This document shows positions 1-64,000 of a DNA stretch of 64,000 nt, in pieces; the first letter of the stretch is position 1, and each line of letters begins with the position of its first letter. The translations under genes and the position numbers were made by a program. The notes beneath the pieces were generated by a model, which made no database searches, was not told where the DNA came from, and saw only the letters and a program-made list of their open reading frames with translations. Origin of the DNA: Paramacrobiotus metropolitanus (lineage: Eukaryota > Tardigrada > Eutardigrada > Parachela > Macrobiotidae); NCBI RefSeq assembly GCF_019649055.1, contig NW_026570270.1, forward strand, positions 930,001-994,000. Reading direction: 5' to 3'.

Positions 1-2259
1 TTCTGCACCCGGATGCGCATGGCCCGCCAACTATACACCGCCCCCGGCCCCAGCGTCTGCTGGTCCGACGGTGCCGGGCGATATAAATTCGACGTATCCC
101 GTTGCGTGATCCGCCCATGTCGCGCCACCAACAGCGCCTCATTGGCCACCGGATCGTACGTCCCATTCCCGGTACCGCAGTCGTAAAAATGATCCCCGTG
201 CATATGCCAGGGATGCGACTCCACCGTCCCGGTGAAATTATTCCCAATCAAGTACCAGACAATCTCCAGAACCTCGCCCATCTTAGCCGGGAAGGTCTTG
301 GTCACCGGGTCGAAACCGCCGTTGGCCAGCGCCCGTTCGTAGTTCGGGAAGTTGGCCGTGTTATTCCGGTACAACGAGACGAGATACGGCTCCATCGTGT
401 TGGTTATCGTTTCGAACCATGGCGAACCTGACTGTTCGAAAAACGCCCCGATCCCCATGGACCCGTTGGTGACGATCTCCTGGACGTTGACGATGATCCG
501 CCGTGTGACCTCTTCCAGCCGCGGGAACGGGTTCCCCGGATCGGGATAGTACATCTGGATTTTATCCTCTAGCCAACCACCGGTGAAGGTTTCGCTAGCG
601 ACGGTCAACGGTTTCGTTGCCGGCAGTGTGAACGTGTCCACCGGGTTGGAGTTGACCTTGTAATGTAAAATCGCGTACGCTGTTGTATCATTATCCGGTG
701 ACCGGGTTTCCAGTTGTACCCAGAAGCGATCCCGGATTTTTCCATCGGCTCCCGTTAATTCTTGTAGCGTTTTCGTGAACAGAATCGCACTGTAACGTTG
801 TCCGGGTACAACTTCTAAATGATCCACCACATGCGGCATAACGTACTTCCCATCAATCTCGATCAGTACTAACGATGCGTGTTCCTCAAACGCGACGTAT
901 ACTTGAGAGAACGCCGTACCCCCGATAAACCGCACCCGGTAGGCTTTGTTCGGCTCCACATCCAGCACGGCCATCTCACACCCAGAGCCTTGCTGCTCTT
1001 GTGTGGCGTTAAGAGAGCGGGATTTTCCGTTGACGGCCACGTTATCCGGGTCACCGCTCCATGTGAACGGACGGCTGGTTAAATCGTTCAACATGAAGGA
1101 GTCGTTCTGGAAGTAGACGTCCGAGAAGAGGATGATCAGTTCGTCGTCGTAGTCGTATGGAGGTTTCTTGCCATCGGCCTCGTCAACGATCAGAACACCG
1201 CTGGCGGTGATGGACTGGAAGCCGACGTGGGAGTGGTAAAAGTAGGTGCCGGCATCGCCGGGTTGTAGTTGGAATTCGTAGTCAAAGTAGTGATGGGGTG
1301 GGATGGGCCACTGACTGGCCATGGGGGTGCCGTCTGAGAACGGGGATGTTCGCATGGTTAACCCATGCCAATGCTGCAAAAAGTGATATACATATCTCTA
1401 TAAATACACCTCTGTAAAATATACCTCGTATTAACTGATATCATGAATTCGGAGAAACCTCAGATGTGCGTGTTTTACCTATTTGGTTTTATTTAAAAAT
1501 TGTTTTATATATACTGTAACCGATTGTAACAAAATAAGATGTATTAAGAAATACGACACATTTTCTGTTTAGCGTCGCAAGAAGCCAATTATCAAATACA
1601 TTAAGTTGCCCGTTATGCTGCACTTTAATCGGTTCGCTTAATTCTTGCAGTATATACTAGTGCTGCGCCGGTAGACTTTAATATAAAATTATAGACGTAA
1701 TTGTATTATTGTTGTATATAACTAAGTTTGTTAAAAAGTTATGAAAAATGCAGTAAAAATATTATATTAATTGCTAAATACTGTTAGCTTATGTGTACAA
1801 AACGTACACACTTGACGTAATAATACCGTATTTTAGAGAAAATAATGCAATAAGTTAATATCGGTACCGCAGTTAACTTTTCTGTTAAATTACGTGCATT
1901 AAAACATTAGGTTCAAATACAGATTATGTGCCTTTCGGTTTTTGCTGGCTGCTACTTACTATGGTTGTGTTCTCATTGTCATGATCATTATACACCCGTA
2001 TCCACGCTCGATCGCCCTCCTTAAACCGCAACGTCGGACCGGGCGCCGTTCCATTGACCACACTGGAATACCGGCTTGTACAGTCGGCCACCGCCAGCAC
2101 CACTCCGGACACCCGCAGTATCATATCCGGCCGGAAGGTGTCATCGTGTACCACGACAGAAGGAGGCGTGGCGGGATAATAATTGGCAGCCGCCTGCACA
2201 CATATCCATTGACAGACAACGGACGCAATAAAATATAAATAAATCTGCATAATATCCAT
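1..2259 (-). CDS. Laccase-like multicopper oxidase, 5' part (runs off left edge)
   Basis: Secreted multicopper oxidase that would oxidise phenols or metals with reduction of O2. Two exons are visible: 1960..2259 (start ATG at 2259, signal peptide MDIMQIYLYFIASVVCQ) and 1..1373, which continues beyond the window. The 586-bp intron has a GTAAGT donor at 1959-1954 and a TGCAG acceptor ending at 1374; the junction is phase 0 and rebuilds the first copper motif TTI-HWHGL. Exon 2 then reads the second motif GTYFYHSHVG near 1220 and the type-1/type-3 motif HPWHMHGDHF near 200, so three of the four copper-binding blocks are present. The fourth (HCH...) would lie past the left edge. About 557 residues are visible, all in one open frame. 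Known insect relatives act in cuticle tanning or iron handling; which applies here is not visible. Confidence 0.93.
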
Positions 2260-2715
2260 AATTGTCTAACCCGGCGTGTATATTTAGAATAACAATGTAG
2301 CGTTGGCTTTTCGGAACGCTGGAAAATTTGTAACAAACCCCTGCGGCGGTGTCAAAAACCCAAGCGCGTTGAACGCTCGCGCGAAAGTGGCATTACTGTC
2401 ATATATGCCAATGGAACGCTTCAATTTCGACGATATGCTCTATTAATCGATGATGTATTGTTATTAATCGGTATACCTTTTCACCACGCACCTTTTTGTA
2501 GGCTTGTTCGATTCCTTAATTTATTTTTCTGATAATAGTGATTTTGCTTTTTTTCTATAAAAGTAACACTGTACCGACCACCTACCATAAATACGTTAGA
2601 AATAACTATCTTCCCTCTGTAATTTGTAACAGCGCGTAGAGTTATTACAGTAACTCTACGCTCTGGATTCTATGCGGCAACAAAGTGACGAAAAGTTCAC
2701 GCGTATCGTCACCTG
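2260..2715. other. Intergenic DNA upstream of the multicopper oxidase
   Basis: This presumably holds the oxidase promoter, but no convincing TATA box or other motif could be assigned. No supported coding region was seen on either strand. Confidence 0.4.
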
Positions 2716-3556
2716 TGGCACTCTTCGTACCAAAGAAAAAAAGTGAATCGTTTTTTCTCTCCTCGTAGTCACAGTAGACATCTGTATAAAGGCTGTAGAC
2801 TCCCTGTAGACCTATCGGTAGTCACCTAGGTTTCTTAGGATGTATACAGCGTGTCTACAACGGTATCTACAGGTCGTCTACGGATGTCTACCGCTGTATA
2901 CAGGCAGCCCTTCTTAGGTTCAGCTCGATACTCTGTTTGTATACACCGGTAGTCTTCTGTAGACATCCGGTAGACACCACTGTAGACATACTGCAGTCAC
3001 CCGGTTTCTTAGGCTTTTTTTGGGTGCTTACAGGGTGCCTATAGGTTGTCTACAGGGTGTTTACCGGTTTTCTACAGATGTCTACCGTTGTATACAGGCA
3101 GGCTTACTTAAGTTCAGCTGAATGTTCTGCTGTATACACCTGTAGTCTTCTGTAGACAGCTCGTATACACCACTGTAGACATACTGTAGTCACTTGGTTT
3201 CTTAGGTTTTCTTAGGATATATACACAGGGTGTCTACAGGATGTCTATGTCTACAGGTTGTCTACAGATGTCTACCGCTGTATACAGGTAGCCCTTCTTA
3301 GGTTGAGCTGGATGTTCTTCTGTATACACCTGTAGACGCTCTGTAGACAGCCCGTAGACACCACTGTAGACATACTGTAGTCACCTGGTTTTCTTAGGAT
3401 TTCTTAGGATTCTTAGGATGATTTCTTAGGATGGTTTTCTTAGGATGTATACAGGTTGTATACAGGGTGTCTACTGGTTGTCTACAGATGACTACAGTGA
3501 CTACAAGAAGGAAAAAAAAAACGTTCCAGTTTTTTTCTTTGGTACGAAACGTTCCA
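2716..3556. repeat. Foldback element with internal ~190-bp tandem repeats
   Basis: The two ends are inverted copies of each other. The left end (about 2716-2786) carries CTTCGTACCAAAGAAAAAAA and then GTAGTCACAGTAGACATCTG; the right end (about 3481-3556) carries the complement, CAGATGACTACAGTGACTAC and then TTTTTTTCTTTGGTACGAA. Between them lie three diverged units of about 190-195 bp; the phrase GATGTCTACCG(C/T)TGTATACAGG recurs near 2884, 3078 and 3267. Each unit is rich in both TGTCTAC and its complement GTAGACA, so it could fold on itself. No coding capacity was seen. This fits a non-autonomous foldback DNA element; the class is not assigned. Confidence 0.75.
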
Positions 3557-4584
3557 TATATAGTATCGTTCCATCGAACGGCAGTTAAGTATCGGTTATT
3601 AAGAGCCAATTACCTTCCTATTTATTGAAATAACGGGCACGTTCTCGCCGGCAATTAAGTGGCATCATGCGATAATTGCCATTGATCGGGTGCATGTTTT
3701 TCAGTGTTTTTTTTTCGGTCATGAAACTAACGTAAAGTGTGCAAGAACTATTAACCAAATATCTAGATTCTGTACACTGCTCGTTCTAATTACTGTGAGA
3801 AATGTTTCCGGAAGGCGTATAAATGTAGCACGTTAGTAGCAGATTATGTTATCCAAATCATAACACACATATTTGCATGTATGTACAGTAGGCACTTCCA
3901 CAGAATAAATTTGGCGGGAAATAAAAATATTTTTCTGTGAAACTGTGAAAATTAAATGGGTATAAGTACTGTACGAGTATAAAAAATCTGTTAGGCGTAT
4001 GAGAAATCTGTTACGCAAACTGATCAGTTTTAATAATGTATCCTGCACGAGTGAGAATTTTTAAGGGAACATCTGTTCTTTCGCATTGTGGATGCTAAAA
4101 GGGTGTAATCATTTTTATTGTGCCGACCCCTTAAATTCACAGTATTCCTGAAATTAAAATTTAACGAAGAAGCAGTGGAACCAATACAAAATGATAATTA
4201 CAATTTAAAATGTGTTGCTGCATGGTGTACGGTGTGTTGTCGCGGCGAGAAAAATAATGAGAGCACATGTGAAATGACCGATGTGACTGCCATTTCAAAG
4301 GTCACAGTGCAAAGTGCAACTGCTATTGTATATATTTTTAATATCACTCATCAGCCGGAAATACTTCGTACTTTTTTATTGATTGCTGCGATGACCGGTA
4401 GCATATACACAGTAATGCAAGGAATATTATGAAAATTCAAAGTTTTCTTAGAGTAGTGCATGCACTAGGTATGGATAGCAATGCTTTTCATATAACATAA
4501 TGTTCGGACTGTTAATGAGTAATTTACAAACATGCAGTTGAAGAGCAGACGCAGTCTGTACAATCAGCAGCCGGCATTTCCCCA
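3557..4584. other. AT-rich intergenic DNA
   Basis: No supported gene was seen. The longest open frame (4118-4432, plus) has no recognisable domain or splice context and is not called. TTTATT near 4376 could be the poly(A) signal of the minus-strand gene that ends at 4585. Confidence 0.4.
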
Positions 4585-5136
4585 TTACACCGCGGCCTCT
4601 TCATTCTGCAGCTGCCACAACGAGGCGGCCTGCGGCGGCGTCCAGTTATACGCGTAGGCGTTATGCTGCTGCAGCGCCTTATACCGCTGTCCATCCCACA
4701 CCACCACATCCCCGGCATTATACGACGCGCCCTTCTGCCATTCCCCCACCGTCGCCGGCGCCACGGTCGGCTGCACGATCATGATGTTGCCGATGCCGGA
4801 TCCGCCGATGCCCGAGGCGGTGTTGAGGACGACGACCTGCCCGGAGCCCAGTGTCACGCCATCACCGGCGGCCGCCGCGCCGGATGCGGTGACCCCTTCT
4901 GCTGCGGCGGCCGCGGTGGTGTCCCCTTCCACCGGGACGAGGGTGGTCACTTCCACGGGAACGGCCGAGGCCACCTCGGTCACGACGGTCTGCTGGACGA
5001 GGACAGTGGAGGTCTCGGTGACGGCGTTGCCGGCGGAGTCGGTGACCGCCACGGGGACGGTCTCCTCATCGGGGCGGGGGCGGGCGTGAGCCGCCACTGC
5101 ACAGAGTAGAATTAATACGCCGCTTTTTAGATACAT
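4585..5136 (-). CDS. Secreted protein with C-terminal CBM5/12 chitin-binding-like module
   Basis: Intronless 183-residue protein. Residues 1-18 (MYLKSGVLILLCAVAAHA) form a signal peptide. Residues 19-130 are a low-complexity linker rich in Val, Thr, Ala, Gly and Glu. Residues about 131-178 match a carbohydrate-binding module of family 5/12: GEWQKGASYNAGDVVVWDG, then RYKALQQHNA, and finally NWTPPQAASLWQL, with the aromatic residues (W, Y, Y, W, W) that line the sugar-binding face in that family. It likely binds chitin in cuticle, gut or egg shell. There is no catalytic domain. CBM5/12 modules are common in bacterial chitinases and uncommon as stand-alone animal proteins. The eukaryotic setting and codon composition resemble the neighbours, so recent transfer is not evident. 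Confidence 0.82.
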   Translation of the reverse strand: MYLKSGVLILLCAVAAHARPRPDEETVPVAVTDSAGNAVTETSTVLVQQTVVTEVASAVPVEVTTLVPVEGDTTAAAAAEGVTASGAAAAGDGVTLGSGQVVVLNTASGIGGSGIGNIMIVQPTVAPATVGEWQKGASYNAGDVVVWDGQRYKALQQHNAYAYNWTPPQAASLWQLQNEEAAV

Positions 5137-6334
5137 GACTTCGGAAGAATGTTAATAATTGAAAAATAAATGCTTGATGAAGGAAAGTTTATGCTGTTAA
5201 CGGTTTTCAATGGCCATTAAATACTGCTTGGATTTCCGTGATATCCATCTCAGAAATGTTTTCTATTACACATTTGCCGGAATAATCCCCGTTTATTCAT
5301 GGAAGCTTCCGGAATTTCATTGCAAGATTATTGGTCGCACCATATAATTACTCATTTTGTTGCTGGACTCCAAAGGTCACTGCCAAGCGCCGGTGGTTTA
5401 CCCATGCTGGTTCTCGTAAACACGGTACAATTTCCCACGGATGTGTGGAAAAGTTACCGCATATGGATGTTTCAGTTTGTAAATGTGGCAGTTAATACGG
5501 CGACAACGGTTGGCACGCAGACGTCGTGATTTTATCGGCATGTGTAATCATCGACGCTGAGGGTCAACATGCGCCCGCTTTCGCAAAGCAGTAGCTATTT
5601 TTCCTGAATGGGATTTGCAACGTATTTCTTGAAACACCCGTAGTGCGGAACGCTTTCTCTGTAACTAATATTTTTAAATTCCGACAGTACTTCGTTGCTA
5701 GAAAGCCGAAACATAAATTCAGCGTAGATACAAGAAGAATATAATAAGACAGTCACAAGCACAGTTCGCAAAAAAAAATAAAAGCAAATATGTGGAAAAA
5801 TATCATATTTCGTAAATCTAGCGCTTAAAAATATATGTAGTAGCTGTTTACCACAGAGGATATTAAATGTAATAATATGATGTATTGCAATATATATACA
5901 GATTTCAGTTGATAATAATACGATATGTACAGTATTGCAATAATATAATCATTACAAAGAGTAATAATACGTTGATATCAAAATAACGTTCATCCCAGTT
6001 CCCAAAGTAAATTTGGTGGAGCTGAAAAACTATAACCAGGGCTATATCTGTATACATTTTTTTTACGACTGATTCTTAGACACTTATAAAATCTTAGAAA
6101 ATCAAACTCAGAAAATCAATGCTACTTACTGTACCATAATTTGTTTTATCATCGCTTCAAAATTAATCCCACGAAGTGTGCAAAATGAATATCACCCAAA
6201 GGCACGCTTATTTTATTTCCGCTTAATTCAAACCAGTTCATCCTCACCGCAAAAACGAAACAAATGTACGATAATCCAGAAGCAGTAGCTGTCTTTTGAC
6301 ACTTCACATAAAATACCAGAATACCACACTGTTT
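5137..6334. other. AT-rich intergenic DNA
   Basis: This is the spacer between two minus-strand genes. It holds the presumed promoter of the CBM5/12 gene and the 3' flank of the coiled-coil gene. Open frames here (for example 5299-5529) carry no recognisable domain. Confidence 0.4.
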
Positions 6335-8127
6335 TTATGCACGCATCAGCATCACCAGACCTTTGACCACTTTATACAGCACCACCACGCCCAACGCCGT
6401 CCCGCCCACCCCAATGGCGTAGGGTTTGAGAAAGGAGTAGATATTGGGATTCCGGTAGATAATGAGGACATTGTCGCGGTTGACGGCGCTGAAGGGAGCG
6501 TTGACGGTGGCCAGGAAGTGCTCCATGGCCAGATCCGTCTGGCATTCCGCGTGGATCTGGAGATGCTCCACGGCCTCCTCCAGATCGGGAAGAGCATACA
6601 CGATGCGCTCGCCAGCGTCCTCTTCGGCAGAGGGATCATCCGAAGTCTGTAGGGCGACATCGCGGGCGGTTATGGAAGTGGATTCCGTCTGGGTCTGCAC
6701 GTATTCACTGTAGGACAACAAATTGTTTTAGAAAAGAACAAAGATTGTTAATTTGTCAGTTTTCCTTCTGAAAACATGTTTAAAAGATTCCTCTGATTAT
6801 GGTGCGAATACCTATCGATCGTAAACCTCGATTTCTATGGTTTTTTTAACAGAGCAGAGGAACAGATTCACTCTCGAAGAAAACTGCAATACCCGCCCAT
6901 ACATATTAGCAAAGCGTTTATGCAATATTTGATAGTAAGAATTTAAACCGACTAAACTTTATAATTATTGTAAACTGTATTTTCAAAAACTTTAGTCAAA
7001 AAAGGGATTTTTAAGCTTGAGTCTCACGATTTTGTGTGTAAACAATACTCAATGCAAATTGCAAAGTCAGAAGCAATATTGTACTTGAGTAACCTCTGCA
7101 GAAACAAGCCTCTGCACTACAATATTTCCACGTCCAACCACGAAGTTTTTCCAACAATTTTGAAACACCAAAGCTAACCAGACAACCAGTAAGCAGAAAA
7201 TGCTTTTATAAATTCCAAAGCTTCTGTCCTACTTGTAAACATCACTAGCTTGCTGAGAAAACTGAAAACAAACACAAAAAAGGATTTCAAGTTACAAAAG
7301 CTTTTTCTAGTTGCAAAAAAAATAAGTGTTCAGTACGCCGCCGTACTGGTTGCTCTGAAAGCATCTACAGAATACAAATGACAAACCAAATCAGACTGGC
7401 CCACTGGCACACTAAAATTTTGAAAATAATTTTCCACAACGATATTCTAATTAATGGTAAAATCAAACTGGTCTTGCGAAAAGCACGAATACGATGGAGA
7501 TTCGTGATTATCGACTGTGTGTATTTTGGCTGCATCAGAATTCAGAACTACATGTATGTACCATGAGATCCTACAGCAATAACTTCAAGAAATCAAATCA
7601 CCGAAAACACCTACACCGTGAAAATCAAGAAAACTTAAAATTATTTCCACCTTACAAATTCCTTACCGTCTGAGCCGTCTCCTGACCAGATCCCGCATGG
7701 CCGTCTCGACACACTGCAGATTCCTCTCCAAGCACACCTGGAACTCGAAGACCTGCTCCTCCAGATCGCGCAGCGCCCCCTTATCCGCGCCCTCCCACGT
7801 CGTCCCCTCCGCGGCCGTCCCGACGTCCCCGTTGCTCTTGGCATGATTCTCTACCGGCAGACGGTGCAGTATCCCGCTGAAAGTGCCGTCCAGATGACGC
7901 ACCCGCTTCACGCAGTCCTTCTGCGTTTTCTCCAGACGCTCCACGAGCGTCTGCAGCTGGGTGTAGTGCGCGGCCAGCTCCGTGTGCTGCAAGGTGAGGG
8001 TGTCATTTAGAGCGCTGTCGGTCGCGGTGGGGGATTTGCGGGGATTAGACTGTAGGGTGTTGGAGCGCGGCCGAAAGGCGATGGCGCCGTCGGGGAGGGT
8101 TTTGGCCGAGTCGCCCATCATCCACAC
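6335..8127 (-). CDS. Coiled-coil protein with C-terminal membrane anchor, function unknown
   Basis: Two exons: 7667..8127 and 6335..6707, joined across a 959-bp intron (donor GTAAGG, acceptor CTACAG). The split codon CG|T gives Arg and keeps the frame, for 277 residues. The N-terminal 50 residues are polar. Residues about 50-150 have helical, heptad-like segments (LAAHYTQLQTLVERLEKTQK and LRDLEEQVFEFQVCLERNLQ), suggesting a coiled coil. The tail has a hydrophobic segment near residues 252-272 (AIGVGGTALGVVVLYKVVKG) followed by a short LVMLMRA end, typical of a tail-anchored membrane protein facing the cytosol. No family was recognised. The next gene, WDR70, starts about 820 bp away on the opposite strand, so the two may share a divergent promoter region. 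Confidence 0.72.
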
Positions 8128-8950
8128 ATCGGATAAACGGATGGTGATATAACTCAGGATAAATTCAACACGGTGTGGGGGCCATGTAGTTAAATTACGA
8201 CCAACACTTCACGGTGGCAATTAGAAAATATGATTTAAGAAAAGAGATGAGAGTCCCCTTAACCCAGAAATCTCTTTATGAAAAATCTCTCATCGCGTCA
8301 TCCACAAATAAAATTACTGTACAAATTGCTTTGTTTGCAACCTGTCCCGTAAGGAAGGGAATAAAGGGATCTGTGAGCAAATGAAAATGCGGCTTTTTCC
8401 GGTACGCTTAAATGGTGTTGGAACTCGGCTGCATGTACCGTGTTGGAAATGGAACCGAGTATGAGTCGGCTACGGATCGTAGCAGAACCATGTAATGGAA
8501 ATGGTAGCGAGCATCTTTGCTGCACACTCTGTTTGCTGGCCACTCGTCACTTGTGAGTGAGTTGTGACTTCACTGACTTCAACTTGTCAGTTTTGAATTT
8601 TTGTTTCTGACTGTGAGACTGTTAGGGTTTCAAAAACAAAAATGTTCTCAAGTATTTCATCTTGATCGTTTTCGAAAACTTATAAATATTTGATTCAGTG
8701 ACCACTATCAGTTGGCGTTGCAGCCCAAAGCTTAAGCTTGCTGTCACGATCTCAAGGAGTTTGAACCCTGATGAGCGATGGGCTTCCAAAGTGAGCTTCT
8801 TTGAGTTTCGCTACCTTCGTGTTCATGCTGGTAGCCTGGTATTAATGTGATTCCTGGGTTATAATCTTGTTGGACCGAAACTGGAAGCATAGAAGCGCCA
8901 ATAGACCATCCTGATTTATTTTGATATTTGTTACGCGTTCCATACTCGCC
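8128..8950. other. Divergent intergenic region
   Basis: Spacer between the minus-strand coiled-coil gene and plus-strand WDR70. It should contain both promoters; no clear core element was identified. Open frames on the minus strand (8298-8543, 8744-8983) look like chance. Confidence 0.4.
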
Positions 8951-11900
8951 ATGGCAGAAGACGATTTGGAAGAAATGCGCCATTTGCGACGTACGAGCAG
9001 TGACTGAAATTGTTAATGGCTGTTTGAGATTTTAGAATACAGTTGTGTCGTCTTTCATGTGCTATGATTGTTACGTAAAAATTAATGCTGAATGGTTATT
9101 TTATGCAGACAAGTTCCATGTGGGACTTCGTCCTAGTCGCGATGCTGGCTCGGACGACGATGAAGAAGCACACACCACAGCAGAGGAGCCTGCAGCAGCG
9201 TCTACCTACGTTTTTGGCTCCACACTCAACCAACCGTCTGCAGCGTCCGCCAAAGAAGAGGACGAGAACGAAACCATGGCAAAAATGATGGGTTTCTCTG
9301 GTTTCGCTTCAGGTGCGCTCACCCGCTCTTAGAAATCGTGTTTTGATATTTTCGTCGATAATTCCTGTCCATAAAAATTAATGAAAAAATGATAAAAATA
9401 ATTTTAAAGAATTTTTTATTTTATCAATGAAAAAAAAAAATTTTAAAGATATTTTTTTTAAAATTGGTATTATTATTTTTATAATGTCCATAAAATTGTA
9501 GTCCAGAATTGTAAAATCGCTAAGACTGAAATAGCATAGACGTGAATTTTGCAATGTTTTCGTGGAATTTTCAGGTGCGAAAAAATCCCGGACTTTCGAC
9601 ATTGACACCCTGGTCAACGAGGCCCGCCAGAACGCCACGCTGTCATCCAAAGGAACGGAATCCGACAGCGACGACGACGCACCCGGTCCACCCCTACCCC
9701 CGAAGCCGTCAACGACCCCCGGGAGCACCTCCGGGGTAGTGGGACCATCCCCGCCCCCGTCAGCTTCTTCTTCGACGTTACCGTCAGGATCTTCACAATC
9801 TGACGCGGCCGATGATGATTCCGATGTGTCGGATGACGAGGAGAGCGGGGATGTGGAGGGAGGGGATTTCCGGATTCCTTGTTCGTATGATCTCACCTTC
9901 GAACACGGCGACAAAGCGGTAAGAAACTCAGCAAACTTATTTCGTTGATATTGGTAGAAATTTCACAGTGATTACGCAGAACATCTAATTGGGTTTACCG
10001 TTGCTTTAATCAGCGACCGTAAAACCGAGTAGGTGATAGATAATTATTTTTATCAGTAAAATGTGCTTTGTGTTTCGTACCGTTCAGTGATTGAATTGAT
10101 TGAGTGTTAGCGTAAGATTTTTTGTGGATGTGTCGGTCGGTTTTTTTTTATTACTTATTTTAGTTGTGATGCAGTTATTGCTTTTATAGGTAGTCTTGAA
10201 AGTTTCACCGTTTGCGAACGTAGTTTGGCTGCAAAAATACGAATATTTAGGCAAAAATATATACGAATATTTAGTTATGCGCAATGAAATCGTAGAATAA
10301 GGGATTAGGCTCTCTGTACTATGCCACGAAAAAATCACTTGATTAAGACGATTTTAGACGGTCTGTGAAATTGATGATTTTTTAACAGTTTTTTTAATAA
10401 TTATGTGCTTTGGTAACCAGTATTTTCTCTGATTTTTATTGAACTTGTTATTGAACTTGGAATAAAAATTAAATATATCTTGAACTAAAAATTAAATATG
10501 TTACGCAGTTGCAAAACAGCCGCTGTTTGATTAGACTTTAATATTGAACAGAAATTGTCCAAGCACACCAAATTGAAATTTCTAATTTTCTTTTGCTCTG
10601 AGTAAAAGTAAGAGCTGTTTTGGTGGGTGATTTTTGTTGACGAATAATTTTTTCTGGCAGATTACGGCCCTGAATGTGGATTCGGTCGGCGCGCGTTTCG
10701 CCACGGGCAGCGTCGATTACGAAGTGAAGCTGTGGGATTTTGGCGGGATGCAGGCCAACCTGTTCGCTTTTCGCACGTGTAAACCCTGTGAATCGCATGC
10801 CATCCACAATGTCAGCTTCAGCAACGGCGGGGAGCAGGTGCTGGTTGTCTCCGGCAATGCGCAGGCGAAAGTGATCGACCGGGATGGATTTAACGTCATG
10901 GAGTGCCCCAAAGGCTTCCAATACCTCAATGATATGGCCGCTACCAAGGTAATTTTAAGTTCAATAGAACAGATAATTTTCACATTCATAGACAAGTTAA
11001 CGAAACATTAGTATGTACTTATCGTGAATATTCTGTTTGTAAATACCCGGTTGTTTTTATGTTAAAGAATAATTGATGGTTGGCGTTCTGAATTGCTGTG
11101 TGTTATGATTTTCGTTCACTTGGATCCGCGAATTCTTAATTGAACGGAATTGTTTTATACTGTAGTTTATTTTAATTTTTGTGTGTGTTTTTTTAAGCTA
11201 AAAGGCTGATAGATTGTCCTTCCCAGTCTTGAATTTTTGTATGTTATGTTTTCTGTTTAATTGTCAGTTTCAGGAAAGTATTTCTGATGTTAAAATATTT
11301 TTATTATTACGCGTATTAGTTTTTATCATAAAGATCTTGAATTATGTAAATTATATTTGGCGAATAATTTTCCCCGAGAAAGAATTAGTTGTATTTTTTG
11401 CATTGAAATGTTTCTGCTTTTTATTTCGTATCCGACAGTCGTTTGAGTTTTTCCGGCTCTGTCTAGGGTCACATCGGCATGTTGACTTCCGGCTGGTTTT
11501 CACCCAAAGTCAAATCGGAATTCTGCACTTCCTCCTACGACGGCACGCTGCGTATCTGGTCCATCGACAACAAAGAAAAGCACAAAGTCTGCCTGAAACT
11601 GAAATCCTCCAGCGGCCTCAAGACCGTCCCCACCACCTGCGCCTACAGTAAAGACGGGAAATTCGTCGCCGCCGGCTGCCAGGACGGCAGCATCTCCATG
11701 TGGGACACCACCAAAGCCAACTTTGTCAACCCGGCCAAGACCATCCGCAACGCCCACCAGAACGCCACCGACATTTCCTCCATCTGTTTCTCCTACGACA
11801 ACCGCATGTTGTGCTCGCGGGGTCTGGACGACACGGTGAAGTTGTGGGATCTGAACATGCTGAAGAAACCCGTGTTCGAGGCGCGCGGATTATCCAATAT

Positions 11901-12617
11901 CTCCTCGCAGTCCGATTGCGTCTTCAGTCCGAATGATAAAGTCGTTCTCTGCGGAACGGCGGTGCAGAAAGGCAGCGGGGAGAACGGGAAACTGGTGTTT
12001 TTGGACCGGAACACGTTTAATGTGGTGAAAGAGCACCCGGTCGGTCCGCAGAGTGTCATCCGCATCGTGTGGCATCCCCGGCTCAACCAGATCTTCGCCA
12101 GCACCAACGAAGGCACCGTCAAGGTCTTCTTCGATCCTAATATCTCGCACAACGGCGCGCTGCTCTGCCGGACGTCCAAGAAACGCGTCAAACCGAAGCT
12201 GGCGGATTCGGTGACCGCGGATTACGTTTATACACCGTTCGCGCTTCCTATGTACAAGGAAGAGAAGCAGCGCAGTAAGCAGGCGCAATTTGAGCGGGCC
12301 CGCAAGGATCCCATTAAATCCCAGAGACCAGAATTGCCGGTAACGGGACCGGGTGCCGGTGGTCGCGTGGGACAGGCGGGCGGGACGTTGAGCTCGTTTT
12401 GGTGCGGAAGTTGGGGTATGCGCAGAAGCGGAAGGATGAGGATGTGGATCCCCGACAGGCGTTGTTACGGCACGCGGAAGCGGCGGCCAAGGACCCGTAT
12501 TGGGTGTCGCCGGCCTACGCGAAGACGCAGCCCAATACGATTTTCCAGCAGGGCGAGGGGGATGCGGCGGGGCATGAATTGGGGGAGAGTGTGGCCAAGA
12601 AACAGAAAAAGTTTTAG
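8951..12617 (+). CDS. WDR70: WDR70-like WD40-repeat protein (GAD-1 family), with a 1-nt frameshift near the 3' end
   Basis: Exons: 8951..8999 (donor uncertain; 8990 is an in-frame alternative), 9109..9312, 9575..9918, 10661..10948 and 11467..12617. Frames join exactly across all four introns. The N-terminal family signature MMGFSGF then AKKSRTFDIDTLVNEARQNA is split by intron 2, followed by an acidic, proline-rich linker. The WD40 repeats carry WDF, RIWS, SMWD and KLWD dipeptide ends. The C-terminus has the family blocks PVTGPGAGGRVGQAGGTLSS and DPYWVSPAYAKTQP, expected length about 678 residues. WDR70 is a nuclear WD40 protein linked to histone H2B ubiquitination and DNA repair in other animals. 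Between GGTLSS and VRKLGYAQ the frame slips by one base at 12396-12402 (four T where five would keep frame). Given otherwise perfect conservation, this may be an assembly error or a recent mutation. Confidence 0.93.
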
Positions 12618-13312
12618 TTGTTGGGCTGTTGTTGTAGAAATGTACCTAATGGGTTTGATACAGTGTGGTACTGTATTACTCGTACTCGTAGTGTTTGATT
12701 GATGGCCAGTATGTAGCAATCATATGTAAGACAGACACGCTGTTTTTAAATAAGTGACGAAATCTTGTTGACACGAGTCGAAGGACGAATTGTCGCAGAT
12801 GGAATAAAAGGACGATCATAAACTTTGTTGTGAAACTGTGATCGTTACCAAATATTACCCTTAATTCGTGCTCATAAGAAATTATGCTGGTATCATTTTA
12901 CGTACTTTAATAAATGGACAAGCGGCAGTCAAAGAACTAGCTTTTGGTGACAACTTTAAAAGAAATACAATTCACAAAATATTACCTAAATTGGCACTGC
13001 TTAGTGCTAGCGGCTAGCCAGTAGCCACTATGTTCTAAAAGTGCGCAAAGTTGCCACAAACATTACCGCCCCTGGGGTCGAGTATCATATTAAAACTGTT
13101 CAGTGTTCTGAATTCTGATAGAGAATGCAGTCTTTCAATGTGTCTTTGCTGGGTAGTTGCCTAGTTGGTACAATGGTACTCTTTAATAACTAATAAGCGT
13201 ATTTAAGTACTTTTCACCTTTTTAAGTACTGTAACAGTAAGTTTTCTAACTGCTGCAGCAAAAGTTTTGCTGTATTAAATTTATGTACGGTATCTGACTA
13301 TCTGCCTCCAAA
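12618..13312. other. WDR70 3' flank and zinc-finger gene 1 promoter region
   Basis: The stretch near 12928-12975 (AAAGAACTAGCTTTTGGTGA and following) recurs downstream of the WDR70 fragment at about 16977-17020, marking it as part of the duplicated unit. The motif TGTATTAAATTTA just upstream of the zinc-finger start recurs before copies 2 and 3. Confidence 0.6.
12803..12808 (+). terminator. Candidate poly(A) signal of WDR70
   Basis: AATAAA lies about 190 bp after the WDR70 stop codon, in GATGGAATAAAAGG. A second AATAAA follows near 12910. Assignment rests on position only. Confidence 0.45.
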
Positions 13313-16308
13313 ATGATGTCTCATGATCATCTTGAACCAATGGCCACCTGCTCAGATAGTGAGGAAACGTTCAACCAGAAACGCAAACGATGGGAGCGGG
13401 ACGAGAAAGTTCCTCGCACGGGAGAATCAAACAGCGTTCCGGACGATTCTCCTAACTCTTCGTTCCCAGATGGAAAACCGATGAAGGCCCTGGAAAAACC
13501 GAATGTGCTGGTAATGCTTTTTGAGAATATCTGTTATTGGTCCGAACTTTCCGGCCGAAGATCAACGATCAGTAAGAACTTTAGAAGCATACTAGTACAC
13601 TAAGTAGTACTTCATTTATAATTAAATTTTTTTTTAATTAATAAGATTTTGTCCCCCATTGTAATAATATATTTTAAACTGTTCGAAGAATAAACGTTCA
13701 ACCAACGGGAGTTTTTATTCGTAGAAATACTCCGAGCGACCCGATACGAATGTGCTGAAAACGACCGTAATTCTTAACAAAATTATTGTTCGCACAACGG
13801 AACTGGCCAATCATGTGCTTGTTATGGGAACAGTATCGGTAGGAGACTAATGATAAATCTTCTGGCTGGCTAACAAGCTTCTTGGTTACCGTTATTTATT
13901 TTTTTTATTTATTATTTATGGATTATTAGTCATTCGTGTGTTATGTGACTGTGTGTCTATGTCTACAACTGGCCACTTCTGTAGTATTCTGACAGTCCTG
14001 TCAAGTGTCCGTACGGGGCCGAAACCAACGCCTGTAACAACGTCAAGTTTGTGTCGACGGATCGGCTGAAGGCGCATTTGGAAGTCGCGCACCAGTTGCC
14101 CAATGTGCAGATCAATCTGTTGTGTCCCTGTCCGGCGGAATGCAACGGAGATAAGGAATGTCCGGTTGCCATATATGATCAGTACTCAGGACTGTATCTG
14201 GTAGATCATTTGACCGAGGCTCATGAGCAGTTCTACAACAAACTCCAGGCATTACTGTGCTGCGTGGATGTTGACGATGACGATGACCAGGATGACCTCG
14301 AAGCATTCCTGAAGGAAAACAATTTGGTACGGTTTCATATTAAAAATTTTTTAGTACGAAAACTGGATTGCATAATATATAAACGGGTCATTATTCTCCT
14401 ACTACGTATTATTAGTGCGAAAAGGTGACTGGCGAACGGGTACAACATTGTGTTCGCTGTTACTGGCAAGTTAACGCTTTCATTGAGTCTGAGTACAAAA
14501 TTTCGGAAGAGGCTTCAGATGGGAGAATTAAGGTGTGCTAATGAAATCTGAACGCGCCAGCTGTTGTCAGGCTCCTTTTTACGAGGGAGCCAGCAAACTT
14601 GAAAGGATTATTATATTATTTTCAACACACGATAAATATGCCATTTTCTTTAATTCGCTTGCTGTAACATGTACTGAACACTGGATGGTTTTTTCTCCGG
14701 CTTTCTGAATACCTAATACTGCATCGTCAAGCTTCGCGCGAAGCTGTGAGTGCTTTTGCGTTTAGTAAACGAAAGAGCTTAATAAAAAATGAGCTGTAGT
14801 TCAATATAAATTTTTTATGGATTTTAAATTTACTGAACACGTACATTATTATGTTCACGGATACGGTCAATAAATTCTGCTAGAATGCGGAACATACGAG
14901 TAATTACGTTTCATAATGTCCACTTCCGCTGTCCAAATTTATTCTAATTTAACTCTTGTTGTAAAAACAGAATAGGAAAGATATGGATTATCTCAAGCAT
15001 CTGGATGGGCGTAAAACGTTTCCGGAATGGACACGCGATGTGACTAAACCGTTCCAAAGCCAGCTGATTCCAGACAAATTCGTTCAGCCAACAGTTGTAG
15101 AGGTGTGGTGCATTTATTCTAATGACAGATACAGATTATAATTTATTCTAATCTGTACCCTACGGTCCACAGGAATGTTCTGATATTTTGCTAAGCACTG
15201 AGTGATTGTTTTGTAGAATCGTTGCTTGTATTACGTCTGCAACCTTGAACCATGTAAAGGGAACCGTTTCCCCAGCCCGCGACGAATCAGAAGTCACATT
15301 TGCACAGTGCACCTGGAACAGGTGCCCATGCAGACCGACCTTTACTTTGGATGCCCTGCCCCAGTGAGTAATTGAAGCTGTAGCACGCTATGTGTACCTT
15401 AAGCGTTTGGCCTTTTCGTGGCTAAAGCGCATGTGCTGTGAGTAGCTGAAGCGTTTGTGCTTTTTCTGCAGGGATGCAAGGACATCGTGAAGTCCAACAC
15501 GAATCTCATAATATCGCACGTGAAAGCGATGCATCCTTCTTTGTGCGGCAGGCCTGATTACTCGCAGAACGCTTTGCAGGTGAGTGTAGCGTTTTCTTTC
15601 TGATAATCTTACTCATGAAGCCGCTGCAGATTACAGATTTCATTTTTTTTAAAATTTGAAATTAGGATTAGTCTCATCGCAGTACGGTGATAATAACAAT
15701 AATACTGTATCAGTTTTATTTATTGTCCTGTGCAGTGGGACAGATATCTCCTCTGGGCATTTGACACTATTTTACAAAAACCACAGCATACTAATTTTGA
15801 AAATAAAGATACTGACATGCTATACGGAAGTCGCAGCAAATGACGCATACTGCGTCAGTACTGATATTAAAAAGATTATTAGACGGCGAGCGGCTATTGT
15901 ACAGCATAGCCATCGTGTTCGTATAAAATGCTGGCTGAAAATTCTGATTTTATGTGCTTTGGTGTTCATAGAAACGAGAGCGCATGATAATGGAAATGGA
16001 TAGTGGTTCTGTACGGGTCAGTCAGACTCTGGACGATTCATCTGAGGATTCCGATGACAGCAGTCCTGATAGCGAAAAGGAGGAGTACACGCGGTACTTG
16101 TACAAGTACTCATGTCCGGCTGAGGTATGTGCGGAGAGTTGATTAATAAAACAACATTGCGTTAAAAAGTGTGCTATAGATGCGTGTTTCGGCATAATCT
16201 GGAAGTTTTATTGCTGTGTTGTAGGGTTGCACGGTGGTGTACTGGGATCGGGATTATATGATTTGGCACATTGGAGCTGATCATCAAAAAATCTGGACTA
16301 CTGCTTGA
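13313..16308 (+). CDS. Five-finger C2H2-like zinc-finger protein, family copy 1
   Basis: Eight exons, all introns phase 0: 13313..13510, 13725..13838, 13985..14326, 14971..15102, 15217..15363, 15472..15579, 15972..16124 and 16225..16308, giving 425 residues. Exon 1 codes a basic, Ser-rich head (KRKRWERDEKVPRTGES) that resembles a nuclear localisation signal. Five finger-like units follow: CPYGAETNAC with AHLEVAH, CPCPAEC with DHLTEAH, CNLEPC with SHICTVH, CPAP-GC with SHVKAMH, and CPAE-GC with WHIGADH. The later ones have C-x4-C and all have H-x4-H spacing, unlike classical C2H2 fingers. An acidic DDDDDQDD run follows finger 2. No known family was recognised. Nucleic-acid or protein binding in the nucleus is inference. 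Copies 2 to 4 share the same exon plan. Confidence 0.85.
14425..14532 (+). other. Possible copy-1-specific cassette exon (36 codons)
   Basis: An open 108-bp segment lies between exons 3 and 4 of zinc-finger copy 1. It follows GTGCGAAAAG and precedes a GTGTGC donor-like site. Both ends are phase 0, so inclusion would keep the frame and add residues such as VTGERVQHCVRCYW and FIESEYKISEEASDG. No matching sequence was seen in the same intron of copies 2, 3 or 4. It may be a relic or chance. Confidence 0.35.
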
Positions 16309-16319
16309 AGTATATATAA

Positions 16320-17030
16320 TACCGTTTATTATTAATTTTGTGCTGGTAGAAAGAAGATTTTGATAGATTATCGTTTCCAGTTTTGAATGTTGGTGTGATG
16401 TGTTTTTTAATTTTTAACTTCATGAATTTATTTTTAATATTATTATGTTTAACGTCATGCGTATTACAAAGTGGTTTTTATTATAGCAGTGTTAAATTAT
16501 ATTTTATTTACCGACAAATTCTCGATAAGCTAGTTTTGTATTTTTGCATCAAACTATTTGCCGATATTTTCCGTTACCGAGTTTGTGTTTGTAAGGTTCT
16601 GTTTAGGGTGACGTTGCTATGCTAACTTTCGGCTGGTTTTCGCCCAAAATCAAACCGGAATTCTGAGCTCCTCCTACGACGGCACTCTCCGCATCTGATC
16701 TATCGACAACAAGGAGAAGCACAAAGTCTGCCTGAAACTGAAATCCGCCAGCTGCCTGAAGACCGTCCCCAGTCCCCACCACCTGCACTTACAACAGGGG
16801 CCACAGGGCACTGCTTATCCGGACGCCCCGAGAAACGCGTCAAACCGAAGCTGGCGGATTTGGTGACCGCGGATTACGTCTATTACCACGTTCGCTGTGC
16901 CCTTTGTACAAGGAAGAGAAGCAACGCAGTAAGCAGGCGCAGTTTGAGCGAGCCCGCAAGGATCCCGTTAACGGGAGTAAAAGAATTAGCTTGCGTGACA
17001 ACTTTTAAAAAGAAATACAATTCAGTTTTG
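16320..17030 (+). pseudogene. Degenerate copy of the WDR70 3' region (with intron 4 and 3' flank)
   Basis: 16615-16790 matches WDR70 exon 5 from its first codons (GCTAACTTTCGGCTGGTTTTC, then KEKHKVCLKLKS). Stop codons interrupt it at TTCTGAGC and ATCTGATC. The middle WD40 repeats are deleted, and the match resumes at about 16828 with the RVKPKLAD and ADYVY blocks and the KEEKQRSKQAQFERARKDP block until about 16968. The 3' flank also matches WDR70's flank. The AT-rich DNA at about 16330-16615 resembles WDR70 intron 4, so this came from DNA duplication and not from a processed transcript. It cannot make a functional protein. Confidence 0.88.
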
Positions 17031-17712
17031 TCAGTTTTTTTACATGTTACTGTAAATACAATTTTTACGACAGCGCTTGTCGATAGAAATTCAACGGAAA
17101 CGCGGCGTCAACGCTGAGCAGTGGGCACGATGGAAGGAATTAATAAATTAAATAAGATTATAAGATGTTCTTGTTGTAATTTTTCCTGGTTCTTTCATTT
17201 TGTGTATCACGTCTGTTTTGACCAATAAAATTACTTACCATAATTCGCTGTTTGTGTGCATGATCCATCGTTGTGAACAGACAGCTGAAAACGTTGGCTG
17301 AATTGCTGACGGGCGCCGCAAACGTTTCCGCCGCCGGGTTCCAGTTTCAGATTAAACTGTTAAGACAAGCCACAACTGACAAGCGAGTGAAGGAAGAGTC
17401 ACTGGAGAGTGAAGAGTGAAGACCAACGATTTTCGCGCAGCAAACTGCAGTTTGCAAATACTATTTTAATACTAAATTTTACTGTAAAAATTATATTTTT
17501 GAGCGTCAAATATTTGTTTTCATCCGGTTTGCTATCAATTTGCAAATACGTTCTACGCATGTAAGAGTAGTAGCCTGTTGCGACGCGTCAACAAGCCAGG
17601 GTGACTCTGCACTTGGGGACTTTTTCTTTAACGTTGATTCGCGTTTTGGCGCCATCGCGGCGTACTTTTTCGTGAGTTTTGTAACTGTATTAAATTTATG
17701 GTCTGCTCCAAA
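17031..17712. other. Spacer before zinc-finger copy 2
   Basis: AT-rich DNA with no supported gene. The upstream motif TGTATTAAATTTA close to the start of copy 2 matches copies 1 and 3. Confidence 0.45.
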
Positions 17713-20379
17713 ATGATGTCTCATGATCATCTTGAACCGATGGCCACCTGCTCGGATAGTGACGATACGTTCAACCAGAAGCGCAAACGATGGGAACGCG
17801 ACCAGAAAGTTCCTCGTACTGGTGAATCCAGCAGCGATCCAGACGATTCTCCTCACTCTGAGTTGTTCCAAGACGGAAAGCCGATGAAGGCCCTGGAGCA
17901 ACCGAATGCGCTAGTAATGTAGTAATGTAGTAACCAACCGTAGTAATGTTTTCCTTAAAAAAATTTCTTCATGGTCTGCGCTTTCACGCCGAAGAACAAA
18001 GATCACTAAAAGCATAATCTGAATATTAACAATTAATTGTAGAATTTAAGTATGTATATTATAATTAATTACTTATTATACAGAGTAAATCAGGCTGAAT
18101 TTCCGTGAAGTTTGTGGACTGTTGTTAAAAGTACTTACTGTACTGAAACTGAATAATGATAACTGCTTATCGCACTGGAATAATCCATTCTGGACTGCGT
18201 GAAAATAAACGTGATAGGAACTTGACTTTTTATTCGTAGAAATACTCCGCGCGACCCGATACGAAAGTGCTGAAAACGACCGTAATTCCTGATAAAATTA
18301 TTGTTCGCCAAACGGAACTGGCCAATCATGTGCTTGTTATGGGAACAGTATCGGTAAGAGACTAACGATAAATTTTATGGCTGGCCAATAAGATCCTTGG
18401 TTACTGTCACTTATGTTTTTGTTATTTATTGTTAACTGGCCTTGACCGCTTACAATCTGCAGTATGGAGACAATCCTATCAAGTGCCCGTACGGAACCGA
18501 AACCAACGCTTGTAACACAGTGGAATTCACGTCGACGGATAGTCTGAAGGCTCATCTGGAAGCTGCGCACGAACTAACTAATGTTCAGGTTAATCTACTG
18601 TGTCCCTGTCCCGCGGAATGCAACGGAAATGAGGAATGCCTGGTTGTGGTGTACGATCAGTACTCCGGGGTGTTTCTGGATGACCACATGACGCTTGCTC
18701 ACAAGGAGTTCTATGAAAAACTGCAAACATTAACATGCTGCGATAAGCTTGATGATGACCAGAAGGAATTTCTCGAAGCATTTCTCGAAGAGAATGATTT
18801 GGTATGATAAAAGCGTTTTTTTACCACAGTTAATCCGCCGGCATCAACCATACAAAATCCTTTCTGTAGAAAATTCTTCGTATCAGTAAAGCTGGTTATT
18901 TCGAAGGCCTAACAAAAATATTGCTACTTTATTATTTACAGTGCTTAATAATACTCGTACTTTGTGTAATGATTAATTTCAACCTTTGGTCTGATAACAG
19001 AAAATGGACGATATAAAATATCTGGACCATCTGAACGGGCGTAAAACATTTCCGGAATGGGTACTTGATCTGGATGCAAAACAACCGTTTCCTAGCCAGA
19101 TTATTCCAGATAAATTCGTCATTCCTACCGTCGTAGAGGTGGGGTTGCAATTAGCAAAATGATTATATTTATCCTCCAGAATTCTAGGTAGATGCGTTTT
19201 GCAGCAGTTTATAGAACGTTCGTTATTTCACAGAATTGCTGCTTACGTTACGTCTGCAATCTTGAACCATGTAAAAGAACTGTCTTTCGCTACGCGCGAC
19301 AAATAAAAAGTCATATCGCTGTTGCGCACGAGGAGCAGGTGCGCATGGAAACCGACCTGTTCTTTGGATGTCCTGCTCCAGTGAGCTCTTTTTCTACTTT
19401 GACATCTGTCTGAACTTACTCTGAAGTCACTAAAGCGTTTGGGTTCATTCACCAGGGATGCAATGATATCGCGATGGCCGAAACGAAGCATATGGTATCA
19501 CACGTGAAAGCGATGCATCCTTTACTCTGCGGCAAGCCCGACTACTCCGAGAACGCATTGCAGGTGGGTGTTGTAATTTGAATATTAACACTTTCGACCG
19601 AAGCGTAGCGAAGGTTCTCTATATTAAGTTTCTATGAAAAATGTGGTGTCCGTCTGTCACCGCCACCTCACTTTGAAAGGTAAAATTCTCATGGCCACTT
19701 TAGCTCCACTAACAATAGAATGGGGCTAAAACTTTGTTTTTTTGCTGTCGTGCAAAGCGATTTAATCTGGCGGTGGCGACTGGAGATATGAGTTAATTTA
19801 GTATGGGAACTTAGGAATTCAGATTTCAAGACAATTTAATACTGTTCGTTGTGTTCACAGAACCGAAGGGACTTGATAATGGATATGGATCGGCGTCGTG
19901 TGCTCGTCAGAGAGACTTTGGATGGTTCCTTGGAGAAGTGTGAAGATTGTTGTAGTGACAAAATGCACCGGCACTTCTGCAAGTACTCGTGCCCTGTACC
20001 GGTATGCTGGCTCATAAAGAACTTCTAAATTTCGAATTAAAATACCAGTTTTCCAGTTTTAAGGGCAGGCAACATGAGCATGCTGACCATATGGTGGGCT
20101 TCTCGTACTTCTTCCATGCAGCAGCTTTTGAACTTAGGAAAAAATCGTAACAGTAAAACATTTCACACAATGACACACATGCTTGTTTCGTCGTATAATT
20201 GGTATATTTATGTACTATTTCATTTACCTGTGGCACAACGTATTAGCACTAACTGAAAAATCATAATCGGTAAGTATGGTTTGATTGTCTTGTAGGATTG
20301 TTCGGTGGAGTACTGGGATCGTGAGTACATGGTTTGGCACATTGGAGCTGATCATCAGAATCGCTGGAATATTGCCTGA
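17713..20379 (+). CDS. Five-finger C2H2-like zinc-finger protein, family copy 2
   Basis: Eight exons: 17713..17913, 18240..18353, 18463..18801, 19001..19138, 19234..19380, 19456..19563, 19861..20001 and 20296..20379, giving 423 residues. All introns are phase 0 with GT-AG ends. The start is set at MMSHDHLEPMATCSDS to match copy 1; an in-frame ATG at 17698 would add five residues. Finger residues are kept: CPYGTETNAC/AHLEAAH, CPCPAEC/DHMTLAH, CNLEPC/SHIAVAH, CPAP-GC/SHVKAMH and CPVP-DC/WHIGADH. The fifth finger has Asp in place of Gly at the exon 7/8 junction, as in copy 4. Exon sizes match copy 1 apart from a few codons in exons 1, 3, 4 and 7. It appears intact. Its stop lies inside a 59-bp tandem duplication. 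Confidence 0.84.
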
Positions 20380-20475
20380 AAAATGCAGTCGTAGTTATGT
20401 GTTTGATGCTCGCAAGAAATCGCTGGAATATTGCCTGAAAAATGCAGTCGTAGTTATGTGTTTGATGCTCGCATT
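20361..20475 (+). repeat. 59-bp tandem duplication at the end of zinc-finger copy 2
   Basis: TCGCTGGAATATTGCCTGAA begins at 20361 and again at 20420, and the following TGCAGTCGTAGTTATGTG and TTTGATGCTCGCA are repeated nearly perfectly. The first unit includes the stop codon of copy 2, so the second is in the 3' UTR. Confidence 0.9.
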
Positions 20476-20479
20476 TCTG

Positions 20480-20725
20480 AGAGTTGGCGCGCGTTGACGA
20501 TCGGGTCCGCTGCCGCGATACACGTACATCAGTACACAGCTTCGTCGACGTGAGAATGGCATCCCACTGTTGACAGGTGCGGCGGCAGCGCAGCCTTTTA
20601 ACGGTGTCCAATGACTGAAAGGTCTCCTTTAGCACTTCCAGCGGCAACGCCAATACGCGCTCAGCGGCACACAACGGCTGTTTCCGTTTCGGCTCGGCAT
20701 CCGACTCTGCGGATTTCTTGCGCAA
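20480..20725 (-). pseudogene. F-box protein gene remnant 1
   Basis: The minus strand reads an F-box-like segment: ERVLALPLEVLKETFQSLDT, then RCRRTCQQWDAILTSTKLC. The LPLEVL...F..L......R..C..W pattern is typical of F-box domains that bind SKP1 in ubiquitin ligases. Upstream KRKQPLCAAERV is shared with the second remnant at 34.1-34.7 kb. No substrate-binding domain follows in frame; the C-terminal residues after RVSRQR look random. It converges on the zinc-finger copy 2 end. A short functional F-box protein cannot be excluded. Confidence 0.6.
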
Positions 20726-21880
20726 CTGATTATAAAAGGACGATACTGTCTGGCACTTTCGAACGCCCTAGCCTGTCATTGAATTTGGGGAAACTCAGAG
20801 AACACGACAAAAATGCTCGGTTGAATGTGTGACCACACCGTTCCCAACCTTTCCAGCAACGCTCCGGCCTGTCAAGGCACGCCAACGTGCATTTTTTCCA
20901 GTTATGTGCTATGTACTATCAATGATTCACCGGTCGGGTCATCGTTTCTTCGGTCAGCAAAACGTCCTCAGCAAATTGTCGATCAGCAGGAAAGTGGTCA
21001 GCGAATTTTCCGTGTGTCAAATTCCTGAATTCGACGTCTGAAAATTCACTCGGAGGAGACAACAGAAACTGCATTTTTTTGCGCTGTTACCTTGAAGTTC
21101 AGTAGGATTTTATGAGAAATGTACACAGCTTGGATCGAAATAATTTCAAAACAAACAGCTGTTGTGGAAATTCATTAACAAGTAAAAAATAAATCCGTTT
21201 CGCATTTGCCGGTACTCAGAGTTAACGGATTCAAAAGTGGTTATGCACGGAATGAAAGTTACCGCGAATGGTTGTAGGCGCAATTTGCGTTATTGTTTGT
21301 TTGTTTGTTATTGTTTTATTATTTGTGTTATCGTTTGTTGGCACTTCCGTAACGGACACAGATACAGTACGTTTTTGCATTGGTGCTGAATTAAGAGGAC
21401 CTTCGCTGCACTCCGGTCGATAATATGTACTGTGTACTTGGCAAATGGCAACTTATTTTACTTCTGCCAAAGAGCACAAACAGGCGGTTTGAATAGTTTT
21501 CCTTTTGTGGTTTCTCTGCATGAACTTACATAATAATATTAATGCTATTATTATATTGCTATACATAATACCAGTCAGATGTTAAATCAGCTTGTTTAGG
21601 CTATGTATGTACCGCATTTTTTAGGCCGGTATAAATGGCAGGCATTACAGTAGGCCTTTTAATGCGAGTCTTGCGATGCAGCCATCATGCAGGCTGACGC
21701 AACAACATTACGAGTATTGCGATGGTGTTGCGACTGTCGCTAACTTGGGATTGTTTTATTTATTACTGCAGCTTACAGTTCTGTGGGAACAACTGTGTAC
21801 ACACTGTACAGTACAATAGTACTGTGGAGTGTGGACAACGTTTTTTGTTGTATTAAATTTACCGTTTTCAACCATCAAAA
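20726..21880. other. Spacer between F-box remnant and zinc-finger copy 3
   Basis: No supported gene. It contains short simple sequence (GTTTGTTTGTTTGTTATTG near 21295). TGTATTAAATTTA occurs just upstream of copy 3. Confidence 0.45.
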
Positions 21881-23789
21881 ATGATATCACGCGATCATCT
21901 TGAACCGATGGCCATCTCCTCGGATAGTGATAATACGTTCGACCAGAAGCTCAAACGTGGGGAGCGAGACGAGAAAGTTCCTCGTACTGGAGAATCAAGC
22001 AGCGACCCGAACGATTCTCCTAACTCTTCGTCCCAAGATGCAAAACCGATGAATTGCCCGAAGCTACCGAACGTTCTGGTATATTTATCGAGGAACCTAC
22101 ATCCTCAGAATATTATAGGCTGATGAATACAGACCAGCAAAAAGCGGATCGAATTATCATAATTATTAATTTTATTACTTGTATAGTAGTGTACTGCAAA
22201 CTAAAGTATGTAGTTCAAGTAAGTCAACAGAGTTTTTAATATTATTCAGAATAGATATGTTGAGCTTATAAAGAGACGCTTTCTATTAATTTTGTTAAAG
22301 ATATGCGATTTCCTAGAAATACTCCGCGCGACCCGATACGAAAGTGCTGGAAACGACCATAATTCCTCATAGTATTATTATACGCAAAACGGAACTGGCC
22401 AGTCATGTGCTCGTTATGGGAACATTATCGGTAAGAGCCTGGTAAAACATTTGGAAGAATAGCGAGTACCAGTATAATTCTTATTGGTTTTTATTATTCT
22501 GGACGTTTGTCTTAGCTGTACTGTACTTATGAAGTTACGTTTGCGGTTTCTCTTTCAAACTGACCGACTACAATGTGTAGTATGGTTACAATCCGATTAA
22601 ATGTCCTTTATACGGGACCGTAAACGGCGACGCTTGTAAGAACCTGTGCTATACGTCGACGGAAACACTGAAGGCACATCTGCAAGCCGCGCACGCACTA
22701 ACCAACGTGCAGATCAATCTGTTGTGCCCATGTCCTGCGGAATGCAATGGAAATATGGAATGTCCGGTTGTCGTTTATGATCAGCACACAGGAATGTTTT
22801 GGAGAATCACCTGACAACTGCTCATGAAGATCACTTTGAAAAACTGCAAACATTAATGTGCTGTATGAACCCGGATGACAAATCGGATTTCCTTGAAGAA
22901 TTTCTGGAGGAATATGATTTGGTATGACAACTATGCAGCATGCGCCTTTATAAACGCTATTAAAACATGTTTTGTAGACAGGCAGCAGTTAAAACTTAAA
23001 ATTAACAGTAGGCACTAGGCAGCTAGCTCTACGGATCGGTAGTACGAGTATCGAGACAAGTTAGTTCGTATATACATTCATTTGGTTTATTTGAAGAAAA
23101 GTAAGCACGTGGCTTTAACTTAAACTTTGAAAAATATCAGTAGAAGAAGTAACAGTACAAGAAATCTTATATCAGTAGAAAATAGATAAATTTCATTTCA
23201 GTTTTAACCTGTGCTTTGAACACAGAAACTGGAAGATATGGCTTATCTCAAACACCTGGATGGGCGTAAAACGTTTCCGGAATGGGTATACAACACGACT
23301 CAGCCGTTTCCCAGCCAACTGATTCCAGATAAATTCGTCATTCCAACCGTTGTTGAGGTTCGGTTCATCGTTTACTGTAATAGATATGCACGGTTGGTCT
23401 ACTCGTACAGAAGATACACATCACATGGATATTGAGATTTCTTGCACGAATGTGTTTGGTTAACAGAATTATTGCTTGCGTTATGTCTGCAATGTTGAGC
23501 CGTGCAAAGACAACATTATCCGCAACTCGCAGCAAATGAGAATTCACATCTTTATTGTGCATAAAAGTCAGGTTCGCAGGGAAACCGATGTTTTCTTTGG
23601 TTGCCCGGCCCAGGTGACTGAAGTGAGTTTTCTTCAACTTGGTATTTCTAGCATAGTAGAAGTGTGTGGGTTCTTTTGGCAGGGATGCGAAGCCATCGCA
23701 AGGTGTAACACTAAAGACATGATATCACACGTGAAAGCAGTTCATCCCTTGCTTTGCGGCAAGCCTGGCTGCTCGGGACGGCTTTGGAG
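21881..23789 (+). pseudogene. Zinc-finger family copy 3, truncated and frameshifted
   Basis: Exons 1-6 are recognisable at 21881..22078, 22317..22430, 22581..22921, 23226..23357, 23467..23613 (or 23622) and 23683..23789. Exon 3 is 341 bp against 342 in copies 1 and 4. One T is missing at about 22797-22801 after CACACAGGAATG, so finger 2 shifts frame and soon stops. Exon 6 is 107 bp instead of 108; the second lesion falls in the TCGGGA stretch just before its donor. Exons 7 and 8, which code the fifth finger, are absent; a WDR70 fragment begins about 350 bp further on. Fingers 3 and 4 are otherwise well kept, so decay is recent. Confidence 0.85.
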
Positions 23790-24149
23790 GTAGGTATTAC
23801 TAGGTAATTTGCTTGGTAATAGATGAATATGAAAAGCCCAAGATGTTTAGAAATGCAATTGCAGTGGTTCTGCCACTGCTGCCGTCAGTGACACTACCGG
23901 GTAGCGGCTGCCATTGAAATTATCAAATGTGATTTGCGTACTTACCTATACCTAATAAAACACGTGCATCAGTTGTGCAGTGCAGTAGCAGACATCTCAT
24001 ATTACGTACCGTATTTAGTTTACGTCTTGCAGTTCTACAGTATCTACAAACGCATTTATCTGGAAGTGGGAATCAGAGGGATTACTAGGGTAGAAAGTAG
24101 TTAAACCTGGAATTTAAAACATGGAAGATCGAACTTTTTTTGTTGTGGT

Positions 24150-24405
24150 AAGGTCCTCATTGGTTTTCACTGATAGACAAATCGGATTTCTGCATCTTCC
24201 CATACGACGGCGCCTTCCGCATCTGGTCCATCGACAACAGAGAAAACACAGAGTCTGTCTCAAAGTGAAATCTTCCAGCGGCCTCAAGACTGTTCCCACC
24301 ACCTGCGCCTCCAGCCAAGAACGAAAATTCGTCGCCGCCGGCTGCCATGACGGCGGCATCTCTTTGTGGGATACATCTCCCATATGTTTCTCCTACGACT
24401 AACCT
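24150..24405 (+). pseudogene. Second degenerate WDR70 exon-5 fragment
   Basis: Two frames together match WDR70 exon 5. HLVHRQQRKHRVCLKVK is a shifted reading of the segment coding SIDNKEKHKVCL. SSSGLKTVPTTCA, KFVAAGCHDGGISLWDT and ICFSYD follow in the WDR70 frame, with an internal deletion between the last two blocks. It ends at a stop just after CFSYD. The position downstream of zinc-finger copy 3 mirrors the fragment downstream of copy 1. Confidence 0.85.
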
Positions 24406-25272
24406 GTTTCAATTTGAGACAAGTGAAAATACCTTCATTGTTAGCATATTGTGCAGTGTGCATGCTCTCAAAGGACTGGTACCCATGGTCTGCTTTTAAT
24501 CGCACTGTAACAACTGCATCCAACGTTAAACAAAACGGTGCCCAGAACCGTTAGAATATTCTAATTACATAGCTAAATGATCACAACTGTAGTTTACAGT
24601 TGTGTACAGTTTACTCTGTACTGTGTGCAGTTGTTTGCAGTTTAAAACATGCGGCGGATGCATGCCACTCGCTTCGAAACGCTCGTCAACTTTACGGAAA
24701 AAATGTTTTTGCATGTTGTGACATTTGTTGCCGAAGCCAAGATGTGCAAGACCTACTTTTGGAAGAGTTCGCGCACTGCACAGCCTGCACTGTGACGCGC
24801 GGTGCACCATTTAATTTTCATTGGCAAAACAAAACAAACAAATTTCCTGGACTGAAAATCTTGGCTAGAAAAAGAATTACTACGTATTATTAGGCTTAGT
24901 ACTCCTGGAATAGCTCCATTACTCCAGTAAAGTTTCGGACGAATAGTAAACAGCAAACGTTTGGGTGGGAAGAAAGTAACAGTAACGTAAAGTAATTATA
25001 CACTACGTGGACAATCTCTCGATTGTGCAGCGGCAGGTACGGGATAAAAAAGGAATCTCTGGGATTTAAAATAATTTCGGATTTGTGTATATAAAAGGAA
25101 TAATAATAGTAGGGGAAAGAATTTTGTGAGTGCATGAAGGACATGAGAGGTTGTGGGTGTTTCTTTACTACAGTTGAGACCTTGAAAATTGCGCGTTTAG
25201 TCTGTAACTTTCCATAGGTTTACACAGTCATTTTGGTGGTAGTAATTTGTGTAGTAGTAATTTGTGTAGTTA
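24406..25272. other. Repeat-rich spacer
   Basis: No supported gene. From about 25080 the plus strand becomes poor in C, the same bias as the adjoining foldback arm, so the element may extend to the left in degraded form. Confidence 0.4.
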
Positions 25273-26613
25273 AGAAAGTTGATTGCTTAATGGAGCGAAC
25301 TATTATGTTTTGCACTGATAGTCTTGGATGTGTAGTAACAGGTGGTTTGTATATGTGATGTAGGCTGGGACGTACATTAAAAGGTTGTTCGAGAGAATGT
25401 TTGGTTTAATTGGTTTGTTGACTGGATTTTTTTGAGTTCGGTGGGTATATTAGAAGTTGAGGAACGTTGTGTTTGAGTTATTATGGATTTGACAAAGTAT
25501 ATGCAGTGAGGAGAATGTTTTTCTTGTTGGTTATTTTCTGGTGGCCGGTTTAGATTTTCGGAAGCGTACCGATTCAGGTTGTTGAATTTTGTTTGGTCTT
25601 TTTAGGTTAAGTATAGTTTAGTAAGTTTGCTTTCATAGATAGCTTCTTTTAAGTATTGTTTTTTTTTAATAGAATAATGGAAACTGGTTGTGATCGCAAG
25701 AAATACATGCGTGAGTATGTGCGTGATTATAGAACAAAAACGCAAAACGGAAATTGATGGTAATTGTAGCAAGGAAGATAATGAAGTAGTGATGATGTTA
25801 GACATGAAAATTTGAAGTCAAAAAACAAAAATGTAAACTTAACAGGGTCAGCAAAACACAACAAATTCAGGACAAAATCGTAAAGTAATGCTTAAGAAAA
25901 GATCCGGACAACCATTACATACTACCATACTCCGCAAATGTCGTTTAGCACGTTCCCTTTACAACAATTGTCCAATAATTGTCCAAAAATTCTCCAATAA
26001 TTTTTTCCAAACATACCAGAAAACGCACCACCTTTAGTATTCCGATTACATTTTTGTTTTTTAACTTTTACATTCTCTATCTAACATCATCACTACTTCG
26101 CACATTATTCTCCCTGCTACAATTACCATCAGTTTTGATTTTGCATTTCTTTATATAACCACGCATATACTCACGCATGTATTTCTCACGATCACAACCA
26201 CCTTCCATTATTTTATTAAAAAAGAATTCTGTAATAATGTATGAAAGAAAACTTACTAAACCAAACTCAACCTAAAAAGACTTACCAAAGCCAAACAAAA
26301 GACAGCAACCTGAATCAGTAAGTATCCACAAATCCATACCGGCCACCAAAAAAAACCAACACGAAAAACATTTTGCTCACTCCATATACTTCGACCACTC
26401 CATAATAACTCAAACACAAGATTTCTCAATTTCAACCGAACTCAAAAAATCCAGTCAACAACCAAATTAAACTATACATTTCCTCGAACAACCTTTTAAT
26501 GTACCTACCAACCTACTTCCCACATACAAACCACCTGTTCCTACACATCCAAGACTATCAGAGCAAAACATAATAGTGTGCTCCATTAAGCAATCAACTT
26601 TCTCGAAATTTCT
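25273..26613. repeat. Large palindromic foldback element, ~560-bp arms
   Basis: The left arm (about 25273-25834) is the reverse complement of the right arm (about 26048-26613), separated by about 213 bp. Clear landmarks are AGTTGATTGCTTAATGGAGC (left) against GCTCCATTAAGCAATCAACT (right), ACATTAAAAGGTTGTTCGAG against the matching GAACAACCTTTTAATGT, and AAAAAACAAAAATGT against ACATTTTTGTTTTTT. Divergence between arms is modest, with scattered substitutions and small indels. The left arm is nearly C-free and the right nearly G-free. No long coding frame is present. It could extrude as a very long hairpin. Confidence 0.88.
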
Positions 26614-26890
26614 TGAATTTTCCACAATAATCCATCACTATCTACAACCCGCAACACACTCCACTTCCTGTAACACTTCATTAAACACTCAAATGCAAAC
26701 AACCAGAAAGTCGAATATATTTCTACCATACTATAGTAAAACTCCCACTACCTTCACCCTAATTTAACATTCACCCTTTCTTCATTATCACTTTTCGTCA
26801 AACATATCACTTTTAATATAATTTACTATATTAACAAATTCTCTATTCAGCACTTTATTTCCTACCCTTATAATCTCCACATACAATATG

Positions 26891-27490
26891 TTCTGCAATG
26901 TGCTCCTACATTATGTAGAAGCACATTGCAATGTGTATATAGTGTTGGCCGGCCTAGGGCCGCGGCCGAACGGCCCGGACCGAGGTCAGCCCGCCCCTTT
27001 GGGAGGGCCGCGTCGGGCCGCGGCCCTCGGCCAGGGAGAAGGGCCATGGCCCGGGCTGCGGCCCGGGCCGTGGCCCGTTGTGGACGTTAAATATGGAAAA
27101 ACCTTGAAAAACAAAAAAATTTCTTTGGGTTTTACTGAAATTTAGTCTTTTCGATGAGTTTTTCTTAATTTTTACAGCATTAAACGTTTCTAGGCCAAAA
27201 TCCGTCTATTTTTCCGTTGACATACCCGCTGTAGCCGCTCGCATAATGACATCCGGGAATGAAATCTTTACTTTGCTGCAAGACGGCCCGGGCCGCGGCC
27301 CGGGGACATGTCGGGCCGCAGCCCGGATCGGCCCGCGGCCCGGGCCGTGTAAACGACGGCCCGGCCCTCTTGCTCGGGCCGGGCCGGGCCGGGCCGCGCC
27401 GGGCCGGGCAGGGCCGGGCCGACCCAACACTATACATATGAAGGAGCACATATATGTAGGAGGACATATATGTAGGAGCACATTGCAGGA
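26891..27490. mobile_element. GGCCC-rich element with nested inverted repeats
   Basis: Outer inverted repeats of 21 bp: TTCTGCAATGTGCTCCTACA at 26891 and TGTAGGAGCACATTGCAGGA ending at 27490, one mismatch over 21. Inner inverted repeats: TATATAGTGTTGGCCGGCC near 26936 and GGCCGACCCAACACTATACA near 27417. Inside each inner end is a 90-150-bp run built from GGGCC, CCGCGG and GGCCC words, flanking an AT-richer core at about 27085-27280. Open frames across the GC runs code only Gly/Pro/Arg/Ala repeats on all frames and are not genes. It looks like a non-autonomous DNA transposon. Confidence 0.72.
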
Positions 27491-27588
27491 GCATACTGGA
27501 TTACGTTTGTTTGGATACTACAATTCCGTTTTTCTCCTCCAAGAACCGATGCAATGTGCTCCTGCATTATGTACGAGCACAGTGCAAG

Positions 27589-27613
27589 GTGCTCCTACAT
27601 AATGTAGGAGCAC
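27589..27613. repeat. 25-nt palindrome related to the GC-rich element ends
   Basis: GTGCTCCTACAT and its complement ATGTAGGAGCAC flank a single central base. The sequence matches the terminal repeat of the element that ends at 27490. More diverged units lie at 27549-27581. Confidence 0.8.
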
Positions 27614-28977
27614 ATAATGTAACCTAAAAAAGATGCCGAGCTAACAACGCCATCTACAAGTTTCACGCATCGTTACTCGACTCATGTCACATGACTCATG
27701 TCACATGACTGTTAGGCCCCACCGCTTCCTTCAACCGGCCGGACCCTTCCGTACTCTACGGGCGCCAAAAATTACTTTTGTTTACACACGGATATCGAAG
27801 ACCAAAAACCGAAACTACAGTTTTATATATGCTACGACTGATTCTAGTCGTATACCGCACCTGTCACGGTTCAATGAACCTGCCGCAAAATTACGCGAGC
27901 GTAAACGGTAAGGGTCAAAAACTGGCAGTAATACAGTACAACGCCGTTTTCAAACTACAACAGATTTAGCGCTGGGGTCGCGGGATGGCACCATATATAC
28001 GTTGTCGTCATCCGCCGATGCTGAACATGTAGTGCGATAACGCCGCAGGCAGTACCGGTTCAGTTTGCCCACGTCAGGCGAACCTTCACCGGTTAGATCG
28101 TCTACACTCCACTGGCGTCCATGGTAATGTGCCGACGGACGGGGATTCCTGCTTTGGTAGTCCTGAAGAATCTACAGAGTTATTCACTGGGTTTCACGGT
28201 GTACCTAAGCAGACTAAGAAGATTATCAGCCAAATTTGCCGAACCATACCGGCAGCCGGATTTGTTTCTCCTGAATTCTCAAATTTGTAAATCTTGGCAT
28301 TTAATTTCCAGTGTCACGAAAAGATGGAACTCTGGTTTGGTGTAAAAGCGACCTCCACAATTAACTAAACAAGTGGAAACTGGGATGCCGATGCGCTCCA
28401 AAATTTAAAATAATAAAATCACGAACAGGATGCGACAGGAACCCTAAACACATCCAGTTCCCTTACATGCTGACTGCCGAGCACTGAAATGGAAATTTGC
28501 TGGGACAGAAAAGCGTCTGAAAATGAGGTGACTGATTTCGAAATCCTCCACCTAAGTCTCTAACCATAAGATGCACATTTACGAAGCTAATTTTCCAGGG
28601 TGATGACGACAGCCGAATACGGAATTCCAATGCGGGAACAGCGTCCGTGCCTAACAGTGGCAAAGCATATCGTGCTCCGAGCGTGTGATTTGGAAAGATT
28701 CTTTCCAAATCACACGCTCTATACATTCACAGCCATCTCATCAGAAATCCAACTGAATTTCCATGGAACACCTTGTGCTGGCGGTGCGATCGTGATGGAA
28801 CGCTGGTGCACGATGAGACGTTCGAGACGGATACCAGCATGCATGGCGGTCTCCTCAACTAACCATAGCGCTTCAACTAGGTATTTGGCGCGAAGTTATG
28901 TATCGGCGGTATTTACAGTAAATGCATTTTGCATGTATGCTTATTTTTCCTGCATTAATTTTACGCGTTTTACAATG
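27614..28977. other. Repeat-derived spacer containing a 41-nt palindrome
   Basis: No supported gene. A direct repeat ACTCATGTCACATG occurs near 27682-27708. A perfect 20-bp-arm palindrome lies at 28679-28719. Confidence 0.45.
28679..28719. repeat. Perfect 41-nt palindrome (20-bp arms, 1-nt centre)
   Basis: GAGCGTGTGATTTGGAAAGA, then T, then TCTTTCCAAATCACACGCTC. The arms are exact reverse complements. It may be the junction of a foldback or the head-to-head ends of two short repeats. Confidence 0.92.
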
Positions 28978-29801
28978 GTGGAGGTCGATTACATTTGGGT
29001 AACCGTTGCGCGTCGGGTAACGGGGAAACGCGTAAAAAGTGTGACGTAACAGCGCGTAATTAAGTAAACATTCTGATTGGTAATCGCGAAATCTGGGATG
29101 GGTTTTGGCTTACTTGTCCGCGTAAGCGTTGCGCTTCGACGTCGAAGCAACCATTCACCCAAACTTCTTACGCGCACCGATCAGCAAATTTTTGAAGTTC
29201 TGAAAAATTTTAATTGTTGGCTTGACGCTACAAAATTATTTCTCTTTAGAAGTTGTTGTGCTATTATCGTTTACGATTTTTATTTGGGGTGTAATTATCA
29301 TCATCATATCGAGATCGCATTGCTGAACACAAGTGCTGTAGGTTGTAATTATTTTTTATCACGTACTGTGCCATTATGACATCTCCTAAGAGGACGTCTC
29401 CGCGAAGAAGAAGCGAGGACCCATAAAACCAAAGGTGGCTAACAGAGGCCTGCTGCCAGCTCAAGATCAGACTGATAATTTTTTTGTCTCGCTGTTTTTT
29501 TCGTCGGTGCCATACCAGAAAAATAACAAAAGATAATATTATGTTACGCACTCGTAATCCATAATTAAGTTCCAATGAGATTATGTACTGTTTTTATATC
29601 GAGAAATGATCCAGTCTGAATCACAGAGGAGCTGCATTAAACGATAACTTTTTTACACTTGGATGGTCAATTTCCACCCTGGCACGTAAATTTACTCGTT
29701 TTCTTATTTGCCATTTCATTTTTTGCTGACTCATTCGTAATTTTTACGCGTTCCACCGTTACCCGACGCGCAACGGTTACCCAAATGTAATTGACCTCCA
29801 C
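28978..29801. mobile_element. 824-bp MITE-like DNA transposon with TIRs and 5-bp target duplication
   Basis: Terminal inverted repeats of about 60 bp: the left end GTGGAGGTCGATTACATTTG at 28978 continues with GGTAACCGTTGCGCGTCGGG. The right end carries CCCGACGCGCAACGGTTACC and finishes with CAAATGTAATTGACCTCCAC at 29801. Only about two mismatches occur over the first 50 bases. The element is bounded by the direct repeat CAATG (28973-28977 and 29802-29806), consistent with a 5-bp target-site duplication. The interior has no transposase-like frame, so it is non-autonomous. The superfamily is not assigned. Confidence 0.88.
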
Positions 29802-29806
29802 CAATG

Positions 29807-30254
29807 GTTAGCTTCAGACGTTTATAGTGTATATTCATGCCCAGCTGCGTCTGTCGGCTAAAACTTTGTACCGTACACCGTATGAATTAACTAGAAGGTT
29901 AGATAGCAGGTTTTTTAGCGGTAAATTTATTTTTATTAGCCAAAACGATGGCGCGAAGTCTTCCTGAATTTTATTTTCCTACATAAAACAAGAGCCGGGC
30001 GCAGTGACCTTGAGGCCAAGCCACAGCTGAGCGGATATCCGGAAAGTCTGGTCATCCATGCAATACAAAGCAGTAATCTATACGCGTAAGCCGTTACTCG
30101 TTAGTATCGTTCATAAAATTGTACTACGCGGTTCGCCTTCACCGCTTTTATATGACAAGGTGACAATCAAACTATCATTAACGTGAATTCCGTATTGAGT
30201 TTATCAGATTAGAATGAAGATTTGTAAAGCTGTTTAAGATTTGTATCTTAAAGA
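29807..30254. other. Spacer upstream of the DIRS-like remnant
   Basis: No gene supported. It may include decayed reverse-transcriptase sequence of the adjoining retroelement, but no RT motif is readable. Confidence 0.35.
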
Positions 30255-31435
30255 CTTTATATTCCGGTCGCCGATAACACCTTTGCGGATGCGTTAAGCC
30301 GTGTTTGTACTGCTGATTGTTATAAGTCGACCGTGGTCGATTGTATCAGGCACCGTGAAAGTGTACTGCGCCTGAGCGGTAACTACTGTTCCAGATACCC
30401 AAATAGCAAGTCTGAACGGGACCCTGACCGCGTTGCGGCTCAGTGCTATGACACCGTCCTCTGTCCGCACCCGGAAGGCCCAGTGGAGGAGGTTTAGCAG
30501 CTTCTGCAGTAAAGATCGGCTTCAGTCAGTACCGGCAAAGCCAAGTACAGTTTGATTATACATTGCCAAGTCACTGTCACGTAATCTTGAGTTTAGTTCC
30601 GTTCAGAACTACCTGGCTGCCATTGTGCCGTTGTACCATCTTCATTATAAACCGGCGCCGGATCTCAAACATTTTGTGATCGCTCAGGCTATGGAAGGAG
30701 TGCGTCGTCAGCGCAGGGAATTTCCTAGCAAAAAACCCCCAATTACGAGTTTACGACACACCATTTGGTTGGCATTTTTGAAGTAGTGCACCGACTTCCG
30801 CGGAAGTACGAAAGGCGTTCTGGGCTGCTTGTTTCAAGTTGTTTGTTTGCATTCTTTTCATTGTTACGGAAACGCAGTCTGTTTGGAACCGATAAAGGTC
30901 ATCTACACATTCGTTTCCGGGATGTTACTGTGGGAAAAAACAACGTTCTCGTGTCCGCTCCGGTTATGAAAACCAGTCACTGCATTGGTGAAAAAATCCT
31001 TATTCCGCTCCCGATCCGACCGGGCTCGGTGTTTTGCCCCGCTAAAGCTTTTACAGAGCTTCGTGAAAGTGGTGTGCTTGAAAGTGACCGTTCAGTCTTC
31101 TGTTACCGTGATAACAGTGGGGCGTTAAGAAACCTGCCCGCGGCCAAATTCACGCGTTTATTGCAGACTGCTATGCATGAGGCTGGGTACGATGGCGCAA
31201 AATTTAGTATTCACTCCTTCCGGCGGGGGTGGTGCATCATTTGCATCCGAATGTGGTGCGTCTCCAGAAGCTATAAAAGCGCAAGGAAATTGGCGCAGCG
31301 CCTGTTTCGAGAAATACATTGTTCGGGAAAACGATCGGCGTCTTCTTTTTGCCCGTGCCGCGGCCACGGGTTTCCCTTGGGTTTCCCTTGGGCTCACTGC
31401 GTTGAACTGCCTGTTTGTTCGCTCTCGTTGAGCGG
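30255..31435 (+). mobile_element. Decayed DIRS/Ngaro-like retroelement: RNase H end plus tyrosine recombinase
   Basis: 30263-30498 reads DNTFADALSR, the usual end of the RNase H domain in DIRS- and Ty3-type elements, then about 65 open codons. From 30601 another frame reads VQNYLAAIVPLYHLHYKPAP, an N-terminal core-binding-like segment of a tyrosine recombinase. It slips frame near 30770 into SLLRKRSLFGTDKG (first catalytic Arg), continues to FSIHSFRRG (His-x-x-Arg) and slips again near 31235. The last block is PEAIKAQGNWRS, then FEKYI with the candidate catalytic Tyr. RNase H followed by tyrosine recombinase is the DIRS order. At least two frameshifts make it inactive. No terminal repeats were identified. 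Confidence 0.78.
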
Positions 31436-31762
31436 TTCTGTTTGTTTGGTTTTCCTGTTGTTTGTTGCGATTATTATAGGCTTAGCCAGAACGTTCTCTT
31501 TGGTGTACGCTACGCCCATAAGAACTAAAACTTTTGTGCCGAACAGCCAGCCGTTTGATTATACACAATACACACGCAGAGACGTTATTACCTTGATAAA
31601 AGCAATACGAGCAAAGTATATTGTAGTCAGCTAATCGTGGTCTTCGTCAGTTGCGGCGTAGTGCATATGAATAGCCACGTATAGTCTTCTTCATATGCGC
31701 TACGGTTGCGGTGATATCGATTAAACTTATTGCTAAGACATTTTTTACTGCTTATAGGTAAT
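31436..31762. other. Spacer between the retroelement and the protease gene
   Basis: The plus-strand frame continues open to 31634 but has no recognisable domain. Nothing else was seen. Confidence 0.35.
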
Positions 31763-33632
31763 TTATGCCTTTTTAGTGGCGTTGACAATAGTACTTTCAA
31801 TCCAGTTCTTTAGATATAACACATTCGCATAGATTCCCGGCACACCGGGCTGCGCGCAGCCCTTCCCCCACGTCGGCCCACGACACCACTCCGATCAGCT
31901 CGTGGTGCCCATCCTTGTCCTTAGCCACCAACGGGCCACCGCTGTCGCCTTGGCAGGAATTTTTCCAATTTTCCCGGAAGCCACCACAAACCCACAAATT
32001 CACGGCAGTTAGTTATTTTTGCGCCGGATATACCAGTACATATAGATATACCAGTATGATACAATCCGAATAAAGCATCAATCAGTGAATGTGAACTCTT
32101 CCAGCTGTTTAAAGCACGTAGTCCGGTCATACAAATCAATGGCCACTTGCTGCAGTTTATCCGAACCGATGCCCAAGATCAAGATAGGAACGGCGAAATT
32201 ATTGTCGCTCCGTCCTGTTATAAGATATGTATTTCCACTTATTATTTTATATACATCTGGTCTCTGGATGACCTTCACCGGCTTCATGATAAAACATAAA
32301 ACTACGGAACAAAATCGTGAAAAAAATAAGATCATTTCAGTGACCTTTTATAAAACGCCTGACCTTGGTTTTCCACCAAATGCCCCCATCCAGCAACAAA
32401 TGCCACTTTCTTTCCGTCGCGTTCTTTGTCAATATTGGCGGCACTGGCCAGATCCGTGGACGGATGCGTCGGCAAGCAGATAGGCTGGATACGCGAGGTG
32501 AACTTGACAGGCTCCGCCAGCTCCAGCAGGGCCACATCATTGTTAGTGTTGTCCTTGGGATTGTCGTAGTCCGGATGGTGGAAAACCCGGGAGATGGGCA
32601 GCAGTAGCTCCGGCTGGGTGAGCACTTGTTTAATGTCGGTAATCCCGACCACCGCTTTAATGTGGGTGGTGAGGAAGTCGTCGGGGTGGTTGTCCACGCA
32701 GTGACCGGCAGTCACGATCCAGCGATCGCTAATCTGTAGTGAATTTTGTTAATCAAACCAGTGCAATGGTAATTTCATTAAAGAAAAGTACCACATTAAG
32801 TATAAATCGGTGTGTTCATTTTATAAACTACACGGTTGGCTATCGCTTAATTATGCACTACATTAATGATGTTTATTTATATTGTAAAACTGAACACGAA
32901 TTGTGTGGGTGTTATTACTGCAAGCAGCATGAAAACATCAAAATCAGAATAAGAAATGCGGCAATAAAATCTAAGGGTTTTATATTTTATTTTTCTGCCG
33001 TAAACCAAGAACTCTCAGGAAGAGAGGAAATTTTTACGTATCGATAGCGTCACAAGCGGATTCTGTTGTATCTGTACTGCCTCTACGGTACACTACGGTT
33101 TCAAGTATTGGGGAAACAAACTCGCTTGGCGATCGGCTTGATAATCGGATAAATTTTCTAATGATGTGAAAAATATCCCTAAACTCAAATACCGATTAGA
33201 CGGTAATTATTAAAACATTACCATTTGTACATACCAGACTGGCAGCACAAAACTGGTAGACGGGCGGCATGTATTCCGGCCGGAACTGGATGAGTGCCAC
33301 AATCCACGGCCAGCTTTCTTCCTGCGCCTCCACACCGCCGATAATCCTGGAGCCTGTGGCCCACAGAGCGTCTGGTAACACTTTGGTCGGTGTATTCGAA
33401 TCGCCGGCGGCGGCGCCCGTGGTTGGCGCCGGCAGGGGCGGAGTTTTGGATTTAATAATTGCCGGGTTATTGCTGATTGGCTTCCACCATTCTGTCAACG
33501 GATGTCAATTAATTAATCCAAATAAATAAAAAAATTCGATGATGTAAATTTACTTTCTGCTGATTACAGCTGATATTTACGAGCTTGGACAGCAACGGTC
33601 AGACATATGAAAATGCAGATAAATTTAATCAT
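31763..33632 (-). CDS. Trypsin-fold secreted serine protease, probably disrupted
   Basis: Exons (minus): 33581..33632 (signal peptide [17 protein letters not shown]), 33235..33491, 32364..32733, from 32214 to about 32085, and about 32000 to 31763. The first joins are in frame. The activation site SRIIGG and the catalytic triad are readable: [14 protein letters not shown] and GDSGGP. The residue at the S1 pocket floor ([10 protein letters not shown]) is Asn where trypsins have Asp, so cleavage after Lys/Arg is unlikely. Two lesions: no usable GT donor or AG acceptor joins [12 protein letters not shown] to NLWVCGGF, although they align as neighbours; and a run of five G near 31870 shifts frame before [14 protein letters not shown]. 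It is either a young pseudogene or a gene with assembly errors. Confidence 0.78.
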
Positions 33633-34132
33633 AATTAAGAAAATATGGACTTGAGCAACCGCTGAAGGGTTGTTACGAATATCCATCGTCAAGGTGGTGG
33701 AAATTAATTATGGCAGAAATGGACAACATAATTCATGCAGGTTGGGTTGTGAAAATCCCATGTGCATGATTCCGCGAGCGCATTTCTTAAGCCAATGTGG
33801 AGTGGAGAATTTTGCTGCCCTTCGCATTTTTGCAGGAGTGTTGAAGTGGAAGCACTGACCAATACTTCGAAATTATGTCACTGTTGTTAGGATTACAAAA
33901 GCAGTGCGTTATAATGAATATGTATTGTACTACTGGAATCAAAACAATCCTGTAATGGTGAACATTTACTGCATATTTATTTAATTTAGAAAAGCGACAA
34001 GTCAGCGGCAAATGCTGGAATTGTGCATTTTTTAATGCCGCTGTCCCATGCTTTAACACACGAAAGGTCACGCTTATTTTTTAAATTTGTATAAAATTTT
34101 TAGGAATAAAGCGAGATGTATGAGTGACAAGG
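33633..34132. other. Spacer upstream of the protease gene
   Basis: Should hold the protease promoter. No other feature was seen. Confidence 0.35.
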
Positions 34133-34839
34133 TCATGCAAGCTCCCATGGTAAAGATAGCGCGAGTCGGTATCGCGAATGCAGATGGGTACGTACGCGCT
34201 GCGGGCGTGATATGCTTGAAGATGCAAGCGTACAGGGCGTAATTTTAGTCCCACTTTGCCGATTTGGTGCGTTTGACGACTGCCGCGATACACGCACATC
34301 GCTACACAGTTCCGCCGTCGTGAGAATAGCATCCCATAGCTGACAGGTGTGGCGGCAGCGCAGCCTTTCAACGATGTCCAGTGACTGGAAGATATCCTTT
34401 AGCATTTCCAGCGGCAACTCCAATACGCGCTCACCGGCACACAACGACTGTTTCCGTTTCGGCTCGGCATCAGCCTTGACAAGCCGCACATAGGACTTTC
34501 GCTCAACTTCATGAAGCAGCAACGCCGATTCAGACGGCGGCAGAGTCCAGTACCCGTTCGGCGCACGGCATGCTTGCATGACCAAATTGCCGGCTGGAAG
34601 CAGCCCTGGTCTCTCGGATTCTCGAAACGGACTGCGAATCTGTCGGCGGGAAGCAGTTCGCGGCAACCCTGCCCGTCCACCATCCCCTCCACCAGCTCCA
34701 TAAAACCCATATGCAGCGACTTTATCGCATGGGATTGCGAACAGATTATCACCTTCAGTATACAGCTTCCCTGCCTCTTTAGATCCCGAAAGCCACGAGC
34801 CATGACAGCAGGAGCCGTGTCAGCCGGCATCTTAGGCAA
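34133..34839 (-). pseudogene. F-box protein gene remnant 2
   Basis: The minus strand codes LLLHEVERKSYVRLV, then KRKQSLCAGERVLELPLEML and IFQSLDIVERLRCRHTCQLW, the same F-box block as the remnant at 20.5-20.7 kb. Upstream sequence that reads best as coding (DLKRQGSCILKVIICSQSHA, then HMGFMELVEGMV) lies in another frame, so a frameshift separates the two parts. The tail after DVRVSRQ is not recognisable. Closest support is the sister remnant; both sit next to zinc-finger copies, suggesting joint duplication. Confidence 0.6.
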
Positions 34840-35248
34840 AATTTGGTGTCTGGCGGACGCGGGAGAACGCGGCAGTAGGGCACCTACATACGGCTGCTGG
34901 CGCCGGCTGAAGGTAGTCCTCGGTTTTTACTGGTAATTTCTTTAATTAATGGTATTCGCAATTTCGTGTGACCGCATCTTAATAATATTTTTTTCTCATC
35001 ATGCACAGTACAGTAATATTTTCTAACAACTTATGCAGTTACGCGTACATTGGCGGTTGCCAATCACCGGTTGTAATACGCTTGTGGAGTGCACAGGCTT
35101 CCGCCGTTGGGGCAACGGCTTTCTTTACGTTTTCTTTACACTCTGCCTTTTCTGTTCAACCTTATAACGACGTCGCCCTCGCAGTTCTTTTGTTGTTCGA
35201 GTATTCACTGAATACTATTCAGTATTGAATTCACTTTTGAGATACGTA
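34840..35248. other. Upstream region of zinc-finger copy 4
   Basis: No supported gene. The TGTATTAAATTT motif of copies 1-3 is not clearly kept here. Confidence 0.35.
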
Positions 35249-38200
35249 ATGTCGTGCGATCGTTTTGAACCAATGGACGCGTGCTCCATTAGTGACAGAG
35301 GAGTTGACCCGTTCAGCCAGAAGCGCCAAAGATGTGAGTTAAAACAGAAAGCTTCTCATTGTGCAGAATCAAGTAGGGTTCCGAATGATGATCCCAAGGT
35401 TCCTTACTCTTCGTTGTACGACGGAAAACCGAGGCAGAACGTGGAGCTGCCGAATGTGCTGGTATGTTCCATCGAGCGAAACGGCTCCCAACTGCTTTTA
35501 TGTTGACGAACTCATGAATCTTAAGACCGAAATAAGCGGGTAGATCTGTAGCGATCAGTAGTAGGACCGCAGGTGTGCTGCAGGCAAAGCTGAAACAGTT
35601 CAAAGACAGCTTTGAATTCTTTAATTCGAAAGCTCTAACAGTTAGTGCTTCCCAGACCCTAATTAATTATGGTACTGTACTTGTAAAGAGGTGCCTTCTA
35701 TAACTTCTATATTAACGGGGTTTGAATCTTGATGAGATGTATCACAGTATCTAAGTGGATGATGATTCCAGAAAACTGTACGTCATTACTGCATTAAAAT
35801 TCGTATAAAAAGTTTTCACTTGATATGTGTACTACGTACTACTCTGTAGTATCAAATAATCAATAATTTCGTGTACAAAGTACTTTTTAATAGCCGATGA
35901 TTCCATGTTTTTGGTTTTTGCTATAAATTTGCTTTTGTAAATTGTGATATTAAATGGGTGCGTCAGCTTTAAATTCCGTAATTAATGTGATACGAGCGGT
36001 CTTCTAATTTCGTAGAAGTGCTCCGTGCGACCCGATACGAAAGTGCTGGAAACGACCATAATTCCTCACAAAATTATCGTTCGCAAAACGGAACTGGCTA
36101 ATCATGTACTCGTTATGGGAACAGTATCGGTAAAAATCAGCAATTTATTTTGTGGGCTTATGTGACATATTACTATAATACATATTACTATATTACTATA
36201 ATAATTACATATTTCTATAATGCGTTATGTGACATATTATTATAATTTACATTCATCGTGTATGTCGTGTCCTATGTCTGCTCGTATTCTTTGTTTTTTA
36301 CAATCTGCAGTATGGTGGCAATCCTCTTAAGTGTCCGTACGTGTCCGAATCCGATGCTTGCAAGGAGTTGTGCTTTACGTCGACGGAGAGCCTAAAGGCG
36401 CATCTGGAAACCGCGCACGAACTGACAGATGTGCAGATCAATCTGGTGTGCCCCTGTCCGGCGGAATGCAACGGAAACAAGGAATGCGAGGATGTTGCTT
36501 ATGATCAGCACACAGGAATGTTTTTGGAGGATCATCTGACGGCTGCGCACAAGGAATTCTATGAAAAACTGGAAACACTAACGTGCTGCATCAATTGCAG
36601 TGGTGACGACGACGATGATGATCTCGAAGAATTTTTGGAGGAAAATGATTTGGTGAAGCAACTATAGAGATTTATTATAAGAGGACAGATACCTATATAT
36701 CTCTGTTCCCTTGATTTTCCGTCCGTATCTCTCTGTCCATGCTGCACAGCTGCCTTGTTTAGCCGTTTTGATAAAAGGAATGCCATGCTAAAAATAGATA
36801 CCATAAGTAGGTGCTATACTACTAGGTGGATATTTTGTGTACGTGATTTTTTTGATAATCGACTGCGATTTTTCGCTAAAGTTTTAGTTTGTATTTTAGT
36901 TCCCCTTCAGGCCTTCTGCTCGATGCATGACGTGGTGTTACCTGTTTAAAATCGATGTGCTGGTTTTCGCCGTCATAAGTTTTTTGCACCGAGCGCGAAG
37001 CGCGAGGTGCTGCAATTAACTGATCGTCAAGACTACACGCTCCATAGCAGTCGAGTATATCTGACGCCAAAAAGCGCGTCACCGTCACCTCTTTCCTATG
37101 GGATATTTGGAATTCCACAATATTGATTCCATTTCCAGTGGTACGTATCACTTCAAGTGGTACTGGAAATGCGTAACAGATCTCAGTGGCTATTGCTCGC
37201 GCTCGGTGCAATAATGTGGTTATCAACCACCGCTAGTAACTTCTATCTCATGTTTAAACTTAGAAAATGGACGATATGGCCTACCTCAAGCATTTGAATG
37301 GGCGTAAAACGTTTCCGGAATGGGTATTTGATCCGACTCGACCGTTTCCTAGCCAGACAATTCCAGATAAATTCATCCAACCTACCGTCATAGAGGTCAT
37401 GTATTGTGCAGCATGTGATATAATATTATGTGTCTCGTCCACCGTAAATGTGGTACACAGGGTCGTGACAGGGATGTTACGATGGCGTGGCCTGCAGAAC
37501 GGTGCTGATTTTGCAGAAGAACTGCTTGCATTACGTCTGCAATCTTGAACCATGTAAAGATAACCTCCTCCGAAACGCTGACCAAATGAGAGGTCACATC
37601 TATTCTTCCCACAAGGAACAGGTACTATTGGAAACCGACCTTTTCTTTGGATGCCCTGCCCAAATGACTGAAGTGAGTCCTTTTTCCATGCGAATGGGTT
37701 GAAGCTGCTTGTTAACGCCACTATGAACTAGATGTGTTACTGTTGGCTCCAGTAAATTTAACTCAAAATTACTCGAATTAATTTAACGTAAAATAAAATT
37801 CGGAGCATGGGTTTTTTCTCCAGGGTTGCGAGGCGATCGCGAAGGCATCCACGAACCACATGGTGTCACATGTGACAGCGATGCATCCTTTGCTGTGCGG
37901 CAAGCCTGAATACTCGGGGAACGCCTTGCAGGTAATTCAATTTGTAACTGAAAGGTGAAAAATTCCGAAAATATTCCAGAGTAACAAGTTCTGTGGTTGC
38001 CGCACTGAACTTCCGCTGGCAATAAATTCGTGTAAATTAAATGCGCTTACGAAGTACGTAGTTGCGCATTGCTGTAGAAGATGATGAACTGTTACTATCC
38101 AGAAAATGTGCTGCCCGTATTAGCGCCGTTACGATCAGGTCCACAGTACTTGATGCAGTAAATTAACGTACTGCAATGGCTCCAACTGTATGATACAGTT

Positions 38201-39263
38201 ATCGGCACTAAGCGCAGTTCAGGAATTGGGCAATGTGCAGGCGATGAAATTGTCTATCATGCCCTCCCGTGGAAGTCGCGGTGTAGCGTGGCGCAGTATA
38301 TTTAACCGTTCCAACGTTTTGAGTATTCACGGTTACTAGGAGTCTATCGTTTTGTGGATCAGATCGAACTTATTGTACGAAGTGCGACAAAGCGGAACAC
38401 GTGACACTAAAGCAACAAAATTTGAAATAGCTGGCCCTTCCTGCGTTTCGTCGTTGACCATTTATTGACAAGCGCTGTCGTAAAGATTCCTTCAGGTGAA
38501 AAATTGCGGTTATGTGTTCCCTCGTGAAGGCTACAAACAACAGGGTTTCCGTTCTATGAGTGATGTCTGTAGTGTTAGTAGAATCGTACGCTCTTTATTG
38601 ATCCGACTGGTATCGCAGGCTTCGCAGCAGAAAACAATTGAACAGAAAAGAAAGAATCGTAGCTACAGAAACTTGATAAAAACAGCAGCAGTTGCTAAGA
38701 AGACGAGGATCTCGACTAATACGTACACTACACTATGTATTTCGAAATCACGGATAATCTTTTTTGATTTTCTGTACTTTGTGTTCATAGAAACGAATGG
38801 ACCTCGTGATAAAAATGGACCAGCGGCGTGTGCGTGTTGGAGAGACTTTAGACGGTTTGTTGGAGGATTGTGTTGAGAGCAACTCTGATAAAAAAATGCA
38901 GCGGTACTTGTGGAAGTATTTATGCCCTGATCAGGTAAGTACCTATGTAATGTAAGCAGCTGGAAAATTGATACTAAGAATAAGAATGATGACCCTGACC
39001 CAAATTGGCAGTAGAGTGCGCCCAGTAGATTACGTCGAGCAGTGATGTATTCATGCAAGATTCACAACTTTATTTTTAGTTTAAACTGCAGTTAGAAGTA
39101 TGGTATTGAGTACAAATGATATGATTGCCTCGCTGTAAAATTGTTGGTTTTGTTTGTGTAATTTTAATCTGTGTTGTAGGATTGCTCGGTAATGTACTGG
39201 GTGCGAGATTACATGGTTTGGCACATTGGAGCTGATCATCAGCCTCTCTGGAACACTGCCTAA
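35249..39263 (+). CDS. Five-finger C2H2-like zinc-finger protein, family copy 4
   Basis: Eight phase-0 exons: 35249..35461, 36016..36129, 36311..36652, 37264..37395, 37517..37672, 37824..37931, 38791..38934 and 39180..39263, giving 430 residues. The first ATG in the family frame gives MSCDRFEPMDACS. Fingers: CPYVSESDAC/AHLETAH, CPCPAEC/DHLTAAH, CNLEPC/SHIYSSH, CPAQ...GC/SHVTAMH and CPDQ-DC/WHIGADH. Exon 5 uses a donor nine bases further on (GTGAGT at 37673) because the ancestral donor has become ATGACT, which inserts MTE between the paired cysteines of finger 4. It is the most diverged copy and looks intact. Intron 3 contains a small inverted-repeat element. Confidence 0.84.
36984..37211. mobile_element. 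228-bp inverted-repeat element in an intron of zinc-finger copy 4
   Basis: TTGCACCGAGCGCGA at 36984-36998 is the exact complement of TCGCGCTCGGTGCAA at 37197-37211. An inner 10-bp inverted pair (CATTTCCAGT at about 37131, ACTGGAAATG at about 37162) lies nearer the right end. No coding frame. It fits a short MITE. Confidence 0.65.
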
Positions 39264-41648
39264 AAACGTATCTGCATAATATGGATCTTCTGGTTGTACA
39301 GATACTATTTTATATACAGTACCTTTTCTGGCTTTTGATATATACGGTACCTTTGATGTTGGTTGCAGCGTGTCTGGCCTCCCTATTTGAGCAAGGGGAG
39401 AAACATGTGTTCCCGACTATTTTTATTATTATTTTAAAATTTGTTATCATGGATAAAAGTTGCTAGCTTGGGGCGTGATGGAGTGTGCACTTCTTTGTCT
39501 AAGAAAAGACAGAAAAGTAGTTACGAAAACTGCTAAAATGGTGTACGGAAAGTCAAACCCAGTTCACTGTACAATAAAAACTGTTTATGGCAACCATGTG
39601 TCATAAACAGTTTTTGCACATGTCCCCAATGTATGATTTATCCTATTCGTGATGGCACGGTATTGTAAGTTCAGAGGTCGAACTGACGCAAGGAGCAGCC
39701 TATCCCTGCTTGAGCAGCACCCTGGTCGCATGTCAAGCGATGGTATGTTAAAACTTAAAAGCATCCGAAGAAAAACGAAACGCGTTTTTGGTCCATTAAT
39801 GACCAATCCCGCAAACAGTTCCCAATAGACACTTGAACATTTCAACATTGAATCTCAAGAAAAGAAACGATGAGGCTTAAACGATGAAAAAGAAAACAGG
39901 TGGAGCGGCTGTCTTCCGTTCCAGCGTACAACGTTTGCCGATCTCTTTTAGCAATTTACCGACGCGCCGCACGATGCAGCAAATGTCTCACAAGCAACTT
40001 AAAGCAAGCGAAACAAAATCAAAATAACAACGATCCCGAATTGTGCTATACTGTTTGTTCTTCTTCTCGTAAGCTTGTTCTGCAGTCGCGCCCGCTTTTT
40101 TTTTGAAGTCGTTCCAGTGTAAAAATCACTATGGTATCTCGGCACGTGAAGTCCACGCTAACCGAGTAACGGGCAGACCGCAAAACCACTTCCAATCGTG
40201 TTGTTGCATCCGTCGAGCTTTCCGCCGGCGCGATTGAAACCATAAGGTTATGCTGCCAACAGAATACAATTTATGAACACAATTTAACTGCTACAGCGAA
40301 ATGCATCCGGAATCAGTTCTGCCTGATGTGCTTGGATTTAACTACCGGTCATCTCACCAGACTTTATCGGCTAACGAATAATGATCATGCAGTTGGGCAA
40401 CACAAAGTATCTGCAATACGAAACTTTCCGCGATATCTTGATTCTTTAAACGCCCATCGCCCAACATTTCTTTGAAGATTCCTATAGTTGCGTACTTTTG
40501 AGTGTTCTTAACTAGGTTGCTAGTCAGCCAGAAAATCAGGGACAATGAGATCGTTGATTCTAGAAACGGAGGCTTTCTGAAGTAAAGTGCGATCGTAACA
40601 TGTTGAAAATTAAGAAAGCAGTACTCGTTTGCCGCCAGCGGAACGTTTTCGAATCGAAAATTAATTTTGAGTAGAGTTTTAGGATATTTATACAAGTAGA
40701 ATATGTACGGAAGCCGCCATTAATGAATGTTTAAGTCAGTGAATCATGATATGGTTTGATGTGTTATTTTATCATTTAACCGCGGCCAACACACGCATAA
40801 TTTCTGTTTCTTAAAGTAGTGTATTTATTTTCTGCGTTGATTCTAGCCCAGTGTCATCTACAATACACGCAAAACATACAGTAGATTACTTTAGCGAAAT
40901 ACAGGTTATCCAGCAGCAAGGAAATACTGGAACATTACAGGAATGTAATTGAGTATTGACAAAGCCCATTTAGGTTCTAATTCATTCTGCCTTGCCGGCG
41001 TATGTACTGCTTTTATCATGGAAAATTAGTCCGAAGTGGCATGGCATTCATTTTCCCTAATGCAATTATACGACATTACCCTCATCCCCGCTGCACTTTT
41101 CATGGCCATCGATCCTCTACCCGTCCACCGCCAAGGCCAGACCCCGTAATAAGGAAGTTTAATTTGTTGGGCTGCTGTGACTTCCCCGGCCACGGCTGCA
41201 GCATGTTGAATAACGTTGCGCTTGCGTGATCCTCAATTGCGACTATAAAGCCGGTGTAGACAACACATACTCTCACACTGTAATCCAGCGATCGATTTGG
41301 GAATGCGTTTTTGTAAGCCGCTAGTAATCCGTCATCGGGATATCATGACAGTGTTGGCGCAGCTGCTGCCGACACGCGTACGACACATTGCCTATCAACA
41401 CATCCATTACGCCGGTCATTTTCCCGTGCCAGTGTACAGTCGGGGATTTGGTGGGAATTGTTTCCCGATTGACTTTTACTTGTCATCAGTGCTCGTGCAC
41501 TCAGTTGGAAACTCTCTTGCCGGTTGTAAGTTTTATGCCGGTTCGTCACTATTCATGTGCATCATGCTGAAACTCTCGCCATAACGATGTAATACTTCTT
41601 GTCGGTATATGTATCATAACTTCCTCCCCGCAGATTTATGACTATATA
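39264..41648. other. Intergenic DNA between zinc-finger copy 4 and the GPCR gene
   Basis: No supported gene in 2.4 kb. Open frames on both strands (for example 40354-40695 minus) have no recognisable domain. A strong hairpin lies at 39576-39615. Confidence 0.4.
39576..39615. repeat. Perfect 14-bp hairpin with 12-nt loop
   Basis: AAAAACTGTTTATG (39576-39589) and CATAAACAGTTTTT (39602-39615). It is about 310 bp after the stop of zinc-finger copy 4. It could be a short repeat end or an RNA structure; function unknown. Confidence 0.85.
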
Positions 41649-43484
41649 ATGGATGCAGTCAACAGTCTTTCCAATTTTACAAACCAGTCGCACGCGGGGT
41701 ATTACGAATGGAGCGGCGGCGCAACGCTCCAAGTTCTCTTTACCATCGCCACATTCCTGACCAACGGTTTTGTCCTGGCGATCTTCGCCAGCCGACCACG
41801 CCTCATTACCCCCTTCTCCATCTACCTGATTAACCTGCTAATCGCCAATGTTGTCGACACATTAGCCAATCCGTTGCGCATCGTGGAACTGCTACGGACC
41901 GACTGGTTCGCCTGGAGCCGGTGGTGTCTGGTGATGCTGTATAGTGATTGGATACCCAATGCTATTGTACAGCAGTCCCATCTGCTCATCACCGTCAACC
42001 GGATCTGGGCCATCGCTCGCCCGATTTCCTACCGGAATTCCCATACGAAGCCGGTAGCGATGGCGATATGCGCCGGCACGTGGCTATATGTGCACATTAT
42101 CATCCTGCCGTTTTATGTGCGGGATTTACTGTATTATGGGAATTTTGATTCGGATCGCTGGTGTATCGTTAATGTCAGCGCGCAGAAGGGTTACGCTATG
42201 GTATGCAAATGCTGTTGGTTTAATAAATGATGTGTTTGTGCATGGGAAAATTTACATAAGTCATCATTTATTCTACAATGAATGATTAAGTGGCATGCTG
42301 GTCGTATTGGGAAGGACTGAATATACGTACATGCATAATTAATTTTATGGAATGGTTAAAATTCAAACTGCTTAAATGTGGATAGTTTTTCTATCCTCGG
42401 TAAAAGTCTTAAGGCGGATATAAATTTGATAGGTTTATAAAATTTAACAGCATTTTCTTTCTATTTGTTTTATTGTTTTACGCTTTTTTTTACATTTTTG
42501 AATTTGTGCACTCATTGTTTGTACTCAACAGTATACGCATGTACTCAGTAGTATGTTTGTAAGTTGTGTATTCATACGGGTGAACCGCGCTCCAACTTCA
42601 TACGGGTGAACCGCGCTCTCATGAGTTTCTCCGGCAGCGCATTTCCCTCGAAATCCAACGAGGCAACGCCGCTTCCGTACTCGGAACAATGGATGGAGCG
42701 GCAGCGTTAAATGAACTTTTTTTGCTATAATAATTGTTTTTAACCCGTAATGTACCCCATTTTATGAAATAAAAATCGTAAGTTGTGTATTGCACATACA
42801 TATGACACTGTACGCAGTAAACGAATATAGTAGAGTAAAATTCCTGGGACCATTCTGATTCCGGAAAATAAATCATTTGTAAGCGTTGATAGTAAGATGC
42901 CGCTCTACATAGCCAGTTGAGTAGTAATGGCGTAAGTGCAATAAAGTGCCTATTTTTTTGCACTTACGTATGGTGTCATTACAGATGTGCCTATTTTTTT
43001 GCACTTACGTATGGTGTCATTACAGATGCTACAGCTTGTCATTTATCTTATTCCGTACATCTTAATACTCCTTGCCTATCCCTTTCTATGGTACCGGCGC
43101 CGAATGCAGATGCGGGCAATGCCACGTAGTAAAGAGTGGATACCGTTGTCGGGGACGGAAGACAATTCTTTGAACACGACTCCAACGAAAAATACACCGC
43201 AAGAGCAATCCCGAAAACCCGTAGCTAAAAAGCGAAGCCGGGAGAACTCTACGGGCTTCACCGTCCTCACCGTACAGACGATATCTATCCTGGTCTGCTG
43301 GACCAGCTCCAAGATTTACGGCACCGCATCGGCATATTTCCACTATGAATTAGGCTGGTTAGGCCAAGTAGGCAATATTATGTACATGATTCAGATGGTT
43401 ATTGATCCTCTTTTATTTGTCCTAGTTCTGCCTGAGTTGCGGGCAGCCGTTATACAGGTGATTAAGTGCCGAAATATGCGATGA
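41649..43484 (+). CDS. Rhodopsin-class G-protein-coupled receptor
   Basis: Two exons, 41649..42200 and 43026..43484, phase-0 junction, 336 residues. The short N-terminus has two N-glycosylation sites (NFT, NQS). Hydrophobic segments fit seven helices: TM1 near residues 25-46, TM2 58-78, TM3 98-118, TM4 133-153, TM5 185-205, TM6 about 258-277 and TM7 about 295-313. The DRY motif at the TM3 end is replaced by VNRIWAIARPISYR, TM6 has CWTSSKIYG for the usual CWxP, and TM7 has DPLLF for NPxxY. The intracellular loop 3 is Ser/Thr/Lys rich. These features mark an orphan, lineage-expanded class-A receptor; ligand unknown. The final intron carries a duplicated acceptor region. It is tail-to-tail with guanylate cyclase A. 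Confidence 0.86.
42946..43027 (+). repeat. 41-bp tandem duplication containing two splice acceptors
   Basis: Two identical 41-bp units, 42946-42986 and 42987-43027, each starting GTGCCTATTTTTTTGCAC and ending GTCATTACAGAT. Each has a TTACAG acceptor. Only the second keeps the receptor frame (ATG CTA CAG); the first leads to an early stop. Confidence 0.97.
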
Positions 43485-44185
43485 ATACTTTTGAGATTTT
43501 GTAATAATGTTGTTCGTTATAAAGCCTGCGTGATACACAACATACAAATACGTTATCCGTAACGTTTATTTTGGTACTTAATCTTACGCACGTTACAGTG
43601 TAATAAAGGTAACAGTCACTCTCAGTCAGAATCCCCACAATTCATTCGTCAATGACAAACTGTGAATGGTACTTAATGCACATCTTTATCACACCGATCG
43701 TCGTCGACTGGGCAGTGGCCTAATTTGCCATTGTGCAAGCTTAACATCCAGGTGACATTGCGCAGTATGAGATTGTACGTACTTCTATGCGTTATTCATC
43801 GTAAATGTAATACAGTATGTAAATTGCAGATGTTTGGTTTTTGATCTGTGCTAATGAAGCCCCGGCAGCAACTATTGACCGATTTTCATGTGGCTATTCA
43901 AGTGGTGCTCCGCACGGGACCCTTCATTTTCTATGCATTAAATTTCAAAGGACATGTCCGTACTCGATCGGCATCATCGAACAAATTGCGGCTGGCTTGT
44001 ATATTTATTCTATTTCATCGGCTTGTAGCGCCAGCGGGCAGTTGCATGCATATTTATTAACAGTTTTGTACACGCTATTGAGACTATGATTTCTGCGGTA
44101 AGTGTGGTCGACAAATAATAGAGCTTAAGTGGTCCATTTCGAAACCCATTCCGCTAATGGATCAACCGGGGAATCCGTATTCTGT
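43485..44185. other. 3' flanks of the GPCR and guanylate cyclase A
   Basis: The part from about 43950 is the start of the duplicated block shared with 54370 onward (CATCATCGAACAAATTGCGG in both). No separate gene. Confidence 0.5.
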
Positions 44186-47100
44186 TTAGGACGGAAGTTG
44201 CTGCGTGCTATCCACTACCCAGTACGTCTCCATAAAGCCTTTGCTCTGTAAAATGCATTGAGCGTTGTTTACTTAATTAAAAAGAGAAGCACCGCAAAGG
44301 TCGGTATTTTGGTTAGGCGTTTTACAACGCGGCTGCTATCTTCAATAAAACATGCGCGACTGCCGTTGAACATTGCTAAAGGCGGCTGCAAAATTAATGA
44401 AGCCACCGGCACGTGTAGGCAGACTGATTGGCAGGGGAAACTCAATCGCGTTTAACAGGATCTTCAATATATAATTTTTATGCATATTGAGGAAATGAAT
44501 TCTACTTCAGTCTCTAATCACCTTCACTGCAAGTGCACTTTACCTTTATGTCGATTTTCCCGCGACTGGTAAATAAAAATCGATCGGGACATGTCCGGTC
44601 CAGCAAGTACTTGGTTGATAAGCTGCTATGTATTTTTCCAGCTGCTGCGAAAATATTGTTCACACTTACATGGCGCGCATGTATGTTCTTATATGCAGAC
44701 TTTCCGATCCGAATTACAGTAAATAAATTGGTGTATCGAGAGCGTAAGCGTATCCTCAGAATGTTAAAACAACTGTACTCAACGTATCGTTAATACGGGT
44801 ATATAGCAGTAGCAGTTCTGGGGAGTATTTTGCTTCACGGTAAAGGCTCAGCATATGTAACATCCTATATATTAATAAAATAAGCCTTAGCGAATTCCAT
44901 TTCTGTCACCCTTTTGTGAGCGAACCACTAAACCAAACTTTGATGTCCACATGTCATTCAATAGCGCCCAACTTACAAATTTGCAGAAACCAGTCAGTTT
45001 TACGAAAGTATGTAAGGTTTAAGAGAAAAATTCAAAAGAATTTAACATAAAAAGTCTATGGGAAAAGTGGAGAACCCACCACTGCAAACCCACCCACGCC
45101 ACCACTGTCACGAACAGCATACGAAAAGCATCCATCTACACTTGATGGAACTTTGGTCAGTTTGGTGTCCATTAGTTATCGGAATGCCTTTAGTTCATAA
45201 AATTTTTTTAGAGTTAGTTTTTAAAATATGTAGGCTTTGAAAGTGATGTTTCGTGAAGACTGAACATGCAGAATCTCCTGGAAAGTGGGAACGACCCAAA
45301 TTCCAAAGATAAAGTAGTTGCCTTTCGCAACGGGTTGATTAGATTTATTAATAAAACTGCTTCCACAGAGCGGTTGGCTTTGGTAATATGTATCGTGCTG
45401 ATGTGCCAATAAAGTGGAAACCCCTTTTTTTCCAAATCGCCAATAAACATGATTTTGTGAGAGACTGAAAGTCGATTTTGAGAATTTTGGTGTTCGACTG
45501 GAATTGATGTGGACTGTTTGAGCAAATCAGCGAGTCCCAGTCCCACCGGGCGTACGGACTAGGATTCGAGTCTAACCACCGCCCGGGGGGAGAAGGCGGC
45601 CCAAGGCCGCAAATCTTTTCCGGCGACTGAAGTGAGGAGCGCGTATTTTAAATGTCCGCAGGGGGAGGGAGTGGAGGTTAAAATATTTTTCGAAAGGCTA
45701 AGGAACGTAGACAAAAACGGTTTTATGATAACAAAAACCGCATTTTTAGCATTTAAAAATTAAAATAAACAGAAGATTTAAAAAGCGAAACGTATCCGCA
45801 TTCTAATCTGCCTTTCCGCCAGCTACAAATCAATCCGTCAGATCATCTCATCAAAGGTCAAAACAAAAAAAATTAGGGGAACACCCTCCCCGGTGCGCCT
45901 GGGTGCGACGAGCTACATTAATGAACCATCTGTGCGGACGTAGGCGTGAAGCGACAATGCGTTTATCGGGTTGAAGCTGTTGTTGGCGTTTAATGGGTTG
46001 AGTTGGGATGGGTTGGGGTTGGGGATGCGACAATGCGTTGGGGATGTACTACACGAATGCATAGATTTTTGCCAAAGTTGAATACGCACGTACAGTAACA
46101 GAAATCGGAAGCATAGGCGACGCCTACCTGCAGCGGGGGTCGCAAGCAATACACTGCGTTGAAGTTGTCGACGTTAATCAAGAATAAAAAATTCACCAAG
46201 AAACACAACGAAATTCTGAAGTCTTCATCAGGTTTAAATTGTTTTGTGTGTAAACAGTAGGCGGAAACTGGACACTGAAAGTAATTTTATTCTAAGTGGT
46301 CTAAAGGTTAACATCGGTGGTTGTACCGTCGTATCACTGGATTGTTTTGTCGGTCACAACGCACTGACTAAAATTTAACGAAGCTCCGAATGGTATCTGA
46401 ACCCATAGAATTACTGTAATACGGCTACAAAAATTCCAGTAATTACAGTATGGAGCTTTTCTTATTTGCAGTTCTTGACAACTGACCGCCATATGCTGCT
46501 GATTGATTTGGGAGAAGCTTACAAACTTCGTTTTATAATTGCAAACAAAAAGGACATATTCCTGGAAATTTTCAAATTTTTCGGGTCTACTTTAAGGTTA
46601 AATCTGAAATCAGCGGAACGCGACAATGTTTTCTCAAAACAGCCTTAAACATTTAATTAGTAAACTGTGATACATTCTAACTGCTACTATTCTGCCAGTG
46701 AACTATGGCTAAAATAAAGAATAATTTACGACATAAGTTGTGATAAGCAGTTAACCAAATATATATTTGGGAAATACTGTCTGTCTCTTCCAATGAAACT
46801 AATCAAACTATATTATTATTGTTATTATTATACGCTCCTCCGCTCAACAAAATTAAATGTGCTGTCATGGGTTAGTGCTTTGTAGTTTTCTTAAATAACA
46901 GTTTATCCCCGATTTATTCCGCGCAGTTTGCGCGGGGTCTACTAGTTGCATATTATTTGCATAAAACAGTATTGCTTACCGATTCCGTATGTTTTCATCC
47001 TGGCCGCCGTATTGACCGTGTCGCCGAACCTTAAGAATGCCAACTACATCCAGGTTACTGTTTACACCTTAATATCTTTATAATAAAATAAACAAACGTT

Positions 47101-50100
47101 TGCTGTATTATTCTGTAGATTATAAATACAGCAATTAAAGTTCCGAAATATGGAAACGAATAGTCGCAAAGGAGTTAATGTTCTACGTCTCCTATGCGAC
47201 CACACAACGCCAAGTGGGGGGAACTGGAGATGCTGTTGACCGGAAGCGCGAGTAAGGTGCGTGAACGCGAATGCGTTGTCCTCTGGTCGCTCCAGCCGTA
47301 CAGGCAACCCCTTTATTTTGATTCGGTAGGAGCAAAATAACGAAACAAAACAAAACAGGTGCGCGGCGGGCGGAAAACAAAATTCTCGACGTGCAGATCG
47401 AGAGGTGAACAAGTGCGAAATGAGAACTCGAGAGGCTAACCAGTGAGCGAGCAAAATGAAAACTCGTGATGGCAAGCGAGCGTGCAGTGTGAACAGTGCG
47501 CGGAAAGCGGCTAAACAGAGACAACACAAAGCGGCCGGCTTCCGTCCACATCAAAGCGCGCGAATGGTGGTCCGGCTCGGCCGATGCGGCGTGCAGAAGA
47601 AGAGAAGCGCCGTCGACGTAACGTTAACTTGAATTAACGTTGTTAATTAGCTGTTAATTATTGCATTTAATTTATATTGTACTTGCTATCCAGTTCCATT
47701 TAGACGAAATGTGCAATCGAATAATAAAAGAGCTTTTGAAGAGCTTTTGTGGATTTTCAGGCATTTTAACTTACAGGCAGTAACGTGGCAACTTCAGTCC
47801 TATAACGCCTGCCACACAGGGACCTGCAGTGCGGAAAGTTAAGGACAAGTAATTAATGGTCATGCCAAGAAGATCACAATCGAACTCACCCGTATTAATT
47901 CCGAACCGCAGATCAAACTCTTCACTGAGATTCTTGTAGCTCAAGCTGCTGCTTCGTCTGTTGGCCAGTCCGTCCGTATGTGCGGACAACTTGTTCGTAT
48001 CGTGCAGCAGCTCCGCCGCCATACACACAATTTCTTTGGCATGTTCCTGGCCATTCCGTACGGGTACTCCACTAACAAGCTGTAAGCAATCCAAAGGTCA
48101 TACGCTACAGATTACGCACCAATAACCGGGGAAAACTGAGTCGTACAAGGTGAGCATCGTTGATCGTTTCCACGTCGTACACTTCGAACTTCCGGGTTAC
48201 GGTATCAAAAATGCCGCATAAAGAGTTCAGAACATCGACGATCCATTTCAGCGAGGAGCCACTTTCGAGCATTTCGGACAACATGGGCACATCAGCGAAG
48301 CAGACGGTGGCACTGTCGAACATTTCCGGATGGACGGCTTCGCGTCGCTGCATTGCGTCGGCGATGGATCTGTCAGTATCAACTGTACACCCAATAAACA
48401 TACTACTTTATTTCTGGTTTTCTTACTGAGGAAGCAGAAAGCTCAGCATTTGCTCGGATCGGCGCTTTTCTTCCATGAAATTGCGTGTCTGTTCCTCGAC
48501 TTGGGATTCCAGCGTGATGGCGTACTTCTCCATAGATTTCATTAAGCTACCGATCAAGTTCCTCTCGGACTGACCGATGATTCGGTTGACTGTGGAGCGT
48601 ATTCGGGAAAACGCTGGGCGTTCATCAGGATTCTCCTCCCAACAGGTTTCCATGAGGCCGTAAATCCTCGGGTTACAAGCCACGCTGGGAACGGGCGGTC
48701 GTAATGGAGGAACGGAGCCGTGCTGAATCTGCCGATTGCACCAAATTTACTTGTAAGATATTCGTACCGACAGCGACTGGTTTACTCTACGTAGGTTGTT
48801 TGCGTAAGTAATAAACGATAAACGTGTAAAAGCAAATCCGTAAAAGCAAACGTACTTCTGCAACTATTTCCCTAGCTTTGTCATTGGTGATAGCAGAGTC
48901 TTCTAATCGGAACGGTCCAGAGCGAAGTATAATTTGTTGTAGCAGTATGGCAAAACTGTACACATCACCTGTGAACAAAGCATAAAAAAACCGTTGTAAT
49001 CCGCTTTTTTACTTTATCCGTTTGAAAGAAACATCACTGAAATCGATATTACCACAATATTTCTACGGAAATTAAAACGCTTTAAGGTTTCAGACGTTTT
49101 TGTGTCTTGTACGCTATAGCTATTGTCAATGATGGATGTATTTAAATCGCAATTGTGACCTTTTTGTGTGCCAAACGGATTCATCTTGTGCCGTAATAAT
49201 TCCGGAGCGCGCCACAGCAAAGTATAGAAATTCCTCTCCGTCTGTGAATTCGACGGTGGCTCGGTCCAGTGAAGTGGGCGGGTCAGCATGGGAATACCGT
49301 AATCGGTGACCTTCAGCACTAGCTGACTAGTAATTAGACAAGTCCCCGATGTCAAATTCCCGTGAGACTTAATGTCGCTGCCGTGAAGCATGTTCATACC
49401 CTGCGTGATAGCAAAAGCAATGCGTTGTTTACCGCTGACGGTAGGTAGTCCCAATACTATCAACCCACATCGACAATATCCATGATTAGGGAATTCTTGC
49501 AGGCTTGATCAAGCGGAAAGCTTTCCGCCAGGAGCAAATTAGTCAGTGTTCTGCGATGGCATAACTCGCCAACAGTGTACTGGCATACATTGTCGTCGCT
49601 GAGCACAATTCCGATAAAATGATGGAGATTTGTATGGTGCAGTGCTTTTAGCTGAAAATAATTAGACGAAATTACGTACGTACTGTAAAATGAGCATTAC
49701 TTCCATGCAAAAAAGCAGGCAACAATATCTGCGACATATAATATTAACATGGACAGAAGCGTAAAACACACAAAAATATACGTAGATGGAAACATGAGCG
49801 AATTGTTCGAAAACTAAAAAATTTTATCAGCATAAAATTAAAAAGAGAAGGAAAATTAATAATAAAAACTAGGGTAGTACGAACAAAATAGCATGGCATA
49901 CCGGCGTGACACTCTTCACTACCCGCGGTGACGCTTTGTGTTTGGGCTGCGGCAGATCCGCCAATCCGACTGGATTTGAACGGTATATTACAGGCAGCGC
50001 ATAGTACGCTCGTGCAACTGCATCCAGTTGAACCAGATCACCTTTTCCGGAAAACGATTTCTGTGAGGATACCCTCGACATTGTAAATTAATGGTGATGC

Positions 50101-52849
50101 TATTGGAGTCATCCATATGAAGTGTATTTTATATCAAAGCCGTATAATACAGCAAATGAAAGCCCTAATAAAGCTAATACGAGTATTAGTATCAGTTACA
50201 GTATTTGCGTACCTCGATTGGTTCGGAAAACGTAACCGAACGTTCACGAGGCCCAAGGGTGTCACCAATATCACCATCCACGACACGGTAGTCGTCCGCG
50301 ATGCCGGTTCCATTACCCACAACAAGAACCAATTCCCGTCGGTAGATTCTCCACCAGTAAGGATCTCGTTTGGCCGCAATACTACAATGTATACGTCATA
50401 CGCACCACCTTTACACTTTAGCAAATTTTGTAGTTGCGCTTAAATTTAGTTCAAGCAAGATTACGTTTTCTGAATATATGTGTAGACTCCAATCGGGATC
50501 AGTATCAGTAGAACCACCAGAACGCTCACTGATCCGGCAATCGCCGGTATCATGGAGGCCTGCACTGCTTGACACCTGGCCGCCTTTCCATCGAATCCAC
50601 AGAAGGGTGAGTTTGGCGGTAACGAATCACCATTGGGCCAATACAGAACGCCCAGGGGGAACACGCCAGTGGAAGTGGACGGGATAATGTACAAATCCTA
50701 CAATATGCCAACCAAATCAATACCGGCGCGCAACTGAACTGCTGAATGCCGGTACAATAAACTGCCCGCTGTTAGGATCCAGGTTACGAAACGCGTATGT
50801 TGAAATACGATCGCCGCTTTCGTCCAATTTGGAGACACGATTCAACGGTACGCTGAAGAATGTGAAGTTACGGGCGGTGGTGGATATTAACGAGCCGTTA
50901 AGGAAGTCTTGTCCCCGTGATAACAGTGTGACAACGAGACTGGCGTACAGATAGATGGTGTCGTATGAGTTTGCCACTATCATGTCGGGCTGCAAGAATG
51001 CTCGCTCTTGTCAAACATTTAGAACTTCAGCAGGAAAAAGAAGGGAGTGATGCCGAAGTAATATAGTATTAATCGTAAATCATCTTTGTACACTTTTTCC
51101 ATCGCTACAGCTACAACACCAGATGACACTCTAAAAGTCATTATAGCTGTAGGGCTAAACGCTGAGCTTACAGTAGAAGTTGTGCTGAACTTGTAATAGT
51201 TTTCCCGTCTTGATCGTCTTTTGACGTTCCTCCAAAACGTATTCAAACTGCTATCTATCGAGGATCGAATGGATAGAATCAGGAGCGTGCGAAACGCTGT
51301 GCGTGCATCCTGAAATTGTGCAATTGTACAAAACGGTGTACGTGGATTATACGCTGGTTAATTGATAATTGGGAACGACCTCATCACGGTCATCGTCAAA
51401 TCTCCACGTGAATCTTCCCCAGAAATCGCTTTCGAAATATTCCACAGCAATAAAAACCTAGAATACGTTACACAAAGATATGATGCAGATGCGCAGAGAC
51501 AGTTATCGTGAGAAGTCTTTACGTAGTCTCCGGATGTCATTCCTTCGTCTAGTGCCGCTAACATTATCTGGCGAACGGTGGAAGCGTTTGCCATGATAAA
51601 TACCACTGCAAAATTAAAAACTGTTAGCTGACATTTTTAAATACCTTGCGCGCGTCCTTTGTAGAGAATAATTAATGGTCCGGTCTTATGAACAAATGTC
51701 GGAAAGCCCTATTACCTCGCGAAACTGGTGTCACCGCGCGAAGATAGCTTCTGTAATCTCCCAACGTAGTAATCGAGCTATCGAAGCGTTTAGCCTTCGA
51801 CCCGTAATACAAATCAGGATTTCGGCGCAAAAAGGTAGCTGCTAGCAGTACACGCATTTCTCGGTAAAATGTGCCGAAGGTATCAAGGAAAAAATACGGT
51901 GTGGTATAGTTAAAGTAGTTTAGAAAGCGGAGGAGGCCGTAGGCCATGGATGTATGGGACACCGATGCACGGAGCATAAGTTTATAATCCGCAAAGGGCG
52001 CTTTGGTTCCTACACTGGCGGCTGGCATTCCGAAGAGCGGAATGGAAAGGTATTCAGCGAAATCATTTAGCGTCTCGGCAGCTGAACCGCATCCTGTAAT
52101 AAAAATATGTGCTTTTCCGGTTACCGTCTCATTCTGAATCGTTAATCAGATCCACAACCTTCATGAACTGAATAAAATATTCACCTGTGTATAAGAAAAA
52201 TATGATAGTATAAAGAGACTTACATGTACAATATTGACGGCGTACGTGTAAAACTACGGTGAACTGCATTTGTGTTTAGAAACTTAGCAATCCAAATATA
52301 ACAATTTTAAGTGCTTCTAGTCGCGGTTGCCAAATAATCATGCTGTCGATATATATGATATTATATTAATTCAAATTAGCATAACACTCCATTCAATTAT
52401 CAAGTACCAGCCAAGTCCTTACCCGGACCGAAATACACGTTGCAAGTAATATTTCTCTGCCATAAATCCATGGCATACGACAATACCATCGGTTTCCCCA
52501 AGCATCGACTTCCGATATCGACGTAAATAGTCTGCATGGTGAGATTGGCGGGAAACACATTCTGATTGACCCATTCCACGGCTAATTCAATGGCCGCTGC
52601 GGATTTATCATAATCATGCAGATCATACGTATTCCCGCGCTCCATAAGAATGCATCCGCGTAAAGTAACGCTGTCGTTCATTGCAGGAAGACTTGCAGGT
52701 AAAAAATCCTTGGCTTGGACTGTACGCCACGCCAGCGTAGTTGTTTCAGCGGGCGCCAATGTGGTTGTGTTATTCTGCTGCCCGTAAGAAATTCTCAATG
52801 TTTTTATAAAAAACAAACAGAATAATGGTCCTGCTGCCGTGATGTACAT
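44186..52849 (-). CDS. Receptor guanylate cyclase, copy A
   Basis: Nineteen exons (minus): 52423..52849, 51716..52093, 51523..51605, 51353..51457, 51172..51309, 50756..50989, 50465..50697, 50213..50381, 49902..50060, 49469..49651, 49160..49400, 48856..48968, 48427..48728, 48147..48369, 47890..48079, 47775..47823, 46980..47029, 44544..44641 and 44186..44245; 1144 residues, every junction in frame. Order: signal peptide MYITAAGPLFCLFFI, ANF-receptor-type ectodomain (MLAALDEGMTSGDY), one membrane helix (IAGSVSVLVVLLILIPIGVY), a kinase-homology domain (SHGNLTSGTC and TDYGI, no catalytic Asp in the HRD position), a dimerisation helix (SMEKYAITLESQVEEQTRNF) and the cyclase domain. The cyclase keeps both metal Asp (FADVPML, TINDAHL), the guanine-selecting Glu and Cys (VETI, RYCLFGD) and NTAARM. 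It would make cGMP at the cell surface on ligand binding. The ligand is unknown. Confidence 0.92.
44863..46945. mobile_element. Non-autonomous Helitron in an intron of guanylate cyclase A
   Basis: The 5' end TCCTATATATTAATAAAA begins after a host A at 44862. The 3' end has a GC hairpin CCGCGC-AGTTT-GCGCGG (46919-46935), six bases, then CTAG (46942-46945) followed by host T. TC start, hairpin, CTAG end and A/T insertion are Helitron hallmarks. No Rep/helicase frame is readable in the 2083 bp. Removing it leaves a 255-bp intron, close to the 257 bp of the same intron in copy B. Confidence 0.85.
47190..47620. other. GC-rich insertion in an intron of guanylate cyclase A
   Basis: The intron between exons 16 and 17 is 745 bp in copy A and 294 bp in copy B. 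The extra ~450 bp is much richer in G and C than intron sequence around it and purine-rich on the plus strand. No inverted repeat, domain or splice-supported frame was found. It ends in the near-palindrome AACGTTAACTTGAATTAACGTT. It may be a repeat or an internal promoter-like segment. Confidence 0.4.
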
Positions 52850-54597
52850 AGTGATATAATTATAAATTATTGCTAGATGTTTTGATCGGAAAATACTATC
52901 CCCATCGAAAGGCGAGTAGGAGGTGCTAAATCCTACACACCGGTATGTATATGCTATGGATGAAGAAATCCACTTTGAGCTATCGCTCGCATGAATGATT
53001 TGCCAGAACCGTATTGTATCGCCAAAATAATTAGGAATCACATGTGTGCGCCTAGTAATTACCAACCCGAAAGCAATAATTCCGGGTTATTCCCTTTGAG
53101 AGTACCATTTCTACACTGACCGGGGAAAATTTACCAGGCCACCGTAACCCTGATTAAAATGTCATACGATTATTAATAGAATTCATTACGTATAACCCTT
53201 ACCTTTGCAAGACTTTTCAAGGAATCTTCCTGCATTTCAAATTTTTAGTACATATTAAGATCGCCTACATAGTTCTAGGAAACACAAGAAAAGCATATTC
53301 CCAACCAAAAAAATTTCCGTTCATGTTTCAACTCTTGGATTGTTCTAAGGAGGACAGAAGTCGCAGACTCGCAGGCGCAGGAAATCATGCGCAAGGCGTT
53401 CCTGTCTGCTGTTGAGTTCTTTTCCCTAGCTCTTTGACAATTACGCTAGCCGATGGGCGCCAATGGCCCCATGTCGTGAAAGCAATTGGTAAAAGATTAC
53501 TGCCCTTCCGGCTAAGCGTAAGTGCGCGACCGCAAGTTTCTTTCGTCCGCTAGAACAGCCGCACATGCAGCGTTTACTGAAGTCGACTGCATGTAAAAAA
53601 GTGGGACCGTGTCGACACAGGTTACATTACTGCACCAGGCACGTTCCCCTTTTCTTGCACCATACCAGCGACGCGGATATTGTCCCATTTAAAAAAATCT
53701 CACAAAATTGAAATAGCACAGATCCTTACGTTTTTTACGCATGACGATGTCGTACAAAAGTCATCTTTACCCCCTGCTTATGCTGTATCGATCGGAATCC
53801 TGTAACGCGATTCTCGTTAATAATGGGATGCAGCAAGTTGATATCGAAGTCTATAGAACAACATACGAGTATTTTGCAGTTCTGTTGCGGTATTTTTATG
53901 CGCGGGGCATTCTTGTATATCAACTTTTACATATAATATCGTAAACTTTAATGTAATTAATTATCGTTAATTGCTGATGTTGATTATGGTTAAGTGTTGT
54001 TGATTCTTTTTCCCGTACGAGAACATTAGTTTTGTTGTTTGATGTGCTTGCGGCATTATTTGTTTTTTTGAAATGATTCTACTTAATTTGACTTTTGCTG
54101 GATTTCTGGGTTTACAAGTACCCACACATTTCATTTCGCGTGAAAGGTACAAACTGCCGAGTACACAATCCACCACAATGGTCGGATACCAGAAACTGCA
54201 CGATTTAATGCTGTTTTGCGTTAAGACATACGAAGAGGAAATACGAATACCCCCGTAATTAACAGTCTGCCATTTTTCAACTTTGTTTGACCTCAATTCA
54301 ACTGAAAGAATTATGTAAATATAAATAAGTGCTCTCTGTGAAATATAAATAAACATTCTTTTAAAAGATAATTCTGTACTCAATCGGCATCATCGAACAA
54401 ATTGCGGCTGGCTTGCATATTTATTTTATTTTGGCGGCTTGTGGCGCCGGCGGGCAGTTGCATGGTTTATTAACAATTCTGTACACGCTGTTGAACTAAG
54501 GTATCTGTGGTAAGTGTGGTCGGCAAATAATCGAGCTTAAGTGACTCATTTCGGAACCCATTCCGCTAATAGATCAATAGGGGAATCCGTATTCTTT
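52850..54597. other. Spacer between the two guanylate cyclase genes
   Basis: It includes the upstream flank of copy A and the downstream flank of copy B. About 53190-53650 and 53740-54370 have no counterpart in the other unit. Open frames here are not supported as genes. Confidence 0.45.
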
Positions 54598-57500
54598 TTA
54601 GGACGGAAGTTGATGCGTGCTATCCACTACCCAGTACGTCTCCATAAAGCCTTTGCCCTGTAAAATACAGTGAGCGTTGTATAATAAAACGCAGAACCAC
54701 CGTGAAGGTTTTGTTTCGGTTAGGCGTTTTACAACACTTCTCCGATCTTTAAGCGTACAGTGAATGCATTTGAACAGTGTTGGCGGCTATACTGCAAAAT
54801 TAGCGTATCCACCGGCCCGAAACTAAATTGCGTTTTAATTACCCGGATTTTAAAATGTAAATTTATGTATATTGAGGAAATGAATTCAAAGATATTTCAC
54901 TTTCTGATCAACTTCAGTGCAAGTGTTTTTTACCTTTATGTCGATTTTCCCGCGACTGGAAAATAAAAACCGATCGGGACATGTCTGATCCAGCAAGCAC
55001 TTTGTTGATAAGCTGCTGTGTATTTTTCCCGCTGTAACAAAAAGTCAAAGACATTGTTTGCCGTGGGCCCTGGTGTGTCTCAAAAGCGTGCCTTTACGCT
55101 TTTCGAAATAAGCAGAGTATCATACAGATGACGCAAAGAAATCCTCGTTTAACTGTAAAACATTTGTAATTACCGGCTCATTATTGGGCTGATTAATAAT
55201 AATAATAATAATAACACTAACGGAGATTATTGCTTTTGCAACGAGGCGTTGCCCCTCTGGGCTTCGGACAGCACGCTATGTTGCTTACCGGTTCCATACG
55301 TTTTCATCCTGGCCGCCGTATTGACCGTATCGCCGAACCTTGAAAATCCCAGCATCCATAACCAAAGTTAAGTTTCCGCAACTATGCTATGAGCGATTCA
55401 GCCCACATAAATTTCTTCCTTTTAGTAAGCATAAACTAAAGGACTGAAGAGAAACTTATCAATTATTCTACAGGTAGCAAGCAGTACTACAGTATTTTAT
55501 GGATATGAAAGTAATATGGAATATAATACCGCAAAGTGATTAAAGAACCTATGCAAGTTGTACTTATTCCTGAGTTTCCACGAAATATGCTATCAAACGT
55601 TGCAGAAGAGGTTCTGGTTTTCAAACACTTACAGACAGTAACGTGGCAGTTTCAGTCCTATGACACCAGCCACACATGGACCTGTATTTTATAAAGGTAA
55701 CCCTTGGTAACTGAGGGTCAAACCACTGCCAAGAACATCATCATCAAACTTGCCCGTATTAATTCCAAATCGCAGATCAAACTCTTCGCTGAGATTCTTA
55801 TAGCTAAAGCTGCTGCCACGTCTCCTGGTTAATCCGTCCGTGTATGCCGACCGCTTGTTCGTATCGTGCAGTAACTCCGTAGCCATACAAACAATTTCTT
55901 TGGCGTGTTCCTGACCATTCCGTATGGGAACTCCGCTCACAAGCTATAAACAGCCAAAAAACCACAGTATGGTGTTATGCACTAATAACTGGTGAAAGTG
56001 AGTCGTACCAAGTGAGCATCATTGATAGTTTCCACGTCGTACACTTCAAACTTTCTGGCTACGGTATCGAAAATACGGCAGAGAGAGTTCAGAACATCGA
56101 TGATCCATTTTAACGACGGACCACTTTCCAGCATCTCAGACAACATGGGCACATCCGCGAAGCAGACGGTGGCACTGTCGAACATTTCCGGATGGACGGC
56201 TTCGCGTCGCTGCATTGCGTCGGCGACTGAGCTATCGGTAGTCGACGTTAGACAAAATGACCATATTCTGTATTTCGTTGGCTGCAGCTTTCTTACTGAG
56301 GAAGTAAAGAGCTCAGCATTTGCTCAGATCGGCGTTTTTCTTCCATAAAATTGCGCGTCTGCTCCTCGACTTGTGTTTCGAGCGTGATGGCGTACTTCTC
56401 CATAGATTTCATTAAGCTACCGATCAAGTTCCTCTCGGACTGACCGATGATTCGGTTGACTGTGGAGCGTATTCGGGAAAACGCTGGGCGTTCATCAGGA
56501 TTCTCCTCCCAACAGGTTTCCATGAGGTCGTAAATCCTCGGGTTGCAAGCCACACTGGGAACGGGCGGTCGTAATGGAGGAACGGAACCGTGCTGAACCT
56601 ATCGTTTACATTAAATTCAATTTTAAAATATTTGTGCCAACAAATGATTTCATGGTTCACTGAGTGCACACGACATTATCACACAAACGAGGTTTTGCGT
56701 AATAAACGGTAACCGTAACAGAATCTACGTTTGCAAAAATAATCGTACTTCTGCAACTATTTCTCTGGCTCTGTCATTGGTGATAGCAGAGTCTTCTAAT
56801 CGGAATGGTCCAGACCGAAGGATAATTTGTTGCAGTAATATGGCAAAACTATAAACATCACCTGTGAATAAAGCAGGGAAAGATCTTTTAATCCGTTTTT
56901 TCATCCTTTTAAGAGAAGCAGGGTTGAGATTGATATTATTGCAAAATTTATTTAATCCATACTGAAATCAAAAGGCCTTAAGGTTTCGGACGCTGATGTT
57001 TCTTCTACGGTACAGCTACTACAAATGATGGATGTGTGTAAATCGCAACTTTGACCTTTCTGTGTGCCAAACGGATTCATCTTGTGCCGTAATAATTCCG
57101 GAGCGCGCCACAGCAAAGTATAGAAATTCCTCTCCGTCTGCGAATTTGACGGTGGCAAGGTCCATTGAAGTGGGCGGGTCAGCATGGGAATACCGTAATC
57201 GGTGACCTTCAGCACTAGCTGACTGGTAATTAGACAGGTCCCCGATGTCAAATTCCCGTGAGACTTAATGTCGCTGCCGTGAAGCATGTTCATACCCTGC
57301 GTGATAGCAAAAATATTACGTTATTTACCGCTGATAGTTTGTGTGTAGCCGACTTATTATCAACCTACATCGACAATATCCATGATTAGGGAATCCTTGC
57401 AGGCTTGATCAAGCGGAAAGCTTTCTTCCAGGAGCAGATTAGTCAGTGTTCTGCGATGGCATAACTCGCCAACAGTGTACTGGCATACATTGTCGTCGCT

Positions 57501-60500
57501 GAGCACAATTCCGATAAAATGATGGAGATTTATATGGTGCAGTGTTTTTAGCTGAAGACAAGTCGAAGAAACTACGTTTACTGCTGGGAAGCGTAAAATA
57601 AACGCCACTGTACTTCCATGCGAAAATTGTTGTCAAAAGATTTTGTAACCTAACTGTCAAAGCGAAGTATGCACAAGTTGTTAGAAAAAGAAGACTTTAA
57701 CAATAAAAAACGATACGCGGAAATGACTTAGTATACCGGTTTTATGCTCTTTATTATCCGCGGTGACGCTTTGTGTTTGGGCTGCGGCAGATCCGCCAAT
57801 CCGACTGGATTTGATCGATATATTACAGGCAGCGCAAAATACGCTCGGGCCACTGCATCCAGTTGAGCTAAGTCATCTTTTCCGGAAAATGATTTCTGTG
57901 AGAACATCCTCGACAAATAAACTGATGGAGATACTGTTGAGGCTACACTGTATAGCCATCCACACGAAGTACATAATGTTATTATGTCGTTATGTCTTAT
58001 CAAAGCCTACCGGTATACGATTTCTAGTTCAAGCTATACCTCCATCGGTTCGGTAAACGTAACCGAGCGTTCGCGAAGCCCAATGGTGTCGCCTGTATCT
58101 CCTTCAACGGCACAACACTCGTCCGCGATGCCTGATCCATCGCCCACAACCAGAGCTAGCTCCCGTCGGTAAATTCTCCACCAATAAGGATCACGTTTGG
58201 CCGCAATACTGCATGTGTACGCACCAACTATGTGTTTAAAAAATTTTGTAGCCTTGGGTTTAATCAAAATTACGTTTTTTGAATATATGTGTAGACTCCA
58301 ATCGGGATGAGTATCAATAGAACCACCAGAACGCTCACTGATCCGGCAATCGCCGGTATCATGGAGGCTTGCGCTGCTTGACACCTGGCCGCCTTTCCAT
58401 CGAATCCACAGAAGGGTGAGTTTGGCGGTAGCGTGTCACCGTTGGGCCAGTACAGAACGCCGAGCGGAAACACACCAGCGAAAGTCGATGGAATAATGTA
58501 CAAATCCTGAAACGGGCCAGCCAAATTAACAACCGGCGGGCAGGTAATTGCCATCGCAAATTTGATGACAATCTATTAGTACAATAAATTGGCCGCTGTT
58601 CGGATCCAGGTTGCGAAACGCATATGTTAAAATGCGATCGCCGTTTTCGTCCAGTTTGGAGACACGGCTTTGCGGTACGCTGAAGAATGTGAAGTTACTG
58701 GCGGTGGCGGCAAGTAGCGAGCCGTTAAGGAAGTCTTGTCCCCGTGATAACAGTGTGACAACGAGACTGGCATAAAGGTAGATGGTATCGTACGAGTTCA
58801 CAGCCATCATGTCCGGCTGAAAGAATATCCACTCTTGTCAAATAACATGAGACAGAAGATGTTTCACGTCAACAATGCGTCGACAATACAAGTACAAGCC
58901 CGTCCAACAATTCTGTGACCGCTGTAAGCGGGAATTTAAAGAAACGTGGGCCTGAGCCATTTAATGTGATTCGACACGTCACGCCACATGAGTCTGCGTA
59001 TTCAACGTAAATAAGCAATACCTGATGATTATTAATACCTGATAATATTAACTGTGATGAAGGCTTTATCGGTGATTAATTGTGATCTAATAAATTATTA
59101 TTGGTTAAATATTGATAAATATATCTGCCACTACACTACGATGCGTATTTGCATTACTGTGCGCGGTTTATATGCGCTGCGCTTACACTCTTACAGCGGT
59201 CAAAGAATTGTTGGACGGGCTTGTATGAAGCCTTATCGAAGTAAAGAACGGTTAATTAAGACACACACATCAAAACACTAAACGCGCCAGATTTATCTGT
59301 CTGAGCCCACCTTCAAGATTTCTTTTTCACTCTGTTTACTTGCCTTGTTGTTTTCCATGTACCGCGATGTTCGCAGTGGCGTCAGTATATAAAGCGTGAT
59401 ACTCGTACATCGCAATGTTAGCGTTTTTCGCTTGCTGCCTAATGCGATTTCCTTGACTAGAATTTCCCCTCCCCACTCTCCTCTCTTTTTCTCAGAGACG
59501 GCGTTCTCCTTGTCGTATTCATATCGCCTATCTATAGGTCTCGCCATGAATTATTTGTTGTTTCCCAGTTTTTAACCCACAAAGCAATAAAAGTTCTGAG
59601 GTCTCCTGTGGTGAGGTTTTGGTGAGTGTCACGAATTTAATCATCGTTATAATATTATATTTTTGTTACCGCTGCAGCTACAACAACTGATTTCCAAAAC
59701 CTGTATCATTATAATTTATACAAGGTAAGCCTCGCGCTCCGCGCTCGGCAAGTGTGTATTGGAAAGGTCAGGCTTGAATTTATGGATTAGCTCAGACCAC
59801 TCGGTCACTCACTCGCGTACAGATTTTGCTCAAGGAACAGTTGTGGTAGATCGGTCGCTTACTCATCTACAGAATTTGCTCACGGGACAGTAGTGTTATC
59901 TCGTTTACTCGCTCATTTGGAGATTTTGCTCATGAGTCGTGGTAGCTCGGTCACTCACTCATCTACAGATTTCGCTCACCGCTCAGGGGATAGTCGTGTT
60001 AGCTCGGTTTCGCCCTCACCTACAGATTTTGCTCAAGGGACGGTGGTGGTAGCTCTTTTACTCGCTGATCTGGAGATTTTGATCATGAGTCGTGATGGAT
60101 CGGTCGGTCACTCATCTACAGATTTCGCTTGGACGTCTAATGGACGGTAAGAATGTGTGAATGATGCAGCAAGGGTACAAAAGCCTTTCGCATCTGCGCT
60201 CACTATGTTAGGTCCTCCTTTAAACCTTTTTTAACTAAAAACGTTACTTTAATTTTGTACTATATGTAACAGTACATAATAACTTGGTACAGTATATTCT
60301 CAGATCCATGGTTACAGTTTTCTGTATCTGTACTTTACGTATATCTGTACTTATCGTTGAAATAAAACGTGCTATACAGATGTCAGGTATCTCAAATAAA
60401 AAGTAAGAAGGTGCTTTGTCAGGATCATCCACAAATTTCAGGAAGGCAAAAGACCACAAAAATCCCACCCGCCCCTCGTGGTGGTTGAGTTCCTGAGTAG

Positions 60501-62631
60501 TGTTAACTGTAAGGTTCTGCAAAATTCGTCACCCTGCCCTCGTCCTTACTGTCCATACGTAATTTCTCGATTATCCCGTTATGTTAAGTACACAAACATG
60601 GATTTCATATGTTCTCCAATACTTAAGACGACTAAGAGAGATTGTGGAACTGGAAGGGTCTATGTTCAATCAAAATTCAACGTAAATACCTATGGAAAAT
60701 AAGAATTATTTCAAGACTAAGCTTGACTTAAACCGACCACGCGTTGATTTATCCATAATAACCCACGGAATTACGCCTTTTGACGGTAAGATTGTATGAA
60801 TATATAGACAAGTTACTAGAACTATAAGTATGGCGTTAAATGTTGCTTACTACTGAATTTGCGCTGAAACGGTAAAAGTTTTCCCGTCTAGACAGCCTTT
60901 TCACGTTTCTCCAAAACGTGTTCAGACTGCTGTCTACCGGTGATCGGATGGATAGTATGAGGAGCGTGCGAAACGCTGTCCGTGCATCCTAAAATTGTAC
61001 AAATGTACAAAACGGTGTGCGTGGATTAGACGCTGATTAATATATTGTATAATTAGGAACGACCTCATCACGGTCATCGTCAAATCTCCACGTGAATCTT
61101 CCCCAGAAATCGCTTTCGAAATATTCCACAGCAATAAAAACCTAGAAGACGTTACACAAAAATATGCGGGCGATACGCAGAAGCAGTCATCGGGAGAAGT
61201 CTTTACGTAGTCTCCTGATGTCATTCCTTCATCTTGTGCCGCTAACATTATCTGGCGAACCGTGGAAGCGTTTCCCATGATGAATACCACTGTAAACAAC
61301 TGACATTTTTATTTTGTTCCATGCGTTCTTTACAGAGAATTATTAAGTGCCCTTTTGAAGAACAAATGGAGATACGCTATTACCTCGCGAAACTGCCATC
61401 ACCGCCCGCAGATAGCGTCTGTAATCTTCATATGTAGTTATGGAGCTGTCGAAGCGTTTGCCCTTGGATCCATAATATAGTTCTGGATTTCGACGCAAAA
61501 AAGTGGCTGATACCAATACACGCATTTCGCGGTAGAATGTGCCGAAGGTATCAAGGAAGAAATATGGTGTAGTGTAGTTAAAGTAGGTTAGGAAGCGGAT
61601 GAGGGCGTAGGCCATGGATGTATGGGATACCGATGCACGGATCATCAGCTTGTAATTCGCAAATGGCGCTTTGATTCCGACACTAGCGGCTGGCATTCCA
61701 AAGATGGGAGTGCTAAGATATTCGGCAAAGTCATTCAACACCTCGGCAGCTGTGCCGCATCCTGTAAACAAAAATATGTGCTTTTTGCTATCGTTTACAG
61801 CTTTTGAATCGCTAATAAGATCCCTAAATTTTACGAAATTCAATAAAATATTCACATATGCTATAAGAAAAGCACAGTATATAACACATACACATCTTCA
61901 ACACAAACACAGTATATAACACATGTATAAAACACATCTTTCAGTATGTGATATAGATGGCGTATGGGTATGGGTAGTAATCGCAAAAGGTACTATTGCG
62001 TTTGGGAACACAGCAATCCCGTCGGATCGCTGCAGTAAGTTATAACTCAAGTTTATTAAATTTTTGTGCTGTTGCACCAGGTTCCAAAATAATCATGCTT
62101 CATGATCATACTATACCTCGAAGTTACTGTAGTATTGCACTCCTTACAATTAGACTGAATTAGTAATATAATTAATATCATATGCCAAACGTCGCTTTTC
62201 TTACCGGGACCGAAATACGCGTTGCAAGTAATATTTCTCTGCCATAAATCCATGGCATACGACAATACCATCGGTTTCCCCGAGCATCGACTTCCGATAT
62301 CGACGTAAATAGTCTGCATGGTGAGATTGGCGGGAAACACATTCTGATTGACCCATTCCACGGCTAATTCAATGGCCGCTGCGGATTTATCATAATCATG
62401 GAGATCATACGTATTTCCGCGTTCCATAAGGATGCAGCCGCGTAAAGTAACGCTGTCGTTCATTGCAGGAAGACTTGCCGGCAAAAAATCTTTGGCTTGG
62501 ACTGTGCGCCATGCAAATGTTGTTGTTTCAACGGGCGCCGTTGTGGTGGCGTTATCCTGTTGGCCGTAAGAAATTCTTATTGTTTTTATAAAACACACAC
62601 AGAATAATACTTTTGTTGTAGTGAAATACAT
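54598..62631 (-). CDS. Receptor guanylate cyclase, copy B
   Basis: Nineteen exons (minus): 62205..62631, 61384..61761, 61207..61289, 61032..61141, 60851..60988, 58583..58816, 58274..58506, 58040..58208, 57737..57895, 57369..57551, 57056..57296, 56749..56861, 56297..56598, 56009..56231, 55754..55943, 55633..55681, 55289..55338, 54934..55031 and 54598..54657. All exon lengths equal those of copy A except exon 4 (110 against 105 bp). Exon 4 has a 5-nt insertion that makes an in-frame TAA after VVPNYTIY; skipping nine codons by a GTCGTT donor at GAT-GAG would restore the frame. Domains match copy A: signal peptide MYFTTTKVLFCVCFI, ectodomain, membrane helix, kinase-homology domain, and cyclase domain with the metal Asp, Glu and Cys residues kept; the C-terminus GKGFMETYWVV keeps the canonical GKG. 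Intron 15 has a GC donor (GCAAGT). Confidence 0.88.
55194..55214. repeat. TAA trinucleotide microsatellite
   Basis: About seven TAA units, in the intron between exons 17 and 18 of guanylate cyclase B. Confidence 0.9.
59800..60131. repeat. Minisatellite, ~50-bp unit, about 6.7 copies
   Basis: Units begin CTCGGTCACTCACTCATCTA or close variants and continue CAGATTTTGCTCA with a variable tail. The third and sixth units share the variant TTTGGAG/TCTGGAG plus CATGAGTCGT, hinting at a three-unit higher-order period. It lies in intron 5 of guanylate cyclase B, which is 2034 bp against 182 bp in copy A. Confidence 0.88.
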
Positions 62632-64000
62632 AGTCCAAACGTGTTGATCGCAAAATACTCTATTTTGACACGAAAGTCGAAACTAAATACCGGTATGTGT
62701 ATCTTATCGAAATGAAATCCATGTTCGGGTATGCAACCGTTCGCTTCAGTGCTTTGACAAAAGCATATTCCATCGCAAAAATGATTAGGAATCATCGTGT
62801 GAGGGACTAGAGTAAATTAGCTACTCGAAAGCAATAATTCCGGGTTATTCCCTTTGAGAGTGTCATTTATGTATTGACCCCGGAAATTTGTCATGCAGGC
62901 CCCCAATACCCGGATTAAAGTAGCATATGGTTATTAAGGAATACTACTGCAAGACAGAATCCGACCATCTATGGACTGCTTTCGGGGATCATACCAGCGA
63001 CGCAGATACTAAGAACTTTTAAAAACATGTCCTGTAACTGACCTAACACAGATCCGGACGGTTTTTAACTAGTTTCTGGTCATCCCAGCCACTGGCAGAG
63101 TGGCGGAGTTTGTTCCTTTAACAGTTCACAGTGCAGAAGGATTTAGTGATTCTAGTTCGTGGTAAAACATGCTGGAGGTCGTTTTAAACAATTCGACCAT
63201 CAGGTTGTTACATTTTGGGCGCAGAAGTAGTGACCACAGATGACCAAAATGCCAGTTTTTGGGTTCTGGATGCATCTGCGGCCTTCCGAATAGGAGACAA
63301 TTCTGAACTAATACAGTTCAGCCGATCCTGCGGCTTTCGTTGCATAAATTTTACAAGGTCTAAAAGGAACTGTGCAGTGGCCAAAGATGGTCATTCAGAA
63401 ATTTCCTGCCAAGTTTGACAGGGATGGGCATGGCGCTGCTTGCCCAGTAAACTAAAAATTCTGTTCAGAATCTCACACTGTCATAAAGCCTGACATTAAA
63501 CCAGAAAATCGGGCAGAAAATTCCAGATTTTTTACAGTATCTTAACATTTGGCCGGTATTACATGTTGACGAGCTGCGACAACGGCAAAGGGATAATATG
63601 ATCTTGCGGGTTCAGTTATCTAGAGTAAGAGCTATGCGCTATAAACACACTACTTCTATAGCTGCTGGTAATGCAGTGCCGGTCGCTGCGGTCGGTAGGC
63701 GGCGCTAGGCGCTGGTGCCTCTATCGGTCTATTTACAGTTTTTAGGAAAGTGGAGTACGAATCAACCCGTAATCACTTTTAATTGTTGTAGTATCTATCA
63801 GTGAAATACCGCCGTACGGTAATTGCTGTGGTATTTATCCAACCGGCAACAATATATATACTGATCGGCGTTTCTAGCGTTATTACGCTGTCACAAGCGA
63901 AAATATAGTTTGCCGATTTGATCTGGTGTCAAATCATTTCTGTATCATATTTTAAGACAACAAAATGCTGTATTTGTTTGACCATGTCCCCGCCCACACG
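62632..64000. other. Upstream flank of guanylate cyclase B and unannotated right edge
   Basis: Up to about 63070 the sequence is homologous to the flank of copy A and presumably includes promoter DNA. Beyond that no gene, repeat or motif was recognised; the open frame 63215-63418 has no known domain. Confidence 0.45.

Follow-up and report, generated by a model that had tools for sequence, protein, structure and literature searches.

Four copies of a gene stand in a row in the genome of the eutardigrade Paramacrobiotus metropolitanus, and their products carry finger-like units that recall C2H2 zinc fingers. The locus raises the question of whether these proteins belong to a known zinc-finger family or form one of their own, and of what they may do. 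The DNA analysed, called hereafter the window, is 64,000 nt long and corresponds to positions 930001-994000 of contig C50, in an assembly of 169.8 Mb and 533 contigs. The copies are listed below in window coordinates; F1 to F5 designate the five fingers.

Copy 1, 13313-16308, + strand: 425 aa, NCBI unnamed protein P0001, LOC129592198
Copy 1 exons, + strand: 13313-13510, 13725-13838, 13985-14326, 14971-15102, 15217-15363, 15472-15579, 15972-16124, 16225-16308
13313-13510, + strand: copy 1 exon 1, basic head containing KRKR, Ser/Asp-rich, mostly predicted disordered (pLDDT blocks 29-52)
13725-13838, + strand: copy 1 exon 2, conserved HVLVMGTV segment, predicted beta strands
13985-14326, + strand: copy 1 exon 3, encodes the pair F1-F2 and an acidic insert
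14971-15102, + strand: copy 1 linker exon, conserved motif of the FPxW...PSQ-IPDK type
15217-15579, + strand: copy 1 exon pair for F3-F4; its intron (15364-15471) falls between the two cysteines of F4
15972-16308, + strand: copy 1 last two exons, acidic stretch and F5, which is split between its two cysteines
Copy 2, 17713-20379, + strand: 423 aa, open, no internal stop
Copy 2 exons, + strand: 17713-17913, 18240-18353, 18463-18801, 19001-19138, 19234-19380, 19456-19563, 19861-20001, 20296-20379
Copy 3, 21881-23790, + strand: six exons only, exon 3 interrupted by a 1-nt frame shift near 22799
Copy 4 (diverged), 35249-39263, + strand: 430 aa, open, no internal stop
Copy 4 exons, + strand: 35249-35461, 36016-36129, 36311-36652, 37264-37395, 37517-37672, 37824-37931, 38791-38934, 39180-39263

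Organisation of the copies in the window

The eight exons of copy 1 are each a multiple of 3 in length, in phase 0 and bordered by AG and GT, and their joined product is letter-identical to P0001; a previous, sequence-only reading of this DNA had given the same length of 425 residues. An optional ninth exon (14425-14532, 36 codons) is in frame and is absent from the NCBI model. That reading had given eight phase-0 exons and five units to all four copies. This holds for copies 1, 2 and 4, the last two having the same exons and AG/GT borders (copy 4 ends with its stop at 39263), but not for copy 3, whose last two exons, with F5, were not found. One decayed copy had been noted in that reading too. 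A fragment of a WD40 gene lies after it, at 24.1 kb, and the sequence between copies 3 and 4 looks by eye like a mobile element; no Pfam match was obtained there. Elsewhere in the genome, exon borders set by eye were those of the NCBI model for P0003, a member on C18. For P0006, on C24, they agreed apart from a two-residue offset at one donor and the last two exons, which the NCBI model places in another reading frame.

Extent and history of the family

The family is not the four-copy tandem array that had been described, but extends far beyond it: 41 multi-exon loci were found in the P. metropolitanus DNA that was fetched. Seven exons were used as profiles, exon 1 being omitted, and the hits were chained into 43 runs, of which 41 held more than one exon and 26 all seven searched exons, some loci being clipped by the edges of the fetched stretches. 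Two runs were dropped. One was a lone exon (C339:33928), left uncounted as a gene; the other was a doubtful match (C67:545090, exon 3, E 5e-4) in which an acidic stretch adjoins only two C2H2 units, excluded from the counts, the ligand tallies, the tree and the helix comparison. A genome search with exon 3 gave 42 matches at E <= 0.001; repeated with this exon taken from other members, it returned 42, 43 and, with the limit raised to E <= 1, 42. The 41 loci are those of the fetched DNA, and further exon-3 matches lie outside it on C375, C24 and C84. Several loci besides copy 3 are fragments.

A tree of 37 loci, without the four that had fewer than 140 aligned residues and with the root placed by us on the C66 outlier, resolved three clades: C24/C473/C18 (support 0.997), C339/C169/C265/C10/C84 (0.998) and C50/C248 (1.0). 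Members from other clades were 34-39% identical to P0001 in an alignment with five diverged members. The outlier (LOC129594214, P0010), about 29-30% identical to P0001, maps in eight pieces and so has the same exon number; no close second copy of it was found in the search. The family had been taken for a young one. The local array is indeed the more recent part, but these identities make the family as a whole older.

The window array recurs, inverted, on C50 at 843-869 kb, and part of it again on C248. Between the window and the inverted array, the synonymous difference was at most 0.006 in three of the four copies and 0.04 in the fourth, and one stretch of 7.2 kb was 96% identical. Similarly, C169 and C339 have in common a 5-kb stretch that is 97.8% identical. 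Such near-identical arrays may be haplotype copies, so that the number of distinct genes is probably, by our estimate, closer to thirty than to forty; copy number needs care before use, as the assembly may hold haplotype duplicates. When the window and the region-fetched loci were compared each against each at the DNA level (matches of at least 500 bases), similarity between clades was seen to cover mainly gene-sized stretches. Some matches outside coding exons between contigs (for example about 0.8 kb at 85% between C24 and C339, 0.8 kb at 93% between C169 and window positions 28976-29803) look like dispersed repeats. A transposon origin of the genes, though possible, was set aside because their introns are conserved.

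Five fingers with conserved ligands

The spacing and ligands of each finger in P0001, and the retention of the ligands among genomic copies, were as follows.

F1: C-x8-C-x13-H-x4-H; C112, C121, H135, H140; C1 34/36, C2 34/36, H1 35/36, H2 32/36
F2: C-x9-C-x15-H-x4-H; C153, C163, H179, H184, with C151 also invariant; three candidate cysteines, Ca 36/36, Cb 35/36, Cd 36/36, then H1 35/36, H2 35/36
F3: C-x4-C-x13-H-x4-H; C270, C275, H289, H294; C1, C2 and H1 39/39, H2 38/39
F4: C-x4-C-x13-H-x4-H; C308, C313, H327, H332; C1 36/39, C2 37/40, H1 38/40, H2 40/40
F5: C-x4-C-x12-H-x4-H; C395, C400, H413, H418; first Cys 13/13 (separate alignment), C2 29/32, H1 32/32, H2 32/32

Positions were read from P0001 aligned to five diverged members; the tally covers exons found in one piece, that is 32 to 40 genomic copies per exon, with exon 3 of copy 3 omitted. 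Substitutions were found at F1 C2 (one), F1 H2 (two), F2 Cb (one) and F3 H2 (one), the remaining losses being gaps. Because cysteines and histidines are kept in nearly all aligned copies, the five-unit pattern is not due to chance, and a Cys2His2 ligand set is conserved in each of the five units. The five C2H2-type units of the sequence-only reading thus stand, as do its H-x4-H in all units and C-x4-C in units 3 to 5. From the last histidine of one finger to the next cysteine, the gaps in P0001 are 10 (H140 to C151), 85, 13 and 62 residues; the fingers therefore stand as two tight pairs plus one alone (2+2+1). Full-length members of the three clades and the outlier have five fingers each.

AlphaFold models were of low confidence (mean pLDDT 58.3 for P0001 and 51.3 for P0004). 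In the P0001 model every finger coincides with strands and a helix, in that of P0004 with a helix; the five zinc sites anticipated in a predicted structure were not seen in them, on account of this low confidence.

Relation to known zinc fingers

Against PDB chains, the best match of the F5 profile was finger 1 of EGR1/Zif268 (E 5e-6), followed by REF6 and YY1 (E < 0.01) and by TFIIIA, ZIC3, WT1, GLI and Tramtrack (E 0.076 to 5). All 35 chains at E <= 10 belong, judging by their names, to zinc-finger or finger-bearing proteins. The F3-F4 profile had two matches at E <= 10, ZFAT (0.057) and YY1 (4.3), the better of which is not significant, and the whole-protein profile nine weak ones (E 0.039-0.91), all C2H2 or C2H2-bearing. 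Profile comparison thus points to C2H2 identity for F5 only; F1 and F2 are putative C2H2 fingers on account of their ligands, core position and modelled helix.

The proteins had been placed in no known family, and this was borne out: no Pfam family was above cut-off in P0001 or in five core models. The cut-off of PF00096 (zf-C2H2) was not reached, one of 13 F5 units being matched at E 0.11, and a genome scan with this model had no family locus among its 89 matches (150 of 1,087 candidates scored). At E <= 10, Pfam gave no KRAB, ZAD or BTB domain for P0001 or the five core models, and none was detected in a 461-aa model; as the core models are without exon 1, the N-terminal check covers P0001 and the 461-aa model. 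PF04959 (ARS2/Serrate) was below cut-off, with 15.5 bits versus 30, in one of six members. In the tandem CWCH2 fingers of GLI, ZIC and GLIS, fingers one and two each carry a tryptophan between their cysteines; none was found between those of F1, F2 or F3 in the family alignments. TGEKP-type linkers, the motif of classical C2H2 arrays, were likewise not found in family proteins.

Structural neighbours of F3-F4 ranked first were a region of an R2 retrotransposon protein (9dou chain A, 220-283) and Serrate. PMC12222951, on R2Tg, puts residues 312 and 315 in the helix of ZnF1, and by this numbering region 220-283 would be the extra ZnF2-3 of R2Tg.

About 5.8 billion protein sequences were searched three times (E <= 1e-3 once, E <= 10 twice), and ten distinct proteins were returned, all from P. 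metropolitanus, in agreement with the expectation of matches limited to one lineage. This single-species outcome is to be read with the candidate stage in mind, which needs shared five-residue words and which a very diverged tardigrade relative could escape; the family may be confined to this species or be tardigrade-wide. Pattern matches in viral contigs (71) and in prokaryotes (29, one genome per species) included none confirmed as relatives. A literature search gave no paper with any of five family locus names, and the family is undescribed as far as the searches show. In the main text of PMC11191345, the terms zinc finger and C2H2 were not found. A survey including P. metropolitanus (PMC12941274), in its available part, lists Pfam zinc-finger domains and so would probably have missed the family.

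Constraint and variation

For 60 of 683 paralogue pairs, those with dS of 0.1-0.6, the median dN/dS was 0.394 (range 0.23-0.67) and no pair exceeded 1, the pairs sharing genes and hence not being independent. The family is under purifying selection. Within the F1-F4 helices, pN/pS was 0.80 at contact positions -1, 2, 3 and 6 (those that meet DNA in classical fingers), 0.55 at other helix positions and 0.09 at core and histidine positions, versus 0.47 outside helices. At contact positions, it was 0.43 in F5, and F2 was the only finger above 1 (1.20). By permutation, the contact-position excess had p of 0.071 (5 genes), 0.054 (14) and 0.003 (14) in the individual clades and 0.024 in the 34 genes together; this comparison omits eight near-identical or fragmentary copies, and its sites and pairs are not independent. 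The excess in F1-F4 falls short of positive selection and is equally expected from relaxed constraint at exposed positions.

In the F5 helix, by comparison, W is found in all 13 aligned sequences, R and Y in 12 each. Helix positions 1, 3 and 6 are nearly constant, while -1 and 2 vary; the outlier has M instead of Y at position 3. The pattern fits a divergence of recognition in F1-F4 and a common role of F5.

Discussion

The family is real and is a lineage-restricted variant of the C2H2 type. With classical C2H2 proteins (EGR1/Zif268, YY1, ZFAT) it has in common the Cys2His2 ligands, a hydrophobic core position in the helix, and predicted strands and helix; it differs from them by a cysteine spacing of x4 to x9, H-x4-H throughout, the lack of TGEKP linkers and the 2+2+1 layout. 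The KRAB-ZNF proteins of tetrapods and the ZAD-ZNF proteins of insects are clustered, lineage-specific expansions whose base-contact positions change faster, and the present family resembles them in these respects. Unlike them, it is without KRAB or ZAD, keeps five fingers constantly and has its fingers spread over several exons instead of one. ARS2/Serrate is alike in a finger-bearing region with sub-threshold similarity and unlike in that the family has five fingers.

We think it likely, with some reserve, that these proteins are lineage-restricted nuclear regulators that bind nucleic acid, probably DNA, through fingers disposed 2+2+1. A Ser/Asp-rich or basic head, probably disordered, is followed by a short beta-rich segment and then by five divergent C2H2 fingers, which would bind zinc. 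The helices of F1-F4, variable among paralogues at base-contact positions, would set the choice of target, and F5, whose helix keeps R, Y and W, would serve a common task, for instance attachment to a partner, or a site, that all members share. New copies come from local duplication, tandem or inverted, and some of them decay. A broader proposal, that the roughly forty loci form a tardigrade-lineage orphan five-finger class (the 2+2+1 layout was in no other organism searched), in which F1-F4 diversify targets around a shared F5 by a logic like that of KRAB or ZAD proteins, reached independently, is put forward more tentatively, as somewhat short of an even chance.

Since the top structural neighbours of F3-F4 are the R2 region and Serrate, a protein of miRNA processing, the ligand could be RNA. 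Paired, widely spaced C2H2 fingers would then work in the processing of RNA or in small-RNA pathways rather than on DNA, which we judge unlikely, at perhaps one third of the weight given to DNA-binding regulators. Less likely again, protein-protein adaptors would use the fingers as structural modules for protein partners and not for nucleic acid. The W and Y kept at would-be contact positions of the F5 helix, the non-TGEKP spacing, the acidic inserts and some structural zinc-binding Pfam models among the sub-threshold matches are in favour of adaptors, but F1-F4 vary most precisely where bases would be read.

A narrower version of the preferred reading would make the proteins genome-defence repressors that race mobile elements in the manner of KRAB or ZAD proteins. 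Copy gain by clustered tandem and inverted duplication, the faster change of contact positions and the mobile-element-like stretch that separates copy 3 from copy 4 suit it. However, no effector domain was recognised, contact-site rates are overall not above 1, and finger number stays at five in the outlier and the full-length members, whereas in KRAB families it is not constant; we regard this version as improbable. A mostly decaying or non-functional duplicated array, as the broken copy 3 and the fragments at several other loci might suggest, is the least probable of all, given that none of the 60 pairs had dN/dS above 1, that core codons are at 0.09 and that 26 of the 43 exon runs are complete for the searched exons.

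Counts of Pfam domains would overlook this family among the zinc-finger proteins of tardigrades. If its members bind DNA, as we favour, the family would be a sizeable expansion of regulators, and its three clades and one outlier of constant architecture would offer a contained case in which to follow the divergence of specificity.

Genes within and beside the finger array

A gene preceding the tandem zinc-finger array carries WD40 repeats (Pfam WD40 match for 11494-11709) and is presumably WDR70-like. Fragments of this gene recur after copies 1 and 3, so that part of the WD40 neighbour was probably included in the duplication unit of the array.

Genes and gene fragments lying before and among the finger copies (window coordinates; strand where assigned)
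11494-12317, WD40-repeat gene, upstream of copy 1
16633-16971, WD40-gene fragment, after copy 1
20261-20767, minus strand, F-box-bearing open frame, near copy 2 (PF00646, E 6.8e-6)
24161-24374, WD40-gene fragment, after copy 3
31797-33504, minus strand, trypsin-like serine protease gene made up of several pieces, between copy 3 and copy 4
34133-34819, minus strand, F-box-bearing open frame, near copy 4 (PF00646, E 3e-6)

Two NCBI protein models of copy-3-type genes in the array on this contig, P0002 and P0009, seem to extend past the finger gene and to take in the WD40 fragment, as seen at the C-terminus of P0002 and in the 'GLKTVPTTC...' segment of P0009. Their C-termini are therefore probably annotation artefacts or fusions.

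The two F-box frames are 88% alike across 197 nt. For the protease gene, the two pieces tested matched PF00089 with E values of 2.7e-19 and 1e-9.

Candidate mobile elements were also found in the window. Open frames at 30252-31634 (plus strand) resemble those of a DIRS-like element, with a tyrosine recombinase followed by an RNase H tail; part of this candidate, 30729-31631, had no Pfam match at E <= 0.01. A 1.3-kb inverted repeat (25273-26603), with 160-nt arms that are 90% complementary and two shorter arm pairs, could be a hairpin-type element.

Repeated arrays and further similar stretches

The finger array recurs, inverted, elsewhere on its contig, C50 (843-869 kb versus 944-970 kb), and part of it occurs again on a short contig (C248:1-9.4 kb). 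This repetition may reflect a real inverted duplication or joined haplotypes; both fit.

Downstream of the array, a second tandem duplication was observed in the window (43943-53176 versus 54359-62937), comprising five blocks that are 78-83% alike by DNA comparison.

Elsewhere in the assembly, DNA comparison showed that a gene pair on two other contigs bearing finger-family loci (G000:C24:801253-802783 and C473:4382-6424) is 96% alike across 2.1 kb, whereas the adjoining copies on these contigs are only ~75% alike. This difference suggests gene conversion or a recent copy.
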